From Methylobacter luteus IMV-B-3098 (GTDB lineage: Bacteria; Pseudomonadota; Gammaproteobacteria; Methylococcales; Methylomonadaceae), in NCBI RefSeq assembly GCF_000427625.1, contig NZ_KE386569.1, positions 559,376 to 623,375 of the forward strand: a stretch of 64,000 bases of DNA, written 5' to 3'. The notes beneath the pieces are model-generated. The model worked only from the letters and a program-made list of their open reading frames with translations. It was not told where the DNA came from and searched no databases. The translations under genes and the position numbers were made by a program. The first letter of the stretch is position 1. Every line of letters starts with the position of its first letter. Below, piece after piece: positions 1-64,000 of this stretch.

Positions 1-555
1 CGCTAACGCACCGGACAGCAGCGAGGCTGTCGCATTGGCCTTCATCAGAGTCTTAAAATCAAGTGCCTTGGTCAGCAGCACTCCTTGGATGGATCCGAAT
101 GATCCCACGAATAGATTCAGGGCCATCACATAGGTCAGGCTCTGCAAGATTGGCTGCTCGAAGAAACCGGCAATCCATGGTGTTGTAAATAGAGTCGAGG
201 CCATGCCATGGTTTTTTTCCTGCAAGGCCGGCTGCTCAAAAAACGCGGCAATCCACGGAGCCGCCAGACAGAGCGCCAGCGCTACAAGCAGGCCGGCAAC
301 CAGGTTGAAGAAGAACACCGTGGATTCATCCTTGCGCGAAATAGCCTGCCGCTGTATCAGGGCCGAGTTGAGACCGCTGTCGATAAACAGAGTCGCGATG
401 CCTGTGAAAATGGACAGTATAGCCAGCAAACCAAACTCTTCAGGAGAAAGCAATCGCGCGAGCAGAATCGAAACAAAAAATTGAAGTCCCTGGCGCGAAA
501 AAATATCCGCACCGCTCCAAAAGACTGCTGACAGAGACTTATGGGTTAAGGACAT
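1..555 (-). CDS. Polysaccharide flippase (Wzx/MATE-like), 5' part only
   Basis: The first 185 residues of an integral-membrane protein that runs off the left edge of the window. It starts at ATG 553-555 with a GAGGTG ribosome site 6 bases upstream. The N-terminus (MSLTHKSLSAVFWSGADIFS, then ARLLSPEEFGLLAIL) is the classic opening of lipopolysaccharide flippases of the Polysacc_synt family, which move undecaprenyl-linked O-units across the inner membrane. Three to four hydrophobic helices are visible. It is the last gene seen in a leftward polysaccharide cluster, 83 bases beyond the acetyltransferase. Oddity: a 13-residue segment PWIAAFFEQPALQ recurs 26 residues later as PWIAGFFEQPILQ, an in-frame 78-bp duplication inside a membrane region. 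Family assignment is fairly sure; the sugar unit carried is unknown. Confidence 0.8.
   Translation of the reverse strand, partial: MSLTHKSLSAVFWSGADIFSRQGLQFFVSILLARLLSPEEFGLLAILSIFTGIATLFIDSGLNSALIQRQAISRKDESTVFFFNLVAGLLVALALCLAAPWIAAFFEQPALQEKNHGMASTLFTTPWIAGFFEQPILQSLTYVMALNLFVGSFGSIQGVLLTKALDFKTLMKANATASLLSGALA
142..258 (-). repeat. In-frame 78-bp tandem duplication inside the flippase gene
   Basis: Two 39-base copies lie at 220-258 and 142-180 on the + axis, exactly 78 bases apart. They encode PWIAAFFEQPALQ and PWIAGFFEQPILQ. The copies differ at several bases, so this is not a fresh assembly artefact. The period is a multiple of three and the frame stays open. Confidence 0.85.
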
Positions 556-638
556 GTTTCCACCTCAAGCAGGGTTTTTCCAGCTCTAACATCCGCGCAA
601 TGGCAACCGTCTTTGCTATTCATTCTCTTCCCCGTCTT

Positions 639-1088
639 TTATTTCAAATAAAGATCCATGGTAACGAATGGCGCTTTAGTCTTGCCGGCAACAAACCCGC
701 TCTTTTCATATAACCCGATGGCAGGCATGTTGCCGCTCGCCACCTCCAGTCTGACCTGGTGCATCCCCAAGGCTTTTATGCGCGCTATACACTGTCTCAT
801 CAAGCTCTTGGCGATGCCCTTGCCCGTCGACTCACGCAGCACGCTGACGCTGGTGATATAGGCGATGCGCTTCTTCGGATCGTTGCAATAGACAGCCACC
901 AGCCCAACCAGCTTGTCACCAGACCATGCTTCGAACCTCGCTGCCTTGCCGGCGATCTTTTTGGCATAGTCGGTTATCTCAACCCGGCCGCTCAGGGGCG
1001 GCACGAAATCGGCGTCGCAGCTCAAGAGGTGCTCAGCGATCTCCGCCTCGGATGCCCTGTCCAAACGGTACTTGACCGGTTTGCTCAT
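639..1088 (-). CDS. GNAT family N-acetyltransferase
   Basis: 149 residues, the usual size of a single GNAT domain. The acetyl-CoA pyrophosphate-binding motif A is visible as SVLRESTGKGIAKSLM (about residues 82-97), followed by the typical strand/helix IGLYEKSGFVAGK near the C-terminus. No signal peptide, so it is cytosolic. Its ATG overlaps the stop of the upstream propeller gene by four bases (ATGA), which implies translational coupling. Next to a DegT-type sugar aminotransferase, a plausible job is acylation of an amino-sugar nucleotide for the surface polysaccharide. That role is inferred from context; GNAT proteins act on many substrates. Confidence 0.85.
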   Translation of the reverse strand: MSKPVKYRLDRASEAEIAEHLLSCDADFVPPLSGRVEITDYAKKIAGKAARFEAWSGDKLVGLVAVYCNDPKKRIAYITSVSVLRESTGKGIAKSLMRQCIARIKALGMHQVRLEVASGNMPAIGLYEKSGFVAGKTKAPFVTMDLYLK

Positions 1089-2053
1089 GTTCCCAGCTCG
1101 GCCAGCCCGAATCCGTAGCGCCCGAACTCGTTGCCGTTATAGAGCAAATACACCTTGCCGTCGCACTCGAACACATGAGGATAGCACAGCATATCCGCAT
1201 CCCAGTCACCCGGCGTTACGTCAAGCAGCGGATTATTATCGTCCCGCGTCCAGTTCGCCAGGTCGTCCGAGAAAGCATGGCCGATACGATAGCCGCGATC
1301 CCTGTTATGCCTGAAATCGAACGATTGGCGATAGCAGAAGAACATGTGATGACGGCCGTCGATTCCGATTACTGTCGGCAGTGCCTGGCTTTCATCCGGC
1401 CCCAGTCTGTCCGGAATGATCTGCCGCGCCTCTTCCTTGGTCCAGCTGATGCCGTCGCTGGAGGTCGCATGGCCGATTTTGTAAGTACGGTCCGGCGCGG
1501 CGTCCGGAGAGAACTTTTTCCAGCCGGTGCCGAAGATGTACCACATGTGGAACACATCGCCGATGACTTTCACGAAACCGTCGCCGACCAGGCAGGGCTC
1601 ATGCAGGGAGGCCGACAGCACCGGCCCATCGCCGATGCGCTGGAAGGTGAGGCCGTCGTCGAGGCTGATGGCCAGACCGATGGCGGTATCCACCGAGACG
1701 GACACCCGCCGGTTCCAGCCGCAGGTGTAGCCATACACGGCATCGCCGTGGCGCATGACGCTCATCGGAAAGATGCCATGCTCATCGAAGGCACCCAGCC
1801 CGCCGAGCGGAATGACGGTTTTGTCGGACACGCGAATCACATCGCGCAAGTTCTTCCGCATATCGACAAAGGCGATATGGCTTAAATATTTCCCGTTGTT
1901 CTTATCTACCGAGCGGGTGGAAAAATAGATGCGCACGAAATCGTCGAACACCAGTGCTTGCGGCGATTGCGCGAATTGCGCACAGTTGTCAGGCAATTTA
2001 TGATGCGTCGGGTCAAAGATCTTGCCGAGCTTATTCCATTTCATCGCACTCAT
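1085..2053 (-). CDS. Five-bladed beta-propeller (glycosidase-clan-like) protein A
   Basis: 322 residues without a signal peptide. The repeated blade pattern (VFDDFVRIYFSTR, AIGLAISLDDGLTF, HMWYIFGTG, HMFFCYRQ, YPHVFECDGKVYLLYNGN) resembles the five-bladed propeller proteins of the GH43/GH32/GH130 type found in polysaccharide clusters. I cannot identify a catalytic set, so hydrolase or transferase activity is not claimed. It is a paralogue of the next gene upstream: both have VFDDFVRIYFS near residue 38 and HMFFCYR near residue 236. ATG 2053 has GGAG six bases upstream; a second ATG nine bases downstream aligns better with the paralogue start. Spacing is 3 bases from the upstream gene and a 4-base overlap with the GNAT gene. 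Confidence 0.7.
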   Translation of the reverse strand: MSAMKWNKLGKIFDPTHHKLPDNCAQFAQSPQALVFDDFVRIYFSTRSVDKNNGKYLSHIAFVDMRKNLRDVIRVSDKTVIPLGGLGAFDEHGIFPMSVMRHGDAVYGYTCGWNRRVSVSVDTAIGLAISLDDGLTFQRIGDGPVLSASLHEPCLVGDGFVKVIGDVFHMWYIFGTGWKKFSPDAAPDRTYKIGHATSSDGISWTKEEARQIIPDRLGPDESQALPTVIGIDGRHHMFFCYRQSFDFRHNRDRGYRIGHAFSDDLANWTRDDNNPLLDVTPGDWDADMLCYPHVFECDGKVYLLYNGNEFGRYGFGLAELGT

Positions 2054-2056
2054 CGC

Positions 2057-3019
2057 TTACTCCAGTTTTCCATCCAGGGCGGCCAGACCGAAGCCGTGGC
2101 GGCCGACCTGATCGCCAAGGTAGGCCAGATAGGTTTTTCCATCCAGATCGAAAACGTGCGGATAGCTGATCATTTCAGCGTCCCAGCCTTCCTCCGACAC
2201 GTCGATGCCTGCTTTCGTGTCATCCCTCATCCAGTCGATCAGGTTCGTGCTGGACGCATAACCGATGCGATAGCCGTAGTCCTTGCCCCGGTAATAGCTG
2301 CTGTAACGGTAGCAGAAAAACATGTGATATTTGCCATTGGCGTAGAATACGTCCGGGCTGGCTTGCGCTTCATCTTCCTCGACGCGGCTTTCGATCAGAT
2401 CCTTGTTGATCCTGTTCCAGCGGATACCGTCAGCCGATGTCGCCATGCGTATCTTATAGACCGGCTCCGCTCGCCCATCCACCATCTTCCACTTGCGCCC
2501 GGCGATGTACCATAGATACCAGGTATCATTGAAACGCCTGATCTTCGGTCCGCTCAGTACGAAGGGCTCATCCGGCGAATACGGCAGCACCGGACCAGTG
2601 CCAAGCTTGGTGAAGGTATCGCCTCCGTCGCGGCTGAGCGCCATGCCGATTGCCACATTGAAAGGCACTGATTCGCAACGCGTCCAACCCGCATAATAGG
2701 CGCGTACTTCGTCGCCGTTGCGAATGACGGAAACAGGGTAGGTGCCGAACTCATCGAATTCCCCCAGCCCGCCAAGATTCAGAATCGGCTGTTCACTGAC
2801 ATGCCGCACCTTGAACAGATCCGCGCGGTCCAGATCGACATAGGCGGAGTAACTCACATACTGGCCGTTCCCGTCCGCCGGAGGGCGACAGGAAAAATAG
2901 ATGCGCACGAAATCGTCGAACACCAATGTCGCCGGGGCTTGTGCGAATTCTTTCAACCAGCTGCGTCCTTCCACTTCTTGCGGCGTGAACACTTTGCCTA
3001 ATTTTTTCCACCTAAACAT
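2057..3019 (-). CDS. Five-bladed beta-propeller (glycosidase-clan-like) protein B
   Basis: 320 residues, clearly homologous along its full length to the neighbouring propeller protein A (shared VFDDFVRIYFS, GGLGEFDEFG against GGLGAFDEHG, HMFFCYRYS, YPHVFDLDGKTYLAYLGDQVGRHGFGLA). The two arose by tandem gene duplication and have diverged since. No signal peptide or membrane segment is visible. It begins at ATG 3017-3019 and is followed after 3 bases by gene A, so the pair is co-transcribed. Role in the cell: probably processing or transfer of a sugar in the envelope polysaccharide pathway. This is inference from neighbours, not from identified active-site residues. Confidence 0.7.
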   Translation of the reverse strand: MFRWKKLGKVFTPQEVEGRSWLKEFAQAPATLVFDDFVRIYFSCRPPADGNGQYVSYSAYVDLDRADLFKVRHVSEQPILNLGGLGEFDEFGTYPVSVIRNGDEVRAYYAGWTRCESVPFNVAIGMALSRDGGDTFTKLGTGPVLPYSPDEPFVLSGPKIRRFNDTWYLWYIAGRKWKMVDGRAEPVYKIRMATSADGIRWNRINKDLIESRVEEDEAQASPDVFYANGKYHMFFCYRYSSYYRGKDYGYRIGYASSTNLIDWMRDDTKAGIDVSEEGWDAEMISYPHVFDLDGKTYLAYLGDQVGRHGFGLAALDGKLE

Positions 3020-3379
3020 AATTCAGATCAACTCATGGTTAGTCGAAATACAAAGTTTTGATGTTGGGCAACTCGGAAAATATCGCAATCCACGGGACAG
3101 ATATGCACAGGAGCGATTGCCACCATCGTGCGCCAAATAAAATTCAGTAACAGGCATCCCGACCCTGTTCGGCTTCTTCTTAATGAATAACGAAAAAACT
3201 GATGCGCGACGATTGAAAATACAATGCGTTTGAATATGGCTGCTGTCTTTAAGGTGGAAGTTCCGCTCAAAATAGCCGCCCATGATTTTGGGGGGTAGCT
3301 CGCCAATAATATTATTCATAAACATCCCGATCCATATTGCCGTTATCAGTCATTTCTTCATGACTTTCAAAGCGAGGAA
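3020..3379. other. Intergenic stretch inside the polysaccharide cluster
   Basis: 360 bases, more AT-rich than the flanking genes. Two overlapping leftward open frames of about 100 and 92 codons are present but resemble nothing I know, overlap each other in different frames and have no good ribosome site. I read it as a decayed gene or spacer. Confidence 0.4.
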
Positions 3380-4096
3380 TCACGTTATTTCAGAGTGTTT
3401 TATCAATCGATATTGTTTCAGGAACCTTCTAATTTCATCTAATGGGCAAAACATTAATACATCAATAATTGATAAAAAAGGGGTAAAAGGTTCAGTAAAC
3501 TGATGGTACTGAACAGAATCAGGCCGAAGAAAACTCAGTTCAATCCCATATTCAACAAAATCTTGTTCTTGGTAGAGAGAGATTCCTCCTATCGGATTTA
3601 CATAGTGACAGGAACCCAGACAGCGATTGATGTCGATAACACGATCCTGACATTTCAGCGCGTTGTTTTTTTCCAGTTCTGACGATAACAGAATTTGGCA
3701 TTGAATCTTCAACAGGTCTTTCAAACGTCGGATAGCGTTGGTATTAAACTCGCTGACATTGTTTGAGCCGAAGTTCATTATGTCCGCAATAATGGGGTAA
3801 ATATCCCTGAAATAAGGCGCCTTTCGATAAGCGCACTCGATACGCCGCAACAGCTTATCGCGCGTATCCTGGTCTTCGACGTAAGATCTCTGGTTTATAG
3901 GTAAATACCCCGAGCCTCCCTGAACGGGGACAGTCAACCAGGAAGGCTCCTGATTGACCAGGATGCGATTCCTGTTGATCCATCCTCCTTTTATGTACTG
4001 CACATCATCCCCGACGACAAATACATCGCTGCATTCCAGTAACTGAAAGTATCCGATGTATGGAAAAAGGTAGGGCTGCATGATTGTTACAATCAT
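3380..4096 (-). CDS. WbqC-like family protein
   Basis: 238 residues. The opening MIVTIMQPYLFPYIGYFQLL and the following FVVGDDVQYIKGGWINRNRI, PSWLTVPV and the late GIELSFLRP are hallmarks of the WbqC-like family, found in O-antigen and other surface-glycan clusters. The biochemical activity of the family is not well settled. It often sits next to sugar aminotransferases, as here: the DegT gene ends 10 bases upstream, so the two form one operon. Cytosolic; no signal peptide. An AGGA-type ribosome site lies just before the ATG. Family assignment is strong; exact function is open. Confidence 0.85.
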   Translation of the reverse strand: MIVTIMQPYLFPYIGYFQLLECSDVFVVGDDVQYIKGGWINRNRILVNQEPSWLTVPVQGGSGYLPINQRSYVEDQDTRDKLLRRIECAYRKAPYFRDIYPIIADIMNFGSNNVSEFNTNAIRRLKDLLKIQCQILLSSELEKNNALKCQDRVIDINRCLGSCHYVNPIGGISLYQEQDFVEYGIELSFLRPDSVQYHQFTEPFTPFLSIIDVLMFCPLDEIRRFLKQYRLIKHSEIT

Positions 4097-4106
4097 TTCC
4101 GCTGTC

Positions 4107-5384
4107 CTACGCTGACGTCAGCAAGCGTATTACTGAAGCAACTACATCTGCTGCGCTATCAGGCAAGGTTGCTCCTGTCGGCAACACGATGACCCGATCC
4201 GCCACGGCTTTAGTGTTTGGCAGCATCAATCCCGCATTGGGATAAAAGGCCTTATAGGGTTGCATGTTATGACATCCGGGCCAGAAATACCGTCTTGCCA
4301 GCACATTCTCCGCCTGGAGAGCGCTAATGATTTCATCCCGGCTTACGGGTAAATCATTGCTGACTTCAACCACCACATACTGGTAATTGTTTTGCTCACG
4401 GCCGTCATAAGGAAGGACCGATATCCCTTCTATCCCGTTTAGCCGCATGGAATACTGCTCGTAATTACGACGGTTAGCCTCGACAAATTCACCAATGGCA
4501 CTGAAATTCACCAGACCCATTGCCGCAGCTACCTCGGTCATTTTCCCGTTCATGCCGGGATAGATCACATTGTCATACCCCGAGAACCCAAAGTTCTTCA
4601 TCAACCGCATTTTGCCGGCGAGGTCATCATTATTGGTGACCACTGCACCGCCTTCGAAGGTATTAAAGAATTTGGTGGCATGGAAGCTGAAAACTTCACA
4701 CTCTCCAAAGCCGCCAATCATTCGTCCTTTATAAGAGCAACCGAAAGCATGAGCAGCATCGAACATTAGCTTCAATCCGCACCCATCGGCAATTGTCTGC
4801 AACTCATCCACCGGAGCGCTATGCCCCCATAAATGGACACCGATTATTCCGGTGGTTCGCGGAGTAATCATTTTAAACACCGCATCCGGATCGAGCGTGT
4901 GTGTATTGGGATCGATATCCGCAAACACGGGTGTAATCTCTTGCCATTGCAGTGCGTGAGCCGTCGCAACGAAAGTGAAGGACGGCATGATCACTTCGCC
5001 TTTCAGTTCCAGGGCGCGTATGGCAATCTCCAGTGCGACCGTACCGTTGCACATGGCCACGCAATGCTTCACACCGAGGAAGTCTGCAATTTGACGTTCG
5101 AATTCCTGGACCAGTGGGCCGTTGTTGCTCAGCCAGCGCCGGCTAAAAATCTCATTCATGTACGACAGAAAAGCTTTTCGGCTTCCTATGTTCGGTCGGC
5201 CGACGTGTAGAGGTTCTGTGAATGCCGGCGGTGCCCCAAACAGGGCCAGGTCGGAGCGGGACTCGAAGTATTTTGTGATTCCTCTTGCTGTGCTCGGCCG
5301 GCCGGCCGGCAGCGGTTCAAGGAACGCCGGCGGTGGCCCAAACGGAGCCAGATCGGAATCGGAGCGGGACTCAAAGTGTTGCAT
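4107..5384 (-). CDS. DegT/DnrJ/EryC1/StrS sugar aminotransferase with duplicated N-terminus
   Basis: 425 residues. A PLP-dependent transaminase of nucleotide keto-sugars: NNGPLVQEFE, CNGTVALEIAIRAL, MPSFTFVATAHA, DAAHAFG (209-215) and the aldimine lysine in SFHATKFF (Lys238) are all present. It would make a 4-amino (or 3-amino) dideoxysugar nucleotide for the cell-surface glycan. Relatives start near the motif FGAPPAFTEPLHVGRP; here that motif (about residues 49-64) is preceded by a second copy (residues 15-30, FGPPPAFLEPLPAGRP), adding about 36 residues. AGGAGG precedes ATG 5384. The extra copy includes a decayed ribosome site and start codon, so the original start was probably near residue 37. 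First gene of a leftward operon with the WbqC-like gene. Confidence 0.9.
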   Translation of the reverse strand: MQHFESRSDSDLAPFGPPPAFLEPLPAGRPSTARGITKYFESRSDLALFGAPPAFTEPLHVGRPNIGSRKAFLSYMNEIFSRRWLSNNGPLVQEFERQIADFLGVKHCVAMCNGTVALEIAIRALELKGEVIMPSFTFVATAHALQWQEITPVFADIDPNTHTLDPDAVFKMITPRTTGIIGVHLWGHSAPVDELQTIADGCGLKLMFDAAHAFGCSYKGRMIGGFGECEVFSFHATKFFNTFEGGAVVTNNDDLAGKMRLMKNFGFSGYDNVIYPGMNGKMTEVAAAMGLVNFSAIGEFVEANRRNYEQYSMRLNGIEGISVLPYDGREQNNYQYVVVEVSNDLPVSRDEIISALQAENVLARRYFWPGCHNMQPYKAFYPNAGLMLPNTKAVADRVIVLPTGATLPDSAADVVASVIRLLTSA

Positions 5385-5394
5385 GACTCCTCCT
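5185..5394 (-). repeat. Tandem duplication of the 5' end of the aminotransferase gene
   Basis: Two diverged copies of about 100-108 bp, near 5287-5394 and 5185-5286. Each covers the ribosome-site region, the start-codon position and the first 27 or so codons. In the inner copy AGGAGGAGTCATG has become AGAGGAATCACA, so the old start is dead and translation now begins at the outer copy. Both encode FESRSD...FG.PPAF.EPL..GRP. Confidence 0.8.
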
Positions 5395-6266
5395 AATGTA
5401 CAAAAGTTAACATTGAAATAATCAAATGCACTACAGCCAAGGTCCGCACGACAACTTTTTCAAGTGGCATGGCATACGAACTTGTATTCGTCCACATGCC
5501 GCCGCTGATCCCGCCGCTTTAATCAGGCGGCCTGGGAATCATGATGGTTGTCAGTGATGTCAAACATTAGCACTTCATTTAAAAAATCTGGATCCGATTA
5601 CCAACAAAGGACTTTCTGAGCGTATGCGAACCTGTCCCGACACTCGGTGGAGGCGTCATAATCTTCAATCGGTTCATTGAGCAATCGAAGGATTAACTTT
5701 TTGTTTTTGGTCGTTTTCATGCTGATCATTATTCAAGAATGGGCCAGTTCCTGAAACTTAAGTCACCCAGTCAGGGAGCTATGGAACAGGCTCATTTGCA
5801 CTATCAGTATTTTTGTTGAGAAAAGAAATCGATTTGATGAAAAAATGATGAGTTTTAGAGAATTTTTGATGTATTAAAATACCCGGAATAATGTTGTCCG
5901 GTTTTGAATATTTGCCGGTAAACAGCATCGGATTTGGCCATGAAAAATATTTATGGCTTTATTTTTCGTAATTATTTTTGCACCCAGTCTGGTAAAGCAG
6001 GCGCTGAAGAAAGTAGTCGCTGATGTTGCGCGGACAAGCGGTTCCTGCGTCAAGCGCCTGTAGGGTCGAATTAATTCGACCCGGGACGCCTTGCCAGTCA
6101 TTCAGTGCGAATTAAAAAGTTTCCCATTGACCATCGGTCAGTTTCTTTCTGTCAATCATTTCTGCCTCAAAAGGGCAGGGGCCTTGCCGGATGATTATGA
6201 AATGTCAGCGGAACCTGATAACAAAAACTCAACAACAGGGTTTATATTCCATTTCGTCCGTTGCCC
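5395..6266. other. Long AT-rich intergenic region
   Basis: About 870 bases with no convincing gene. It holds a CCGCC/GGCGG hairpin near 5511-5530, a possible 40-codon leftward frame at 5598-5720 (no recognisable homology, weak ribosome site) and one truncated MITE/REP copy at 6020-6112. The rest is AT-rich and may carry promoters for the leftward cluster. Confidence 0.4.
6020..6112. repeat. Truncated copy of the MITE carrying a GTAG hairpin
   Basis: Begins with CTGATGTTGCGCGGACAAGC, the left end of the element found intact at 44132-44362. It contains the hairpin GTAG-GGTCGAATTAATTCGACC (6060-6082) and the shared segment GACGCCTTGCCAGTCATTCA, then stops after GTGCGAATT. The right end is missing. 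Confidence 0.8.
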
Positions 6267-6302
6267 CAATAAATAAATATTTTGAAAAATATTTATTTAT
6301 TG
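6267..6302. terminator. AT-rich perfect palindrome at the 3' end of the membrane gene
   Basis: Arms of 17 bases (CAATAAATAAATATTTT and its complement) separated by 2 bases. The stop codon of the leftward gene (6293-6295) lies inside one arm. Every arm is A/T except the outer C/G, so it could work as a bidirectional transcription terminator, although it is not the usual GC-stem type. Confidence 0.55.
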
Positions 6303-7930
6303 TGAATTGTATAAATCTGATAATTTAAACCGCTATAGGTTAGGTTATATCCATGCTTCTTCAGGCTCGCGGCAATTAAATATCCATCCATATCCACAGG
6401 CTTATCAGGATAATCAAATATTAGAAACACATAGGGTTTCGCACTGTTTTCAAATAGATAGTTTGACATTCTTTGTTCGTCTTCCTTGCCATGATAGGTC
6501 ATGTAAAAAGGGGTCGAATAAGGAATCCTTGAATCCGTCAGATAAGTAAACAAATAGGCCTTGCTGCCATAAAACATAAAATTGGAATGGGGATCGGATT
6601 CCCGTAATTCATTTACCTTTGATATTACGCTTTCAATCTGATCTTTTCTTTCCCTGCTGGTTTTAATCCATTTTAACTTCTTATGATCAACCTCCGCAGT
6701 CAATTGCCTTATAGGTTGGTCCTCGTATGTTTTGCCTAGTCCTGCTTTATTGAAAATCGATAAGCCGATTACCAAAAGAGCCAGCAAACGTATATTAATA
6801 ACGTCCTCCTTTCGCAGGAGAATATATCTGAATTTATAAAGTAAAATAGGCATCAGGAATATATATCCGGTGCTCAGTTTAAGCAGGCCTGTGTCGGAAC
6901 CGAGAGCAGGTACAAACCCTAACATGATGCAGAATAAATAGACCGCAATATCATCCTGATTATTTTTATGGTAGGAATCGTACAACAGCACTAACAGAAT
7001 CCATAAAATAATCGCGGAATAAAATAACGATATGTTCCAGTTATACGCAGGCGGAATTATACGGACCCGAAAATAAAGGATGATAATTATGGAAAGTATG
7101 ACGCGGATATAATTCGCGGATAGAGAGGATGTTCTGAGTTTATCGTAAATCAGGGCCAGAAGAGATAAAACCGCCATCATTTCAAACAGTATAATCCCGT
7201 CTCGCAAGTCAGACTTTAATACATTAAATACAGAATGGGTGGCTCCGAGCTGGGGCGACGATGTTCCCGCGGCGATAAACAGTTTTCTTAATAGCAGAAA
7301 GACCGCAATAGAAGTAATTATGTAACACCCCGTCAAAACAATACCATTCCTGGCGGACAATTTTTTACTGTAAATCTGAAGGCATAAAACAGACATTACT
7401 GGAAAAATCACAACTATGCTTGGTAATCGGGCTGATGCAACTAATGCCGTTAAAACGCCTGCCAATAGCAAAAGTAAATATCCGCCATCTCTCAAATAAA
7501 GTAAAAAACCCGTTGCCGTCAACGATAAGAAGAATAACGATATGGTATCGTAATTCAATATATAACTATTGAATGTGGTGGAAAAAATTACAGCCAGCGC
7601 CAGATAACGCAGCTTTATTTTCAGTATGTAATCATTTCTTAATAAAAAAAATACCGGGATTATTATGGATATAATATTTAATAGAGTTGCAAATATTCGA
7701 AACGATATAATGCTGTCTCCAAAAATATTTCCCCACCATGATCCTATTAAGACTGATAAAAACGCCACATTGAAATATTCAAACCCATGCCCTGAGTAAC
7801 CCATATACGTAAAAGGGCCATCGGTATAATCCAAGCCGTATCGAATGAATAGAAACGGATAAATAAATATAAAAAGAATATAAACCGGATATTCCAAATA
7901 TTTTTTAAATTTCAAAAAAAACGTGTCCAT
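6293..7930 (-). CDS. Polytopic membrane protein, GT-C glycosyltransferase-like
   Basis: 545 residues with about eleven hydrophobic helices followed by a soluble C-terminal part (from about residue 400). The first external loop after helix 1 has DYTDGPFTYMGYSGHGFEYF, with acidic residues where ArnT/PMT-type (GT-C) enzymes keep catalytic Asp/Glu. This suggests a lipid-linked-sugar-dependent glycosyltransferase in the inner membrane. The family match is by overall layout only. ATG 7930 has GGAG eight bases upstream. Base composition is markedly AT-richer than its neighbours and an IS3 remnant sits immediately upstream, both consistent with acquisition by transfer. Alternative: an O-antigen polymerase-like or uncharacterised membrane protein. 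Confidence 0.6.
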   Translation of the reverse strand: MDTFFLKFKKYLEYPVYILFIFIYPFLFIRYGLDYTDGPFTYMGYSGHGFEYFNVAFLSVLIGSWWGNIFGDSIISFRIFATLLNIISIIIPVFFLLRNDYILKIKLRYLALAVIFSTTFNSYILNYDTISLFFLSLTATGFLLYLRDGGYLLLLLAGVLTALVASARLPSIVVIFPVMSVLCLQIYSKKLSARNGIVLTGCYIITSIAVFLLLRKLFIAAGTSSPQLGATHSVFNVLKSDLRDGIILFEMMAVLSLLALIYDKLRTSSLSANYIRVILSIIIILYFRVRIIPPAYNWNISLFYSAIILWILLVLLYDSYHKNNQDDIAVYLFCIMLGFVPALGSDTGLLKLSTGYIFLMPILLYKFRYILLRKEDVINIRLLALLVIGLSIFNKAGLGKTYEDQPIRQLTAEVDHKKLKWIKTSRERKDQIESVISKVNELRESDPHSNFMFYGSKAYLFTYLTDSRIPYSTPFYMTYHGKEDEQRMSNYLFENSAKPYVFLIFDYPDKPVDMDGYLIAASLKKHGYNLTYSGLNYQIYTIHNK

Positions 7931-7978
7931 ATGGATTACTCCGAGATAGTGGTGTAATGGTCAATAAAGACCGGATAC

Positions 7979-8182
7979 CTACTCAGGCAGCGTTTCTAAA
8001 AAATACCGCTCGAATTCGGCCGGGGATTGACAGCCCAATGTCGAGCGTGATCTGCGGCCGTTGTAAAAAGCCAGATAATCGATCACATTCAGTTTTGCCG
8101 TTTCTTGGGTTTTGAATTTTTCGCAGTTGAGTCGCTCATGCTTCAAGCTGCGGAAAAATCGTTTGGTCGGTGGTCGGGTCAA
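7979..8182 (-). pseudogene. IS3-family transposase, C-terminal remnant
   Basis: 67 codons matching only the end of the IS3 orfB integrase core: RFFRSLKHERLN, then YLAFYNGRRSRSTLGCQSPAEFE (the usual YN..R.HS.LG..SP..FE motif). The DDE catalytic Asp residues and all upstream orfA/orfB sequence are missing, so it is dead. It marks an old insertion between the membrane gene and the MITE copy. Confidence 0.85.
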
Positions 8183-8270
8183 CCGAAGGAAACCGCCGCG
8201 AAAGATTGTATCACCTCTCTGGTCACTGATTATCTTGTCTATGGATATGGTTAGGTTTCAGAGCGAACAG

Positions 8271-8518
8271 CTTGATCCGCGCGGACAAGCGGCCCCTGCG
8301 TCAAATACGCCTGTAAGGTCGAATTCACTTGTGCCCTATAGGGTATTCGACCCGGGACGCCTTGCCAGTCATTCAGTGCGAATAGTGCGAATACCCAAAG
8401 GGCACAAGTGAATTCGCACCTACAAGCGCATTGAGTTGCTTTCGGTAAAGGCGACTCAGGAACTGTAGTGCCCGTGTGCGGCAAACGGCATAAAAAAGCT
8501 GCCCGTGCGTAACATCGG
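8271..8518. repeat. MITE copy with degenerate left end and inner REP hairpins
   Basis: Shares GCGGACAAGCGGCCCCTGCG, the hairpin at about 8312-8353, GACGCCTTGCCAGTCATTCA, the GTGCGAAT...ATTCGCACCTAC hairpin (8376-8422), GGCAAACGGCATAAAAAAGC and the right end GTGCGTAACATCGG with the 44132-44362 element. The left terminal repeat is altered (CTTGATCCGCGC), and I see no target duplication. Confidence 0.8.
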
Positions 8519-8546
8519 TTTTATAAATCCTAGAAAAACTAAGGTA

Positions 8547-8693
8547 TTTTCACCCTTTAAAATACAGTTTTCACCCGATAGCGCTTTTTTCTCTTTGCCT
8601 TTAATGTGCTTGAGCAAGCATTAAAAGGCACGATATTCCGGTTTCATGATTTCGATAATGAAACACCCGCTTAATCACTACAAACACCCGCTT
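8547..8693 (+). promoter_or_regulatory. Two pairs of CACCC direct repeats, each 21 bp apart
   Basis: TTTTCACCC occurs at 8547-8555 and 8568-8576; AAACACCCGCTT occurs at 8661-8672 and 8682-8693. In both pairs the copies are exactly 21 bases apart (two helical turns) and share CACCC. They lie 75-220 bases upstream of the secreted-protein gene at 8767, which suits binding of a dimeric activator. Function is inferred. Confidence 0.45.
8597..8629. promoter_or_regulatory. Imperfect 33-bp palindrome upstream of the secreted-protein gene
   Basis: GCCTTTAATG...CATTAAAAGGC around a TGCTTGAGCAAG centre, lying between the two CACCC repeat pairs. There is no following T-run, so an operator is as likely as a terminator. 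Confidence 0.4.
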
Positions 8694-8766
8694 TCTTATT
8701 TTTTGGGTAAAGGAATGAGTGTCTTTTTCGCCAATCGCAATTTTCCAAATGCATGGAGAAAAAATC

Positions 8767-10095
8767 ATGAAATCAAGGCGTACTATTTTTCTTCCTTTCG
8801 TACTGTTGCCGTTCAGTTTTTTTCAAGCAGCGCAGGCGATTACCAACGGGTGTCCGGTCGAAGGGGCGACACCCATGAATATCGGCCCTCTCAACAATTC
8901 CCCGGACAGCGGCTTTCCGCTTTATGTCCAGGACTCTACCGGGCTGACCGTGGAAATGTGTCTGGATCCGGACCCGGTCGCGGCCCCGAACCTGTGCATC
9001 TCCGATCCGGTGATTCCAGGGAATGCCTTCTCTGAATTGATAGGGTTCGGAGCCGAAGGCTTCTGGGCCTCCGCCGATACCAGTATTACTACGAGTGCGG
9101 GCATTGACGCGCGTCTGGTATCCGGCGTCGAGGCCGCCTTCGTGACCGAAACGCCCAGGGACGGCGAGCAGTTTCCGTTTACGCGCCTGCGTATCCGCAT
9201 CGATGTTCCGTTGCCCGGCATTTATACCGTGACGCATCCCTGGGGACAGGAGGTTTTTACGATCGAGACGGCGGGCGTAGGCGCCATCAACGAGAGCTTT
9301 GATATCGAATTCGCCGCCAATTCCGTGCATCAGGGCCGCATCGGGCCGATTCTGCGCTGGGATTCCGGGCTGCCGATCGATGACGGCCAGGGCGGGCAAT
9401 ACATCGGCGATCCCGGGCAACTCCATACGGTTACCGGCAGCCCCTGCGGCACCAATTTCTTCCGCATCGAGGCCGTCGGCCTGGATGGCGTGACGCCGCT
9501 CAATATCGACCCGGGCGATAGCGACGGCATCGGCGGCACCAGCAGCGTGCAGAACAACCTGTTCGCCGTCTCCGGCAAGATTTTCAGCGGCAATGCACCG
9601 GCGCCGTTAGTGGTAGACCGCACCAACTATGCGCGGGCGATCGACGATGCCGGGCAAGTCAACGCGTTTGTCGCTTCGGCGCCCTCCGCCGAAGTCACGT
9701 TAAGAGGGGAGCCCAATCTGCCTCCGGATGACGTGCCGCTGGATGGCAATGGACAAGGCTTGTTTTTCAAGAGCATCCCCGTGCAGGCCGACGTGTTGCC
9801 AGATTCAGTGGAAGTAACGGCCAAGAACAGCGGCAATGCAAATGCCACGCACATCAGCTTGCTCACCGATGCCGTGAATATTACCCGGGCTGAGTATAAC
9901 GTGACACTACAAACCCTGACCATCGAGGCGAACTCCAGCGACAAGGCAACCAATCCGGCCCTTACGGTCTTCGGGTTCGGCGATCTGAGCAATGGCAATG
10001 GCACATTCAGCAATGTGATAGCCCCACCCGCAAAAGTCACCGTGACCTCGGCAAAAGGGGGAACAGACAGCGAAGATATAACCATCGTCCGGTAA
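8767..10095 (+). CDS. Secreted protein of the NGFPL..QD.NG family (short form)
   Basis: 442 residues from ATG 8767, which has GGAG eight bases upstream (an in-frame ATG at 8719 has no such site). The Sec signal peptide ends at AQA before ITNG. The first ~280 residues form a domain shared with the next gene and with the gene at 15343 (GFPLYVQDSTGLTVEMCLDP; PLPGIYTVTHPWGQE; SPCGTNFFRIE), with paired cysteines. A second shared domain of about 160 residues follows. It lacks the Ig/cadherin-like repeats and the C-terminal domain of its two relatives. The N-terminal domain is strongly conserved at DNA level with the next gene, so the pair is a tandem duplication. I do not recognise a function; exported and possibly cell-surface. 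Its place beside the oxidase cluster suggests involvement there, which is inference. Confidence 0.75.
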   Translation: MKSRRTIFLPFVLLPFSFFQAAQAITNGCPVEGATPMNIGPLNNSPDSGFPLYVQDSTGLTVEMCLDPDPVAAPNLCISDPVIPGNAFSELIGFGAEGFWASADTSITTSAGIDARLVSGVEAAFVTETPRDGEQFPFTRLRIRIDVPLPGIYTVTHPWGQEVFTIETAGVGAINESFDIEFAANSVHQGRIGPILRWDSGLPIDDGQGGQYIGDPGQLHTVTGSPCGTNFFRIEAVGLDGVTPLNIDPGDSDGIGGTSSVQNNLFAVSGKIFSGNAPAPLVVDRTNYARAIDDAGQVNAFVASAPSAEVTLRGEPNLPPDDVPLDGNGQGLFFKSIPVQADVLPDSVEVTAKNSGNANATHISLLTDAVNITRAEYNVTLQTLTIEANSSDKATNPALTVFGFGDLSNGNGTFSNVIAPPAKVTVTSAKGGTDSEDITIVR

Positions 10096-10160
10096 AGGTG
10101 CGGCAATACCTGACTTGTGCCCACTCTTGCAACGACTGATAAAAAATACGGAGAAACCTC

Positions 10161-12578
10161 ATGAATTCAAGGCTTAATATGAGTATTGTTGCCGTCCTCG
10201 CGCTGTTTGCCTGCGCTCAGACCGCTCAAGCGGTTCCCGACGGCTGTCCGATCGAAGGGGCGACGCCCATGAACATCGGTCCCATTAACCCCCAGAACGG
10301 TTTTCCTTTGACTGTCCAGGATTCCAGCGGATTGACTGTGGAAATGTGCCTGGACCCGACCCTGTGTATCTCGGACCCGCCCATCGCAGGCAATGTGTTC
10401 TCTGAGCAGATCGGCTTTGGCGCCGAAGGCTTCTGGGCCTCCGCCGACACCACTATTACTACGGGTGCCGGCATTGACGCGCGCCTGATAACCGGCGTCG
10501 AGGCCGCCTTTTTGACTGAAACGCCCAGGGACGGCGACCAGTTTCCGTTCACGCGCCTGCGTATCCGCGTAGATATTCCGCTGCCCGGCATCTACACGAT
10601 AACCCATCCCTGGGGACAGGAGCGCTATACGATCGAAACACCGGGCGATCGCGCCATCAACGAGAGCTTCGATTTTTCATTTGCCGCCAATTCCGTGCAT
10701 CAGGGTCGCATCGGGCCGATTCTGCAGTGGGATTCCGACCTGCCGATCACTGATGCGCAGGGAGCGGAATACATCGGCAATCCGGCCGTGCTCCATACCG
10801 TTACCGGCAGCCCTTGCGGCACCAATTTCTTCCGCATCGAGGCTGTTGAATTGGATGGCGTGACGCCGCTCAATATCGACCCGGGCGATAGCGACGGCAT
10901 CGGTGGCACCAGCAGCGTGCAGAACAACCTGTTCGCCGTCTCCGGCAAAGTTTTCACACAACTTGAACCGACCGCGCTGGTGACCACCAGGACCACTTAT
11001 GCCCGCCAGGCCGATAGCGCCGGTCAGGTGGACATCTTTGCCACTTCGGACGCATTGGCCGGTGTGACGGTCAGCGGCGGCGCGAACCTGCCGACCGGCG
11101 AAAATCCGCTGATTGGCGATGGCAACGGTCTGTTTTACACCAGCCTGCTTCTGGACAATGCCGCCACATTGCCGAGAGTGGTCAGTGTGACGGCCAATAG
11201 CTCCGGCAAGGGTCCTACCCGGTTGCTGAGTCTGTTGACCGATAAAGTCGATATTACGCGCGCGGAATATAATCTGGAATCGAAGGCCCTGACCATAGAA
11301 GCCGTCTCCAGCGATCTGCTCAACCCGCCGGCGCTCACGGCTTTCGGGCTCGGCAATCTGACCAATGGCAGGCTGACCATTCCCGATTTGACAGTGACGC
11401 CCTCCAAAGTCAGGGTGATTTCCACCGCCGGCGGGTCGGACATCGAGAATGTCGCCATTGTCGCGGGTCTATTGCCGGTGGCCGCCAACGATACCTACGG
11501 CACACTGCAAAATATCCCGCTTGAAATTGCCGCTCCCGGCGTGCTGGGCAATGACAGCGATCCCGAAGGCTCGCCGCTGACCGCTGTTTTGGGCACCAAT
11601 GTCGCTAATGGCGTGCTGGTCCTCAACACGGACGGTTCGTTCAGCTATACGCCCAACACTGACTTTACCGGCCAGGACATCTTTACTTACACGGCGCAGG
11701 ACGGCAACGGCAATTCATCCGGCTTGGCAACCGTGACCATCAATGTCAGTGCGGTGAATGCCGCTCCGGTAGCAGCGGATGACAGTGCGACAACGGCCGA
11801 GGATACGGCAGTGAATATAGCGGTGCTCGCCAATGACAGCGATGAGGACGGCGATCCCCTGACCGTGGCATTGAATCAGCCTGCCAGCAGCGGCACGGCG
11901 ACTGTCAATGCGGATAACACGGTCAACTATACGCCCAATGCCAATTTCAACGGTACGGACGGCTTCACCTACACCGTTTCCGACGGCAAGGGCGGCTCGG
12001 CTGCGGCCACCGTCACCGTTACCGTGACAGCGGTCAACGATGCTCCGGTCGCGGTAAATGACACGGCGACGACCAATGCCGGCACCGCGGTCACTGTTCC
12101 TGTATTGGGCAACGATAGCGATGTGGACGGTGACGCCCTGACCGTAACGGCTGTCACTTCTCCTGCCAGTGGTTCGGCTACCGTTAACGCTACCAGCGTC
12201 ATTTATACGCCGAACGCTGGCTTCAGCGGCACCGATACGTTCCAGTACACCATTTCAGACGGTACGCTGACGGCTACAGCCACAGTAACGGTGACGGTCA
12301 ATCCCGTTGCCGTAACCGACCAGGTCACGGTGACCGTAGCCGATTTCCGGACGAGGGCCGTCCGCTGGACGGTCAGAGGCACGTCAGGGATAAATACCAC
12401 CGTCACCATCCATCTCGGTTCCGAGACTGGAGCTGTTATTGGCACTGCGACGGCGGATCGGCGCGGCAGATGGCGTTTCGATAGCCGCGGCGGCGTCCCG
12501 ATAGGAGACAATACGACTATCACCGTCGTTTCGTCAGGCGGCGGCAAGCTGACCGTCCCTGTCAACATCGGGAGGTAA
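10161..12578 (+). CDS. Large secreted protein with cadherin/Ig-like repeats
   Basis: 805 residues. GGAG precedes the ATG; the signal peptide ends at AQA before VPDG. Residues about 25-435 match the upstream gene. Then come three repeats of about 90 residues (near 437-533, 534-623 and 624-713) with PVA.DD....T, V..NDSD.DGD and YTPN..F.GTD.F.YT.SDG. These are cadherin/Big_9-like folds with acidic DxDGD-type calcium-binding loops. A final domain (715-805, RWTVRGTSG...GRWRFDSR...VVSSGG) also ends the 15343 protein. Likely an extracellular structural or adhesive protein; no LPXTG, outer-membrane beta-barrel or lipobox is visible, so its export route across the outer membrane is unknown. A 65-base gap from the upstream gene suggests co-transcription. 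Confidence 0.75.
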   Translation: MNSRLNMSIVAVLALFACAQTAQAVPDGCPIEGATPMNIGPINPQNGFPLTVQDSSGLTVEMCLDPTLCISDPPIAGNVFSEQIGFGAEGFWASADTTITTGAGIDARLITGVEAAFLTETPRDGDQFPFTRLRIRVDIPLPGIYTITHPWGQERYTIETPGDRAINESFDFSFAANSVHQGRIGPILQWDSDLPITDAQGAEYIGNPAVLHTVTGSPCGTNFFRIEAVELDGVTPLNIDPGDSDGIGGTSSVQNNLFAVSGKVFTQLEPTALVTTRTTYARQADSAGQVDIFATSDALAGVTVSGGANLPTGENPLIGDGNGLFYTSLLLDNAATLPRVVSVTANSSGKGPTRLLSLLTDKVDITRAEYNLESKALTIEAVSSDLLNPPALTAFGLGNLTNGRLTIPDLTVTPSKVRVISTAGGSDIENVAIVAGLLPVAANDTYGTLQNIPLEIAAPGVLGNDSDPEGSPLTAVLGTNVANGVLVLNTDGSFSYTPNTDFTGQDIFTYTAQDGNGNSSGLATVTINVSAVNAAPVAADDSATTAEDTAVNIAVLANDSDEDGDPLTVALNQPASSGTATVNADNTVNYTPNANFNGTDGFTYTVSDGKGGSAAATVTVTVTAVNDAPVAVNDTATTNAGTAVTVPVLGNDSDVDGDALTVTAVTSPASGSATVNATSVIYTPNAGFSGTDTFQYTISDGTLTATATVTVTVNPVAVTDQVTVTVADFRTRAVRWTVRGTSGINTTVTIHLGSETGAVIGTATADRRGRWRFDSRGGVPIGDNTTITVVSSGGGKLTVPVNIGR

Positions 12579-12609
12579 TAACGCGGTTTTAGCGTAACAG
12601 CAGGGAAAT

Positions 12610-12663
12610 AAGCTGCCGTGCCGGGTGATCGATTCCGACATTCCGGTGCGGTGGCTTTTTATT
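12610..12663 (+). terminator. Putative rho-independent terminator
   Basis: AGCTGCCGTGCCGG pairs with CCGGTGCGGTGGCT around a loop of about 20 bases, followed by TTTTTATTT. It ends the two-gene secreted-protein operon. Confidence 0.6.
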
Positions 12664-12669
12664 TATTCG

Positions 12670-12685
12670 CTGATGTTGCGCATGG
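12670..12685. repeat. Relic MITE end
   Basis: CTGATGTTGCGCATGG matches the left terminus of the MITE family but nothing else of the element follows. It is directly followed by two REPINs. Confidence 0.4.
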
Positions 12686-12728
12686 CGTCTCATCCCGTTT
12701 GCCGCGCCGGACACCATGGCCGTAGCCC

Positions 12729-12802
12729 GTAGGCTGGGTTGATAAACCCAGCATTTCAAAGCCGCCAAAGCTGGGTTTCCGCAAAGCTCCAACCCAGCCT
12801 AC
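12729..12802. repeat. REPIN family II, copy 1
   Basis: Two head-to-head GTAG-hairpins: GTAG-GCTGGGTT/AACCCAGC on the + strand and the same family in reverse ending at CTAC 12799-12802. The GTAG tetranucleotide next to a hairpin is the signature recognised by REP-associated tyrosine transposases (RAYT). Nearly identical copies lie at 13968-14041 and, more diverged, at 57071-57145. Confidence 0.85.
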
Positions 12803-12847
12803 GAGCTGCGTTTTTGGCAGCATCTGAGCTCGGTCGTTTTGAGCGAG

Positions 12848-12917
12848 GTAGGATGCGGTGAGGTACGAACCGCATCGTTCGCGATCGATGCGCATCACTG
12901 CGTTCAGCGCATCCTAC
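12848..12917. repeat. REPIN family III, copy 1
   Basis: GTAG-GATGCGGT/ACCGCATC hairpin facing an inverted GTAG-GATGCGC/GCGCATC hairpin. A nearly identical second copy is at 14196-14265. Confidence 0.85.
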
Positions 12918-13200
12918 GAGCTCTGAATTTGATCTAACAACTTCAAACATTCCTTTGGACGGAACCTAACATTGATGGTCTCAGTTTGCTAATTTTTGCC
13001 TATAGATTGACTGATGAAATCCAATCAAATAGTTACCTTTCAAAATTGAAGTAGAGTTATCTTTAATGCTTCCTTATTTGTGCAATTGCATTCAGCTAGT
13101 CCAGCAAACAATCTCAAAAATGTTAAGTTTGAGTTTACGGTAGCGCGTAAGATACGTGGGTTTAAATAATCATTCGGATCAATATAGTCAGGAGTTTAAT

Positions 13201-13908
13201 ATGGGAATGGGAGATTATGGGGAACACTGCGAAAACTGCAATAGTTTCAATAGCAAGCGTCCAGATCGACGTTTTTGTGAGAGGCATAACTTCGTGATGC
13301 CTATCGTTTCATATTATGTTCTCTGCGCTAACTGGCAGTCTCAAGGAAGATCTCAGGAGAATAAATTTGTAGCGAGGTTGGAAAAGGGATTTCTTTATGC
13401 GTGGGATCCTTATCTTCGGCCGTCCCCTCAAAAACTAGATCGATTCGAAGCAATTCAAGACTTATTTATCGACCTAGATGTCACTGTAATTGAGAATCCT
13501 GAGCATGGTTTTTTAATCTATCTTCCACAGCGTAAAGACGCTTTTCCAGAACCTGGAGAGACTATCTCGATTAGTATCGATCTGGTTCCTGTGGAGTTTT
13601 TAATACGTAATATTGACATAACCGTGACCTATACGCGTCGGAATGCTGAAGGTAAGCTGGACATGGAAGATCGACACGAAATGGAACGTGTCGCTTTACC
13701 ATTAAACAACGGTCAAGAAGTGCTAATTAACTGGCTTGATAAATACCATAATCTTGCTGAGGCAAGAAAGAAACATGCCCATAACTTGGCAAACCCACAG
13801 TTTTTTAACAAGAATAAGCCGCTTAGGTTGTTTGAGTATGTAACTGGCCATCCTAAGACTCGTAGTTATACTTTAAATTCGGGATTAGGTGTTCCTTTCA
13901 TAGAGTAG
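13201..13908 (+). CDS. Uncharacterised cytosolic protein with Cys-rich N-terminus
   Basis: 235 residues from ATG 13201, chosen because GGAG lies six bases upstream; the frame is open back to a GTG at 13156. The N-terminus MGMGDYGEHCENCNSFNSKR and a few residues further a CERH and a lone Cys look like a small zinc-binding knuckle. The rest is charged and soluble, with no signal peptide or membrane helix. I do not recognise the family. The gene is clearly more AT-rich than its neighbours and sits between two sets of the same two REPIN families (12729-12917 and 13968-14265), suggesting it arrived as an insert. Possible roles include DNA- or protein-binding; nothing decides it. Confidence 0.6.
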   Translation: MGMGDYGEHCENCNSFNSKRPDRRFCERHNFVMPIVSYYVLCANWQSQGRSQENKFVARLEKGFLYAWDPYLRPSPQKLDRFEAIQDLFIDLDVTVIENPEHGFLIYLPQRKDAFPEPGETISISIDLVPVEFLIRNIDITVTYTRRNAEGKLDMEDRHEMERVALPLNNGQEVLINWLDKYHNLAEARKKHAHNLANPQFFNKNKPLRLFEYVTGHPKTRSYTLNSGLGVPFIE

Positions 13909-13967
13909 TCTGGCATGACTCCTCTCTTTAGCCCAAGCTGGACGAGGTTTGCAACCCCATCCAGCCC

Positions 13968-14041
13968 GTAGGCTGGGTTGATAAACCCAGCATTTCAAAG
14001 CCGCCAAAGCTGGGTTTCCGCAAAGCTCCAACCCAACCTAC
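13968..14041. repeat. REPIN family II, copy 2
   Basis: Nearly base-for-base the same as 12729-12802 (one change near the right end, AACCCAACC for AACCCAGCC). It lies just past the orphan gene. Confidence 0.85.
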
Positions 14042-14195
14042 GAGCTTTTTGAATGGCGATAATTAGAAATTTTTTATGTTGCGGTCCAGCATGTAAGATA
14101 TGCAGATTTAGAAATCACTTGTTAAGAGGTAAATTTTGTTCTGGCGAAAACGAGAAAAATGGATTCAAGTTTTACCAAAGAATTATCGCAGCGCG

Positions 14196-14265
14196 GTAGG
14201 ATGCGGTGAGGTACGAACCGCATCGTTCGCGATCGATGCGCATCACTGCGTTCAGCGCATCCTAC
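14196..14265. repeat. REPIN family III, copy 2
   Basis: Near-identical repeat of 12848-12917. Between 14041 and 14196 is AT-rich spacer with no gene. It ends 19 bases before the L,D-transpeptidase start. Confidence 0.85.
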
Positions 14266-14284
14266 GCGCTGAAAAAGGAGCGGA

Positions 14285-14806
14285 ATGAAACGGTGGTTCA
14301 CATTGTTGGCCGTGCTGCTAGTGGCGTTAAGTGTAGTGATTGGGTGGGCGAATCATCTAGATAATCCACTTCTGAATGACGTACGAGCAGACTTAGTCGT
14401 CGTGGAGAAGTCCAAGCGTGAGCTTACGGTATACAGCCAAGGTAAGCCGCTGAAGACCTACAAAGTAGCTCTAGGTCGAGAGCCTGTTGGTCCAAAACGT
14501 AGAGAGGGTGACAAAAAGACTCCTGAAGGGCGATACACGATCGATTACCGAAAAGCCAACAGCGGCTACTTCCGCGCTTTGCATATTTCATATCCAAGTC
14601 AAGCCGACGCTGAAATAGCCCATAAGGAAGGTGCGTCTCCGGGCGGGGACATCATGATTCATGGTCTTCGGAACGGTATTGGCTGGATTGGCAAGCTACA
14701 CCGATTGACTGACTGGACGCTTGGCTGTGTAGCCGTTACCGATAGAGAAATGGAAGAGTTATGGCGGACAGTTCCGGACGGTACGTTTGTCGAGCTGAAA
14801 CCATGA
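14285..14806 (+). CDS. L,D-transpeptidase (YkuD domain) family protein
   Basis: 173 residues. An uncleaved or cleaved N-terminal hydrophobic segment (residues 5-22) would export it to the periplasm. The YkuD catalytic pattern is complete: His126 in IMIHGLRN, then Cys148 in DWTLGCVAV, with the nearby TPEGRYTID substrate-strand motif (79-87). Enzymes of this type cross-link peptidoglycan at meso-DAP or attach or release lipoproteins; this short single-domain form resembles the YafK/ErfK group. GGAG lies just before the ATG (GAAAAAGGAGCGGA ATG). No operon partner: REPINs upstream and over 500 non-coding bases downstream. Confidence 0.85.
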   Translation: MKRWFTLLAVLLVALSVVIGWANHLDNPLLNDVRADLVVVEKSKRELTVYSQGKPLKTYKVALGREPVGPKRREGDKKTPEGRYTIDYRKANSGYFRALHISYPSQADAEIAHKEGASPGGDIMIHGLRNGIGWIGKLHRLTDWTLGCVAVTDREMEELWRTVPDGTFVELKP

Positions 14807-15342
14807 GAGCTCAGCGGTAGCTTTAAACGACCGATTTGTGTCTCATACTTGCCGTTAACAACCAATACCTGTCCGTCTCTTTATGGCACATAGCGGCTAT
14901 TCATTTTCATTTATTAAATACTGTCGGCATTCAAAAGTTTCAAACTTTAATGTACGTCTACAGTTGTAAGCCCCATCCCCATTGCCGCGCGAATTTTTCG
15001 ATTGCTTTTTGCATTGTTGCCTGGCCGCGGACGCCCCTGAATTAAAAAGTAAATCCCGCTTTTATAATCATGTATTCATTATTCATGTAGCTCAATATCA
15101 GGTGTCCACCCGAGTTTTTTTGATTTGCTTTTGCTATACGCTGGAATCGAGTGCAGTTCAGTCTGGCTGCCATTGTGGTCCTCAATACAAGTTTGCTGAT
15201 GTCCGGTGCTCATGCCGGACATTAATCAGGCACAGCTTTAGTTGAGGAATGGGCGAGGATTATTGGTACTGGAAATAATCTTCATATAGCAATTCATGGA
15301 TCTACCGCCTAGTGAAAGTAAATCCTATAACGAGGTTTAAAC
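14807..15342. other. Intergenic region with a regulatory-looking hairpin
   Basis: 536 bases without a credible gene. The main structure is a perfect 8-bp inverted repeat, ATGTCCGG...CCGGACAT (15199-15222), about 120 bases upstream of the next secreted-protein gene. It may be a terminator or operator; no T-run follows. Confidence 0.4.
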
Positions 15343-17628
15343 ATGAAAATGAGACATACCGCTATTGCAGTCGCGCTCGCTACCGCGAGCTTATCCGTGC
15401 ATGCCGATCTGGCTCGGGTCGGGCCTGTTAACGTGCCGTCTCCGCCTGGAAATGGCTTTCCTCTTTGGTATCAGGACCTGAACGGCATGGTTCTGGATCT
15501 GTGCTTGCCGGATGCCGATGATCCCGGCGCTGCGCAGCAGAATGCCTGTTTATTGGTCGGACCCGGCTTGCCCGATCCTCCTTACAGTTTTCCGGACAAC
15601 TTTCCCGATGAGGCATTTTACTTTAATGCCACATCCGTGATGGATGTTGTGCCGGGAGCCAAGCGCGCCACCCTGGTGCTGGCGCTGGAGGCGGCTTTCT
15701 CGATAGGCCCCGTGGCCGTTGGCGATCAAGTGGTATTCACTCGAATCCGTGTGTTTGCGGGTGTTCCGGAACCCGGCATTTACACCGTGACGCATCCTTA
15801 CGGCGTCGAAACCTTCCCGGTTGACGCCGTTTCCGGCGGCAATCGCGACATCGTCTTCAGCGAAGACGTCGGCGTGGCGCGCGGCGAATTTAACGGTGCG
15901 CTGAACAGCCGTGTCGGGCCTTTCCTGGAACGAGCCGACAGTCTGGGAACTCCGCTCGGACCGGTCACGCTTAACGGCGCCCAATTCCTGTCGGACGGGC
16001 TCAATACGGAATTCGTTACCGGCAGCCCTTTCGGCACCAACTATTTCGAGATCTGCGGCGTCCGTGACGACGGCACACCCATTGTATTGGGAGACCAGGG
16101 CGCGAACGGTACGTGTGTTCGTTCCGACCAGTTCAGCCTGATGGGCCGTCTGCACGATTTTGTGGCGAATCCGATCCCCAGCCCGCTGGAGATCTATAAC
16201 GGGTTCTATAAACGTGACGCCAGCGGCACGCAAGTCGATGTGTATGCCCGCAACACCAAATTATTACCCAATCAGCCTGATCCCTCATTGACAGCGGCAG
16301 CGGCAAACATCCCGCCTGTCAAGATGATTCCGTTCGGCCCGGCCGGTCTCGGCCAGTTCCATACCCAGGGCCTGGTGGATCCCAGCGGCGCTCTGCCCGG
16401 TCCTGTATCGGTCATCAACAGCTCCGACACGCCGCCCAGTGTAGTGACGAAGGATGCGGTCGATGTCGTGACAGCGACTTCGGCGGATTACGATTACATC
16501 ACTGATACGCTGACCGTCATTGCGACCAGTAGCGATAAGGGCTTCGAAACCGATCTGCCGCCTAAACTAAGACTCGACGGAAACAAGTACCCCAGCCATG
16601 CGGCAGTATCCAGCAATAACGCCGACGATCCTGCCGAAACGATACTGACGGCGACCGGCATCGGCACGCCGCCGGATACCGTTACCGTTCTATCGTCCGC
16701 CAATGGCAGTGAGATCTTCCCCGTGGCGCGCAATCGGGCGACAGGAAACGCTGTACCCGGTCCTGGCGTGCCGCTTGTCCTGGATGACAGCGCAGTGGCG
16801 GAAGCGGGCGGTCCGGCAATTGATATCCCGGTTACCGCTAACGATGTTGTGAACGCAACGGCTCCCATCACGTCCTTGCAATTGGTTGGACCTGCGATTC
16901 CGGCCGGTTCCGGGTCGGCGGCTGTTAATGGCACAGGCATCACTTACACACCGGGTCCTGTAAATGGCGACGTGACTTTCCAATATACGGCAACCAACAG
17001 CGCCGGTCAGTCCAATGTGGCGACAGTGACCGTTACGGTCGCACCGTCCGCAGAGGGTCCTGCGCCGATCGTCAATCCCGATGGACCGGTCAATGTGGCC
17101 ATCAACCAGTCGGTTGTGATCGACGTGCTGGCTAACGACTCTGGCAACGGCGGTACGCTGAATACGGGGTCAGTAACGGTCTCCAACGTTACCGGCGGCT
17201 CGGCGAGTGCCGATGCGGCCGGCAGGGTGACTTTCGCGGCCGGCGCTACGGCCGGTGATTTCGGCTTCGATTACACGGTAGCCAATGACAACGGCCAGGT
17301 TTCGTTGCCCGCGCATGTTACGGTGACAGTTGTTAACCCTGAAAACATCCAGATAACCGCGGCGCAGTGCAAGGTCATTAATGCCGCTTCGGGAGAATGG
17401 CGAGTCGCCGGAACCAGTTCGGTATCAACTAACAACAACATCCAGTTGTACCTGACGGCATCTGTGCCAGCCGATCTGAATACCAATAAACTGGGCGCGG
17501 CGGTCCCTGTTGCTGCCGGTGCATGGGACTTCAGGGCAAAACCGGGACCCGCCTGCAGGACGCCGATCAGCCTGGTTTCGTCGGCGACAGGCGCCAGGAG
17601 GGAAAACATCGCTGTTACTATCAAGTAA
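15343..17628 (+). CDS. Large secreted protein with Ig-like repeats (paralogue)
   Basis: 761 residues. CGAGG lies shortly before the ATG; the signal peptide ends at VHA before DLARV. The N-terminal ~450 residues align with the proteins at 8767 and 10161 (NGFPLWYQDLNGMVLDLCLP; PEPGIYTVTHPYGVE; SPFGTNYFEICGV), but more distantly than those two to each other. Two Ig/cadherin-like repeats (about 475-570 and 571-663, V..NDSG.....GSVTVSNV, F.YT..N..GQ) and the shared final domain (about 665-761, GEWRVAGTSS, GAWDFRAKPG, LVSSATG) follow. Expected to be exported; a surface, matrix or ligand-binding role is plausible but unproven. A strong terminator closes the gene. Confidence 0.75.
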   Translation: MKMRHTAIAVALATASLSVHADLARVGPVNVPSPPGNGFPLWYQDLNGMVLDLCLPDADDPGAAQQNACLLVGPGLPDPPYSFPDNFPDEAFYFNATSVMDVVPGAKRATLVLALEAAFSIGPVAVGDQVVFTRIRVFAGVPEPGIYTVTHPYGVETFPVDAVSGGNRDIVFSEDVGVARGEFNGALNSRVGPFLERADSLGTPLGPVTLNGAQFLSDGLNTEFVTGSPFGTNYFEICGVRDDGTPIVLGDQGANGTCVRSDQFSLMGRLHDFVANPIPSPLEIYNGFYKRDASGTQVDVYARNTKLLPNQPDPSLTAAAANIPPVKMIPFGPAGLGQFHTQGLVDPSGALPGPVSVINSSDTPPSVVTKDAVDVVTATSADYDYITDTLTVIATSSDKGFETDLPPKLRLDGNKYPSHAAVSSNNADDPAETILTATGIGTPPDTVTVLSSANGSEIFPVARNRATGNAVPGPGVPLVLDDSAVAEAGGPAIDIPVTANDVVNATAPITSLQLVGPAIPAGSGSAAVNGTGITYTPGPVNGDVTFQYTATNSAGQSNVATVTVTVAPSAEGPAPIVNPDGPVNVAINQSVVIDVLANDSGNGGTLNTGSVTVSNVTGGSASADAAGRVTFAAGATAGDFGFDYTVANDNGQVSLPAHVTVTVVNPENIQITAAQCKVINAASGEWRVAGTSSVSTNNNIQLYLTASVPADLNTNKLGAAVPVAAGAWDFRAKPGPACRTPISLVSSATGARRENIAVTIK

Positions 17629-17640
17629 GCGCCGGGAATC

Positions 17641-17673
17641 AGAAACCGGCTCCGCAAGGGGCCGGTTTTCTAA
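17641..17673 (+). terminator. Rho-independent terminator after the 761-residue gene
   Basis: AGAAACCGGC and GGCCGGTTTTCT form a stem around TCCGCAAG, ending in a short T-run, 12 bases after the stop codon. Confidence 0.75.
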
Positions 17674-17682
17674 AGTCATTGA

Positions 17683-17850
17683 CTGAGTTACGCGGACAAT
17701 TGGCCCCTGCGTCAAGCGCCTGTAGGGTCGAATTCATTCGACCCGAGACGCCGATTGTGTTTTTTGTTTAGTGCGAATGAATTCGCACCTACACCGCTGT
17801 AGTGCTCGGGAGCGGCAAACGGCATAAAAAGCTACCGTGCATAACATCAG
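17683..17850. mobile_element. MITE, 168 bp, with 7-bp target duplication
   Basis: Starts CTGAGTTACGCGGAC and ends ATAACATCAG, imperfect terminal inverted repeats of the 44132-44362 element. It is flanked on both sides by TCATTGA (17676-17682 and 17851-17857). Inside are the GTAG-GGTCGAAT..ATTCGACC hairpin and a short GTGCGAAT..ATTCGCAC-CTAC hairpin. It has no coding capacity. Confidence 0.85.
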
Positions 17851-17976
17851 TCATTGATTTAAACAGCAGTCATATCAACCCACAGTATTCGGGCTCACTG
17901 TTGGGCATTGAGCAAACAGAAAAGCACTGAAACATAATTTCTTTGCGCGGTTTTTCAAAGTAATGTGAGGGGTGTC

Positions 17977-19905
17977 ATGTTTAAGAAAACAGTCAAAATA
18001 ACGAATTACAGCCAACGCGAGAGGATCATCGCCCGGTATATGCAGGAGGTCAACGATATTCAGAAAGCCGGCATTACCCGGCGCGAATTATTCAAGATGG
18101 GGCTGACAGCCGGCGTGGGCGGCCTGACCGCGATCGGCGGGCGTCACTTTCTACCCAATCTGGCTGAAGCCGCGGACGAAGTTTTGATCAGCCCGCCCTG
18201 CAAAAAGCCCTGGACGGAGCCGCTGCCGATCCCGAAGGCTTGCCAATCGGTCGGATCTTACGCCGGCCCTACGCCGGAAAAAGGTCAATGCGCTGAAAAA
18301 CAGACGCTTTGGAATCCGGGAAAAAATGAGTTCGACGATTTCAAGGAAGCGCGCGACGAGGAACATCAGCGCTGGGATGAGCTGGGCGGCCTGGATGCCT
18401 GCACGAAATACGAGCTGATGGTCAGGGAGATTGACTGGAATTTTTATCCGGCGGAAGAATACCCGGCCTTTAACTCCAAGGTCTGGACCTATGTCGACAT
18501 GAATTCGGATGCCGTCGGCGTGTTGCGCATCAATGCTCACTATGGCCAGCCGGTGCTCATGCGCATGTACAACGGCTTGCCCGAGGATGACAAGGACAAT
18601 CAGGGGTTCGGCATCAACCAGTGCTCGCCGCACCTGCATAACGCCCATAATCCCCCCGAATCCGACGGCGGGCCGACCCGGTTCTTCGATTCCGGCGAAT
18701 GGTGGGACTACTGGTATCCCAATGTGCGGGCAGGCTTCGCCAGTACGCACAGGAACGGCACTTATTACAATGGGCTATGGTGTCCGGGTGATTGGAAGGA
18801 AACCCAGAGCACGCTGTGGTTTCACGATCACCGTTTCGATTTCACTGCCGCCAATGTCTATAAGGGGATGGCCTCGTTCTACACACTGTTCAGCAACGAT
18901 ATCAACCTCGATACCGGTGATGAAACGACCGGTCTCAGGCTGCCCGGCGGCGAATACGACGTCCCTCTGCTATTCACCGATAAGGTGTTCGACCAGACCG
19001 GGCAGATGTTCTTCGACAACTTCAATCTGGAAGGCATCGTCGGCGACCAGCAAACGGTCAATTTCAAGATCAAGCCCTATATGGATGTCAAACGCCGCAA
19101 ATACCGATTCCGTTGCCTGGATGCCGGCCCTTCGCGGTTTATCGAATTGTTTCTGAGCAATGGCGCCAAATTCACGCGCATCGCCAATGACGGCAACCTG
19201 CTGCCCAAGGCGCAAGTCGTTTCCAGCATAAGGCTGGGCGTGGCCGAAAGGGCGGACGTGATCGTCGACTTCAGCCAATATGCGCCCGGCACGGTGATTT
19301 ACCTGGAAAACCGGCTGGAACAGCTCAACGGCAAGGGGACCAGCGGCAAGATTCTGCGTTCCGGCAGCAAAACGCAGCTCCTCAAATTCATCGTATCCGG
19401 CGATCCGGTAGTCGATGAAAGCGCGCCGCTGAGTACACTTCAGTCTCAGGTCATGGTGCCGTTGTCGGCCAGAACCAATCCGGTCAAGGTCCAGCGCCGG
19501 TTCAAATTTGATTCGAGCAATGGCGCCTGGACGGTCAACGGCAAGTTATTCGATCCCTCCCGAATCAGCGCCTACCCGGCGGAGGGCACGGCGGAACAAT
19601 GGACGCTGAATTCGAGCGGCGGCTGGTCTCATCCGGTGCACACGCATCACGAGGAATTTCAACTGCTCAGCCGCAACGGCAAAGCCGAGAATCTGGCGAT
19701 CGATGACAAGTCCCGCAAGGACGTGGTAAGAATCGGCGATGGATCCGTCGGCACGTCGGGCTCGGGCGAAGTCAGTTATTACATACAATTCCGTGACTGG
19801 TACGGGGACTATCCCTTGCACTGCCACAACGTCGTGCATGAAGACCATGCCATGATGATCCTTTTCCGCATCGTGCCGCCTGATGACTCGAAAGCCGGCA
19901 AGTAA
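17977..19905 (+). CDS. Tat-exported multicopper oxidase, 642 residues
   Basis: Start at ATG 17977 (GAGG six bases upstream) rather than the in-frame GTG at 17965. A Tat signal is seen at about residues 33-60: ITRRELFKMGLTAGVGG, ending near LAEAA. All four copper motifs are complete: HLHN (219-222), WFHDH (His283/His285), HPVHTHH (552-558) and HCHNVVHEDHAMM (615-627) with T1 ligands Cys616, His621 and Met626. It is therefore a folded-exported laccase-like oxidase with one T1 copper and a trinuclear T2/T3 centre, reducing O2 to water in the periplasm. Longer than usual before the first motif, with several Cys. The SCO gene starts 23 bases after its stop, pointing to copper loading. Substrate unknown; metal ion or phenol are the usual choices. 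Confidence 0.9.
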   Translation: MFKKTVKITNYSQRERIIARYMQEVNDIQKAGITRRELFKMGLTAGVGGLTAIGGRHFLPNLAEAADEVLISPPCKKPWTEPLPIPKACQSVGSYAGPTPEKGQCAEKQTLWNPGKNEFDDFKEARDEEHQRWDELGGLDACTKYELMVREIDWNFYPAEEYPAFNSKVWTYVDMNSDAVGVLRINAHYGQPVLMRMYNGLPEDDKDNQGFGINQCSPHLHNAHNPPESDGGPTRFFDSGEWWDYWYPNVRAGFASTHRNGTYYNGLWCPGDWKETQSTLWFHDHRFDFTAANVYKGMASFYTLFSNDINLDTGDETTGLRLPGGEYDVPLLFTDKVFDQTGQMFFDNFNLEGIVGDQQTVNFKIKPYMDVKRRKYRFRCLDAGPSRFIELFLSNGAKFTRIANDGNLLPKAQVVSSIRLGVAERADVIVDFSQYAPGTVIYLENRLEQLNGKGTSGKILRSGSKTQLLKFIVSGDPVVDESAPLSTLQSQVMVPLSARTNPVKVQRRFKFDSSNGAWTVNGKLFDPSRISAYPAEGTAEQWTLNSSGGWSHPVHTHHEEFQLLSRNGKAENLAIDDKSRKDVVRIGDGSVGTSGSGEVSYYIQFRDWYGDYPLHCHNVVHEDHAMMILFRIVPPDDSKAGK

Positions 19906-19928
19906 CGCGATTGAGCGAGGATAAAGCC

Positions 19929-20585
19929 ATGAATAAACGAGATTTTATCAAAAAGATAACCGGTGCTTCTCTTGGCATCGCCGCATTGAGCGCCTTGCCT
20001 TCGAACTCGACCGCCGCAGGCAGTTTTCATCCGGTCAGGATGAGCCGGGACGAGCGCCGCAAAAAATCCTTCCCGAATGTGCCGCTCATCACGCATGAGG
20101 GCGAAGTCGTGCGATTTTACGATGATCTGATCAAGGACAAGACTGTGCTCATCAACTTCATGTACGCGCGCTGCGGCGATATCTGCCCGGGCATGACGGC
20201 GAATCTGAAGCGGGTGCAGAAAGCATTCGGCGACCGGGCAGGGCGCGATATCTTCATGTATTCAATCACGCTTGAGCCGGAACATGACACGCCGTCGACG
20301 CTGAAAGCCTATGCCGAACTGTTCAGGGTCAAGCCGGGATGGAAATTCCTGACAGGCCGGAAAAATGACATCGAATTGCTGCGCCGGCAACTGGGCTTTT
20401 TTTTCTCGGACCCCGTGCTGGACCAGGACAAGACCCAGCACATAGGCGTCGTCAAGTACGGCATCGAGCCGCTGGAACGCTGGGGGACATGCCCGGCCCT
20501 GGGCAATCCCAAATACATCGCCGAATATGTTTACTGGATGGAACCTCATGGTCAAAGACCGAAGCAGCCGGAAATGATCGGTTGA
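19929..20585 (+). CDS. SCO1/SenC/PrrC copper-delivery protein
   Basis: 218 residues from ATG 19929 (a TTG at 19911 is in frame, but the ATG has the better context). An N-terminal hydrophobic export signal (KRDFIKKITGASLGIAALSALP) suggests periplasmic location. Thioredoxin-like fold with the SCO copper ligands CGDICP (Cys82, Cys86) and the downstream histidine in TQHIGVV (His171); the D..EHDTP segment fits the family. SCO proteins deliver Cu to cytochrome oxidase CuA or other cupro-enzymes, or act as thiol reductants. Here no cytochrome oxidase gene is near, but a multicopper oxidase ends 23 bases upstream. That oxidase is the likely client. Confidence 0.9.
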   Translation: MNKRDFIKKITGASLGIAALSALPSNSTAAGSFHPVRMSRDERRKKSFPNVPLITHEGEVVRFYDDLIKDKTVLINFMYARCGDICPGMTANLKRVQKAFGDRAGRDIFMYSITLEPEHDTPSTLKAYAELFRVKPGWKFLTGRKNDIELLRRQLGFFFSDPVLDQDKTQHIGVVKYGIEPLERWGTCPALGNPKYIAEYVYWMEPHGQRPKQPEMIG

Positions 20586-21039
20586 TCCGCAACTATGGAG
20601 ATAACAGCGCCACGGATGGCATGACTCATCAATAACTCAATATTACCTTAAAAATACCTTAAAAAATCTGAATGCAATAAAAATAATATCAATAATATCA
20701 TGGACTTGGATTAATTTTTACTCAAATAATCATTAGAAAAAGATAATGTTTAGGTAATAGTGCTTATTTATCACGTCTGACACAAGCAGTAGCATAAAGT
20801 CGCAATGTGTCAAGTCAAAAAGAATAAAAAACAACACGTTCTTTCAAATAAAGTGAAGCATGTCCGTTTTTTAATACGCTGATACATCTGAGAGCGGGGA
20901 CCGTGTTTATTATGCGTCTGCATGATGAGGCATATTTTATCCGTATGGCATTAATGAAACTTGTTGTGGCAAACTTTTAAAAACATTTTCTTACGGATTT
21001 CAATGTTTTTGGAAGTCTCGCAGGAGTGGAGAATTGTAA
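20586..21039. other. AT-rich regulatory region before the response regulator
   Basis: 454 bases, strongly AT-rich, no gene. At 20644-20665 TACCTTAAAAA is repeated twice head to tail (11-bp period). Further down CACAAGCAGTAGCATAAAGT and several A/T tracts may hold promoters for the regulator gene. Confidence 0.4.
20644..20665. promoter_or_regulatory. 11-bp tandem repeat TACCTTAAAAA x2
   Basis: Two directly abutting copies at 20644-20654 and 20655-20665, one helical turn apart. The core TACCTTAA also occurs in the sequences upstream of the three leftward oxidase genes (for example 29324-29331). A shared binding site is possible but weakly supported. Confidence 0.35.
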
Positions 21040-21735
21040 ATGTATAAGATTGCAATAGTTGAGGACCAAACGATTATAAGAGCAGGATTGTACGCTGTGC
21101 TGAGCCAGGAACCACAGTTTAACGTCGTTTCCCAATCTAATAATCCCATTGATTTGTTTCGGCAAACCTGGCTTATTCCGCCGGATCTGGTGCTGCTGGA
21201 TATGGTCATGCCCAAGATGAACGGCGTGGAAGCCATAGAAGAGATCAAAAAGCGCTGGCATGGCGCCAAAATATTGATTTACACGTCCAAAAACACGGAA
21301 GAGAGCATTTCTGACGCATTCCAGGCCGGTGCTGACGGGTACCTGCTGAAGAGTTCCACGACGGAGGAACTGATTTCCGCCGTAAAGAACGTTTTGATGG
21401 GCCATTACCACGTTTCGGATGCGATTTTGCCGAAGATCATGAACCGGTATCTTCGCGTGGAAAAAATGCGATCGACCAATCATTTGCACAACATTCTGAC
21501 TACGCGTGAGCGCGAGCTGCTTAAGTTGATAACCGAAGGTTATAAGAATAAAGAGATAGCGGATAGTCTTTGCATCAGTTTAAAGACAGTGGAGACACAC
21601 CGGACTAATCTGATGAAAAAACTCAATGTGCATAATGTGGCCGAGTTGATATCAGTGGCGGGCGAGATAGGCATTGTTCAGCCTGGCACGCGGCAGTTCC
21701 AGTCTATTTCTTATAGCTACCAATTGGCGGACTGA
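21040..21735 (+). CDS. NarL/FixJ-type response regulator with LuxR HTH
   Basis: 231 residues. The receiver domain has the acidic pair E8-D9, phosphoacceptor Asp54 (LVLLDMVMPKMNG), Thr82 and Lys104 (YLLKSS). The C-terminal LuxR helix-turn-helix (about 150-205) reads LTTRERELLKLITEGYKNKE then IADSLCISLKTVETHRTNLM. It binds DNA when phosphorylated by a histidine kinase; no kinase is in the window, so it is an orphan here. GGAG lies a few bases upstream of the ATG. The 3' end overlaps the convergent cytochrome/binding-protein gene by 32 bases. As the only transcription factor within the oxidase region, it may control it; this is inference. Confidence 0.9.
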   Translation: MYKIAIVEDQTIIRAGLYAVLSQEPQFNVVSQSNNPIDLFRQTWLIPPDLVLLDMVMPKMNGVEAIEEIKKRWHGAKILIYTSKNTEESISDAFQAGADGYLLKSSTTEELISAVKNVLMGHYHVSDAILPKIMNRYLRVEKMRSTNHLHNILTTRERELLKLITEGYKNKEIADSLCISLKTVETHRTNLMKKLNVHNVAELISVAGEIGIVQPGTRQFQSISYSYQLAD

Positions 21736-23296
21736 CATGACGACCATCCGGGGATGCTGAAACAATAGTGGCCGCCGTTGAACCTATGTGTCGATTCGAC
21801 CCGTAGGAGAGAGAGGGCATCGTCCCCGTATTAAGCTGGTAAATTGTTTCCAGTGTCTTGATCAGTTTTTTTCTGCTCAATTCCCTGCCTGTCCTTTGCA
21901 GTCCTTCCGTTAACAGTTTGGCCGCACTATAGGATACGGCTTGCGCGGTTAAATGGTGCGTTGAAAGATGGTTGCGTTTTATCAGCCGGAAAAATTCATC
22001 CGCGCCCGCTTGATCGGGAGGCGAAGAAGGCAAGGACAGAAAAAGCCTGTCGCTAAACGCCTCATTTAGCGCGTTAGGTCTTGTGAGTGAACCAGAGATA
22101 AATACGTAAGGTTTCGGCTTCAATTGTTCGGCGCTCTTCAATAGCAAGTTCAATTCATCATCAGCGCCAAAAAAGAAAATCACTTCCGGCGACTGTTTTT
22201 TAAGTTCGGCGGCAAACGCCTGGGGCTGGGGTTGATGCGGTGGATAGGCGAACCGGGCGACAGGACCTAAGCCGCGGTGCCGGCTTTGCTGTTCGATGGC
22301 TTCGGCGGTTCCCTGAATATTGACGTTTTCGGGGCCGATGACCACCGACGCGGCATTTTTCATGTGCAATACATCAGTTGCGTAATCCACCATGGCGCGA
22401 GCCTCGTTTTTAAGGCCCGGCAGCAGATAGAAAGCCGCCCGGCTACGGAGCGTGTTCTCCTCGGGAAACAGCGTGTAAGGGCCAATCTGCGGAACGCTCC
22501 GGCTCTCGCTCAGTAATAGAATGTCCTGCTCCAGGTTGCCGGCGAACGGCGCTATCAGGGCAAATACCGGCTCGGCTTCGAGCAGGTGGCGCGCGCTCTT
22601 TATTGTCGAGTTGGCTCTGCCGGTGAACTCGGCGACTTCCAGATGAATCTTGCGATTGTAAATGCCGCCTCGCGCGTTAATCTCGTCAAAATAAGCCGAC
22701 AGCATGTCCTTCATGGCCAGGCCCATGCCCGCCAATGGCCCGCGCGTCGGCAGCAATGTGCCCAGCCGGATAGTCGACTCGCTCAGCCCCGGATCGGCAT
22801 CGGTCGACAGTCGCTTCAGGTACGCGACCAGATCAGCGCCGTCGCCGGCGGACAATGCGTATCTCGGCATAATGGAATCCAGCCGGTTGCCGGCCGGATC
22901 GATGCCCACGGTAATAGCCGCGATGATCGTATCGGCCGTGAAAGCGGCATGTTTTCTGCCGTTGTCATGATTGTGCCCATAGGCCAGGGTCAGATAGTCA
23001 TGAGAGATATCGGTCGGTACGATGCCGCCTTCCGGCCGCCCGCGTCCGTCCTCGCCATGGCAACCGGCACAAGGCACATCAGTCCCCGACAGTTCCGTCG
23101 ATTCAGGCCCTACCAGCGCTTTGACCGGTTGGCCGGAAGGGCTGGCGCCGGTCAGGTAAAGCTGCTTGCCCCGCGCCTCCGAAGCCGTCAGCGGCGCGGC
23201 CGACAGGGAAGGGCTGAATAACATGGCCGATAACAGCGTAAAGCCGATCGTATTCAACCCGTTTAGTGGGGCATCAGGATTTTTCATGGCGGGCAT
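21704..23296 (-). CDS. Cytochrome c domain fused to periplasmic substrate-binding domain
   Basis: 530 residues. An N-terminal signal peptide (hydrophobic to about LSAA) is followed by a small class I cytochrome c: CAGCH (Cys76, Cys79, His80) with likely axial Met143 in IMPRYALS. From about residue 165 to 500 it is a type I periplasmic binding protein (Peripla_BP_6: IRLGTLLPTRGPLAGMGLAM, EINARGGIYNRKIHL, EAEPVFALIAPFAG), as in branched-chain amino-acid ABC transporters. No permease or ATPase genes are near, so it is probably a redox or sensory protein rather than a transporter part. Last gene of a three-gene leftward operon; its start overlaps the SCO gene (ATG 23296, or 23287). The 3' end overlaps the regulator gene. 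Confidence 0.85.
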   Translation of the reverse strand: MPAMKNPDAPLNGLNTIGFTLLSAMLFSPSLSAAPLTASEARGKQLYLTGASPSGQPVKALVGPESTELSGTDVPCAGCHGEDGRGRPEGGIVPTDISHDYLTLAYGHNHDNGRKHAAFTADTIIAAITVGIDPAGNRLDSIMPRYALSAGDGADLVAYLKRLSTDADPGLSESTIRLGTLLPTRGPLAGMGLAMKDMLSAYFDEINARGGIYNRKIHLEVAEFTGRANSTIKSARHLLEAEPVFALIAPFAGNLEQDILLLSESRSVPQIGPYTLFPEENTLRSRAAFYLLPGLKNEARAMVDYATDVLHMKNAASVVIGPENVNIQGTAEAIEQQSRHRGLGPVARFAYPPHQPQPQAFAAELKKQSPEVIFFFGADDELNLLLKSAEQLKPKPYVFISGSLTRPNALNEAFSDRLFLSLPSSPPDQAGADEFFRLIKRNHLSTHHLTAQAVSYSAAKLLTEGLQRTGRELSRKKLIKTLETIYQLNTGTMPSLSYGSNRHIGSTAATIVSASPDGRHVSPPIGSYKK

Positions 23297-23861
23297 TCAG
23301 CAGTTCATCAATTTTTGCGGCGATGGTGTCCGGGCTGGACAGGCCGTTAAAGCGCGTCCACTCGCCGCGGGCCGGGTCGCCTACCAGAATGACCGGCGCG
23401 TGGTTGGCATAATCGGCGCTATAAACGCCCAGCCCTTTGAGCAAGGCGTCGACCTGGGCCTTCTCACCGGTCAGCCAGAGCCATTCGGGCACGGCATGAA
23501 AACGCTCCGCATAGGCTTTCAGACGTTCGGGCGTATCCGTGGCCGGATCGATGCTCAGCGACACCAGGCGCACGTCCCGGGCCAGCTTGTCGCCGAGCCG
23601 GTCTTGCAGCTTCGAGAAAATGCCCGAGACGACCGGGCAGGATGTCTGGCAATCGGTATAGATGAAACTGAGCGCCATGATCCGGTTGCCGGCGACATCG
23701 CTGGCAAACCGGACCGGGGCGCCGTTTTGGTCCAACAGCTCGGCATTCGGCAATTCGACCGGGGCCGCTACCGCCTCGGGCGCCGGGTCCGGCACGACGG
23801 CAATCAGGGCGCCGGTTGCCAGCAAGGTGATGATGACGCCGGTTCTGAATTTGATAGTCAT
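23274..23861 (-). CDS. SCO1/SenC family protein, second copy
   Basis: 195 residues. The N-terminal segment (residues 8-22) is a signal peptide or anchor. Copper ligands are present: CQTSCP (Cys71, Cys75) and His154 in YANHAPVILV; SLSIDPATDTPERLKAYA is the family-typical stretch. Different from the SCO at 19929 in sequence, so not a recent duplicate. It lies 4 bases after the beta-propeller gene and overlaps the cytochrome/binding-protein gene, so all three are co-translated. It probably supplies copper, or reduces disulfides, for exported cuproproteins encoded around it. Confidence 0.9.
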   Translation of the reverse strand: MTIKFRTGVIITLLATGALIAVVPDPAPEAVAAPVELPNAELLDQNGAPVRFASDVAGNRIMALSFIYTDCQTSCPVVSGIFSKLQDRLGDKLARDVRLVSLSIDPATDTPERLKAYAERFHAVPEWLWLTGEKAQVDALLKGLGVYSADYANHAPVILVGDPARGEWTRFNGLSSPDTIAAKIDELLNARHEKS

Positions 23862-23865
23862 AGGC

Positions 23866-25803
23866 TTACTCCTTGATCTGGGCTGTGGCGAGGGCCGGCC
23901 GGACGGCGCGGAAGATTAGCATGGGCTGTTGCTCAAAGGTGAGGCTCAGTGACTGTGACTGAATAAACACTTGATAAACGCCCGTCTCCTGTGGCGTGAT
24001 ATCCGCCTGATACTGGCCTCCGCCCAGCGGTTTCGCCAGCAGCCGCTGCTGCCACAGGCCAGGGACGCGGACGATCAGCAGTTGCAGGTCGTTGACGCTG
24101 TCCTGAGCCGCATGATGGATCTTCACCCGGATTGGCACCGATTTGCCGACCGGCACTTCCTTGCTGTTCAGCAGATACTCCACCTTGACCGGCTGTCCGC
24201 CTGCCTTGGCGAGCTCAGGATCAGGCGCGATGTCGGCGGTAAAGCAATGATAGACCGTCGGATTGTCGAGCAGGACCGAGACGCTGTAACGGCCGGCCGG
24301 CGGCAGCTGCGCGGTGCCCGTATAAACGCCGGGCGCGGTTTCCTGCAGGCTGCGGTTGACGACCATGACCGCCATCGGATTCAGGCCGAAGTTCTCGAAA
24401 TTGCCCATCGGCGCGGCCATGCCTTCCGTGTAGTAATAGACGGATTTATCGGCCGGATTGGCGACCACCACGGCATTGCGCTCCGGCGTCGGCACAATGG
24501 CATCGGCCAGCAGCAGGCCGGATGAGCCCGGGGCGGCCTGGCCGCCCGGAAAGGTCGACACTGCCGCCGGCGTATTCTTGGCCAGCGCATCCAGCTGCAC
24601 CAGGCTCACGGTTTCGTTGCCGGTTGAGCGGATGTAAGCATAATGATCCGTGAACGTGATCTGGTCCGGCGCGGAGCCGACTTCGACGGTCTGGGCCAGG
24701 CGGTTCAGCGAAGCATCGATGATGAACACCTTGTTGTCCGTCTGGCTGAGCGCAAAGCCCCAGCGGCCATCGGGGCTGAACCGCAATGCTTTCAGGGGCT
24801 TGCCGGTCTCTATAGGTATACCGGCTTGCCCGTCCGCATCAATGACCAGCAGGCGGCCGTTTTCGGTGGCTGCGTACAGGGTTTTGCTCAATATTGAGAA
24901 AGCCAGCGCCGCGGGCCGCGCCTCACTTTTGATGGCCTTGTGGCTGGACAGTCGGGCGATGTCGATGACGGTCACGGTCTGGTCGTCGGCATTGCTGACG
25001 TAAGCGGTGCGACTGTCGGCATTGAAGGCAAACTCATGGCGTCCCTTGCCGGTAGCGATTGAGCCGGCCGCCTGGGCTTTTTCCGTATCGACGGCGCTGA
25101 CGCCGGCCGAAGACTTGTTGTCGGCCGCTTCAAGGCCCACCCACAGATAATGGCCGTCCGGTTGCAGCGCCAGCCGGGTGGGCGCGGCGTTAAACGGCAG
25201 AAAGGCGGTCGTTTTCCAGGTGTCGGTATCGATAATCGCCACTTCACGGCTCAAGGGCGTGGCGACATAGAGTTTTTTCTGGTCCTTGCTCAAGACCCAG
25301 TCCACGCCGGGGCTGTTCAGTTTGATGCGCGTGATCAGCTTGCTGCCGCCGAAGCCGTTGATCGGATCGATGACGGAAATGCTGGCCTTGTTGTTCAGCG
25401 TCAGCACGAAATAGGAGTTGAGGTTGACCTCGGGCTGAAAAGCCAGCTGGCTTTGCAGAAAGGAATTGATGCGGTCCTTGCAGGACAGGTTCTGTTCCTG
25501 CGGGTTCTCGCGGTCCAGCCAGACGGCCGGGTGCAGACCTTTGACCGGTTCCTTGCCGGACGTATCCCGGACCGTGAATTGCAGGCGCGCCGGCTGACCC
25601 TCGCGCAGTACGGCGACCGGGCTCTTGCCGGCCTGGACCGGATCGATGGCCAGGGCGATGGACAGCCCTTCCTTGACCACTGCGTTGGCTGGCGGATTAT
25701 TCTTCAACAGCGCCGGCCATTGATCGCTGAACGCGAAGGCCAGGCCGGCCAGCACGGTAAGGCACAAAGCTAAACTTCTATAATTGTTTATTCTCATAGT
25801 CAT
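23866..25803 (-). CDS. Secreted YncE-type beta-propeller with C-terminal Ig-like domains
   Basis: 645 residues. N-terminal signal or anchor (SLALCLTVLAGLAFAFS). A first segment (about 40-105) resembles an Ig-like or FixH-like fold (SIALAIDPV...VAVLREGQPARLQFTVRD). Next is a seven-bladed propeller (about 125-420) with YVTN-type blades (KKLYVATPLSREVAIIDTDT, TAYVSNADDQTVTVIDIARL, TLYAATENGRLLVIDADG). C-terminal beta-sandwich repeats follow (PGVYTGTAQLPPAGRYSVSV; GGQYQADITPQETGVYQVF). Relatives are annotated as cytochrome D1-domain or YncE-like proteins. First gene of the operon with SCO and the cytochrome fusion. No heme motif. Function unknown; probably a periplasmic scaffold or binding protein in the same pathway. 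Confidence 0.8.
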   Translation of the reverse strand: MTMRINNYRSLALCLTVLAGLAFAFSDQWPALLKNNPPANAVVKEGLSIALAIDPVQAGKSPVAVLREGQPARLQFTVRDTSGKEPVKGLHPAVWLDRENPQEQNLSCKDRINSFLQSQLAFQPEVNLNSYFVLTLNNKASISVIDPINGFGGSKLITRIKLNSPGVDWVLSKDQKKLYVATPLSREVAIIDTDTWKTTAFLPFNAAPTRLALQPDGHYLWVGLEAADNKSSAGVSAVDTEKAQAAGSIATGKGRHEFAFNADSRTAYVSNADDQTVTVIDIARLSSHKAIKSEARPAALAFSILSKTLYAATENGRLLVIDADGQAGIPIETGKPLKALRFSPDGRWGFALSQTDNKVFIIDASLNRLAQTVEVGSAPDQITFTDHYAYIRSTGNETVSLVQLDALAKNTPAAVSTFPGGQAAPGSSGLLLADAIVPTPERNAVVVANPADKSVYYYTEGMAAPMGNFENFGLNPMAVMVVNRSLQETAPGVYTGTAQLPPAGRYSVSVLLDNPTVYHCFTADIAPDPELAKAGGQPVKVEYLLNSKEVPVGKSVPIRVKIHHAAQDSVNDLQLLIVRVPGLWQQRLLAKPLGGGQYQADITPQETGVYQVFIQSQSLSLTFEQQPMLIFRAVRPALATAQIKE

Positions 25804-25930
25804 GTCTCTGTTTTATATAGTGTCCGATAACGATAACCCGCATGTATGAATCCGAAGATGATGCTTGCCTGAAGTTTGATGCTTGAACCCTCCGGCGGCT
25901 TGAATTCAAGCCGCTGGATTTTCTCCTGAC

Positions 25931-26761
25931 TTAACAGTTCAGGCATTTGTCGCTTTGGACATTGGTATTGAGATGCCCCAACTTAGCCTTGCCATTCAGG
26001 AAATAGATTTTCTGTGTTTTCGCATCATACTTTATACAAATAGCGTCTGTGCTTTCCAGGCAGACCTTGGAGCCGGCTTTCATGCGGATAGCAGTCGGCG
26101 TCGCTCCTGTATCGAGGCCCACGATCAAATGCCTGGAATCCATTTTTATGCCGAAGGTGCCGTAAGCGTCCGAAGCCCAGTGCAGGCCCGCCCACATATT
26201 GCTGCCGTCGTCGAAGCGCACGCCTTCAGCCCATCCCCCTCCGGGTTCGCTCTGGATATTGACCGCGGTATTGCTCCATTTGCCCGGATGTTCGTCCCCG
26301 TAGCCATCGCGCGCATTTAAATTGATGCCGATGATGCGCGCGTCCGATGACGTCATGGGCGACATTTCGGCGTTAAAGCCGATCGTATCGCCGGTGCCGT
26401 ACGAAATCCCTTCGCTGTGCTGCGCTACGGACCATCCATTTCCCCGGTTATACAGCCGGGACGTGATGCCGACCGCGTGGCCGTAATCGTGGGATGTATC
26501 CAATTGCAAATAAAACGGCCAGGGATAAACCGTGTTGTTCGTTTCGCCTTGCTCATAGATCAGCGCCATAATGCTGCTGGTCCCATTATTAAGCTCGTCG
26601 GTTGTTTTGCGGGCAAACTGGTAAGGTGAGTTCAGCGGCGGCATCTTCGGCTTGTTCGTGAACCATTCCAATCGTTTTACCGGGGTTGCGTTCCAAACGC
26701 CGCCAGCGGCTTGAGCCATGAATGGCATAAACGAGATTATTAAGAGTGCATACTTTTTCAT
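25931..26761 (-). CDS. Secreted protein of unknown function
   Basis: 276 residues. A clear signal peptide (MKKYALLIISFMPFMAQA, cut before AGGVW); GGAG stands upstream of the ATG. The mature protein is rich in G, D, W and aromatic residues (WPFYLQLDTSHDYGHAVGIT, GTGDTIGFNAEMSP) and ends with CLNC. The layout resembles beta-rich tail-fibre-like or carbohydrate-binding domains, but I recognise no family. It sits between the propeller operon and the CotA-like oxidase, each separated by 130-180 bases, so it may have its own promoter. Any link to oxidation is inferred only from position. Confidence 0.65.
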   Translation of the reverse strand: MKKYALLIISFMPFMAQAAGGVWNATPVKRLEWFTNKPKMPPLNSPYQFARKTTDELNNGTSSIMALIYEQGETNNTVYPWPFYLQLDTSHDYGHAVGITSRLYNRGNGWSVAQHSEGISYGTGDTIGFNAEMSPMTSSDARIIGINLNARDGYGDEHPGKWSNTAVNIQSEPGGGWAEGVRFDDGSNMWAGLHWASDAYGTFGIKMDSRHLIVGLDTGATPTAIRMKAGSKVCLESTDAICIKYDAKTQKIYFLNGKAKLGHLNTNVQSDKCLNC

Positions 26762-26827
26762 GGGAATTCTCCGGTATTATTGATTGATAGAGCGGAGTAC
26801 TGCCTGTTTCGCTGTCATGGCACGCCA

Positions 26828-26857
26828 GAGAGTGCAGCCGCAGGCCGGCCGCACTCC
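26828..26857 (-). terminator. Hairpin after the CotA-like oxidase gene
   Basis: GAGTGCAGCCG...GGCCGCACTC, the same stem found after both giant oxidase genes (29711-29745, 35483-35516). No T-run follows on the leftward strand, so it may act as an RNA-stability stem rather than a full terminator. Confidence 0.5.
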
Positions 26858-26939
26858 GATGCTTAACAGGCGTCATTTGATATGAACACTTCATAAAAAC
26901 TTTGCCGAAAAGGAACGAAACCTGATCCATGCCGGCCCT

Positions 26940-29120
26940 TCACTTAATGGTTGCCAGCGGAACCGGGCAGTCATTGCCCACGCACATCGGCCGCATCATG
27001 TCGTTGTCCTCATGAGACAAAATATGGCAATGCCAGACATACAGGCCGGGACGGTCGAATCTGGCTTTTACCCGCGTCACTTCACCCGGGTAGGCGATCA
27101 CGGTATCCTTGGAACCCAGCTCCCAGGCTTCGGGGCCGCGCGCGGCGCCTACTGCCGTTGCCGGAAGCAGGGGCATATCGTTCAAGTCAGATTGCAGTGG
27201 CTCACGATTTTGAACCTGGAACTGCACCAGGTGCATATGGATAGGGTGGGCATCTTCGGTGAAATTGTAGATTTCCCATATCTCCGTGGCGCCATTGCCG
27301 GGATTTTCGGTAACCGGATCCATCCAGGCGAAGGGCACGGGAGCTCCATCGCCATCCAATGTGCCGAGCATGGACGTGGTCGGGCCGAAGGGAATGCCGG
27401 CGGGGTCTTCGACAATATTCCGCAGGCTGTCATGGGCGTTGGTTTGGAAACTCGCGAAAACGGTTCCGGACTCCATTTCATTAACGGACACTTTGCGTAT
27501 AGTCAGAGGACTGCCCAGATTCTCGGCGGGTAACAAGTGGGTTATCTGTTGCGGAGGAATCGATTCATCCGCCGAAGCAGCAGGCACGACCGTAAACTTC
27601 ATGACCTGGCCGGTGGTGTCCGGATCGGCGAAGGCATAATCCACGCCGCCCACGCCGCCGCCAAAGGGCTCGTCGGGGCCTTCATTGATCAGGTAGAGCG
27701 GTGTTCCGCTCGGAACGTTGGTGAAATCCACGACCACATCGATTCTTTCGGCCGGCCCGATCAGGAGCGAACCCAACTGTTCCGGCCGGGTTTGAAAGCC
27801 GCCATCGCCTCCAACCACCCAGAACGGTACGGCTTCTGCTATGGGCCGGGCTGTCGGGTCGCTGGCAATTTTCAGAATCAGGAAGCGCGAATCGGAAGTA
27901 TTGAGAATGCGGAAGCGATAACGGCGCTGCTCGACGTCAAGCCGCGGCCAGCTGTTTCCGTTGACCAGCATTACGTTAGAGAAATATTCCGGATTCCAGA
28001 TGGGGGACACATCGCTGTCGCCGCCGGTTGCGGTTTTTTCTGGAATGAAGGGGATTTTCAGGTTGTTCTTCTTTACGCCTTCGAAGAACGCCCGATTGCC
28101 GGGATAGAACAGGCTGCCGTCTTTATTGAAGGCTCTATCCTGGATCGTCAAGGGAATCTCGTAGGCGCCTTGCGGCAATGATACGCTAGGCAGGTCCGAT
28201 GCGCCGCCGCGCAAGATATAATTTCCGCTCAAACCGGCATAGACGTTGTTTCTGGTCATGCCCAGCGTATGGTCATGGAACCATAACTGCGTGGCGCGTT
28301 GGTCGTTGGAATATTGATAAGTCGCAGCGCCAGGCTCATCAGCCGCGCCATCAATCTGTGCCCAATGGGTTCCCCGGAAGGCATAATTGGCCGGGATATC
28401 CGATGCCGCGGGCAAAGTCCATGATTCGGGGTAGCCGTCGCTGCCCGGAACGACATCCGCGCCATGCAGGTGCGTAACCAAGGGCACGGGTCCGGCATAC
28501 GGATTCGGGTCCATGCCCATGCTGTCCTGACCGCCAGGCCCTCCGGCCGGATTGGCCCAGTGTACGGTTTGATCGACCGGCAGCAGATGGGGAAGGAAGT
28601 TTCCATTGCTGTCCTTGAGATCATTGATCCATTTCACCCGTACCGGACGGTTGAACTTCGCCTCGATGGTATTGGAAGGGGAATGAAAGGTGCCTGGATC
28701 ATTGCCGGAACCGTATGCCCACAGCGTCGTTTTAGGCAGCGGTGCAGGAAGAACCTGTTGTTCAATCTGGCGCGCGGCGATCTCGTAATAGTCGACATCG
28801 GAAGCGTTTCCATCCAGCGTCTCGGGCATTGACGGCGGAACAAACAAGGGGGAGATATACTTGGGAACTTTAGTTGGATCCAGCGTGCCGCCCGGCACTG
28901 CCGCCCAGGCAGCGCTCCCCATCCATGGCAACATAAGCATCAGTCCGACTCCGGCCAGAGTCCGCCGCTTGAATGGACATAAGGCTTTTTGCCTGGCTTT
29001 TTCCCGGTACTTCACCGTTTTGCCGGGCAGCTTTCTCGGGTTATGCGATTGGACTGCCGTCAAGAAAAAAGCATCGTTGCCGGTTATTTTATTATTGTAC
29101 TCATGTACTTTATTAGACAT
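26940..29120 (-). CDS. Multicopper oxidase, CotA/bilirubin-oxidase-like
   Basis: 726 residues. All copper motifs are intact: THLHG (His217, His219), WFHDH (His282, His284), HPIHMHLVQF (625-634) and HCHILSHEDNDMM (697-709), giving T1 ligands Cys698, His703 and Met708. The layout (LWFHDHTLGMTRNNVYAGL, AHPIHMHLVQF, YVWHCHILSHEDNDMMRP) is that of CotA laccase and bilirubin oxidase. The N-terminus is long: about 50 charged residues precede a twin-arginine stretch KRRTLAGVGLMLMLPWMGSA, cut near AWA. A start further inside is possible, but ATG 29120 has GAGGGTG upstream. Its upstream sequence is related to that of the two giant oxidases. Likely exported; substrate unknown (Mn(II) and phenolics are oxidised by relatives). 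Confidence 0.9.
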   Translation of the reverse strand: MSNKVHEYNNKITGNDAFFLTAVQSHNPRKLPGKTVKYREKARQKALCPFKRRTLAGVGLMLMLPWMGSAAWAAVPGGTLDPTKVPKYISPLFVPPSMPETLDGNASDVDYYEIAARQIEQQVLPAPLPKTTLWAYGSGNDPGTFHSPSNTIEAKFNRPVRVKWINDLKDSNGNFLPHLLPVDQTVHWANPAGGPGGQDSMGMDPNPYAGPVPLVTHLHGADVVPGSDGYPESWTLPAASDIPANYAFRGTHWAQIDGAADEPGAATYQYSNDQRATQLWFHDHTLGMTRNNVYAGLSGNYILRGGASDLPSVSLPQGAYEIPLTIQDRAFNKDGSLFYPGNRAFFEGVKKNNLKIPFIPEKTATGGDSDVSPIWNPEYFSNVMLVNGNSWPRLDVEQRRYRFRILNTSDSRFLILKIASDPTARPIAEAVPFWVVGGDGGFQTRPEQLGSLLIGPAERIDVVVDFTNVPSGTPLYLINEGPDEPFGGGVGGVDYAFADPDTTGQVMKFTVVPAASADESIPPQQITHLLPAENLGSPLTIRKVSVNEMESGTVFASFQTNAHDSLRNIVEDPAGIPFGPTTSMLGTLDGDGAPVPFAWMDPVTENPGNGATEIWEIYNFTEDAHPIHMHLVQFQVQNREPLQSDLNDMPLLPATAVGAARGPEAWELGSKDTVIAYPGEVTRVKARFDRPGLYVWHCHILSHEDNDMMRPMCVGNDCPVPLATIK

Positions 29121-29154
29121 GCAGACACCCTCAATACCGCCAAGTTAAAAAATT

Positions 29155-29174
29155 TATGTTTAAGATTAAACATA
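29155..29174. promoter_or_regulatory. Perfect 20-bp palindrome 35 bases before the oxidase start
   Basis: TATGTTTAAGATTAAACATA: 9-bp perfect arms around GA. Position and symmetry suit the operator of a dimeric repressor acting on the leftward CotA-like gene. It is not present upstream of the giant oxidases. Confidence 0.5.
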
Positions 29175-29314
29175 AGCATATGATAAAGAAGAAAAAATTA
29201 GGTTAGGTAAGATTCTCGTTCAATATCAGGGAACCAAGCCCGGATCATCGTCATGCATAAACCGGGCATGGTTTTTGTATTCACCCCTGTCCCTTTAACA
29301 GCCTGTTCATCGCC

Positions 29315-29500
29315 GCGCGACAATACCTTAAGAAATTATTAAAGGATGAACTGACTTTAGCTTGTAAAAGCAGCGTATGAAATCGGGTTAAACCCTGATT
29401 TTTAACTCAGGAAGTACCTTATTTGGTGGGCTACAGCTTGAGGAGGTAAGTGAACAGGTAGCGATGGGGCTGATAATCCGCTGGAGTTATCGATTGAACA
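29315..29500 (-). promoter_or_regulatory. Duplicated oxidase upstream element, copy A
   Basis: Contains CAATACCTTAAGAAATTATT, then GTATGAAATCGGGTTAAACC, CTGATTTTTAACTCAGGAA and, farther up, CTGATAATCCGCTGG and ATCGATTGAACA. These blocks recur in the same order upstream of both giant oxidase genes (copies B and C). About 200 bases separate it from the CotA-like start, more than in the other two copies. AAATCGGGT/ACCCTGATTT forms an imperfect inverted repeat. Confidence 0.6.
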
Positions 29501-29576
29501 GATGTGAAGTCATGCGCATGAAGTAAGGATTTGGTTAAAAATAATTTCCCGGTTTGCGAATGAAATTAGCTCTTAT

Positions 29577-29622
29577 GTAGGGGCGAATTCATTCGCCCAG
29601 GGCGACTTAAGTCGCCCCCACA
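29577..29622. repeat. REPIN family VI
   Basis: GTAG-GGGCGAATTCATTCGCCC facing GTGG-GGGCGACTTAAGTCGCCC in inverse orientation, in the gap between the CotA-like and giant oxidase genes. A single degenerate relative lies at 60621-60643. Confidence 0.75.
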
Positions 29623-29710
29623 AATATATGTATTCATTGAAATTTAGGGAAGTTATTAATTGCCGCATCCTAAGCCGGGAAAGTATTAGGTGCGGATATG
29701 CTTGTCGATA

Positions 29711-29745
29711 ATAAAAAGAGTGCAGCCGCAAACCGGCTGCACTCT
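29711..29745 (-). terminator. Rho-independent terminator of the first giant oxidase
   Basis: Stem AGAGTGCAGCCG/CGGCTGCACTCT with a 5-base loop, followed on the leftward strand by TTTTTATTAT. It lies about 20 bases beyond the stop codon. Confidence 0.85.
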
Positions 29746-29763
29746 TATACGCTTTAAAGGGCG

Positions 29764-32700
29764 CTATTCGACCCGTAATTTACCCCACAAGCCGCCGTCA
29801 AACTGGAACGATGCCTGATCGCGGTAGAGGTAATCGCCGGGCGTCGCGAAGACACCGCCGGCGCCGTTGGCCAACAGGAAGTTGAAATGGCTGCCCGGCC
29901 CGATACCGGCCTGAGAGCCATGCCATTCCGACCAGCTATTGTCGCCGATCACCGTTGAACCTTTGGTAAACGGCTCTTCCTGCCAGATGTGCCCGTGTTG
30001 CTGGAACACATGATTGCGAGGATGGCCACCGGGTTGCAGTACGCGCAGCCGGACCGGGTCGCCGGCCTTGGCCGTGAAAGTCGGCGTTTCCGCCTCGCCG
30101 GTCAGCACATTGCTGAAGTCAAAGCCGCGCGTTACTGACAACGGGGTATCCGGCGCAAACGGTATGCGGGTCCACATCGGCTCGGTCTTGTAGTTGAAGG
30201 CTCTCTGGCCGCTGTCCTCGGGATCTTCCGATTCGGCGAGGTTGGGCACGGGCACGCCGTCCTGCTGCAGGTTCAGGTCATCCTGGAACAGCAGCACATG
30301 TTCCCTGAAGAACTTGCCGTTCGCCAGGGTGACCGTGGCCGAAGCGCGCATGGCGGCGTCTTCCTGCCAGCTTGAGCTTTGCGGTTCGATGATCAACGCG
30401 CCGATCGCGCCTTTGCTGGCGTGTTTGATGCGGTCCGACGGCATCAGGTTGACGGCGCCGTATTCCACCGGCTCGGCAAAATGCTTCTTCTGTTTCGATC
30501 TGGCATCAGGATAGGGTTTAGCCGTCAGTTTGCCGGCATACCATATGTATTTGGCCACTTTGCCGGGCGCGGCGGTGACTGTATCGCCGCCCGGCAGGGT
30601 CCAGTTCTGGCCTATGCTCAGACCGGCGCCGCGCAGGGCGTCGAACTCCACCAGTTGCGGCGTCAGGCCGATGTGGCTGGAAGGCCGGATGTCGTTGTTG
30701 TTGAAGCCTTCGACGATCATGGGCATCGTGCTCCAGCCATCCTGTTGCGTATTGCCCAGGTTCGCGGGCAGGTGATTGAACAGGTCCAGCGTGATGCAGT
30801 CGCCGGCGCGGGCGCGCAGGATCAGCGGCTCGACCGGTACGCCGGGTTTCAGTTTTTTCCGGCTCGCGTCCAGATCGGCACCGCGCACGAACAGGATGGC
30901 GCCCGGATCTTCCAGCCCGGCCCGCTGGTTGTAAACCAGCGGGCCGCCCAGCAGATCTTTGGCCAGAAACGCATGCACCTGGAAGTTGACCTTGGGTGCC
31001 TGGGCCGGGCAGACGCCATGCGTCGTGATGCAGTTCTGCCGGCCACGTTTATCCACGGTACAGTTCACCGGCAGTACGCTTCCCTCCGGATTGCTCGGCA
31101 GTTTCGCCAGGGTCGGTCTCGGGTAGCGTTTCGAGTAAGTGCCTTTATCGTTGTAGGTCCGCATGATGCCCCACAGGCCGTTCCAGAGATCATCGGTCGC
31201 CATGCCCGGGAAATAGGCCAGATCGATCCATGGCGTGCCCGGATTGACGGAGTCTACGGCATTTACCTCGAACTCGAAGTGCTCGGAGATGCCCAGCATT
31301 TGCGAACTGCGGTAACCGGAATCTTTCAGGTCCGGTTCGAACAGCCATTTGAGGCCGTGCGCGCCGAAGTTGTGGCCTTCCTCATGGGCGCCCCCCAGAA
31401 GCCGTATCTGGACCTTGTCGCCGGCATAGGCTTTCATCAGCGGCGTGAACGGATCGCCGGGCAGGACATCCCGGGTTAGCGGCTGGGCAAAGAAGTCCGG
31501 CTGGCGGTTCAGGGCGGCAATGGCCCGGTCCGTGCGCGATTCCAGCGCGAACGACAGGTCGCCGGCCCGGCCCGGGGTTTGGACGTTGGCGCCATTATTG
31601 ACCCGCAGCGCGATCGGTTCGTTGCGGTAGTTCACGGTCATGGTGCCGGGATCGTCGGCCGAAATGGCTTCGGGGCAGGGGCGTGGAACGCCGCCCGGAC
31701 AGGGAACCGCGAGCTCTACCAGATCATGAAGGCCGGCCTCCTGTTTGCCGGGCGGATTGACCGCGGTGTCGTCGCTCCGGTAGGCCAGCGAGAAGTCGCC
31801 CATTTCCAGCAGGAACTCGCGGTAAGCGTCCTTGCCGTCGCCGGGCTCGATGATGGCCTGCCAGCTAGTGGGGCCGCCGTCGGTTCGGCCGCCCAGCACC
31901 GCGCCGGTCTCGTTGTGCTTCCAGGTGGAACCGGCCGGCTCGATCACCAGGCCGGCATAGAGGCCCGGATGCTGATGGGTGGACGGGCCGAAGTGGTCGT
32001 GCGTGAACACGGTGCGCAGGGTGCGGTCCTCGCCGGCATTGTTCAGCACGTCGTCGGCATACCAGCGCTGCACGGTGGTCTGTACGCAGGCGCCGTTGCC
32101 GCGCTGGAAGTCGCCCAGGCTACAGACCGGCGGTTTGTCGGCTTGCTCGCCGGTCGGCTCCAGCCATTCGCCCGCCTGTTTGTTGATAGCCTCCAGGCGT
32201 TCGTGCACTTCCTCGGGACTAAAGGTGCCGTCCTCATAGTTCCAGCCGTTGCCGGCGCCGTCCGAGGACGTGACGTCGAACTTGACCAGATGGATATGCT
32301 GGCTGATGGTGTCGGTCGGCGTCGTCACCTGAAAATCATCCTGCTGGTAAACGTTCGGCACCAGGTTGGTGTGTTGGAAGGTGATGCAGTCCCCGGTGTT
32401 GGCGCGGAAGAACATGGGTTCCGGCGGTTTAATTTCATCGACCGTATCCTTGACGTCGTCCCACAGGGTCAGGATGCGCTGCTGCGGGAAATGCCAGCCG
32501 GCCTTGTTCATCTTGACATCCAGCTGAATCACGGCGGCATGGTAGAAACGATCATTGCCGGAGGGCTGCTGGTTGTCGTTGATGCAGGGGTCGGCGTACG
32601 GCGCGCCCGGCTGGGCCGGCAGGCCGTTGACCTTGAAGGCGCCCGCGCCGCCTTCCGGCTTCGGCGTGCTGTAGGCTTTCGGGCCCGGCGTCACACCGTC

Positions 32701-35103
32701 GCCGCCATGGAAAATCATGGCTTGGCGCTCCCATAGCGTGCCGTTGTCGGGCAGTTTGATGGCCGACAGGGTGTTAATGGTCTTGCTGAAGTCGAGGCGG
32801 TTCTGCTCGCTGGTGGCGCTGCCGCCGATGACTACATGGCGCGGCAGGCCGCCGTCCTCGACCAGATCCAGGGGCGGCTGCGGCGGCCGATGGCCGGCAA
32901 TGCCGGCGACATAAAACGGATAGCCCGGATTGCCGGAAGCCACGTCAGGCAGCTTGACCTGGCCGTCGGCAATTTCCACCTTGGCGCCGGGCTGCGGCGC
33001 CATGGCCATGGTCGGCAGGGGTACGAGCGCCGGGATCGGTGTGCCGGCCTTGATCTCCCGGTCGGGGAGCGCTCGGGCGCCGGGCGCCGGCCGGCCGTCG
33101 GCATCGAGTACGGTGCCGGTTTCCAGCACGTCGTGCACGCGCCATAGTTCCCACATGCCGCCGGCGAAATGCGGGTAGAAATGGCAGTGGAAGATCGAAT
33201 CGCCCGGTGTCCGGTTGCGGTTGCCGCTGCCGTGATGGGCGATCTCATAGGTATAGCCGCTGCCCGGCCCGATGCTCTGGCTGTCCAGATAGGTCGAGTT
33301 GTCGCTGTCGGGCGTATGCAGCCATTGGTGGGCGTGCAGGTGGAAGATGTGATGCTCTTTCGGACCGGCGTGCAGGTTGCGGAACTTGACCCGGTCGTTC
33401 AGATAGCTGTGGTGCACGTTGGAGGGGTCGTCGGGGAAAAAGGCCTTGGTCGCGAATTCCGGGTCGGCAACCACACCCATGCCTTGCGCATTGATGCCCG
33501 CGGGCACGTCCACGACCATGGCCGGATCGCCGAGCACCCAGGAGGTCAGGAAGAACTCCTCATACTTGCAATCGACGCAGTCCTTCATGGGGCCGAGCCC
33601 CAGGCGGTTGGCGATGACTTCCGAGCCGACGCCGCCGGTGCCGTAGTTGATGCCGAAACCGTCCCGGACGCCGTGCAGGGTATGGCTGAGGACCGGATCA
33701 TTGAACCAGTCCGGAAACGCCTGAACGGCCTTGATCTCATCGTGAAAGACGACCGTGAACTCGCGGAACGGATCTTGCCGGTCCGGATACACGGCATTTC
33801 TGGGCTCGACCGCCAGACTGAATTTGACCCGGTTAGGGCCGGTGATGATGGCATTGAGGTCCGCGTGGACGATCTTGTTGTTGCTGTCGAGCAGGCTCAG
33901 GATGGGCCGGCCGGCCAGCGGATGCGGCGTCGTGCCTTCGATCCGCCAGGTATACGGGGCGGCTTCCAGTGGTCTTGTGGCCGCAGCGGTCAATGAACCG
34001 CTTGAATCATCTGCATTGTCAGTGTCCGAGTCGTCGGGACTCCGGTTGGCTGAATCATCAGACTTAACAGTCGATCTATCATCTGTTTGAACGATGATGG
34101 CTGAGCCATCGGCATTAACGGCGGTGATGGTGCCTTCAAAACCGGCGGCGATCAGTTTTTTGCCCTGATCGCCGGGGATGAAGCCGGTATTGCTGGTCAG
34201 TTGGCTCATGGTCGCCTTAAAGCCGCCGGGTATGGCGGCCAGCGTCAGCACTTCCTGCGGCTTGCGGGTGTCCACGGCCGGGTAGACGGCCTGATAGTCG
34301 ATGACCGGATAGAATTTGTCATCGGCTTTGGATAGGGTCGATGATGTCGCGGCCAGGGCCAGATCCTGTTCTGTGACCTGGCTGCGGTACCATTCCGCGC
34401 CCTTGTTTTCGACATTGACCGCGCCGAACAGGCCGTGCGCCAGCGAGCCGCCGTCGCCTTCGCCGCCGGTCATGGCCCCGGCGCTAAAGCCCAGGAACGT
34501 GCCTTCCTTCTCGGCGTAAAACGTATAGGTCAGGCTGCCGCCGGGGGGGACCAGCCCGCTGGGATTATTGCCGACATTGGAGGCGTCGGAGATGATGTCT
34601 TTCGGCTGCATGCCGATGACGTGAAACGAGGCCTTGCGCGTGGCGGGGCCGTCGTCATTGCGCACCGGCGTGCTGTTGGAGGGATCGCTGGGCTTGACCG
34701 GTTCCAGTAGAGAGCCGTTCAGGTTCGGGCTCAGCCAGTTGGTGAAGTGGACTTGCAGGCAATCGCCTTCGTTCACGCGCAAGGTCAGCGGCCTGGGGCG
34801 CTTGTCGTCCCGCAGCCTGGCATTGCCGGGGCCCGGATTCGGCCCGCCCGAGAGATCGACCACATCGGACTTCAGCGCGTAGATCATGCCCGAGGGGTTC
34901 ATCGCGCCCAGACGGTTATAGTAAAAAAACTGGTCCAGAGCGACGACATCGGCCGACACCGTAGTCTTGCAATTGGCCTGTACCGGGCCGGCATAGGCCA
35001 GCGCCACGACGAGTAATGGAAGACAGGCGCCGCCGGTCACCTGCCAGCGTCTGGGTATGTTGCAGGCTTTTTCCTGCTTGTCACTGATGTGCTGAAATTT
35101 CAT
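29764..35103 (-). CDS. Giant multicopper oxidase (MofA/MnxG/McoA-like), copy 1
   Basis: 1779 residues with a signal peptide ending near VQA before NCKTT. The copper motifs appear in permuted order: HHIFHLHAH (584-592) and HCHFYPHFAGGM (639-650; T1 ligands Cys640, His645, Met650) come first, then SQHIHLVKFDV (His936, His938) and HDHFGPSTHQH (1035-1045). Later cupredoxin-like domains contain EEGHNFGAHG (about 1245) and HVFQQHGHIW (1698-1707). This size, order and the phrase HIHLVKFDVTSSDG are those of the MofA/MnxG/McoA oxidases linked to Mn(II) oxidation. Compared with copy 2 it has an extra Ser/Asp-rich stretch (about 338-371). GGGAG precedes ATG 35103. Exported; Mn(II) oxidase activity is an inference. 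Confidence 0.9.
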   Translation of the reverse strand: MKFQHISDKQEKACNIPRRWQVTGGACLPLLVVALAYAGPVQANCKTTVSADVVALDQFFYYNRLGAMNPSGMIYALKSDVVDLSGGPNPGPGNARLRDDKRPRPLTLRVNEGDCLQVHFTNWLSPNLNGSLLEPVKPSDPSNSTPVRNDDGPATRKASFHVIGMQPKDIISDASNVGNNPSGLVPPGGSLTYTFYAEKEGTFLGFSAGAMTGGEGDGGSLAHGLFGAVNVENKGAEWYRSQVTEQDLALAATSSTLSKADDKFYPVIDYQAVYPAVDTRKPQEVLTLAAIPGGFKATMSQLTSNTGFIPGDQGKKLIAAGFEGTITAVNADGSAIIVQTDDRSTVKSDDSANRSPDDSDTDNADDSSGSLTAAATRPLEAAPYTWRIEGTTPHPLAGRPILSLLDSNNKIVHADLNAIITGPNRVKFSLAVEPRNAVYPDRQDPFREFTVVFHDEIKAVQAFPDWFNDPVLSHTLHGVRDGFGINYGTGGVGSEVIANRLGLGPMKDCVDCKYEEFFLTSWVLGDPAMVVDVPAGINAQGMGVVADPEFATKAFFPDDPSNVHHSYLNDRVKFRNLHAGPKEHHIFHLHAHQWLHTPDSDNSTYLDSQSIGPGSGYTYEIAHHGSGNRNRTPGDSIFHCHFYPHFAGGMWELWRVHDVLETGTVLDADGRPAPGARALPDREIKAGTPIPALVPLPTMAMAPQPGAKVEIADGQVKLPDVASGNPGYPFYVAGIAGHRPPQPPLDLVEDGGLPRHVVIGGSATSEQNRLDFSKTINTLSAIKLPDNGTLWERQAMIFHGGDGVTPGPKAYSTPKPEGGAGAFKVNGLPAQPGAPYADPCINDNQQPSGNDRFYHAAVIQLDVKMNKAGWHFPQQRILTLWDDVKDTVDEIKPPEPMFFRANTGDCITFQHTNLVPNVYQQDDFQVTTPTDTISQHIHLVKFDVTSSDGAGNGWNYEDGTFSPEEVHERLEAINKQAGEWLEPTGEQADKPPVCSLGDFQRGNGACVQTTVQRWYADDVLNNAGEDRTLRTVFTHDHFGPSTHQHPGLYAGLVIEPAGSTWKHNETGAVLGGRTDGGPTSWQAIIEPGDGKDAYREFLLEMGDFSLAYRSDDTAVNPPGKQEAGLHDLVELAVPCPGGVPRPCPEAISADDPGTMTVNYRNEPIALRVNNGANVQTPGRAGDLSFALESRTDRAIAALNRQPDFFAQPLTRDVLPGDPFTPLMKAYAGDKVQIRLLGGAHEEGHNFGAHGLKWLFEPDLKDSGYRSSQMLGISEHFEFEVNAVDSVNPGTPWIDLAYFPGMATDDLWNGLWGIMRTYNDKGTYSKRYPRPTLAKLPSNPEGSVLPVNCTVDKRGRQNCITTHGVCPAQAPKVNFQVHAFLAKDLLGGPLVYNQRAGLEDPGAILFVRGADLDASRKKLKPGVPVEPLILRARAGDCITLDLFNHLPANLGNTQQDGWSTMPMIVEGFNNNDIRPSSHIGLTPQLVEFDALRGAGLSIGQNWTLPGGDTVTAAPGKVAKYIWYAGKLTAKPYPDARSKQKKHFAEPVEYGAVNLMPSDRIKHASKGAIGALIIEPQSSSWQEDAAMRASATVTLANGKFFREHVLLFQDDLNLQQDGVPVPNLAESEDPEDSGQRAFNYKTEPMWTRIPFAPDTPLSVTRGFDFSNVLTGEAETPTFTAKAGDPVRLRVLQPGGHPRNHVFQQHGHIWQEEPFTKGSTVIGDNSWSEWHGSQAGIGPGSHFNFLLANGAGGVFATPGDYLYRDQASFQFDGGLWGKLRVE
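33990..34090 (-). other. Ser/Asp-rich insertion within giant oxidase copy 1
   Basis: Encodes about 34 residues (near 338-371) including STVKSDDSANRSPDDSDTDN. The stretch is absent from copy 2, where the flanking sequences join directly. It is acidic and low-complexity and lies between cupredoxin-like segments, so probably an exposed loop. Confidence 0.8.
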
Positions 35104-35169
35104 GACATCTCCCTATTTAAATTGAATAAATCATCGCCGCTTAAAAGTATCCTTGAGTCATTCGCTTTC

Positions 35170-35389
35170 GCGCGCAGCAATACCTTAAGAATTATTAATG
35201 GGTGCCCTGACTTTAGCTTGTGGAAACGGAGTATGAAATCGGGTCAAACCCTGATTTTTTACTCAGGAAATACCCGATTTGGTGAGTTCCGGATTGAAAG
35301 GCGGATGGACAGGAAGTAAAAATGACATCGCGCTTTGGTAGCAAAACCGAGAATGGCTGATAATCCGCTGGCGGTTTATCGATTGAACA
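35170..35389 (-). promoter_or_regulatory. Duplicated oxidase upstream element, copy B
   Basis: Same ordered blocks as copy A: CGCGCAGCAATACCTTAAGA, GTATGAAATCGGGTCAAACC, CTGATTTTTTACTCAGGAAA, CTGATAATCCGCTGG and ATCGATTGAACA. It begins about 70 bases upstream of giant oxidase copy 1. The last 65 bases before the start codon match those of copy 2 almost exactly (TATCCTTGAGTC to the GGGAG site). Confidence 0.65.
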
Positions 35390-35412
35390 TATGATGAGCG
35401 GGGGGAAATTGC

Positions 35413-35466
35413 CGGTGCAAATTCATTTATGCCCTTTGGGTACTTGTGCCCGGTTCGCACTGTGCG
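35413..35466. repeat. Degenerate REP hairpins of the GTGCGAAT family
   Basis: GTGCAAATTCATTTATGCCC then TTTGGGTACTTGTGCCCGG and TTCGCACTGTGC resemble the inner part of the MITE repeats but with many changes and no terminal repeats. Confidence 0.45.
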
Positions 35467-35482
35467 GATAGGCTTGTCGATA

Positions 35483-35516
35483 ATAAAAAGAGTGCAGCCG
35501 CAAACCGGCTGCACTC
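35483..35516 (-). terminator. Rho-independent terminator of the second giant oxidase
   Basis: GAGTGCAGCCG/CGGCTGCACTC stem with CAAAC loop, T-rich on the leftward strand (CTTTTTATTA). Nearly identical to the one at 29711-29745, so the terminator was copied together with the gene. Confidence 0.85.
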
Positions 35517-35535
35517 CAATGCGCTTTACGGGATG

Positions 35536-38500
35536 CTATTTGACCCGTAATTTACCCCACAAGCCGCCGTCAAACAGGAACGATGCCTGATCGCGGTAGA
35601 GGTTATCGCCGGGCGTATTAAAGATACCGCCGGCGCCGTTGGCCAACAGGAAATTGAAATGGCTGCCCGGCCCGATGCCGGATTGAGAGCCATGCCATTC
35701 CGAGAAACTGTTGGTGCCGATCACCGTTGAACCGTTGGTAAACGGCTCCTCCAGCCAGATGTGCCCATGTTGCTGGAACACATGGTTGCGCGCATGACCG
35801 CCGGCTTGCAGCACGCGCAGCCGGACCGGATCGCCGGCCTTGGCCGTGAAAGTCGGCGTTTCCGCCTCGCCGGTCAGCACATTGCTGAAGTCAAAGCCGC
35901 GCGTTACTGACAACGGGGTATCCGGCTCAAACGGTATGCGGGTCCACATCGGCTCGGTCTTGTAGTTGAAGGCTTTCTGGCCGCTATCCTCGGGATCTTC
36001 CGTCTCGGCAAGATTGGGCACGGCCTCGCCGTTTTGCTGCAGGTTCAGGTCATCCTGGAACAGCAGCACGTGTTCCCTGAAGAACTTGCCGTTCGCCAGC
36101 GTGACCGTGGCCGAGGCGCGCATGTCGGCATCCTCCTGCCACTTCGCGCCCTGCGGCTCGATGATCAGGGCCCCGATGGCGCCCTTGCTGACCTGCTTCA
36201 TGCGATCGGACGGTATCAGGTTGACGGCGCCGTATTCCACCGGCTCGGCAAACAGCTTCTTCAGTTTCGACCTGGCATCGGGATAGGCCGCGGGTGTCGT
36301 CCTGCCGGCATACCATTTATAGCTGGCCACTTTGCCGGGGGCGGCGGTGACTGTATCACCGCCCGGCAGGGTCCAGTTCTGGCCTATGCTCAGACCGGCG
36401 CCGCGTACGGGGTCGAATTCCACCAGTTGCGGGGTCAGGCCGATATGGCTGGAGGGCCGGATGTCGTTGTTGTTGAAGCCTTCGACGATCATCGGTAGCG
36501 TGCTCCAGCCATCCTGTTGCGTGTTGCCCAGGTTGGCGGGCAGGTGGTTGAACAGGGTCAGGTTAATGCAGTCCCCGGCGCGGGCGCGCAGGATCAGCGG
36601 CTCAACCGGCACGCCGGGTTTCAGTTTTTTCCTGGAGGCGTCCAGATCGGTGCCGCGCACGAACAGGATGGCGCCCGGATCTTCCAGCCCGGCCCGTTCG
36701 TTATAGACCAGCGGGCCGCCCAGCAGGTCTTTGGCCAGGAACGCATGCACCTGGAAGTTGACCTTGGGTGCCTTCGCCGGGCAGACGCCATGCGTCGTGA
36801 TGCAGCTCTGCCGGCCACGTTTGTCCAGGGAACAGTTGACCGGCAGCACGGTGCCTTCCGGATTGCTCGGCAGTTTCGCCAACGTCGGTCTCGGGTAGCG
36901 CTTCGAGTAAGTGCCTTTATCGTTGTAGGTCCGCATGATGCCCCACAGGCCGTTCCAGATATCATCGGTCGCCGCGCCCGGGAAATAGGCCAGATCGACA
37001 AATGGCGTGCCCGGACTGACGGAGTCAATGGCGTTTACCTCGAACTCGAAGTGCTCGGAGATGCCCATCATTTGCGAGTTGCGATAGCCGGAGTCTTTCA
37101 GCGAGGGCTCGAACAGCCACCTGAGACCATGCGCGCTGAAGTTGTGACCTTCCTCATGGGCGCCGACAATAACCCGGAGCTGGACCTTGTCGCCGGCAAA
37201 AGTCTTCAGCAGCGGCGTGAACGGATCGCCGGGCAGGACATCCCGGGTTAACGGCTGGGCAAAAAAGTCCGGCTGGCTGTTCAGGGCGGCAATGGCCCGG
37301 TCCGTACGCGATTCCAGCGCGAACGACAGGTCGCCGGCCCGGCCCGGGGTCTGGACGTTGGCGCCGTTGTTGACCCGCAGCGCGATCGGCTCATTGCGGT
37401 AGTTGACGGTCATGGTGCCGGGATCGTCGGCCGAGATGGCCTCGGGGCAGGGCCGGGGAACGCCGCCCGGACAGTTTTCGGCAACTTTTAGCAGATCATG
37501 GAGCCCGGCTTCCGCTTTGGCGGGCGGATTGACCGGGGTTTCATCGTCGCGGTAGGCCAGCGAGAAATCGGCCTGGTGCAGCAGGAACTCGCGATAGGCG
37601 TCCTTGCCGCCGCCCGGCTCGATGATGGCCTGCCAGGTGGTCGGGCCGCCGTCCGCCCGGCCGCCCAGGACCTCGCCAGTCTCATTGTGCTTCCAGACCG
37701 AGTTGGCCGGTTCGATCACCAGGCCGGCGTAGAGTCCCACCTGTTGATGGGTGGACGGGCCGAAGTGGTCGTGCGTTTTCACGGTGCGCAGGGTGCGATC
37801 CTGGCCGAGATTGTTCAGCAGATCATCGGCAAACCAGCGCTGCACGGTGGTCTGCACGCAGGTACCGCCGCCGCGCCGGAAGTCGCCCAGGGAACAGACC
37901 GGCGGCTTGCCGGCATTGGGATTTTCAGTGTCCTGCCAATCGCCGCCTTGAGCGTTGATTGCTGTCAGACGCTCAAGCACATCCTGGGGGCTGAAGGTGC
38001 CGTCTTCGTAGTTCCAGCCGTTGCCGGAACCGTCCGAGGACGTGACGTCGAACTTGACCAGATGGATATGCTGGCCGATGGTGTCGGTCGGCGTCGCCAC
38101 CTGAAACTCATCCTGCTCATAAAGATGCGGAACCAGGTTGGTGTGCTGGAAAGTAACGCAGTCCCCGGTGTTGGCGCGCATGAACATGGGTTCGGGCGGT
38201 TTGATTTCATCGAGCGTGTCTTCGACATCATCCCGCAGGGTCAGGATACGCTCTTGCGGGAAATGCCAGCCCACCTTGTTCATCTTGACGTCCAGCTGAA
38301 TCGCGGCGGCGTGGTAGAAGCGGGGCTTGCCGGTGGGCTGCTGTTTGTCGCTGACGCAGGGGTCGGCGTACGGCGCGCCCGGCTGGGCCGGCAGGCCGTT
38401 GACCTTGAAAGCGCCCGTGCCGCCTTCCGGTTTCGGCGTGCTGTAGGCTTTCGGGCCCGGCGTCACACCATCGCCGCCATGGAAAATCATGGCTTTCCGT

Positions 38501-40776
38501 TCCCACGGGGTGCCGTTGGCGGGCAGTTTGATGGCCGACAGGGTGGTCATGTTTTTGTCGAAGCTAAGACGGTTCTGTTCACTGACGGCCGTGCCGTCGG
38601 CGATCACATGGCGCGGCAGGCCGCCGTCCTCGACCAGATCCAGCGGCGCCTGTGGCGGCCGATGGCCGGCAATGCCGGGAATAAAAAACGGATAACCGGG
38701 ATTGCCGGAAGCGACGTCAGGCAATTTGACCTGGCCGTCGGCAATTTCCACCTTGGCGCCGGGCTGCGGCGCCATGGCCATGGTCGGCACAGGTACGACA
38801 GCCGGGATCGGCGTGCCGACCTTGATCTCCCGGTCGGGCAGCGCTCGGGCGCCGGGCGCCGGCCGGCCGTCGGCATCGAGCACGGTGCCGGTTTCCAGCA
38901 CGTCGTGAACGCGCCATAACGACCACATGCCGCCGGCGAAGTGCGGGTAGAAATGGCAGTGGAAGATCGAATCGCCGGCTGTCCGGTTGCGGTTGCCGCT
39001 GCCGTGATAGGCGATCTCATAGGTGTAGCCGCCGCCCGGCCCGATGCTCTGGCTGTCCAGATAGGTCGAGTTGTCGCTGTCGGGCGTGTGCAGCCATTGG
39101 TGGGCATGCAAATGGAAGATGTGATGCTCCTTGGGACCGGCATGCAGGTTGCGGAATTTGACCCGGTCGTTCAGATAGCTGTGGTTCACATTGGACGGGT
39201 CGTCGGGGAAAAAGGTCTTGGTTGCGAATTCCGGATTGGGAACGACGCCCATGTTTCCGTCAGAGTTGATGCCCGCGGGCACGTCCACGACCATGGACGG
39301 ATCGCCGAGCACCCAGGAGGTCAGGAAGAACTCCTCGTACTTGCAATCGACGCAGTCCTTCATGGGGCCAAGCCCCAGACGGTTGGCGATGACTTCCGAG
39401 CCGATGCCGCCGGTGCCGTAGTTGATGGCGAAGACGTCCCGGACACCGAACAGGGTGTGGCGGAGTACCGGATCGTTGAACCAATCCGGAAACGCCTGCA
39501 CGGCCTTGGCTTCGTCGTGGAAGACGACCGTGAATTCCCGGAACGGATCGAGGCGGTCCGGATACGCGGCATTTCTGGGCTCGACTGCCGGGCTGAATTT
39601 GCCCCGGTTGGGTCCGGTGATGATGGCGTTGAGGTCCGCGTGGACGATCTTGTTGTTGTGGTCGAGCAGGCTCAGGATGGGCCGGCCGGCCAGCGGATGC
39701 GGCGTCGCGCCTTCGATCCGCCACGCATAGGGAGGTGCTTCCAGGGTGGTGGCCAATGTTGCCGTGACGGTGGCTGAACCATCAGGATTAACGGCGGTGA
39801 TGGTGCCCTCAAGACCGGCGGCGATCAGTTTTTTGCCCTGATCGCCGGGGATGAAGCCGGCATCGCTGGTCAGGCGGCTCATCGTCGCTTTAAAGCCGCC
39901 GGGTATAGCGGCCAGTGTCAGCTTTTCCTGCGGTTTGCGGGTGTCCACGGCCGGGTAGACGGCCTGATAGTCGATGACCGGATAGAATTTGCCATCGGCC
40001 TTGGATAGGGTAGATGATGTCGCGGCCAGGGCCAGATCCTGTTCTGTGACCTGGCTGCGGTACCATTCCGCGCCTTTGTTTTCGACATTGACCGCGCCGA
40101 ACAGGCCGTGCGCCAGCGAGCCGCCGTCGCCTTCGCCGCCGGTCATGGCCCCGGCGCTAAAGCCCAGGAACGTGCCTTCCTTCTCGGCGTAAAACGTATA
40201 GGTCAGGCTGCCGCCGGGGGGGACCAGCCCGCTGGGATTATTGCCGACATTGGAGGCGTCGGAGATGATGTCTTTCGGCTGCATGCCGATGACATGAAAC
40301 GAGGCCTTGCGCGTGGCGGGGCCGTCGTCATTGCGCACCGGCGTGCTGTTGGGAGGATCGCTGGGCGGAATGGGGACTTGTAGAGAGCCGTTCAGGTTCG
40401 GGCTCAGCCAGTTGGTGAAGTGGACCTGCAGACAATCGCCTTCGTTCACGCGCAAGGTCAGCGGCCTGGGGCGCTTGTCGTCCCGCAGCCTGGCATTGCC
40501 GGGGCCCGGATTCGGCCCGCCCGAGAGATCGACCACATCGGACTTCAGCGCGTAGATCATGCCCGAGGGGTTCATCGCGCCCAGGCGGTTATAGTAAAAA
40601 ACATGATCCAGGGCGATCACATCGGCCGATACCGTAGTCTTGCAATTGGCCTGTGCCGGGCCGGCATAGGCCAGCGCCACGACGAGTAATGGAAGACAGG
40701 CGCCGCCGGTCACCTGCCAGCGTCTGGGTATGTTGCAGGCTTTTTCCCGCTTGTCACTGATGTGCTGAAATTTCAT
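35536..40776 (-). CDS. Giant multicopper oxidase (MofA/MnxG/McoA-like), copy 2
   Basis: 1746 residues, colinear with copy 1 over the whole length apart from the missing Ser/Asp stretch. Signal peptide ending near AQA before NCKTT. Permuted motifs: HHIFHLHAH (551-559), HCHFYPHFAGGM (606-617; Cys607, His612, Met617), then GQHIHLVKFDV, HDHFGPSTHQQ and later HNFSAHG and HVFQQHGHIW. One change of note: the motif read THQH in copy 1 is THQQ here, losing a histidine at the equivalent of His1045. The N-terminal 150-200 codons are almost identical in DNA to copy 1 while the rest has drifted. First oxidase of the tandem pair; copy 1 has its own promoter region, so they may be expressed separately. Confidence 0.9.
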   Translation of the reverse strand: MKFQHISDKREKACNIPRRWQVTGGACLPLLVVALAYAGPAQANCKTTVSADVIALDHVFYYNRLGAMNPSGMIYALKSDVVDLSGGPNPGPGNARLRDDKRPRPLTLRVNEGDCLQVHFTNWLSPNLNGSLQVPIPPSDPPNSTPVRNDDGPATRKASFHVIGMQPKDIISDASNVGNNPSGLVPPGGSLTYTFYAEKEGTFLGFSAGAMTGGEGDGGSLAHGLFGAVNVENKGAEWYRSQVTEQDLALAATSSTLSKADGKFYPVIDYQAVYPAVDTRKPQEKLTLAAIPGGFKATMSRLTSDAGFIPGDQGKKLIAAGLEGTITAVNPDGSATVTATLATTLEAPPYAWRIEGATPHPLAGRPILSLLDHNNKIVHADLNAIITGPNRGKFSPAVEPRNAAYPDRLDPFREFTVVFHDEAKAVQAFPDWFNDPVLRHTLFGVRDVFAINYGTGGIGSEVIANRLGLGPMKDCVDCKYEEFFLTSWVLGDPSMVVDVPAGINSDGNMGVVPNPEFATKTFFPDDPSNVNHSYLNDRVKFRNLHAGPKEHHIFHLHAHQWLHTPDSDNSTYLDSQSIGPGGGYTYEIAYHGSGNRNRTAGDSIFHCHFYPHFAGGMWSLWRVHDVLETGTVLDADGRPAPGARALPDREIKVGTPIPAVVPVPTMAMAPQPGAKVEIADGQVKLPDVASGNPGYPFFIPGIAGHRPPQAPLDLVEDGGLPRHVIADGTAVSEQNRLSFDKNMTTLSAIKLPANGTPWERKAMIFHGGDGVTPGPKAYSTPKPEGGTGAFKVNGLPAQPGAPYADPCVSDKQQPTGKPRFYHAAAIQLDVKMNKVGWHFPQERILTLRDDVEDTLDEIKPPEPMFMRANTGDCVTFQHTNLVPHLYEQDEFQVATPTDTIGQHIHLVKFDVTSSDGSGNGWNYEDGTFSPQDVLERLTAINAQGGDWQDTENPNAGKPPVCSLGDFRRGGGTCVQTTVQRWFADDLLNNLGQDRTLRTVKTHDHFGPSTHQQVGLYAGLVIEPANSVWKHNETGEVLGGRADGGPTTWQAIIEPGGGKDAYREFLLHQADFSLAYRDDETPVNPPAKAEAGLHDLLKVAENCPGGVPRPCPEAISADDPGTMTVNYRNEPIALRVNNGANVQTPGRAGDLSFALESRTDRAIAALNSQPDFFAQPLTRDVLPGDPFTPLLKTFAGDKVQLRVIVGAHEEGHNFSAHGLRWLFEPSLKDSGYRNSQMMGISEHFEFEVNAIDSVSPGTPFVDLAYFPGAATDDIWNGLWGIMRTYNDKGTYSKRYPRPTLAKLPSNPEGTVLPVNCSLDKRGRQSCITTHGVCPAKAPKVNFQVHAFLAKDLLGGPLVYNERAGLEDPGAILFVRGTDLDASRKKLKPGVPVEPLILRARAGDCINLTLFNHLPANLGNTQQDGWSTLPMIVEGFNNNDIRPSSHIGLTPQLVEFDPVRGAGLSIGQNWTLPGGDTVTAAPGKVASYKWYAGRTTPAAYPDARSKLKKLFAEPVEYGAVNLIPSDRMKQVSKGAIGALIIEPQGAKWQEDADMRASATVTLANGKFFREHVLLFQDDLNLQQNGEAVPNLAETEDPEDSGQKAFNYKTEPMWTRIPFEPDTPLSVTRGFDFSNVLTGEAETPTFTAKAGDPVRLRVLQAGGHARNHVFQQHGHIWLEEPFTNGSTVIGTNSFSEWHGSQSGIGPGSHFNFLLANGAGGIFNTPGDNLYRDQASFLFDGGLWGKLRVK

Positions 40777-40842
40777 GACATCTCCCTACTTAAATTGAAT
40801 AAATCATCGCCGCTTAAAAGTATCCTTGAGTCCTCGTTTTCC

Positions 40843-41045
40843 CGCGCAGCAATACCTTAAGAAATTATTAAATAGCGGGTTGATTTTATAAGGTAGAGGT
40901 ACAGTATGAAAATCGGGTCAAACCCTGATTTTTTACTCAGGAATATCCGATTTGATGAGTTACAGCTTGAGAAGGTAAGTGAATGGGAAGTGGCAGGAAA
41001 GCATAAGGCTATACATAAGTCATTTAAAAATGACATTGCGCTTTG
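40843..41045 (-). promoter_or_regulatory. Duplicated oxidase upstream element, copy C
   Basis: Blocks in the same order: CGCGCAGCAATACCTTAAGA, AATCGGGTCAAACCCTGATT, TTTTACTCAGGAA, TTACAGCTTGAGAAGGTAAG (also in copy A) and AAATGACATTGCGCTTTG (also in copy B). It starts about 67 bases before the start of giant oxidase copy 2. About 190 further bases up to the SulP gene hold no gene; a CGGAAGCGG/CCGCTTCCG stem near 41128-41157 may end the SulP transcript. Confidence 0.65.
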
Positions 41046-41127
41046 AAGGCTTACCCTTAAACTTAAAGGGCAAAGCCGCGCGGATATGCCTGTTCCCAGT
41101 GGAGGAGGCTGGGCGGGCCGAGGCCGG

Positions 41128-41157
41128 AAGCGGCTGTTTTTTAGCCTCCGCTTCCGT
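41128..41157 (-). terminator. Possible terminator after the SulP gene
   Basis: CGGAAGCGG and CCGCTTCCG with a loop containing a T-run lie about 85 bases beyond the SulP stop codon. There is no classical T-tract after the stem on the leftward strand, so support is modest. Confidence 0.35.
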
Positions 41158-41239
41158 TCGGGAATTGACTGTCGTTGCAGGCAGTGGGAACGTCCGGGCC
41201 GCTTTCTATAAACAGCCTTGCCCGGCTTCCATGCAAGCT

Positions 41240-42895
41240 TTACTTTAGCCTGTCATCGGCGGTCATCAAGCGCGCCGCCAGTTTATGGTCGGAGAATTTT
41301 TCCAGGGCATGGCCGACCTGTTGACACTTTCCGCCTTGAGCTTCGTAGTCCCGGCTGAAGTCGTCGATAAATTCCATGACGGTATGATCGATCAGGTAGC
41401 CGTTTGAAAAATCGAACACCAGGGTTTTGCCGCCTTCAAGTTCGCTCAGCGCTTTTCTCAGCGGCAGAAAATTCGAAAACAGCGCCGATCCCAGCAATTT
41501 AACGACGATGGTCTGGCGGTCGGGCCGGTCAATTTTAAAATAAATGCGGAACATATTATCCAGCCAGACGCCGCGCATGACCTGAATCGCCAGCTTGGCG
41601 GCTATGCCGAGCGCCACACCGATCAGCAAATCCGTCGCCAGCACGCCGACAATCGTGATGACGAACAGGAACAGCTGTTCCACGCCGACAGACAGGACAT
41701 GCTGGAAGGTTTTGGGCGATGTCAGGCGATAGCCGGTATAGACCAATAGCGCGGCCAGTGTCGCCAGCGGAATGCTATGGATGACATGCGGAAACAGCAG
41801 AAAAAATCCCAGGAAAATCAAACCATGGAAAAAATTGGCCCAGCCGGTTCGGGCGCCGCTTTCGATATTGGCCGAGCTGCGCACGATTTCGGCGATCATC
41901 GGCACGCCGCCCAGCAAACCGGCGACCACATTGCCCATGCCGACGGCGGCCAGATCACGGTCGAGATCGCTGGTGCGGTTATACGGGTCGAGTTTGTCCA
42001 CGGCGCTGGCAACCAGCAGAGTCTCAAGGCTGCCTATCAGGCAGATGCCGATTACGGCTTCCCAGAATTCAACGGTCATGGCCTTGGAAAAGTCCGGAAA
42101 ATAGAAGATGGACGTAAACTGGTCGGGAATGTCGACTAGAAATTGCGGCTGAATCAGATGTGCGTGATTGGCCAGATAGGCTTTGTCCAGAAAGAAAGCG
42201 TGGATGTGTTCATGTTGCAGACCGAAAAATTGCCCCAAACCCATGCCGGTTATCAGCACAACCAGCGGCGCCGGCACTTTCTTTAAGGTCGGGTGCCTGA
42301 GCAGCGGCCAGACAATCAGAATCGCCAGTCCGCTCAGGCCGATGAAGGCAACCGCGTGAGTAGGGTAGAGCATACTGTGCGGAATCTGGGCAATGGTTGA
42401 AAGAATACTGCCGAATTCCAGGTTGACGCCCAGCAGGACATGGCTTTGCTTGGCGATGATAATCAGGCCGATCGCGGCCAGCATGCCATGCACGACGGAC
42501 GTCGGGAAAAACGAGCTCAATTGCCCGGCCCGATAGACGCCCAGCAACACTTGCAGGACGCTGGCAATGACGATTGCGCCCAGCGTATAGCGGTAGCCGG
42601 CCATCGCATCGCCTTCTCCCAGCGCCTGCACGGCGCTGTAGAGCACCACGATCAAGCCGGCGGCGGGGCCGTTGATGGTCAGATGCGAACCGTTGATCCG
42701 CGATACCAGAAGGCCCCCGACCATGGCGGAGATAATGCCGGCGGCCGGCGGAAAGCCGGAGGCCAGGGAAATGCCCAGGCACAGCGGCAAGGCCAGTAAA
42801 AAAACCAGGAAACCGGAGGCCAGATCGCGGCGCCAGTTTTCCGCCAGGCCTGCCAAACCGGTCTTGGGTAAACTAGATTGCATAGGTTTATTCAT
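41240..42895 (-). CDS. SulP family anion transporter with STAS domain
   Basis: 551 residues. About 10-14 membrane helices in residues 20-430, beginning DLASGFLVFLLALPLCLGIS and ISAMVGGLLVSRINGSHLTI, with GPAAGLIVV and VVHGMLAAIGLIIIAKQSHV, the SulP core. The C-terminal STAS domain (about 460-545) reads TIVVKLLGSALFSNFLPLRK and VFDFSNGYLIDHTVMEFIDD. SulP proteins move sulfate, bicarbonate or other anions across the inner membrane. The HGMLAAIG sequence is typical of the bacterial group that includes bicarbonate transporters, but the substrate cannot be read from sequence. It stands alone, divergent from the toxin-antitoxin pair. Confidence 0.9.
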   Translation of the reverse strand: MNKPMQSSLPKTGLAGLAENWRRDLASGFLVFLLALPLCLGISLASGFPPAAGIISAMVGGLLVSRINGSHLTINGPAAGLIVVLYSAVQALGEGDAMAGYRYTLGAIVIASVLQVLLGVYRAGQLSSFFPTSVVHGMLAAIGLIIIAKQSHVLLGVNLEFGSILSTIAQIPHSMLYPTHAVAFIGLSGLAILIVWPLLRHPTLKKVPAPLVVLITGMGLGQFFGLQHEHIHAFFLDKAYLANHAHLIQPQFLVDIPDQFTSIFYFPDFSKAMTVEFWEAVIGICLIGSLETLLVASAVDKLDPYNRTSDLDRDLAAVGMGNVVAGLLGGVPMIAEIVRSSANIESGARTGWANFFHGLIFLGFFLLFPHVIHSIPLATLAALLVYTGYRLTSPKTFQHVLSVGVEQLFLFVITIVGVLATDLLIGVALGIAAKLAIQVMRGVWLDNMFRIYFKIDRPDRQTIVVKLLGSALFSNFLPLRKALSELEGGKTLVFDFSNGYLIDHTVMEFIDDFSRDYEAQGGKCQQVGHALEKFSDHKLAARLMTADDRLK

Positions 42896-43123
42896 AAATT
42901 GGTCTTATTTTAAGAATCGGATTCCCAGGAATTGGGATGCTGTATATTTAAGTCGGTCTGCCATGAATGACCGGTTTGCGGTAGCCTTTGCAACCGATGC
43001 GCCTGACTTAGGTGGCAGAGTTGTCGAATTATAGCTTATTACCGGCTTTGTCGACGAAGCGGATAGGGCAGCAAGGGATTGCGTATTGATTTTTTTGATT
43101 TGTGACTTTAGATTATCGGATAT

Positions 43124-43140
43124 GGCCCTATAATAGGACC
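43124..43140 (+). promoter_or_regulatory. Antitoxin promoter -10 within a 17-bp palindrome
   Basis: GGCCCTATAATAGGACC: an inverted repeat with one mismatch. It contains a perfect TATAAT (43129-43134), 28 bases upstream of the antitoxin ATG. Binding of the Xre-type antitoxin here would cover the promoter and give the autoregulation usual for such pairs. Confidence 0.6.
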
Positions 43141-43168
43141 AACATAACGGGCAAATAGCGAGGCATTT

Positions 43169-43534
43169 ATGGCAAGCGTGGATTTTTTACATGAGGTTAT
43201 TAACGATGAAGGCTATGTGGCCGCGAATTCGCTGGCCAGGGTTCTTCACATTACGCAGCATGACCTTGCCGAGGTGACGGGGCTGTCGCGCGACTCCGTT
43301 TCCAAGAGCAACCGGGTCAAGAGCAAAACGACACAGGCCCGATTGCGGGACACCGTCGAAATCATCAATCATGTAGCGGAATGGTCCGGCGGCGCAGGCC
43401 GCGCCTTTGCCTGGTTCCGTTCCCAGCCGCTGCCCTCGTTCGGCGATAAAACCGCCGAGGATCTCGTCAAGGAAGGCCGCGCGGCCGCCGTTAAAGCCTA
43501 TCTCTCCCGCATCGCCGACGGCGGCTACGCTTGA
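43169..43534 (+). CDS. Xre/MbcA/ParS-type antitoxin
   Basis: 121 residues. N-terminal helix-turn-helix (about 20-60: ANSLARVLHITQHDLAEVTG, SRDSVSK) and C-terminal toxin-binding domain (about 65-120: FAWFRSQPLPSFGDKTAEDL), the DUF2384/MbcA layout. It neutralises the RES toxin encoded next and probably represses the operon. GAGG precedes the ATG; a palindrome overlaps the -10 box. The gene ends GCTTGA, and the toxin reads TTG from the same bases, a 4-base overlap. Confidence 0.9.
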   Translation: MASVDFLHEVINDEGYVAANSLARVLHITQHDLAEVTGLSRDSVSKSNRVKSKTTQARLRDTVEIINHVAEWSGGAGRAFAWFRSQPLPSFGDKTAEDLVKEGRAAAVKAYLSRIADGGYA

Positions 43535-44076
43535 AAGTACCCACCAGCCAATTCACCGGAATAGTTTATCGAGCCCATCATCCCATGTGGGCCTACACGC
43601 CCCTCTCAGGGGAGGGCGCAAAAAGGCACGGCGGGCGCTTCAACCGGCCCGGCAACAGCGCACTCTACACCTCACTGGACCCGACCACAGCCTGGATGGA
43701 AGCGCAACAGGGTTTCCCGTTCAAGCCCCAGCCCATGACGCTGGTGGCGTACCAGGTTGACTGCGCCCATATCGCCGATCTGAATGATCACAAAATACAA
43801 CAGTTTATCGATTGCCCGCTAGGCTGCGCCTGGGAGGACATGGCCTTCCGTAACCTGGAGCCGCCGACCTGGCTGCTGGCCGATCGACTGCAGGCCTGCG
43901 GCATCGCCGGCATTCGGGTGCGCAGCTTCGCGCCCGGCTGCTCGACGGACAACCATAACCTGGTGTTGTGGCGATGGTCGGATGCGGAGCCTCACTCGGT
44001 GCAGGTCATCGATGATCTGGGCCGGCTGCCGAAGACGCCTGACTCGTGGGCTGGCGGGGTGGAGGTTGATAAGTAG
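43531..44076 (+). CDS. RES domain toxin (NAD+-targeting)
   Basis: 181 residues from TTG 43531, which overlaps the antitoxin stop by four bases. The only later ATG (MWAYTP) would cut off conserved Arg14, so the TTG start is right. RES motifs: IVYRAHHP (Arg14), GGRFNRPG (Arg36), ALYTSLDPTTAWMEA (Tyr46, Ser48, Glu57) and later WEDMAF. Relatives (Res, MbcT) break down NAD+ and stall growth; the antitoxin binds the active site. Use of a weak TTG start on the toxin is consistent with keeping its level below the antitoxin. The module seems complete and functional. Confidence 0.9.
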   Translation: MKVPTSQFTGIVYRAHHPMWAYTPLSGEGAKRHGGRFNRPGNSALYTSLDPTTAWMEAQQGFPFKPQPMTLVAYQVDCAHIADLNDHKIQQFIDCPLGCAWEDMAFRNLEPPTWLLADRLQACGIAGIRVRSFAPGCSTDNHNLVLWRWSDAEPHSVQVIDDLGRLPKTPDSWAGGVEVDK

Positions 44077-44131
44077 ACATGAATTTAAAAGCGATTTTTT
44101 AAAAATTCAGATTCCAGACTCGTATTCCCAT

Positions 44132-44362
44132 CTGATGTTACGCAGACAATTGGCCCCTACGTCAAATGACGCCTGTAGGGTCGAACTAATTCGACCCGAG
44201 ACGCCTTGTTAGTCATTGAGTGCGAATAGTGCGAATACCCAAAGGGCACAAGTGAATTCGCACCTACAAGCGCATTGGGCCGCTTTCGGTCAAGGCGGCT
44301 CAAGAGCGGTAGTGCCCGGGAGCGGCAAACGGCATAAAAAAGCTGCCCGTGCGTAACATCAG
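44132..44362. mobile_element. Intact MITE, 231 bp, perfect 12-bp terminal inverted repeats
   Basis: Begins CTGATGTTACGC and ends GCGTAACATCAG, exact complements. It is flanked by the 7-base duplication TTCCCAT (44125-44131 and 44363-44369). Inside lie GTAG-GGTCGAAC..TTCGACC and a long GTGCGAAT...ATTCGCAC-CTAC hairpin, both of GTAG-REP form. No open frame, so it depends on a transposase elsewhere. Same family as 6020-6112, 8271-8518 and 17683-17850. Confidence 0.9.
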
Positions 44363-44369
44363 TTCCCAT

Positions 44370-44580
44370 GACAGAAATCAATTGGTCATGCCCCCGATTG
44401 TGATAATTAGAATATTGATTGAATGTTCTACTTTGCTAACACAATTCAAATAATCGTGTCGAAATCGGCGAAGTAGCCAAAATGTCATGATCTCTTGAGG
44501 CCGCGCAGGGTAAGGGATCATGAGTCCGACCTTAAAAGGTTCTGCCATCACATCTTCCGCGGGAAGAAAGGCGGCTTGCT
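44370..44580. other. Leader of the propeller gene
   Basis: About 210 AT-rich bases then a GC-rich leader (TTCCGCGGGAAGAAAGGCGG). No gene and no clear promoter match. The ribosome site before ATG 44581 is weak (AAAGGCGG). Confidence 0.3.
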
Positions 44581-45723
44581 ATGCAGACCCATAGAACAAA
44601 ACCGGTATTCCTCGTTGCTCTGCTGATGATACTGATCATGGCGCCAAGGGCATGGGCCGATACGGCCTATGTCGCCAACGAGCAGAGTGTCACTATCTCC
44701 GTAATCGATACAAACACGGACACCGTAACCGCTACCATCGGTCTGGGCTCGGACCCCGCCATAACAGGCACGCCGCAGCCGGATGGACCGTTAAACGGCG
44801 AAGCCGACCATCACAAACCCTTCTATAACGGGCATGTGGACCCGCACGGGCTGTGGCTCACGCCCGACGGTTCGATCCTGCTCGTGGCCTGCCGCATCTC
44901 GGGGACTGTCGTAGCCATCGATACGGCGACCAACAACGTCCTCGGCTATACACCCGTAGGCCGGGAGCCTCATCTTGCCACCGTACACCCGAACGGGGAC
45001 GAGGCCTGGGTGGCAGTTCGCGGCGAGGACTATATCGACGTGCTGAAGCTTGACGACGATGATCTCTTCAAGCCCGGCCTGCGGCGCACCGATCGCATGG
45101 AAATCACAAATACCATCAGCACCATGCGCGGGCCATCGATGGTCTCCTTCACCTCCAACGGACAGTTCGGTTTTGTGGTTTCCGGCAAGGAAGCGGTGGT
45201 CCAGAAGATCAATGCCAGTACACATAAAGTCATCGCCAGCGCGGCCGTGCCGGCACCCTTCAGCCCCTTCGGCCTGGTGACGCCTGACGACCAGGAACTG
45301 TATATCGTCCATAAGGGCGCGGGCACACTGTCGATATTGCGCACCAGCGATCTTGGCGCCATCACGACGTTAAATGTGGGGCCGCGCGCCAACCACATCT
45401 TCTTCGTCGGCGGCCTGGCCTATGTCACCATTGGCGGGCCGGCGCCCAGTCCCGGTAATCCCGACCCCGAGGGGAAGATCGTGATTATTGATCGCGCAAC
45501 ACGGGCTATCGTGAACCAGCTCACCGGACCGGCGTTCAAAGGCGAGCCGCACGCCATCTGGTCCACTGAGGACCAGAGCAAGCTCTATGTAGGCCATGAG
45601 CGCGGCAATCAGGTAACGGTCATCGTCGCCAACGGTCTCAATGATGCGTCCGATGATAAGGTCCTGACCACGATCAGCGACCCGTTCATCAAACGGCCGA
45701 TCGATATTGTCGTCAAGCCGTAG
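44581..45723 (+). CDS. Secreted YVTN/YncE beta-propeller protein
   Basis: 380 residues. Signal peptide KPVFLVALLMILIMAPRAWA, cut before DTAYVANEQS. Seven YVTN-type blades fill the mature protein (YVANEQSVTISVIDTNTDTV, LLVACRISGTVVAIDTATNN, LYIVHKGAGTLSILRTSD, KLYVGHERGNQVTVIVAN). One insertion rich in His, Pro and Asp follows the first blade (PDGPLNGEADHHKPFYNGHV). Such propellers bind ligands or accompany redox enzymes in the periplasm; there is no heme motif. Single-gene unit closed by its own hairpin. Distantly similar to the propeller at 23866 but without the extra domains. Function unknown. Confidence 0.8.
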   Translation: MQTHRTKPVFLVALLMILIMAPRAWADTAYVANEQSVTISVIDTNTDTVTATIGLGSDPAITGTPQPDGPLNGEADHHKPFYNGHVDPHGLWLTPDGSILLVACRISGTVVAIDTATNNVLGYTPVGREPHLATVHPNGDEAWVAVRGEDYIDVLKLDDDDLFKPGLRRTDRMEITNTISTMRGPSMVSFTSNGQFGFVVSGKEAVVQKINASTHKVIASAAVPAPFSPFGLVTPDDQELYIVHKGAGTLSILRTSDLGAITTLNVGPRANHIFFVGGLAYVTIGGPAPSPGNPDPEGKIVIIDRATRAIVNQLTGPAFKGEPHAIWSTEDQSKLYVGHERGNQVTVIVANGLNDASDDKVLTTISDPFIKRPIDIVVKP

Positions 45724-45762
45724 CCGCTCCCAAGAAGGACAAGGAGCGGAGGGATTTTTGAA
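45724..45762 (+). terminator. Putative terminator after the propeller gene
   Basis: CCGCTCC and GGAGCGG form a stem around CAAGAAGGACAA; AGGGATTTTTG follows. It begins directly at the stop codon. Confidence 0.6.
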
Positions 45763-45856
45763 CCTGTCGGCTGGCCGGGAATCTGCGCCTGCTTCATGAC
45801 AAGGCCATGTATCCTTGACGGAAAGAGGCAATGCTTATTATTGACGAGGAGAAAAT

Positions 45857-47950
45857 ATGAAGAACTTCGAGAACATCCTCAAACAAACCGAGCAGCGCTA
45901 TTTCAATAGAAACAGGGAGCGGAACGAAAAGACCAAGCTCATCAGAGAAGGAAAGATATTTGAGGCAAATCCGCCGGAATTGGTTGAAAACCGATTATCC
46001 CGCCTCAACGCCGATTCCAGTACGGCCAGGGCGATTATCGGCGAAGGATTGAAATTTACGCCAACCAAACCCAGTGTTCCTCCTCCCCGGAACTTTCCCA
46101 TAGCGCTGGAGCGGATACTGGGCACGAACGATTTTATGGGCATCGGTTTTCTCGAAAAAGGCCTGTCCATCTCTCACGCTGTGGCGCGCGTACAGATCAA
46201 GAGTTCTCAAGGCGCTGTGGTCGGCTACGGGACGGGTTTCCTGGTTTCGCCCCGGTTGCTGATGACCAATAATCATGTTCTCGAAGCGCGCGAAGCTGCG
46301 ACCGCCAGCCTGGCAGAGTTCAATTTTCAGGTTGGCCTTGATGGTCAGTTCAAGATTTCCCGCGTTTTCCAGTTCGCGCCCGAGGAGTTCTTTCTGACCG
46401 ATCCGACGCTTGATTATACCCTTGTTGCATTGCGCCCGGACCCGGGCCTGGCCGAGTTCGGCTGGCTTCGCCTCATTCAGGAGTCGGGCAAGCTGATGGT
46501 CGGGGAGTGGGTTAACATCATTCAACATCCCAATGGTGAACCGAAGCAGCTGGCGCTTCGTGAAAACCGCGTAGTGGACGAGCTTGAGCGGTTCCTGCAC
46601 TATCAGACAGACACGGCGCCGGGCTCCTCCGGCTCGCCGGTATTCAACGACCAGTGGGAAGTCGTCGCGCTCCACCATTCCGGCGTGCCTGAGCGCGACC
46701 CTCAGGGCAATGTGCTGACGACGGACGGCCGCCGTTGGGAACCCTGGATGGGAGAGCACCGCATTGCCTGGAAAGCCAACGAGGGAGCGCTGGTCAGCCG
46801 GCTTGTGGCTCATATCAAGAACCAGCGTTTGAACGCCGCACAGCAGCGGATGCGGACAGAAATGTTCGAAGCGGCTCCGCCATTCATTCATGTACCCGAA
46901 GTTGATTTATCGGCGGACAAATCCGGCATTCCGCTCCAATCGCAACCTGAATTAAACAGGGACGGCGGAATGACCTGGACGATTCCCCTACGCATCCATG
47001 TCAGCCTGGGCAGAGCAGTCCCGGCCGGAGTTGCCCCGATATCGGAACAGCCGTCTGAAACAGAGCCTGCCGCGCCGCCCGGAGAAGATGCAGCGCTCCG
47101 GGAAGCGCTGAACGAGCTGGCATTGGCCGAGACCCGAGCTTATTACGATGCGGAGACGGATGCGCGAGCGGCGGACGCGTATTATGCCGATATCCCTGCC
47201 AGCATCTCCGGCACAAGCCTGTTCGAGAAGCTTAATCAATTGCTGCGGTCCACGCACCGGACCCGGATCGCGTATAAACCGGCGCGCCATGTCTATCCCT
47301 GGGTGGATCTGCATCCGGACCGCAGGATACGCAGCATCTATTCAGGTCAGGATTTCGAGCCGGAAACGCTTATCCGCGAGGATTTCAGGATTGACCAGGA
47401 GCGCGCGGCGAAAATGCGCGAATTCCTCCTTAAAGAGAGCAGTCCGTCTCCTGAAAGAATCGCAGAAGAACTGGACTTTCTGGAAAGTCAGGCTCCCTAC
47501 AATTGTGAGCATGTGGTTCCGCAGTCCTGGTTCGGCAAGCGCGAGCCGATGCGCGGCGATCTTCATCATCTGTTTGCCTGCGAAACCCGATGCAACAGTT
47601 TCCGCTCAAACATTCCCTACTACGATTTTCCCGATTTCGAGGAAGCCGTCATGGACATGTGCGGCAAGCGTTTAGGAGACGACAAGTTCGAACCGCTCAG
47701 AGGCAAGGGCGCCGTAGCGAGGGCGGCGCTGTATTTTATGCTGCGTTACCCCGGCGAAGTAGGCGATGAAGGCCGCGAAATGCAGGCGGATCGCCTGCCG
47801 ACACTGCTGGCCTGGCACAGGGCTAACCTGCCGGACGAATACGAAAAGCACCGCAACATGGCCATCTACGAGAAGCAGGGGAACCGGAATCCATTGATCG
47901 ACCGGCCGGAGTGGGCGGACAACGTCGAGTTCACGCTCGGTATAAGCTGA
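45857..47950 (+). CDS. Trypsin-like serine protease fused to endonuclease I domain
   Basis: 697 residues; GAGGAG precedes the ATG. No signal peptide or membrane helix, so the protein looks cytosolic. Residues about 105-320 are a trypsin-fold protease of the V8/glutamyl-endopeptidase type: His140 (MTNNHVLEA), Asp186 (DPTLDYTLVAL) and Ser258 (APGSSGSPVF). After a linker with WTIPLRIHVSLG (375-386) and a Pro/Glu-rich part, residues about 420-690 are an endonuclease I (EndA) family nuclease: CEHVVPQSWF (His552), GDLHHLFA (567-574), CNSFRSNIPY (579-588), GAVARAALYFMLRY (618-631) and QGNRNPLID (674-682). Both active sites look complete. A cytosolic protease-nuclease fusion suggests a defence or self-processing toxin role; this is inference. 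Confidence 0.85.
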   Translation: MKNFENILKQTEQRYFNRNRERNEKTKLIREGKIFEANPPELVENRLSRLNADSSTARAIIGEGLKFTPTKPSVPPPRNFPIALERILGTNDFMGIGFLEKGLSISHAVARVQIKSSQGAVVGYGTGFLVSPRLLMTNNHVLEAREAATASLAEFNFQVGLDGQFKISRVFQFAPEEFFLTDPTLDYTLVALRPDPGLAEFGWLRLIQESGKLMVGEWVNIIQHPNGEPKQLALRENRVVDELERFLHYQTDTAPGSSGSPVFNDQWEVVALHHSGVPERDPQGNVLTTDGRRWEPWMGEHRIAWKANEGALVSRLVAHIKNQRLNAAQQRMRTEMFEAAPPFIHVPEVDLSADKSGIPLQSQPELNRDGGMTWTIPLRIHVSLGRAVPAGVAPISEQPSETEPAAPPGEDAALREALNELALAETRAYYDAETDARAADAYYADIPASISGTSLFEKLNQLLRSTHRTRIAYKPARHVYPWVDLHPDRRIRSIYSGQDFEPETLIREDFRIDQERAAKMREFLLKESSPSPERIAEELDFLESQAPYNCEHVVPQSWFGKREPMRGDLHHLFACETRCNSFRSNIPYYDFPDFEEAVMDMCGKRLGDDKFEPLRGKGAVARAALYFMLRYPGEVGDEGREMQADRLPTLLAWHRANLPDEYEKHRNMAIYEKQGNRNPLIDRPEWADNVEFTLGIS

Positions 47951-48019
47951 AGGCATAGCAGTAGGACTGCCGGAACGCACTGAGTTGTTGGCGATGCCGG
48001 CACGCAGCACCGTAGCACC

Positions 48020-48099
48020 GTAGGGTACGCACTGCGTACCTCTCCAAAGCCGCAACGAGTCAGATAGGGTTTGAAAAAGGTATGCGCTGCATACCCTAC
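48020..48099. repeat. REPIN family IV
   Basis: GTAG-GGTACGCACTGCGTACC facing GTAG-GGTATGCAGCGCATACC in reverse, ending at CTAC 48096-48099. It sits between the protease-nuclease gene and the nitroreductase gene. Confidence 0.8.
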
Positions 48100-48165
48100 A
48101 AAACTTAGGAGATATTGCAATCGGTCAATTGTCTAAATGCAATTCAAAAACCCGGAGAAGCCGTT

Positions 48166-48777
48166 ATGTCCGACAAAAAAGCCTCACCTGATTATCCCGT
48201 ACACGAGTTTATAGCGGCACGTTGGAGCCCTTACGCCTTCGCGGGCCGGCCGGTTCCGGAGGACGATCTTCGCTCGCTGTTTGAAGCGGCCCGCTGGGCG
48301 CCGTCTTCCTATAACGAGCAGCCCTGGAGCTATATCATAGCGACGAAGGACAATCCCGAGCAGTTTCAGGAGCTTCTGTCCTGCCTGGTTGAGGGCAATC
48401 AGGTTTGGGCGAAGGCCTCGCCGGTGCTGGCTTTGGGCATCGTCAGCCTGAAGTTCGCGCGCAACGGCAAGGTCAATCGGGCCGCCGTTCACGACCTTGG
48501 CCTTGCCGCAGGCAACCTGCTGTTCGAAGCCACCGCCAGGGGACTAGTTGTTCACCAGATGATCGGCATTCTGCCGGATCGGGCGCGCGAGGTGTATGCG
48601 ATACCCGAAGATTCGGAGGCGTGGACGGCGCTTGCCATCGGCTACAAGGGCGATATAGCCGGCCTGCCTGATAATCTGAAAGAGCGCGATCTGGCGCCGA
48701 GACAGCGCAAGCCGTTGAGCCAGTTTGTATTCAGCGGCAAATGGGGAAGTCCATCGCCGCTGGCGACTAAGCCGTGA
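48166..48777 (+). CDS. Nitroreductase family protein
   Basis: 203 residues from ATG 48166 (GGAG eight bases upstream; an in-frame start at 48115 lacks this). FMN-binding nitroreductase fold: RWSPYAFAGRPVPEDDLRSL, then FEAARWAPSSYNEQPWSYII (the R.APS..N.QPW FMN motif), DLGLAAGNLLFEATARGLVV in the middle and AIGYKGD near the end. Such flavoproteins reduce nitro-aromatics, quinones or enones with NAD(P)H. The substrate is not readable. Stand-alone cytosolic gene. Confidence 0.9.
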   Translation: MSDKKASPDYPVHEFIAARWSPYAFAGRPVPEDDLRSLFEAARWAPSSYNEQPWSYIIATKDNPEQFQELLSCLVEGNQVWAKASPVLALGIVSLKFARNGKVNRAAVHDLGLAAGNLLFEATARGLVVHQMIGILPDRAREVYAIPEDSEAWTALAIGYKGDIAGLPDNLKERDLAPRQRKPLSQFVFSGKWGSPSPLATKP

Positions 48778-49088
48778 GGCTTGGGAAAACGCAAGGCAAC
48801 TTGCGTATCTGTGGCGACCATTCTGTCATCACGCACTGATGAAAGGGCGATTAAACCAGCCCATCCGGATGCAGATGGCGGATTAATCCACGAGAGCGCA
48901 AAAAAATCCTTTCAGCCTGTTGATTAGAGTCAACTAAAAGGCGGCCTGTCCACGTGAGCGGAACGAAAGCGGGATAGCCGGGTCAACTTTTGCATCAACT
49001 AGATGACGGCGGCATAAGAATATGCTAACACGCGAGCGCATCTCACCGCGCTCCGTTTCACTCCAACCATCATGGTCGAGGAGGATTT
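48778..49088. other. Intergenic region, nothing recognised
   Basis: 311 bases of mixed composition. I see no gene, no strong hairpin and no clear repeat. A GAGGAGG ribosome site at its right end belongs to the next gene. Confidence 0.4.
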
Positions 49089-50606
49089 ATGAGATTACGC
49101 CTGCTTTGGTTCGTGCTCGTTGCAATGATCTTTTCCGCACCCGCGATGAGCCACTCAAATAACGGTTCGAACAACAATCAACTCCCTGAATCGCTCGAGC
49201 AGAAGGTCCGGAATCTTCAAGCCGATCTCGAGGCGAAGGGCTACAAGGTCACGCGCGGCTTCTGGGACCTGTTCACGATCGAGGATTGCCAGTTCTCGAT
49301 CGCCGTGGTTGGGAACTGTTTCGGGAACAACCCCGCGTCGCCTTATATCAATCCCTCCGTTCCGCTCTGGCCGGACGAATTCGTGGACGAGCACATAAAG
49401 GACCTGCTCGGACCGATGCCGGAGGACACCCAGGTCAACTTCCGCCTCGATGAGCGGGAGGCGCTGGTCGTGCTGGCGCAGCTTCCGCCGCCCGGGAAAT
49501 TTTTCGGGATGCACACCTACGTCTTCTCGCGCGAAGGGATCATCGACCCCGCGAATCTGGTCTTCCAGTCGGTCACGGACCCTTTCCTGCGGGATCTGCT
49601 CTTTGCCGCTTCGCCGACACCTTCCCGCTCACAGGTGCTCGCGACCTTCGGCAACAGCATCAACAACGTCGTCATCGAGCGGCAGTCCGGAGCGGCTTTT
49701 GACCAGCAGCGCTTCTTCATCATCACGCCGGACGCGGTGATGGAGCGGGCAGTGACCGAGGCGCTGCTGCGGGCGGGCGTCCCCGATCGCAATCAGGTGT
49801 TTACCACTCCCGTGTCAACGGAGGTTTTCCGGGCAGGGCTAGGGCCCGAGGCGGATGACCTGTCGATCTTCATCCGCTATACACGTCCGGAGGACGAGGC
49901 AGCCGGTGAGCAGTGGCGTCAGCAGCTTCCGCTGGCCGTGCTCCGGGTGAGGGACATGAACACGGCGCGTCCCACCGAGCCTTATCCCAAGCCCGCTTAT
50001 GATGAGCGGATCGCCCGCTCCGAGCTGGGGCTCCAAGGTGAATTCGCGGCTCTGATCGAGGCAGTCAAACAGCACTGGGGACAGACCTTCGCTCCCGAGC
50101 AGCCGTTCCAGAACTTGGAACTGGCCGTGGATCTCGTCGGGCAGCACTGCCTGGAACGGCCCATGAACTGCATTGGCGACAACCAGGACGAAGACTGGCG
50201 GCTCAGCCAGCGTTACAGCATCGATTCGGGCCAAGTGCTTGCCGTCATGGGTACTCTCAAAACGGCCACCGGCAATGCCACGTACTCAAGCATCGCGCTC
50301 AATCGCTCGTCGGTTCTCCAGGGCATCGGAAACGTCTTCGACGAAGAGCTCGCAGGGACTGCGTCGGCGTTCTCGGAAACGGTCGGCAACACCGACCCGT
50401 TTTACGTCCAGTACTTCGCGCGCGACTGCACAGGGCTCTCCCATTGTTTCGAAGTCACGGAGGAGATGATTCCGAAAGGCGAGACAGTGACATTCATCGA
50501 GCGGAACTACGTTGTTCCGGGTACGGCCCGGGGTGCCGATTCCAGGCAGATGCTGACCTCATTGGTCATCGTCTTCGATGGCAAGGCTCGGCCGCAGAGC
50601 CCCTGA
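49089..50606 (+). CDS. Secreted protein of unknown function, 505 residues
   Basis: Signal peptide RLLWFVLVAMIFSAPAMS, cut before HSNNGS; GAGGAGG before the ATG. The mature part has several Cys (CQFSIAVVGNC, CLERPMNC, CTGLSHC) suited to disulfide bonds, and mixed alpha/beta composition with no repeat. I do not recognise a family. The exported SurE-like gene starts 90 bases downstream on the same strand, so they may be co-expressed, for example in periplasmic phosphate-ester metabolism. The cysteine-rich exported character is seen; the rest is inference. Codon use is slightly different (GCTCGAG, CGC-rich) from flanking genes. Confidence 0.7.
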   Translation: MRLRLLWFVLVAMIFSAPAMSHSNNGSNNNQLPESLEQKVRNLQADLEAKGYKVTRGFWDLFTIEDCQFSIAVVGNCFGNNPASPYINPSVPLWPDEFVDEHIKDLLGPMPEDTQVNFRLDEREALVVLAQLPPPGKFFGMHTYVFSREGIIDPANLVFQSVTDPFLRDLLFAASPTPSRSQVLATFGNSINNVVIERQSGAAFDQQRFFIITPDAVMERAVTEALLRAGVPDRNQVFTTPVSTEVFRAGLGPEADDLSIFIRYTRPEDEAAGEQWRQQLPLAVLRVRDMNTARPTEPYPKPAYDERIARSELGLQGEFAALIEAVKQHWGQTFAPEQPFQNLELAVDLVGQHCLERPMNCIGDNQDEDWRLSQRYSIDSGQVLAVMGTLKTATGNATYSSIALNRSSVLQGIGNVFDEELAGTASAFSETVGNTDPFYVQYFARDCTGLSHCFEVTEEMIPKGETVTFIERNYVVPGTARGADSRQMLTSLVIVFDGKARPQSP

Positions 50607-50695
50607 CCAGTATGCGGCTGTGAGCGTCCACAGAGCCGCAGAGAGGTTCCATGACGCAGGCGTGGCTGCAAAATACCGATACGTGGAGGTATACC

Positions 50696-51712
50696 ATGCG
50701 TCCTAACGATCGTAAACACCGCAAACTCTTCAACGCTGCGCTCGCCGCCTTGTTGTTCGTGTCCTCGCCCGACATCTGGGCACTTACGATCGCCCTCAGT
50801 GATGACGACGGCTGGGATGCAATCGGGATCCAAGCCGCCAAGCGGGCACTGGCAGTCGCCGGCCATACCGTGGTCCTCGCTGGCCCGCTCAATGAGCAAA
50901 GCAGCAGCAGTGCGGGGCTCAACATGACGGACCTCCTGATTACCAAGCGCCGGGATGACGAGGGTGCGCTCGAGTATTCCGTGGCCATTGGCGACGGGAC
51001 GGAAGGCGCCGAACCGGCGACCAGCGCTCTCGTTGCCATCGATATCGCGCGGCAACGCGCCGGCCGGCTGCCCGACCTGCTGGTGTCCGGCATCAACATC
51101 GGCGCCAACATCGGCGCTGCTACCCAGTTTTCGGGTACAGTCGGTGCCGCCATTGCCGCGCTGTCTCCCATGCTCAATGGCGCTGTCCCCGCCATCGCGA
51201 TCAGCACCGATCCGTTGTGCGGCGAGTCCACGCCTGATTGCAGTGCACGGAATGAGGCCCATTTTGCGCAGGTGGCGGACTTTCTCGTTAATGTCATTGC
51301 CCACCTCGAACGTGAGGCTGGCTCCTTAGCGGGCGAAAAGGGCCTGTTGCCACAAGGATTAGGTCTCAACATCAACTACCCGCCGCTAGCCGAGCCCGCC
51401 GGCATCCTTGTCACACGGCAGGGTCGCACGGTCACCTTTATGGACGATCTGGTCGTGAGCTTTGGTGCCGATACGGTTACCGTCAACATCGGCTGTCGTG
51501 AGCCTTGCGCCGATGTACCAGTCGGCACCACGCTCCCGGGCGGGATCACGGAGATTGCCCCGGACGAGACGCCCGAGCTCCCAGGCACCGACACCACGTG
51601 GTATTCGAAAGGGTACATCACCGTTGTGCCAATCACGCCCGACTATACGGCCGACACATCGAGTCTTTTCCCTCTCAAGATAGATATTAAGACGGGTATG
51701 GGGAGGCGATAG
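50696..51712 (+). CDS. Exported SurE-like 5'/3'-nucleotidase
   Basis: 338 residues from ATG 50696 (GGAGG shortly upstream). The signal peptide (KLFNAALAALLFVSSPDIWA) is cut before LTIALSDDDGWD, so this SurE is periplasmic, unlike the cytosolic housekeeping enzyme. Metal-binding and catalytic motifs: LSDDDGWDAIGI at the mature N-terminus and VSGINIGANIGAATQFSGTV then GAAIAA in the middle, matching NDDG.....GI and SGIN.G.N.G....YSGTV. It would dephosphorylate nucleotides or other phosphate esters in the periplasm, perhaps for phosphate scavenging. About 80 residues longer than cytosolic SurE, mainly at the C-terminus. Confidence 0.85.
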   Translation: MRPNDRKHRKLFNAALAALLFVSSPDIWALTIALSDDDGWDAIGIQAAKRALAVAGHTVVLAGPLNEQSSSSAGLNMTDLLITKRRDDEGALEYSVAIGDGTEGAEPATSALVAIDIARQRAGRLPDLLVSGINIGANIGAATQFSGTVGAAIAALSPMLNGAVPAIAISTDPLCGESTPDCSARNEAHFAQVADFLVNVIAHLEREAGSLAGEKGLLPQGLGLNINYPPLAEPAGILVTRQGRTVTFMDDLVVSFGADTVTVNIGCREPCADVPVGTTLPGGITEIAPDETPELPGTDTTWYSKGYITVVPITPDYTADTSSLFPLKIDIKTGMGRR

Positions 51713-51776
51713 GCGGCGATGTCCGTTCCTTGCATGAGGAAAAGGGCAGTTCCATGATGTTGGAATATGAGCCCGC

Positions 51777-51855
51777 GTAGGGCGCATTAGCGATAGCGTA
51801 ATGCGCCGAATGGAAGCTAACATGCGGCGGAATACGCTACGCTATTCCGCCCTAT
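51777..51855. repeat. REPIN family V
   Basis: GTAG-GGCGCATTA/TAATGCGCC hairpin facing a reverse ATAG-GGCGGAATA/TATTCCGCC hairpin (the reverse member begins CATAGG instead of GTAGG). It lies in the convergent gap after the SurE-like gene. Confidence 0.8.
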
Positions 51856-51876
51856 GAGCTAAGATAGTTTGGTCAA

Positions 51877-52143
51877 TTATTTGGACAATCTCGCCCTGAT
51901 CCGGTCATAGGTTGCTTTCAGTTCTTCACCGACTACTTTAGCCTTTTCAATATATTCCTCAGAGGTTTCCACCGTATCATCGGCGATGTCTGCCGCTTTC
52001 TGGGTAAAAGCGTTCCAGTTTTTTTCGACCCCCTCAAACTCGTCCCTGGCTTCCATGGAACCTAAATGCAGTTTCAGCTTGATTTCATCACGCTCGGTTT
52101 TTAAGGATTCGAGCAACTTTTCAAAATCTTCTTTTAATGCCAT
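51877..52143 (-). CDS. Small coiled-coil protein of unknown function
   Basis: 88 residues from ATG 52143 (AGAGGT about eight bases upstream; a longer frame to 52185 lacks a site). Highly charged and helical (ALKEDFEKLLESLKTERDEI, then EGVEKNWNAFTQKAADIADD, ending ELKATYDRIRARLSK), with heptad-like Leu spacing and no Cys or membrane segment. Small helical proteins of this kind occur near stress and metabolic genes, but I do not recognise a named family. Monocistronic and leftward, divergent from nifJ. Confidence 0.7.
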   Translation of the reverse strand: MALKEDFEKLLESLKTERDEIKLKLHLGSMEARDEFEGVEKNWNAFTQKAADIADDTVETSEEYIEKAKVVGEELKATYDRIRARLSK

Positions 52144-52426
52144 GACATACCTCTGTTTTTGCTTGATTGACAAATCGGGGAACATTTTTCGGCGAAAATC
52201 GAGCCGCCTTTGAGATTAAGACAGAGTCTCTTCAGGTCTGTTCATTTCTCATGAGTTTAAGATGCTTTGGTACAAAGAACGGATGATTATGTGGCTGTTC
52301 TGGAAAATAGAGCGAATATTTTGATGTTCCAGGTGTCACAGAGGAATCAATTGATGCGAATCAACATCGAATAGTTGCGGCAGGACCATGAGGCACTGCA
52401 ACAGCAGTTATTTACGGGGACGATTG

Positions 52427-55400
52427 ATGTCAAAAGCAACCACCATCACGATTGACGGCAATGAAGCGGCAGCGCAGGTCGCTTACCTGACCAATGAAGT
52501 CATCGCCATCTATCCGATCACGCCGGCCTCGCCTATGGGAGAGTGGTCCGACACCTGGGCCTCGGAAGGGCGCAGGAATATCCGGGGCGCGCAGCCGCAG
52601 GTAATTGAAATGCAAAGCGAAGGCGGCGCGGCCGGCGCCGTGCACGGCGCCCTGCAAAACGGCGCGCTGACCACGACCTTTACGGCCTCGCAGGGACTGC
52701 TGCTGATGATTCCGAATATGTACAAGATCGCCGGCGAACTGACGTCGACGGTCTTTCATGTCGCGGCCCGCACGCTGGCGACGCATGCCTTGTCGATCTT
52801 CGGCGACCACAGCGACGTGATGGCGGCCCGGGCCACGGGCTTTGCGTTCTTGTCGGCCAATTCGGTGCAGGAAGTCATGGACTTCGCCCTGATTGCGCAG
52901 GCGGCAACGCTGGCCGCGCGCATCCCGATCGTGCATTTTTTCGACGGCTTCAGGACTTCGCATGAGATTGCCACGATCGAGCCTGTCGATGAAGCGACGG
53001 TTCGGGCCATGATCGACGACGATCTGATAGACCAGCACCGCCGTCGCGCCTTGTCGCCGGACCATCCGGTCCTGCGCGGCAGCGCCCAGAATCCCGATGT
53101 GTTTTTTCAGGCGCGGGAAAGCGCCAATCCCTATTACCAGGCCATGCCCGGTATCGTGCAGGCCATGATGGACCGCTTTGCCGGGCTGACCGGACGCCAG
53201 TATCGCCTGTTTGACTATGTCGGCGCCGAGGATGCCGAAAGGGTCATCGTGCTGATGGGCTCCGGTGCCGAAACCGCCGAGGAAACCGTCCAGCATTTAA
53301 CCGCGCGCGGGGAAAAAGTCGGCGTGCTGAAAGTCCGCCTGTTCCGTCCGTTTGCCCCTGAGGCCTTGGTCGATGCCTTGCCGGCCGCGCTGCGCAGCCT
53401 GGCGGTGCTGGACAGAACCAAGGAGTCGGGTGCCGACGGCGAACCTTTATACAAGGATGTTTTGACCGCGATTACGCGCGACTATCTGGGCGACAATCCC
53501 CGATTCGCCCGGTTGCCCAAAATCGTCGGCGGCCGGTATGGGTTGTCCTCGAAAGAATTTACGCCGGCCATGGTCAAGGGCATCTTCAATGAACTGGCCA
53601 GGGAACGGCCCAAGCACCCGTTCACGGTCGGCATTATCGATGATGTCACGCAGACCCATCTGGACTGGGACCCGTCATTTCGCACCGATGCAGCCCAAGC
53701 TACGGTCAGCGCGGTGTTTTTCGGCTTGGGCAGCGACGGCACGGTCAGCGCCAACAAGAATTCGATCAAGATCATCGGCGATAAATCGCAGCTTCAAGCG
53801 CAGGGCTATTTTGTCTACGATTCCAGAAAAGCCGGCGCCGTCACGGTCTCTCATTTGCGGTTCGGTCCCGAGAAAATCCGTTCCAGCTACCTGATCGGCG
53901 ATAACGAGGCCAGTTTTGTGGCCTGCCATCAGTCGGTATTTCTGGAGCGCTATCCCATGCTGGACAAAGCGGCTCCGGGGGCTGTGTTTCTGCTGAATAC
54001 CTCTGTTCCCGCCGATCAGGTCTGGGATAGTCTGCCGCGTCGTTTTCAGGAGGTTATCATTGAAAAAAACATCGCTTTCTATGCGATTGATGCTTATGAA
54101 ATCGCCAGAAACTGCGGCCTGGGGCGGCACATCAATACAGTCATGCAGACCTGCTTCTTCGCCCTGTCTCATATTATTCCGCTCGATGAGGCGCTTGACG
54201 AAATCAGGGCCGCCGGGCAGAAAACCTACGCCAAGGCCGGAAAGCGCATACAGCAGGCCAATCTTGACGCGATCGACGCAGCGCTGGCCAAGTTGCATCA
54301 GATCGCCGTGCCCCAACAGGCGGACAGCGCGATTGAAATGCCGTCCGCCGTGGCCGCCGACGCGCCTGATTATGTGCAGCGGCTGACCGCCGAGATGATT
54401 GCCGGACGCGGCGACTCCTTGCCGGTCAGCCGCTTCGATCCCGATGGCACCTTTAAAACCGGCACCGCCGCCTTCGAAAAGCGCAATCTTGCTCTCGAGA
54501 TTCCGGTCTGGGAGCCCGATATCTGCATCCAGTGCGGCAAGTGTGTGTTCGCTTGCCCGCACAGCGTAATTCGCAGCAAGCTGTTTACCGCCGACAGCGT
54601 TAAAAATGCGCCGCCGACGTTCAAATCCGTGCCGGTCAAAAGCAAGGCCCTCGGCAGCGATCTTTTGATCAGTTATCAGGTCGCGCCCGAAGACTGCACC
54701 GGCTGTACCCTGTGCGTGCAGGTCTGCCCGATCCGCGACCGCGAAAATCCCGAGCGCAAAGCCGTCAATATGCATCCGCAGCCGCCGCTGCGCGCTCAGG
54801 AGCGCGAGAACTGGAACTTTTTCCTGCAAATACCGGAGCCGGACCGCCGCCGGCTGCACCCCAACAAGCTGCCCGAAGCCATGCATCTTCAGCCCTTGTT
54901 CGAGTTTCCAAGCGCGTGTCCGGGCTGCGGCGAAACGCCGTACCTGCGGCTGGTCAGTCAGCTGTTCGGCGATCACATGGTGATAGCTAATGCGACCGGC
55001 TGTTCATCGATTTATGGCGGCAATCTGCCGGCGACGCCGTGGACTAAAAACGCCGAGGGGCGCGGTCCCGCCTGGTCCAATTCCTTGTTCGAGGACAATG
55101 CCGAATTCGGCTTGGGCATGCGCATCGCCATCGATCAGCAAACCCAGTACGCGCGCGAGCTGCTGCAAAGCCTGCGTGATCAGGTCCGCCCGGAACTGGC
55201 CGATGCGATTCTCGATGCCGACCAAGGCGACGAGGCCGGCATCTACGACCAGCGCCAGCGCGTCATCGAGCTGAACCAGCGGCTGCAAGGCATCGCTTCC
55301 GATGCGGCAGGCCGCCTGCTGAAAGCATCGGAAAACCTAGTCAAGCGCAGCGTCTGGATTGTCGGCGGCGACGGCTGGGGTTATGACATCGGCTTCGGCG

Positions 55401-56023
55401 GTCTGGATCATGTGTTGGCTGCCGGCCGCGATGTGAATATTTTGCTGCTCGATACGGAAGTGTATTCAAACACCGGCGGTCAGACCTCCAAGGCTACACC
55501 CAGGGGCGCCGTCGCCAAGTTTTCGGCGGCCGGCAAGACTACCCCTAAAAAGGATCTGGCGCGGCTGGCGATGGATTACGAACAGGTCTATGTGGCCCAG
55601 GTCGCCTTTGGCGCCAAGGACATTCAGACCCTGCACGCGTTTCTGGAGGCCGAATCCTATCCGGGCACTTCGCTGATTATTGCCTACAGCCCCTGCATCG
55701 CGCATGGCGTCGACCTGTCGAACAATCTGCGGCAGCAGGATCTGGCCGTGCGCAGCGGCCACTGGCCTTTACTGCGCTTTGATCCGAGACGGGCGGCGCA
55801 GGGCCAGAATCCGCTGACCCTGGACAGCCAGAAACCGTCCATCCCTTACCGGGACTTTGCCATGACCGAGGCGCGATTCAGTATTTTGAGCCGCACGCAT
55901 GCCGAGCAGTCGGAGCGCCTCATGCACCAGGCCCAGCGCGATGTGAACGACCGCTATCGGCATTACCGATTGCAGGCCGAGCAGCCGTCTGGCATGCAGA
56001 ATAAAAATGAACAAGGAGACTGA
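52427..56023 (+). CDS. nifJ: Pyruvate:ferredoxin (flavodoxin) oxidoreductase
   Basis: 1198 residues from ATG 52427 (GGGGA upstream), the usual single-chain length. It converts pyruvate, CoA and oxidised ferredoxin or flavodoxin to acetyl-CoA, CO2 and reduced carrier in the cytosol. Domains in order: pyrimidine-binding core (IDGNEAAAQVAYLTNEVIAI, then YPITPASPMGEW), transketolase-like domain II, gamma domain (about 430-620), two 4Fe-4S clusters (CIQCGKCVFACP at 700-711; CTGCTLCVQVCP at 757-768), then the TPP-binding domain with CPGCGETPY, NATGCSSIYGGN, GGDGWGYDIG and DTEVYSNTGGQTSKATPRG. All cluster cysteines are present. The next gene starts 2 bases after its stop. Confidence 0.95.
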   Translation: MSKATTITIDGNEAAAQVAYLTNEVIAIYPITPASPMGEWSDTWASEGRRNIRGAQPQVIEMQSEGGAAGAVHGALQNGALTTTFTASQGLLLMIPNMYKIAGELTSTVFHVAARTLATHALSIFGDHSDVMAARATGFAFLSANSVQEVMDFALIAQAATLAARIPIVHFFDGFRTSHEIATIEPVDEATVRAMIDDDLIDQHRRRALSPDHPVLRGSAQNPDVFFQARESANPYYQAMPGIVQAMMDRFAGLTGRQYRLFDYVGAEDAERVIVLMGSGAETAEETVQHLTARGEKVGVLKVRLFRPFAPEALVDALPAALRSLAVLDRTKESGADGEPLYKDVLTAITRDYLGDNPRFARLPKIVGGRYGLSSKEFTPAMVKGIFNELARERPKHPFTVGIIDDVTQTHLDWDPSFRTDAAQATVSAVFFGLGSDGTVSANKNSIKIIGDKSQLQAQGYFVYDSRKAGAVTVSHLRFGPEKIRSSYLIGDNEASFVACHQSVFLERYPMLDKAAPGAVFLLNTSVPADQVWDSLPRRFQEVIIEKNIAFYAIDAYEIARNCGLGRHINTVMQTCFFALSHIIPLDEALDEIRAAGQKTYAKAGKRIQQANLDAIDAALAKLHQIAVPQQADSAIEMPSAVAADAPDYVQRLTAEMIAGRGDSLPVSRFDPDGTFKTGTAAFEKRNLALEIPVWEPDICIQCGKCVFACPHSVIRSKLFTADSVKNAPPTFKSVPVKSKALGSDLLISYQVAPEDCTGCTLCVQVCPIRDRENPERKAVNMHPQPPLRAQERENWNFFLQIPEPDRRRLHPNKLPEAMHLQPLFEFPSACPGCGETPYLRLVSQLFGDHMVIANATGCSSIYGGNLPATPWTKNAEGRGPAWSNSLFEDNAEFGLGMRIAIDQQTQYARELLQSLRDQVRPELADAILDADQGDEAGIYDQRQRVIELNQRLQGIASDAAGRLLKASENLVKRSVWIVGGDGWGYDIGFGGLDHVLAAGRDVNILLLDTEVYSNTGGQTSKATPRGAVAKFSAAGKTTPKKDLARLAMDYEQVYVAQVAFGAKDIQTLHAFLEAESYPGTSLIIAYSPCIAHGVDLSNNLRQQDLAVRSGHWPLLRFDPRRAAQGQNPLTLDSQKPSIPYRDFAMTEARFSILSRTHAEQSERLMHQAQRDVNDRYRHYRLQAEQPSGMQNKNEQGD

Positions 56024-56025
56024 TC

Positions 56026-57045
56026 ATGAGCAGCATAGACCTGAGTACAAACTATATGGGGCTTAAACTGGCCAATCCGCTGGTGCCTTCATCATCGCCC
56101 CTGTCGCGCGGCATCGATTCGGCGCGCCGCCTCGAAGACGCCGGCGCATCGGCCCTGGTCATGTACTCGCTGTTTGAGGAAGAACTGCGCAACGAAGAGA
56201 AAATGACGGCGCGTTTTCTGATTCATCAGACCATAGGTCACGGCGAAGCCGAGAGTTTTCTGCCTTTTGACAGTCATTTTCAGCAGGGACTGGATCAGTA
56301 TCTGGAACATCTTGCGGCCTTGAAAAATACGCTGAACATCCCGGTCATCGCCAGTCTTAACGGTATTTCCCTGAATGGCTGGGTGGAAAACGGCAGATTA
56401 CTCGAAGAGGCCGGCGCCGATGCACTGGAGCTGAATGTCTACTACCTGGATACCGATCTTTATGAGACCAACATGGATGTGGAAAACCGCTATCTGGAAT
56501 TGCTGCGGGTGCTGCGCCGGCGGGTGGACATTCCGATTGCGATGAAGCTGTCTCCTTACTTCAGCGCGCTGCCTTATTTTATCAAGGAACTGGAAAACGA
56601 AGGGGTCGATGCTGTGGCGCTGTTCAACCGTTTTTACCAGCCTGATATTGATATCGATAACCTGCAAATCATCCCGCAACTGCATCTTTCCACCTCCGCC
56701 GATGCGCTGCTGGCCATGCGCTGGATCGCCATTCTTTACGGCAGGGTCAGATTGTCGATGGCCGCGACCGGCGGCGTGCACACTGCCGCTGACGTCATCA
56801 AGCTGCTGCTGGCCGGCGCCGACGTCACGCATCTGTGCGCCACGCTGCTGCTGCACGGACCGGAACAGCTGACGCGCATCAAAGCCGGTCTGATGGCCTG
56901 GATGGAACAGCATGAGTATGCTTCGGTCAAGGCAATGAAAGGCCGTTTAAGCCAGCAGTTTTGCGCCGATCCCGAATCGTTCGAACGCACCAATTATATT
57001 GCCGTGCTGGACAGCTACAGTTCTCCGCCGGGGATGCGGCGTTGA
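56026..57045 (+). CDS. Dihydroorotate dehydrogenase-like flavoprotein
   Basis: 339 residues, a TIM-barrel FMN protein related to dihydroorotate dehydrogenase: DLSTNYMGLKLANPLVPSSS near the start, VIASLNGIS, ADALELNVYY, PIAMKLSPYFS and the C-terminal phosphate-binding region SMAATGGVHTAADVIKLLLA. It starts 2 bases after nifJ, with its ribosome site inside nifJ, so the two are translationally coupled. Proteins of this kind commonly pair with nifJ, yet the true reaction is not established; pyrimidine synthesis is unlikely given the context. Cytosolic. No partner iron-sulfur subunit is visible nearby. Confidence 0.85.
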   Translation: MSSIDLSTNYMGLKLANPLVPSSSPLSRGIDSARRLEDAGASALVMYSLFEEELRNEEKMTARFLIHQTIGHGEAESFLPFDSHFQQGLDQYLEHLAALKNTLNIPVIASLNGISLNGWVENGRLLEEAGADALELNVYYLDTDLYETNMDVENRYLELLRVLRRRVDIPIAMKLSPYFSALPYFIKELENEGVDAVALFNRFYQPDIDIDNLQIIPQLHLSTSADALLAMRWIAILYGRVRLSMAATGGVHTAADVIKLLLAGADVTHLCATLLLHGPEQLTRIKAGLMAWMEQHEYASVKAMKGRLSQQFCADPESFERTNYIAVLDSYSSPPGMRR

Positions 57046-57070
57046 TTTGCAGAGGTGCACAGCAGCAGGT

Positions 57071-57145
57071 GTAGGCTGGGTTGATAAACCCAGCCTTTCG
57101 GGGCCGCCCATGCCGGGTTTCCGCTAAGGCTCCAACCCAGCCTAC
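57071..57145. repeat. REPIN family II, copy 3
   Basis: GTAG-GCTGGGTT/AACCCAGC facing its inverse ending at CTAC 57142-57145, with the central part diverged from copies 1 and 2. It sits in the convergent gap between the DHOD-like and lipase genes. Confidence 0.85.
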
Positions 57146-57163
57146 ACATGCTTTTCAGCTCAG

Positions 57164-57997
57164 TTATACCTGGCAGTTCCGTAAACGCTCCACAATTTCT
57201 TCATATCCGCGCAGATAATCGAAATGAACAGGCTTGCCGTCCAGGCCCTTATCCAGATCATGCCCGATTTCATCGAAATGGTCAGCGGGCCAGGGCGGGG
57301 TAATGGCTTCCCAGCCGACGCGCAGGGCTGACGAAACCGGCACCATGCCGTCGTTTTCCCCGTCTGTGGCTTTTGCGAGGTATCCATAGGTCGGCAGCAG
57401 CAATTTGCACGTCTTCAATGAACCATCGCGCCCGCTGCCGGCCACGCAGAAATAGTTGAGACGGGGGTTGTCGATATACGTGTCGTTGAATTTGCGTATA
57501 GGCTCGGCGGTTAAATCGTGCAAACCATCAAGCCAATGGAATTTATCGGCTATGTCGCGGATGACTCCCTCGATGGCGCCTACCAGGGGGATCTTGGATT
57601 CACCGTCCGCGAATGATTCGCAAAGATCGGCCAGCGGCGAGCCTTGATGCGGCGTGCCGATCGTGGTCAGCGAGCAGACCCGGTCGGCAATATTGCCGGG
57701 ATTGGCCGGAGACAGCAGATAACGGCCGTCCAGTCCGCCCATGCTATGGGCGATGATATGCACTTTTTTGTCCGGGTCCAGGACGGGCGGTGCGCCGGTC
57801 TGGCCCAATGCCTTGAGAATCTGCCGCTTCAGTTCATCGCCGCGCACGTCAATGCCGCCGACAGGATGAACTTGAGTGACCAGTACCCGGGCCTGGAATC
57901 GGCTTTCCAGATGTTCTTTGATGCCGTTGAAGTAGTCGACTTGTAAAACAGGCAGGGTATCAAACCCGAGCAGACCGTGTGTCAGGATTATGTTCAT
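57164..57997 (-). CDS. Alpha/beta-hydrolase, triacylglycerol lipase-like
   Basis: 277 residues from ATG 57997 (GAGGTG just upstream; a TTG four codons earlier is not needed). Oxyanion motif LTHGLLGF at residues 5-12, nucleophile elbow AHSMGG (Ser85) and candidates Asp216 (ENDGMVPVSS) and His240/His246 (PADHFDEIGHD) follow the Burkholderia/Pseudomonas LipA group. There is no signal peptide, unlike typical secreted lipases of this group, so a cytosolic or leaderless enzyme. The first elbow residue is Ala rather than Gly. Likely an esterase acting on acyl esters. Last gene of a leftward group with the glycogen phosphorylase. Confidence 0.85.
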   Translation of the reverse strand: MNIILTHGLLGFDTLPVLQVDYFNGIKEHLESRFQARVLVTQVHPVGGIDVRGDELKRQILKALGQTGAPPVLDPDKKVHIIAHSMGGLDGRYLLSPANPGNIADRVCSLTTIGTPHQGSPLADLCESFADGESKIPLVGAIEGVIRDIADKFHWLDGLHDLTAEPIRKFNDTYIDNPRLNYFCVAGSGRDGSLKTCKLLLPTYGYLAKATDGENDGMVPVSSALRVGWEAITPPWPADHFDEIGHDLDKGLDGKPVHFDYLRGYEEIVERLRNCQV

Positions 57998-58057
57998 ATT
58001 GCACCTCAACAGATTATGGTGATGAGAAACCCATCCCTGGGCTTCTCTGTTGATCGC

Positions 58058-60577
58058 TCATTTTACCCATAAAATAGGCTGGGCTTCCGCAGGCACGCTG
58101 ACGTCGGGATGGTTGGGTATGATTCTGGGCGTATAGTCCGACATCGGCCGTATTGCCGGGATGCTGATGCTGTAGACAAAACCGTTGACGGCACCGGGCA
58201 GCGCATGGTCGATGCGCATTTCATGAATGTTGTCCATATCGTTTTCCGCCGGTTCCGAGAACAGTTCGACTCTGACATCCTGCGCCGTTAAGTCGCCCAG
58301 GTAAATCTGCAGGCTGAAAAAATACTCGGCCTCGCGGTTTTCGATCTCGACGCGCGCGATATGAATTTTAGGCCACAGATCACTCAGACGGGACAGCCAG
58401 CGGGTCAGGGACTGGCCGGGCCGGACGCCGTTTGCGGCGCGATGGTGATGCTTTTCGGCCAGGGGCAGATAGAAACGGTCGGTGTATTCGCGCACCATGC
58501 GGTTGGCTGAAAAATAAGGCGTCAAGGTCGTCATGCTTTCGCGCATCCTGGCTATCCAGCGCTCGGGAATGCCGTTGCCGTTGCGTTCATAGAAGGCCGG
58601 CACGATCTCCTTCTCCAGCAAGTCGTACAGCATGTTGGCCTGGTCGGCATCGGTATGCTCGGCTTCGTGCCCGTTCAATGCCCAGCCGACCTCCGGGCGA
58701 TAGGCCTCGGCCCACCAGCCGTCCAGCTCCGACAGGTTCAGGCCGCCGTTGACCAGGATTTTCATGCCGCTGGTGCCGCACGCTTCCCAGGGCCGTCTTG
58801 GCGTGTTGATCCACAAATCGACGCCTTGCACGAGGTACTCGGCCGTGATCATGTCGTAATCGCTCAGGAATATGGCATGATTGCGGATTTCCGGCCGCCG
58901 CATGAACTGGTTCCAGTCCTTGATCAGGCGCTGGCCCGGCAAATCCGCCGGATGCGCTTTGCCGGAGATGACCAGTTGAACGGGGCGGTGGATATCGGTC
59001 AGCAGGCGCGTCAGCCGGTCGGGATCGGTCAGCAGCAGGTTGGGCCTTTTATACGTCGCGAAACGGCGGGCAAAGCCGATAGTCAGCACATTCGGGTCGA
59101 AAAGGCGCAACGCCAGATCTTCCAGTTCACTGTCCGATAAATTGCTGTGCACATTCAGTTCCCGGCTGTATTCGTCCCTGACGAACTGCACCAGCCGGGA
59201 CCGGTTCTGAGCGCGTAAGTGCCAGAGGTCCTGATCCTTGACCCGGCGGAATTGTTCGGCCAGATGCGCCGGGTCGCAAAACCAGCGGCTCTTGCCGCAC
59301 AAGTTGGTCCAGAGCTCGTCGGCTTCCATGGAATCCCAGGCCGGGACATGGACGCCATTGGTAACATGCGTGACCGGTACTTCATATTTCGGCCAGCCCG
59401 GAAACAGGGGATTGAAAATATCCCGGCTGACCTTTGCGTGCAAACGACTGACGCCGTTGACGGCGGCGCTGCCGCGTATCGCCAGGTAGGCCATGTTAAA
59501 AGGTGCTGCCGGGCTGTTGTTGCCGGGAATTCTGCCGAAAGCCAGCAGCTCATCGAGATCGAGATTCAGTTCCTTGGCATAAAGCCCCAAGCTGTTCTTG
59601 ATCAGCTCGGGGCTGAAGCGGTCAAAGCCAGCTTCCACCGAGGTATGGGTGGTGAACAGGTTGCCGGCGCGCGTCACCGTCAGGGCCGTCGCGAAATCGA
59701 CGGCGTGTTTTTGCATGAAATGGCGTGCGCGCTCAAGGACCAGCAGTGCGGCATGGCCTTCGTTCAGATGGCAGACATCAGGGGTGATGCCCAATGCCTG
59801 CAGAACCTGCCAGCCGCCGATGCCGAGCAGGATTTCCTGGGACAGCCGGTATTCCGATCCGCCGCCGTACAGTTCAGCCGTGATGCAGCGATCCACCGGA
59901 TGATTGGCCGGATCATTGGAATCGAGCAGGTACAGTTTGATGCGGCCGATGCGTGCCTGCCATACCCGCACCCATAATCGGGACGGCGTCAGCAGCTGTA
60001 TGCGCAGCCATTCGCCTTGATTGATCCGGACTGGCGAGATCGGCATATCGCTGATTTCGCTGGCCGGGTAAAGGGCAATCTGATTGCCATCGGCATCGAA
60101 GGCCTGGCGGAAATAGCCTTTTTGATAGAGCAGGCCGACGCCCACCAGCGGCAGACCCAGATCATTGGCGGCCTTTAAGTGATCGCCGGCCAGCAGGCCG
60201 AGCCCGCCCGAATAGATAGGCAGAGCCTCGCTGAGGCCGAACTCCATGCTGAAATAAGCGATTTTTTGCAGGGCTATGTCTTGCTGCTGTTTCATCTGGA
60301 ACCAGCGCTGTTCCGACAGGGACTGGCGGTGGGCCGAGACGATCGTGCGCAGTTTTTCACAGAAAGTTTCACTTTTCGACAGCTCTTCCAGACGGGCGCG
60401 CGAAACCGTTTGCAGCACCAGCCAGGGATTCCGGGTTTGCGCCCAGAATTCGGCATCCAGCTCGCGCCATATCTCGTCGGCGCCATGGACCCAGGAATAG
60501 CTGCAATCCCGGGCCAGCTCGTCCAGTCCGTCGAGCTTCTGCTCCATATCGGGGCGGAAATATTTGGGGATGGTCAT
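58058..60577 (-). CDS. glgP: Alpha-glucan (glycogen) phosphorylase
   Basis: 839 residues. It cleaves alpha-1,4-glucan with phosphate to give glucose 1-phosphate in the cytosol. Family features: AYFSMEFGLSEALPIYSGGL and GLLAGDHLKAANDLGLPLVG near the N-terminus, NEGHAALLVLERAR, THVTNGVHVPAW, and the PLP-binding region GTSGMKILVNGGLNLSELDG with Lys606. The sequence is of the shorter bacterial/archaeal-like group (MalP/GlgP type with an N-terminal extension and DUF3417-like start, residues 1-100). GGGAG is 10 bases before ATG 60577. It follows the Lon-type gene by 80 bases and precedes the lipase by 60. Confidence 0.92.
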   Translation of the reverse strand: MTIPKYFRPDMEQKLDGLDELARDCSYSWVHGADEIWRELDAEFWAQTRNPWLVLQTVSRARLEELSKSETFCEKLRTIVSAHRQSLSEQRWFQMKQQQDIALQKIAYFSMEFGLSEALPIYSGGLGLLAGDHLKAANDLGLPLVGVGLLYQKGYFRQAFDADGNQIALYPASEISDMPISPVRINQGEWLRIQLLTPSRLWVRVWQARIGRIKLYLLDSNDPANHPVDRCITAELYGGGSEYRLSQEILLGIGGWQVLQALGITPDVCHLNEGHAALLVLERARHFMQKHAVDFATALTVTRAGNLFTTHTSVEAGFDRFSPELIKNSLGLYAKELNLDLDELLAFGRIPGNNSPAAPFNMAYLAIRGSAAVNGVSRLHAKVSRDIFNPLFPGWPKYEVPVTHVTNGVHVPAWDSMEADELWTNLCGKSRWFCDPAHLAEQFRRVKDQDLWHLRAQNRSRLVQFVRDEYSRELNVHSNLSDSELEDLALRLFDPNVLTIGFARRFATYKRPNLLLTDPDRLTRLLTDIHRPVQLVISGKAHPADLPGQRLIKDWNQFMRRPEIRNHAIFLSDYDMITAEYLVQGVDLWINTPRRPWEACGTSGMKILVNGGLNLSELDGWWAEAYRPEVGWALNGHEAEHTDADQANMLYDLLEKEIVPAFYERNGNGIPERWIARMRESMTTLTPYFSANRMVREYTDRFYLPLAEKHHHRAANGVRPGQSLTRWLSRLSDLWPKIHIARVEIENREAEYFFSLQIYLGDLTAQDVRVELFSEPAENDMDNIHEMRIDHALPGAVNGFVYSISIPAIRPMSDYTPRIIPNHPDVSVPAEAQPILWVK

Positions 60578-60620
60578 GCGTTATTGGCTCCCTGGAATGG
60601 TAGTGTCAAAAACAGATTGT

Positions 60621-60643
60621 AAAGGCGGCTGAAGTCGCCCCTG
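60621..60643. repeat. Single degenerate REP of family VI
   Basis: GGCGGCTGAAGTCGCCCCTG, the inverse of GCAG-GGGCGACTTCAGCCGCC, related to the right half of the REPIN at 29577-29622. It is not paired here. Confidence 0.5.
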
Positions 60644-60657
60644 CAAGTCTCCGGATG

Positions 60658-63081
60658 TTAACCTTTGCTGTTTCTGGAGGGTTCCTGTTGCTCGGCCCTG
60701 AGACGGAGCTCTTTGGTAATTGTCGTAAACTGCAATAGCTGGGCTTCGACCTTGCCGTTGAATGATGCCGGGGGATACTTGCCCTGATCGTCGGCAGCGC
60801 CGGCTTCCATGCCGGTCAGCAGTTCAAGCGCTTCATCCACGGTTGTGACGGCGTAGATATTGAACTGGCCGGACTGGACCGCGTGCACGACATCCCAGCG
60901 CAGCATCAGGAATTTGACGTTCGTGGACGGGATGATTACGCCCTGCGTACCGGTCAGGCCTTTTTTGACGCAGATATCGAAGAAGCCTTCGATCTTTTCA
61001 TTGACGCCGCCGATGGGCTGCACATACCCCAGCTGGTTGACCGATCCGGTAATGGCAAGGTCCTGCCGTAAAGGCACCTGGGCCAGCGAGGACAGAATAA
61101 CGCAGAGTTCGGCCAGCGAAGCGCTGTCGCCATCGACGTGACCGTAGGATTGCTCGAACACCAGGCTGGCGGACAGCGAGAACGGGCTGTTCCGGGCATA
61201 GCGGGAGGCGATGAAGCTCGACAGGATCAGCACGCCTTTGGAATGAATGGCGCCGCCCAGTTCGGTTTCGCGTTCGATATCGACCACTTTGCCGGTACCG
61301 AGGCGCGTTGTCGCCGTGATGCGCGACGGCTGGCCGAAGCTGAATTCGCCCAGTTGCAGCACGGACAGGCCGTTGATCTGGCCGGCCACCTTGCCTTCGG
61401 TATCGATCAGCACAGTGCCGCGCTCGATGTTTTCGTAGAGCTTTTCCCTGAGTTTGTCCAGCCGGCGGATCTTGTGGTCGATGGCTTTCTGGACATCGCT
61501 GTTGGCAATCAGGGTGTGGCCGTTTTCTTCGGCCCAATGGTCGGATTCGGTCAGCAGGTCCTTGATGCTGCGCAGGTGCGTCAGTAACTTCTCGGCATCG
61601 CCGGCCATGCGCGAGCTGTGTTCGATCACTCTGGCCACGGCATGCTGGCTCAACGGCCGCAGTTTTTCGCGCCTGGCGATCGTGGCCAGCAGGCGGGCAT
61701 ACTCATGGGTGCTGTTTTCGCGGGTAACGGACACATCGAAATCGGCGGCAACCTTGAAGAGATCGTGGAACTCAGGGTCATAGGCGCTTAACAGGTAATA
61801 AAGCAGCGGGTCGCCGAACAGGATGATCTTTAAATCAACAAGCGGTATGGGCTGCGGTTCCAATGAAGAGGTAGTGATCAGGCTGAGCGTTCGCTCCAGC
61901 GGTTCGATACGGATTTCACCGGCCTGCAGCGTTCTTTTAAGGCTTTCCCAGGCATAGGGCTGAAACAGGATTTTCCGGGCGTCGATAATCAGGTAGCCGC
62001 CGTTGGCCTTATGCAGCGCGCCCGGCTTGATCATCGTGAAATCGGTGATCAATGAACCCATGTGGGCCTGATGGTCCGTGTGCCCGATCAGGTTGCTGTA
62101 ATTCGGAAGGTCTTCGTAAACCACGGGGGCGGCGCGCTTGTTGCTGAAATCGACGATCAGATTGACCTGATAGCGCTTCAGCGGGTTCGATTCCTGTTGA
62201 AAGTCCATGAAAGGCAGCACTTTTTCGCTGTGCGGAATGAAATCCCGTACGTGCTCGATAATGTCCTTCTGAACGTCATTCAGATAATTGATGACGTCGG
62301 GCTGCTTGCCATATTTTTCGATCAGCTCATCGATGGAATGGTTGACGGCGAGGGCGGCGACTTCACGATTCAGGGCCTGAAGCTTGCGTTTGGTTTCCTT
62401 GCGCCAGATCGGAAATTTTTTCAGCAGTTGCTGCAGGCGTTCCTGCAGATCGAAAATTGCGCTCTGTATTTTATGCTGCTGTTCTTTATCGAGCTTATTG
62501 AACTGCTCGGGCGTCAACCCGACGCCGTTTTCGTCGGCCGGCGCGAATGCGTAGCCAGTCACCGTCTCGGTCAGCAGAATATGGGCGATTTCGGCTTCCT
62601 CGCGCAGCTGATTCAACTCACTGATTTCCCGTTGGCGGGATTCGCTTTCGAGCTCGCCGGCGCGGGAGCGGTATTCGTCGCCATCGAAGGCGGCCGGTAT
62701 GGCCACGCTCAGTTCGTCGATCAACTGCGCCATGTCGTGCTGGAAAGTCCTGCCTTGTCCGGCCGCCAATTGGATGGCCGAGGGCCTGGCCGGCTGACTG
62801 AAGTTATTGACATAGCACCAGTCCGAAGGCACGGGCCGGTGGAGGGCTTCGTGTTCAACCAGTTGCTTGATCGTGGTGAACTTGCCGGTGCCGGCAGGCG
62901 CCATCGCGAAAATGTTGTAGCCTCTTTTATTGATGCGGATGCCGAACCTGATGGCCTCTAGGGCGCGTTCCTGGCCGACGATGATGTCAATGTCTTCAAG
63001 CTCGTCGGTGGAATCGAATTTCAATTGTTCGATATTGCACGGCTTGTAAAGTTGCGAAGGGGCTAGCGGAGTATTTTTCAT
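60658..63081 (-). CDS. Lon-type ATP-dependent protease (LonB-like, AAA plus S16)
   Basis: 807 residues. An N-terminal AAA part with Walker A APAGTGKFT (Gly64-Lys67) sits right at the start, without the long N-domain of classical Lon. A coiled region follows (about 150-260, LNQLREEAEIAHILL, EQQHKIQSAIFDLQERLQQL). AAA continues with Walker B-type HKANGGYLIIDARKIL and ARRE. The C-terminal S16 protease has GDSASLAEL (Ser653) and GGVNEKIEGFF (Lys696), a complete dyad. Soluble, no membrane segment, so unlike archaeal LonB in that respect. It degrades misfolded or regulatory proteins. Divergent from the cbpA-like chaperone gene across a 242-base gap, which fits a proteostasis context. Confidence 0.9.
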   Translation of the reverse strand: MKNTPLAPSQLYKPCNIEQLKFDSTDELEDIDIIVGQERALEAIRFGIRINKRGYNIFAMAPAGTGKFTTIKQLVEHEALHRPVPSDWCYVNNFSQPARPSAIQLAAGQGRTFQHDMAQLIDELSVAIPAAFDGDEYRSRAGELESESRQREISELNQLREEAEIAHILLTETVTGYAFAPADENGVGLTPEQFNKLDKEQQHKIQSAIFDLQERLQQLLKKFPIWRKETKRKLQALNREVAALAVNHSIDELIEKYGKQPDVINYLNDVQKDIIEHVRDFIPHSEKVLPFMDFQQESNPLKRYQVNLIVDFSNKRAAPVVYEDLPNYSNLIGHTDHQAHMGSLITDFTMIKPGALHKANGGYLIIDARKILFQPYAWESLKRTLQAGEIRIEPLERTLSLITTSSLEPQPIPLVDLKIILFGDPLLYYLLSAYDPEFHDLFKVAADFDVSVTRENSTHEYARLLATIARREKLRPLSQHAVARVIEHSSRMAGDAEKLLTHLRSIKDLLTESDHWAEENGHTLIANSDVQKAIDHKIRRLDKLREKLYENIERGTVLIDTEGKVAGQINGLSVLQLGEFSFGQPSRITATTRLGTGKVVDIERETELGGAIHSKGVLILSSFIASRYARNSPFSLSASLVFEQSYGHVDGDSASLAELCVILSSLAQVPLRQDLAITGSVNQLGYVQPIGGVNEKIEGFFDICVKKGLTGTQGVIIPSTNVKFLMLRWDVVHAVQSGQFNIYAVTTVDEALELLTGMEAGAADDQGKYPPASFNGKVEAQLLQFTTITKELRLRAEQQEPSRNSKG

Positions 63082-63323
63082 GGGATGAACCTTATTCGGA
63101 AACCTTGGTTTTTCTTGGTTGTTATATACGTTTCATATCCAGGTGCAGGAGAAACTTACCCTGTCATAAAGGCTCCAAATAACGGCATTGTCATGGTATA
63201 AAGACAGCCATGGCTTTATAAAGTTCTTAGCCTTATCCGGGCCTCGTTTCCGGATTATAACCCTGTTTGTTTGGCGCGTTTAATTTACCCGTTCCTCATG
63301 CTAAAGCGGAGCTGATCAGCCCT

Positions 63324-64000
63324 ATGGAATACAAAGATTATTACAAAATAATGGGTCTCTCCAAGGATGCGACGCCGGACGAGATAAAGCGGGCCTACCG
63401 CAAACTGGCCCGTAAATACCATCCCGATGTCAGCAAGGAGGCCAATGCCGAGGCAAAGTTCAAGGAGTTGGGCGAGGCCTACGAGGTGCTCAAGGATCCT
63501 AAAAAACGGGCCGCCTACGATCAGGTAGGGCGCGGCTGGCAGGAGGGTCAGCCATTTACGCCGCCGCCCGACTGGGGCTTTGATTTCGGCGCTGACCAGG
63601 GTTTTGCCGGTACGCAGACGGGGGGCGGGTTCAGCGATTTTTTCGAAGCTTTGTTTGGCGGCGGTTTCAGGCGGGGACGAGACGGCGCCTATGGCAGGCA
63701 GACGCAGGCACAAGGCAGCGATCAGCAGGCCAGGATCCAGATCGATCTGGAGGATGCTTACCGCGGCGCCGTCAGTCTGATTTCCCTGAACGTGCCGCAA
63801 ATGGACAGCCAGGGCCGCATGGTTTCAAACGTGCGCACGCTGAATGTCAAAATTCCGAAAGGCATCAAGGCCGGGCAGCGCATACGCTTGGCAGGGCAGG
63901 GCATGCCGGGGTTTGGCGGCGGCGGCAACGGTGATCTGTATCTGGAAATAGAATTCAAGCCCCATCGTTATTTTCGTGCCGAGGGACGCGATATTCATCT
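63324..64000 (+). CDS. cbpA: CbpA-like DnaJ co-chaperone, 3' end beyond the window
   Basis: About 225 residues seen from ATG 63324; the gene continues past the window. J domain at residues 3-70 (YKDYYKIMGL, HPD at 33-35, FKELGEAYEVLKDPKKRAAY). A Gly/Phe-rich stretch follows (about 80-115) and then the C-terminal peptide-binding domain (IDLEDAYRGAV; IPKGIKAGQRIRLAGQGMPG). No CxxCxGxG zinc finger, so type II like CbpA rather than DnaJ. It stimulates DnaK. The ribosome site is weak (GGAG 12 bases upstream). It is divergent from the Lon-type protease, and the shared 242-base gap probably carries both promoters. Confidence 0.9.
   Translation, partial: MEYKDYYKIMGLSKDATPDEIKRAYRKLARKYHPDVSKEANAEAKFKELGEAYEVLKDPKKRAAYDQVGRGWQEGQPFTPPPDWGFDFGADQGFAGTQTGGGFSDFFEALFGGGFRRGRDGAYGRQTQAQGSDQQARIQIDLEDAYRGAVSLISLNVPQMDSQGRMVSNVRTLNVKIPKGIKAGQRIRLAGQGMPGFGGGGNGDLYLEIEFKPHRYFRAEGRDIH

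Follow-up and report, generated by a model that had tools for sequence, protein, structure and literature searches.

The core of the locus described here has its counterpart in the mnxG operon of Pseudomonas putida GB-1, which comprises genes for the oxidase MnxG, a YVTN propeller, two SCO proteins, a binding protein with a cytochrome c domain and a SurA protein (PMC11409713). Knockout results cited in the same source identify mnxG and mcoA as Mn oxidase genes of P. putida, and works cited in it find c-type cytochrome maturation to be required for Mn oxidation in this organism (PMC11409713). The gene for a MofA-type giant oxidase has a cytochrome c gene as its neighbour and, in the case of Rubrivivax A210, also one for a metallochaperone (PMC8218464). 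Bacterial six-domain oxidases hold their type 1 copper in domain 2, and domains 2 and 3 enclose the trinuclear centre between them (PMC3600357). Further points of comparison are the MnxEFG complex of Bacillus, found on the spore, and the CotA laccases.

The window, a stretch of 64,000 nucleotides from the aerobic methanotroph Methylobacter luteus IMV-B-3098 (Methylomonadaceae; genome of 5.03 Mb in 4 contigs), contains a known type of system in an unexpected host, a methanotroph, with a duplicated giant oxidase, a second set of oxidase genes and secreted proteins of a family that had no name (Table 1). We consider it probable that this is an MnxG-type locus for extracellular Mn(II) oxidation, a substrate that we infer because this kind of operon includes, in P. 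putida, a Mn oxidase established by genetics. A literature search made up mostly of non-subscription papers found no description of an mnxG operon in Methylococcales, and no Mn-oxidation experiment on this lineage was found in the literature. The original prediction knew of no joint description of this exact set of genes; the core of the set is in fact the P. putida operon (PMC11409713). The gene content had been anticipated well, with four multicopper oxidases inside 32 kb, all with the HxH/HxH/HxxHxH/HCHxxxH motifs, namely a Tat-type three-domain enzyme with its own SCO, a CotA-like enzyme and two giants of MofA/MnxG type. The two SCO proteins, the cytochrome c/binding-protein fusion and the propeller are likewise all present and intact, and the supposedly orphan response regulator is of LuxR type with no kinase among the neighbours scanned. 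The three secreted proteins foreseen to carry Ig repeats all exist, and Pfam recognises such repeats in two of them; the first has none.

Table 1. Features of the oxidase locus, in window positions
Feature	Description	Position	Strand	Basis
sec1	Secreted protein, short shared-module form without Ig repeats	8719..10095	+	0 Pfam, alignment
sec2	Secreted protein, shared module and three Big_9/cadherin-like repeats	10161..12578	+	Pfam, alignment
sec3	Secreted protein, shared module and Big_9 repeats, immediately 5' of MCO1	15343..17628	+	
MCO1	Tat-exported three-domain multicopper oxidase, complete Cu ligands	17965..19905	+	
SCO1	SCO1/SenC copper chaperone paired with MCO1	19911..20585	+	
Regulator	LuxR/NarL-type response regulator	21040..21735	+	
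FUS	Single-haem cytochrome c (Cytochrom_C) joined to Peripla_BP_6 binding protein	21704..23296	-	
SCO2	SCO1/SenC copper chaperone, part of the mnxG-type operon	23274..23861	-	
PROP	YVTN/cytochrome d1-like beta-propeller with YtkA-like tail	23866..25803	-	
Hypothetical	Secreted protein, genus-specific, 0 Pfam	25931..26761	-	
CotA-like	CotA-like multicopper oxidase, complete Cu ligands	26940..29120	-	
Giant 1	MnxG-family multicopper oxidase	29764..35103	-	
Giant 2	MnxG-family multicopper oxidase, 88% identical to giant 1	35536..40776	-	
Element	22-base imperfectly palindromic element 5' of CotA-like gene	29380..29402	-	
Element	22-base element 5' of giant 1	35236..35258	-	
Element	22-base element 5' of giant 2	40910..40932	-	

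The giants are tandem paralogues, and both align with the NCBIfam MnxG model along most of their sequence (1417 and 1399 bits). These scores lie below the cut-off of the MnxG equivalog NF041487 (a whole-protein score of at least 3100 bits), which is exceeded by the giants of the Pseudomonas, Stutzerimonas and P. jinjuensis control loci (in ascending order 3679, 3802 and 3879 bits). Compared with MnxG of GB-1 the window giants are shorter (1746 and 1779 residues), and they are ~40% identical to Pseudomonas MnxG; the closest named giants come from Methylobacter and other Methylococcales. Giant 1 is homologous to the solved Bacillus MnxG (9bxa, E 9e-99), although the window oxidases are ~500 residues longer, are exported from a Gram-negative cell rather than placed on a spore, and have no small MnxE/MnxF subunits that we noticed in the window. 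An alignment of 94 giant homologues shows no variation at any of the 12 copper ligands, and the placement of these ligands agrees with the layout described in PMC3600357. With full-length homology and ligands in domains 2 and 3, the window giants are MnxG-like six-domain multicopper oxidases; omega values of 0.26 and 0.27 show that purifying selection acts on each copy. The score below the cut-off, a different type of local regulator and an operon that is split and reordered in this genus all count against plain MnxG membership. The likeness to Leptothrix discophora MofA (mofB, mofC) is one of gene neighbourhood, a giant oxidase lying near a cytochrome c gene in both; unlike the MofA locus, the window has no FKBP-type mofB that we noticed.

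On this reading, the exported giants would take electrons from Mn(II) (and Mn(III)) via the type 1 copper in domain 2 and pass them to the trinuclear site between domains 2 and 3, where O2 would be reduced to water, while Mn oxide would form outside the cell. Copper for the oxidases would be delivered by SCO2 and SCO1. The propeller and the fusion, as conserved operon partners, are probably periplasmic redox or assembly partners, the CotA-like oxidase probably belongs to the giants' response by way of a common upstream element, and sec3, MCO1, SCO1 and the regulator would constitute a second oxidase set that is repeatedly co-located. If the locus works as proposed, aerobic methanotrophs would be Mn oxidisers, and the methane and manganese cycles would be linked in two habitats rich in Methylomonadaceae, lake redoxclines and groundwater filters.

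The minus strand reads giant 2, giant 1, CotA-like gene, hypothetical gene, PROP, SCO2 and FUS, and the last three are operon-like because they overlap or sit 4 bases apart. In the one Pseudomonas control locus scanned, the genes next to the true MnxG giant have Pfam domains that match those of the window, and we therefore take PROP, SCO2 and FUS to be mnxG operon partners. Indeed, propeller, SCO and fusion accompany the giant in the window, in its relatives and in the Pseudomonas control. The locus shares with the GB-1 operon the families of its oxidase, propeller, SCO and fusion, as well as the contiguous propeller-SCO-fusion order. It differs in its tandem pair of giants, in the CotA-like and genus-specific genes that separate the giants from the propeller, and in having one operon SCO, beside the fusion, rather than two; neither a second operon SCO nor a SurA-domain gene was found among the window genes scanned. 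In the congener G003 a giant is followed directly by propeller and SCO. The hypothetical gene, seen in this genus only, has the CotA-like gene or its remnant on one side and PROP (window) or the fusion (G003) on the other. Control may also differ from that in GB-1, where it lies with the kinases MnxS1/MnxS2, the sigma54-dependent regulator MnxR and sigma54 promoters: the local regulator is LuxR-type and not sigma54-dependent like MnxR, no mnxS/mnxR system was found in the window, and a search of the window for sigma54 promoters (TGGYRY-N4-TTGCW; -24/-12) gave no match.

The same association was recovered in 80 loci seeded on the giant alone. Counting strictly (same strand, and only loci with enough sequence), we found the propeller downstream of the giant in 53/72 loci and upstream of it in none of 59; the corresponding downstream and upstream figures are 43/65 and 3/52 for the SCO, and 40/62 and 3/51 for the fusion. 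When the gene could lie at any distance from the giant within the locus, the counts rose to 69/80 for the propeller, 58/80 for the SCO and 49/80 for the fusion. Hosts of the giant include Methylococcales, Pseudomonas, Roseomonas, Acidobacteriota, Nitrospirota, Planctomycetota, Chloroflexota, Myxococcales, relatives of Geobacter, an anammox MAG and Methanoperedens archaea. Judged by gene order, giant, propeller, SCO and fusion thus make up a putative operon that crosses phyla. In Methanoperedens, nitrate- or metal-reducing anaerobic methanotrophic archaea, two loci (L061:9866-14944 and L069:2832-8255) have a giant of the family with an adjoining propeller and with no SCO or fusion in reach; such a gene is odd for an anaerobe, and contamination may be its source.

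The fusion has partners beyond the giant. Its CxxCH motif and the MP of the Met loop are invariant in 12 homologues, and its binding-protein half resembles amino acid binders. In Methylococcales it also accompanies MCO1-type three-domain oxidases (L051, a second locus of the source genome itself; G001, L054; G003, L163) and a second class of large oxidases (L156, L157, L159, L161, L162, L166, L167, L169). The L051 module (L051:8757-15472, G000:C1:3914756-3921471) consists of an MCO1 relative, an SCO, a 554-residue protein without Pfam match, another SCO and the fusion, and a similar module occurs in G001 and G003. Members of the second large class are frames of about 1300-2600 residues with an HCHxxxH motif, usually with an adjoining SCO as well, and the one member checked has C-terminal HYDIN/ASH-type Ig and fn3 domains. 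An oxidase lies within the fetched stretch of 22 of the 26 loci that cover the full-length fusion matches, some of which were fetched because an oxidase was already known nearby; none is present in L045, L164 and L168, and L160 is a 7 kb contig.

A haem c protein conserved beside several oxidase classes, together with the cytochrome maturation requirement of P. putida, would be expected if fusion and propeller formed an electron conduit that leads from Mn(II)/Mn(III) into the periplasmic chain, so that the oxidation conserves energy. We regard this as unlikely, since a complete multicopper oxidase hands electrons to O2 unaided and the amino-acid-binder-like half of the fusion suggests sensing or scaffolding; the cytochrome requirement, moreover, could be indirect. 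The recurrence across phyla of propeller, SCO and fusion beside MnxG-type oxidases opens to direct test the old question of which c-type cytochrome Mn oxidation needs.

MCO1 has the Tat motif TRRELFKMG and matches Cu-oxidase_2, and bilirubin oxidases are the solved structures closest to it. McoA approaches MnxG in size; MCO1, unlike it, is a three-domain Tat enzyme of 646 residues, and it resembles the P. putida McoA-SCO pair in being followed directly by its own SCO gene. The 726-residue CotA-like oxidase matches the CotA structures 7z5p, 9bd5 and 1gsk at E about 1e-76 to 1e-78 and has the complete three-domain copper ligands, which identifies it as a relative of the CotA laccases; unlike CotA it is no spore protein, and it lies beside MnxG-type giants and shares their upstream element. 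In G003 both MCO1 and the CotA-like gene are reduced to short remnants with both giants intact, so that the giants and the three-domain oxidases are not strictly interdependent.

Two SCO proteins and two three-domain oxidases of the CueO superfamily, in a genome that also has two PmoA/AmoA-family genes, raise the question of whether the locus serves Cu(I) detoxification or copper management, through its oxidases and SCO proteins, in a methanotroph that needs much copper, with Mn oxidation as at most a side activity. This appears improbable. The giant operon is found in many non-methanotrophs, from Acidobacteriota to Pseudomonas, where the role proven for mnxG is Mn oxidation (PMC11409713). The window genes scanned include no copper pump or copper sensor, and the three-domain oxidases fall far below the CueO and CopA cut-offs of 525 and 479 bits (113.6 and 14.9 bits for MCO1, 103.1 and 17.2 bits for the CotA-like oxidase). 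Resemblance of the CotA-like and bilirubin-oxidase-like enzymes to oxidases of organic substrates could instead point to laccase-type oxidation of phenolics or other organics, for example in opening up recalcitrant carbon or melanising a surface layer. We find this very doubtful, as it leaves the giants and the propeller/SCO/fusion operon unexplained, and a CotA has itself been reported to oxidise Mn (PMC3618234).

The giant gene forms a tandem pair in this genus, and the genes around it are rearranged. The order in G003 is giant, propeller, SCO2, giant, CotA remnant (85 residues), hypothetical gene and fusion, and a 3.3 kb contig of G002 has propeller and SCO2 between the ends of two giants. 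A plain tandem duplication of the giant as the whole history is ruled out by these intervening genes; we suggest that a giant-propeller-SCO2 block was duplicated and then underwent differing losses, which would explain both gene orders. Over the first 300 codons of the giants dS is 0.06-0.12 and 0-0.02 within genomes and 0.34-0.60 between species, and such near-identity within a genome with divergence between species fits gene conversion. In a tree of the 94 homologues, built on a fast alignment and rough in its deep branches, giant copies from the same genome group as sisters. The number of copies is variable outside this genus as well, since Pseudomonas jinjuensis has three giant MnxG-type genes in a row, followed by propeller, SCO, SCO and fusion (L129:1-17477).

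The genome has two further copies of the block 5' of giant 2, one 5' of giant 1 (84% identity) and one 5' of the CotA-like gene (79%), and this restriction to three places rules out a dispersed repeat. Within it, the core of the 22-base element, AAAATCAGGGTTTNACCNGATT, has exactly three matches in 5.03 Mb at up to 2 mismatches, all upstream of the three minus-strand oxidases, and the reversed control has none. The element is retained in congeners and is lacking at MCO1. Its sequence and placement suggest common control of the giants and the CotA-like gene; the element may serve as an operator, form a terminator-like hairpin or simply remain from the block duplication.

The second cassette consists of a secreted protein, the Tat three-domain oxidase, its SCO and the regulator. 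It neighbours the giant in this genus, in four other loci of Methylomonadaceae (L055, L057, L058 and L111) and probably in G043. In L055 and L111 the secreted protein, MCO1, SCO1 and regulator genes are convergent with the giant; in L058 only the secreted protein is missing within the contig; and in L057 oxidase, SCO and secreted protein lie downstream of the giant. The order of sec3 before MCO1 is repeated in L055, L111 and L171, and the position of the response regulator is unchanged in G002, G003, L055, L058 and L111. Because cassettes of secreted protein, oxidase and SCO also occur without a giant (G004, G036, G041 and G096; L170, L171, L172 and L174), we regard this one as a separate unit that is frequently associated with the giant locus, which leaves a real chance, if the lesser one, that two independent systems are neighbours here, one being an mnxG-type operon and the other a cassette of secreted protein, MCO1 and SCO1 that acts on a different substrate. 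The operon alone in L056 and L059, where no second cassette lies within reach, the remnants in G003 and the absence of the element at MCO1 all speak for such a division. Against it stand the repeated adjacency of the two cassettes and the presence of related secreted proteins beside giants in Nitrospirota (L076) and Stutzerimonas (L110), which have a short-plus-long pair as in sec1 and sec2, and in Chloroflexota and Geobacter-like loci. Of the single metal-oxidation system originally proposed, the linkage stands, conserved across phyla for the operon and in other Methylomonadaceae for the wider locus in the gene-neighbourhood comparison, with Mn(II) oxidation as its best reading; a single substrate for all four oxidases goes beyond this evidence.

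An N-terminal module of ~400 residues is common to sec1, sec2 and sec3 in alignment. The sec1 protein, which is this module alone, has no Pfam or NCBIfam match; its gene probably starts at an ATG near 8764 and is kept in the congeners G002 and G003. We found the module in 9 of 101 relatives, one of which (G001) has a weak signal-peptide match only, and in 0 of 397 other Pseudomonadota genomes sampled. Outside the genus, nearly all copies have a multicopper oxidase close by, as seen in G004, G036, G041 and G096 (three copies, spread over contigs L046 and L172), and one copy, in G043:C362 (L173), has no oxidase within the 15 kb fetched; among the 80 giant loci the module is within reach of the giant in 11. 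A sequence search of solved structures gave nothing significant for the module (best E 0.093). It is predicted to be all-beta (mean pLDDT 77.5), and no function is claimed from its fold, as the matches are generic Ig-like or S-layer ones with TM-scores of at most 0.22 (model-normalised). A scaffold at the cell surface or in a matrix is the probable role of the Ig-like secreted proteins, and the family is a sequence marker tied to multicopper oxidases and a candidate oxide-binding matrix. It is improbable, taken as a whole, that fusion, propeller and SCO are a general partner module for several multicopper oxidase classes, with the haem protein a working redox partner and the secreted family a dedicated oxide-laying surface matrix, all in the service of an aerobic methanotroph.

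In a scan of the window no Rfam family reached its gathering score, and a tRNA search of the window found none. The stretch between sec2 and sec3 (12579-15342) encodes a 250-residue protein without a family and an L,D-transpeptidase (YkuD), and it looks like an insertion because the sec2-sec3 gap is only ~0.6 kb in G002 and G003. Further along the window, positions 45857-47950 encode a protein in which an endonuclease I domain comes after a trypsin-like one, adjoining a lactonase-like propeller.
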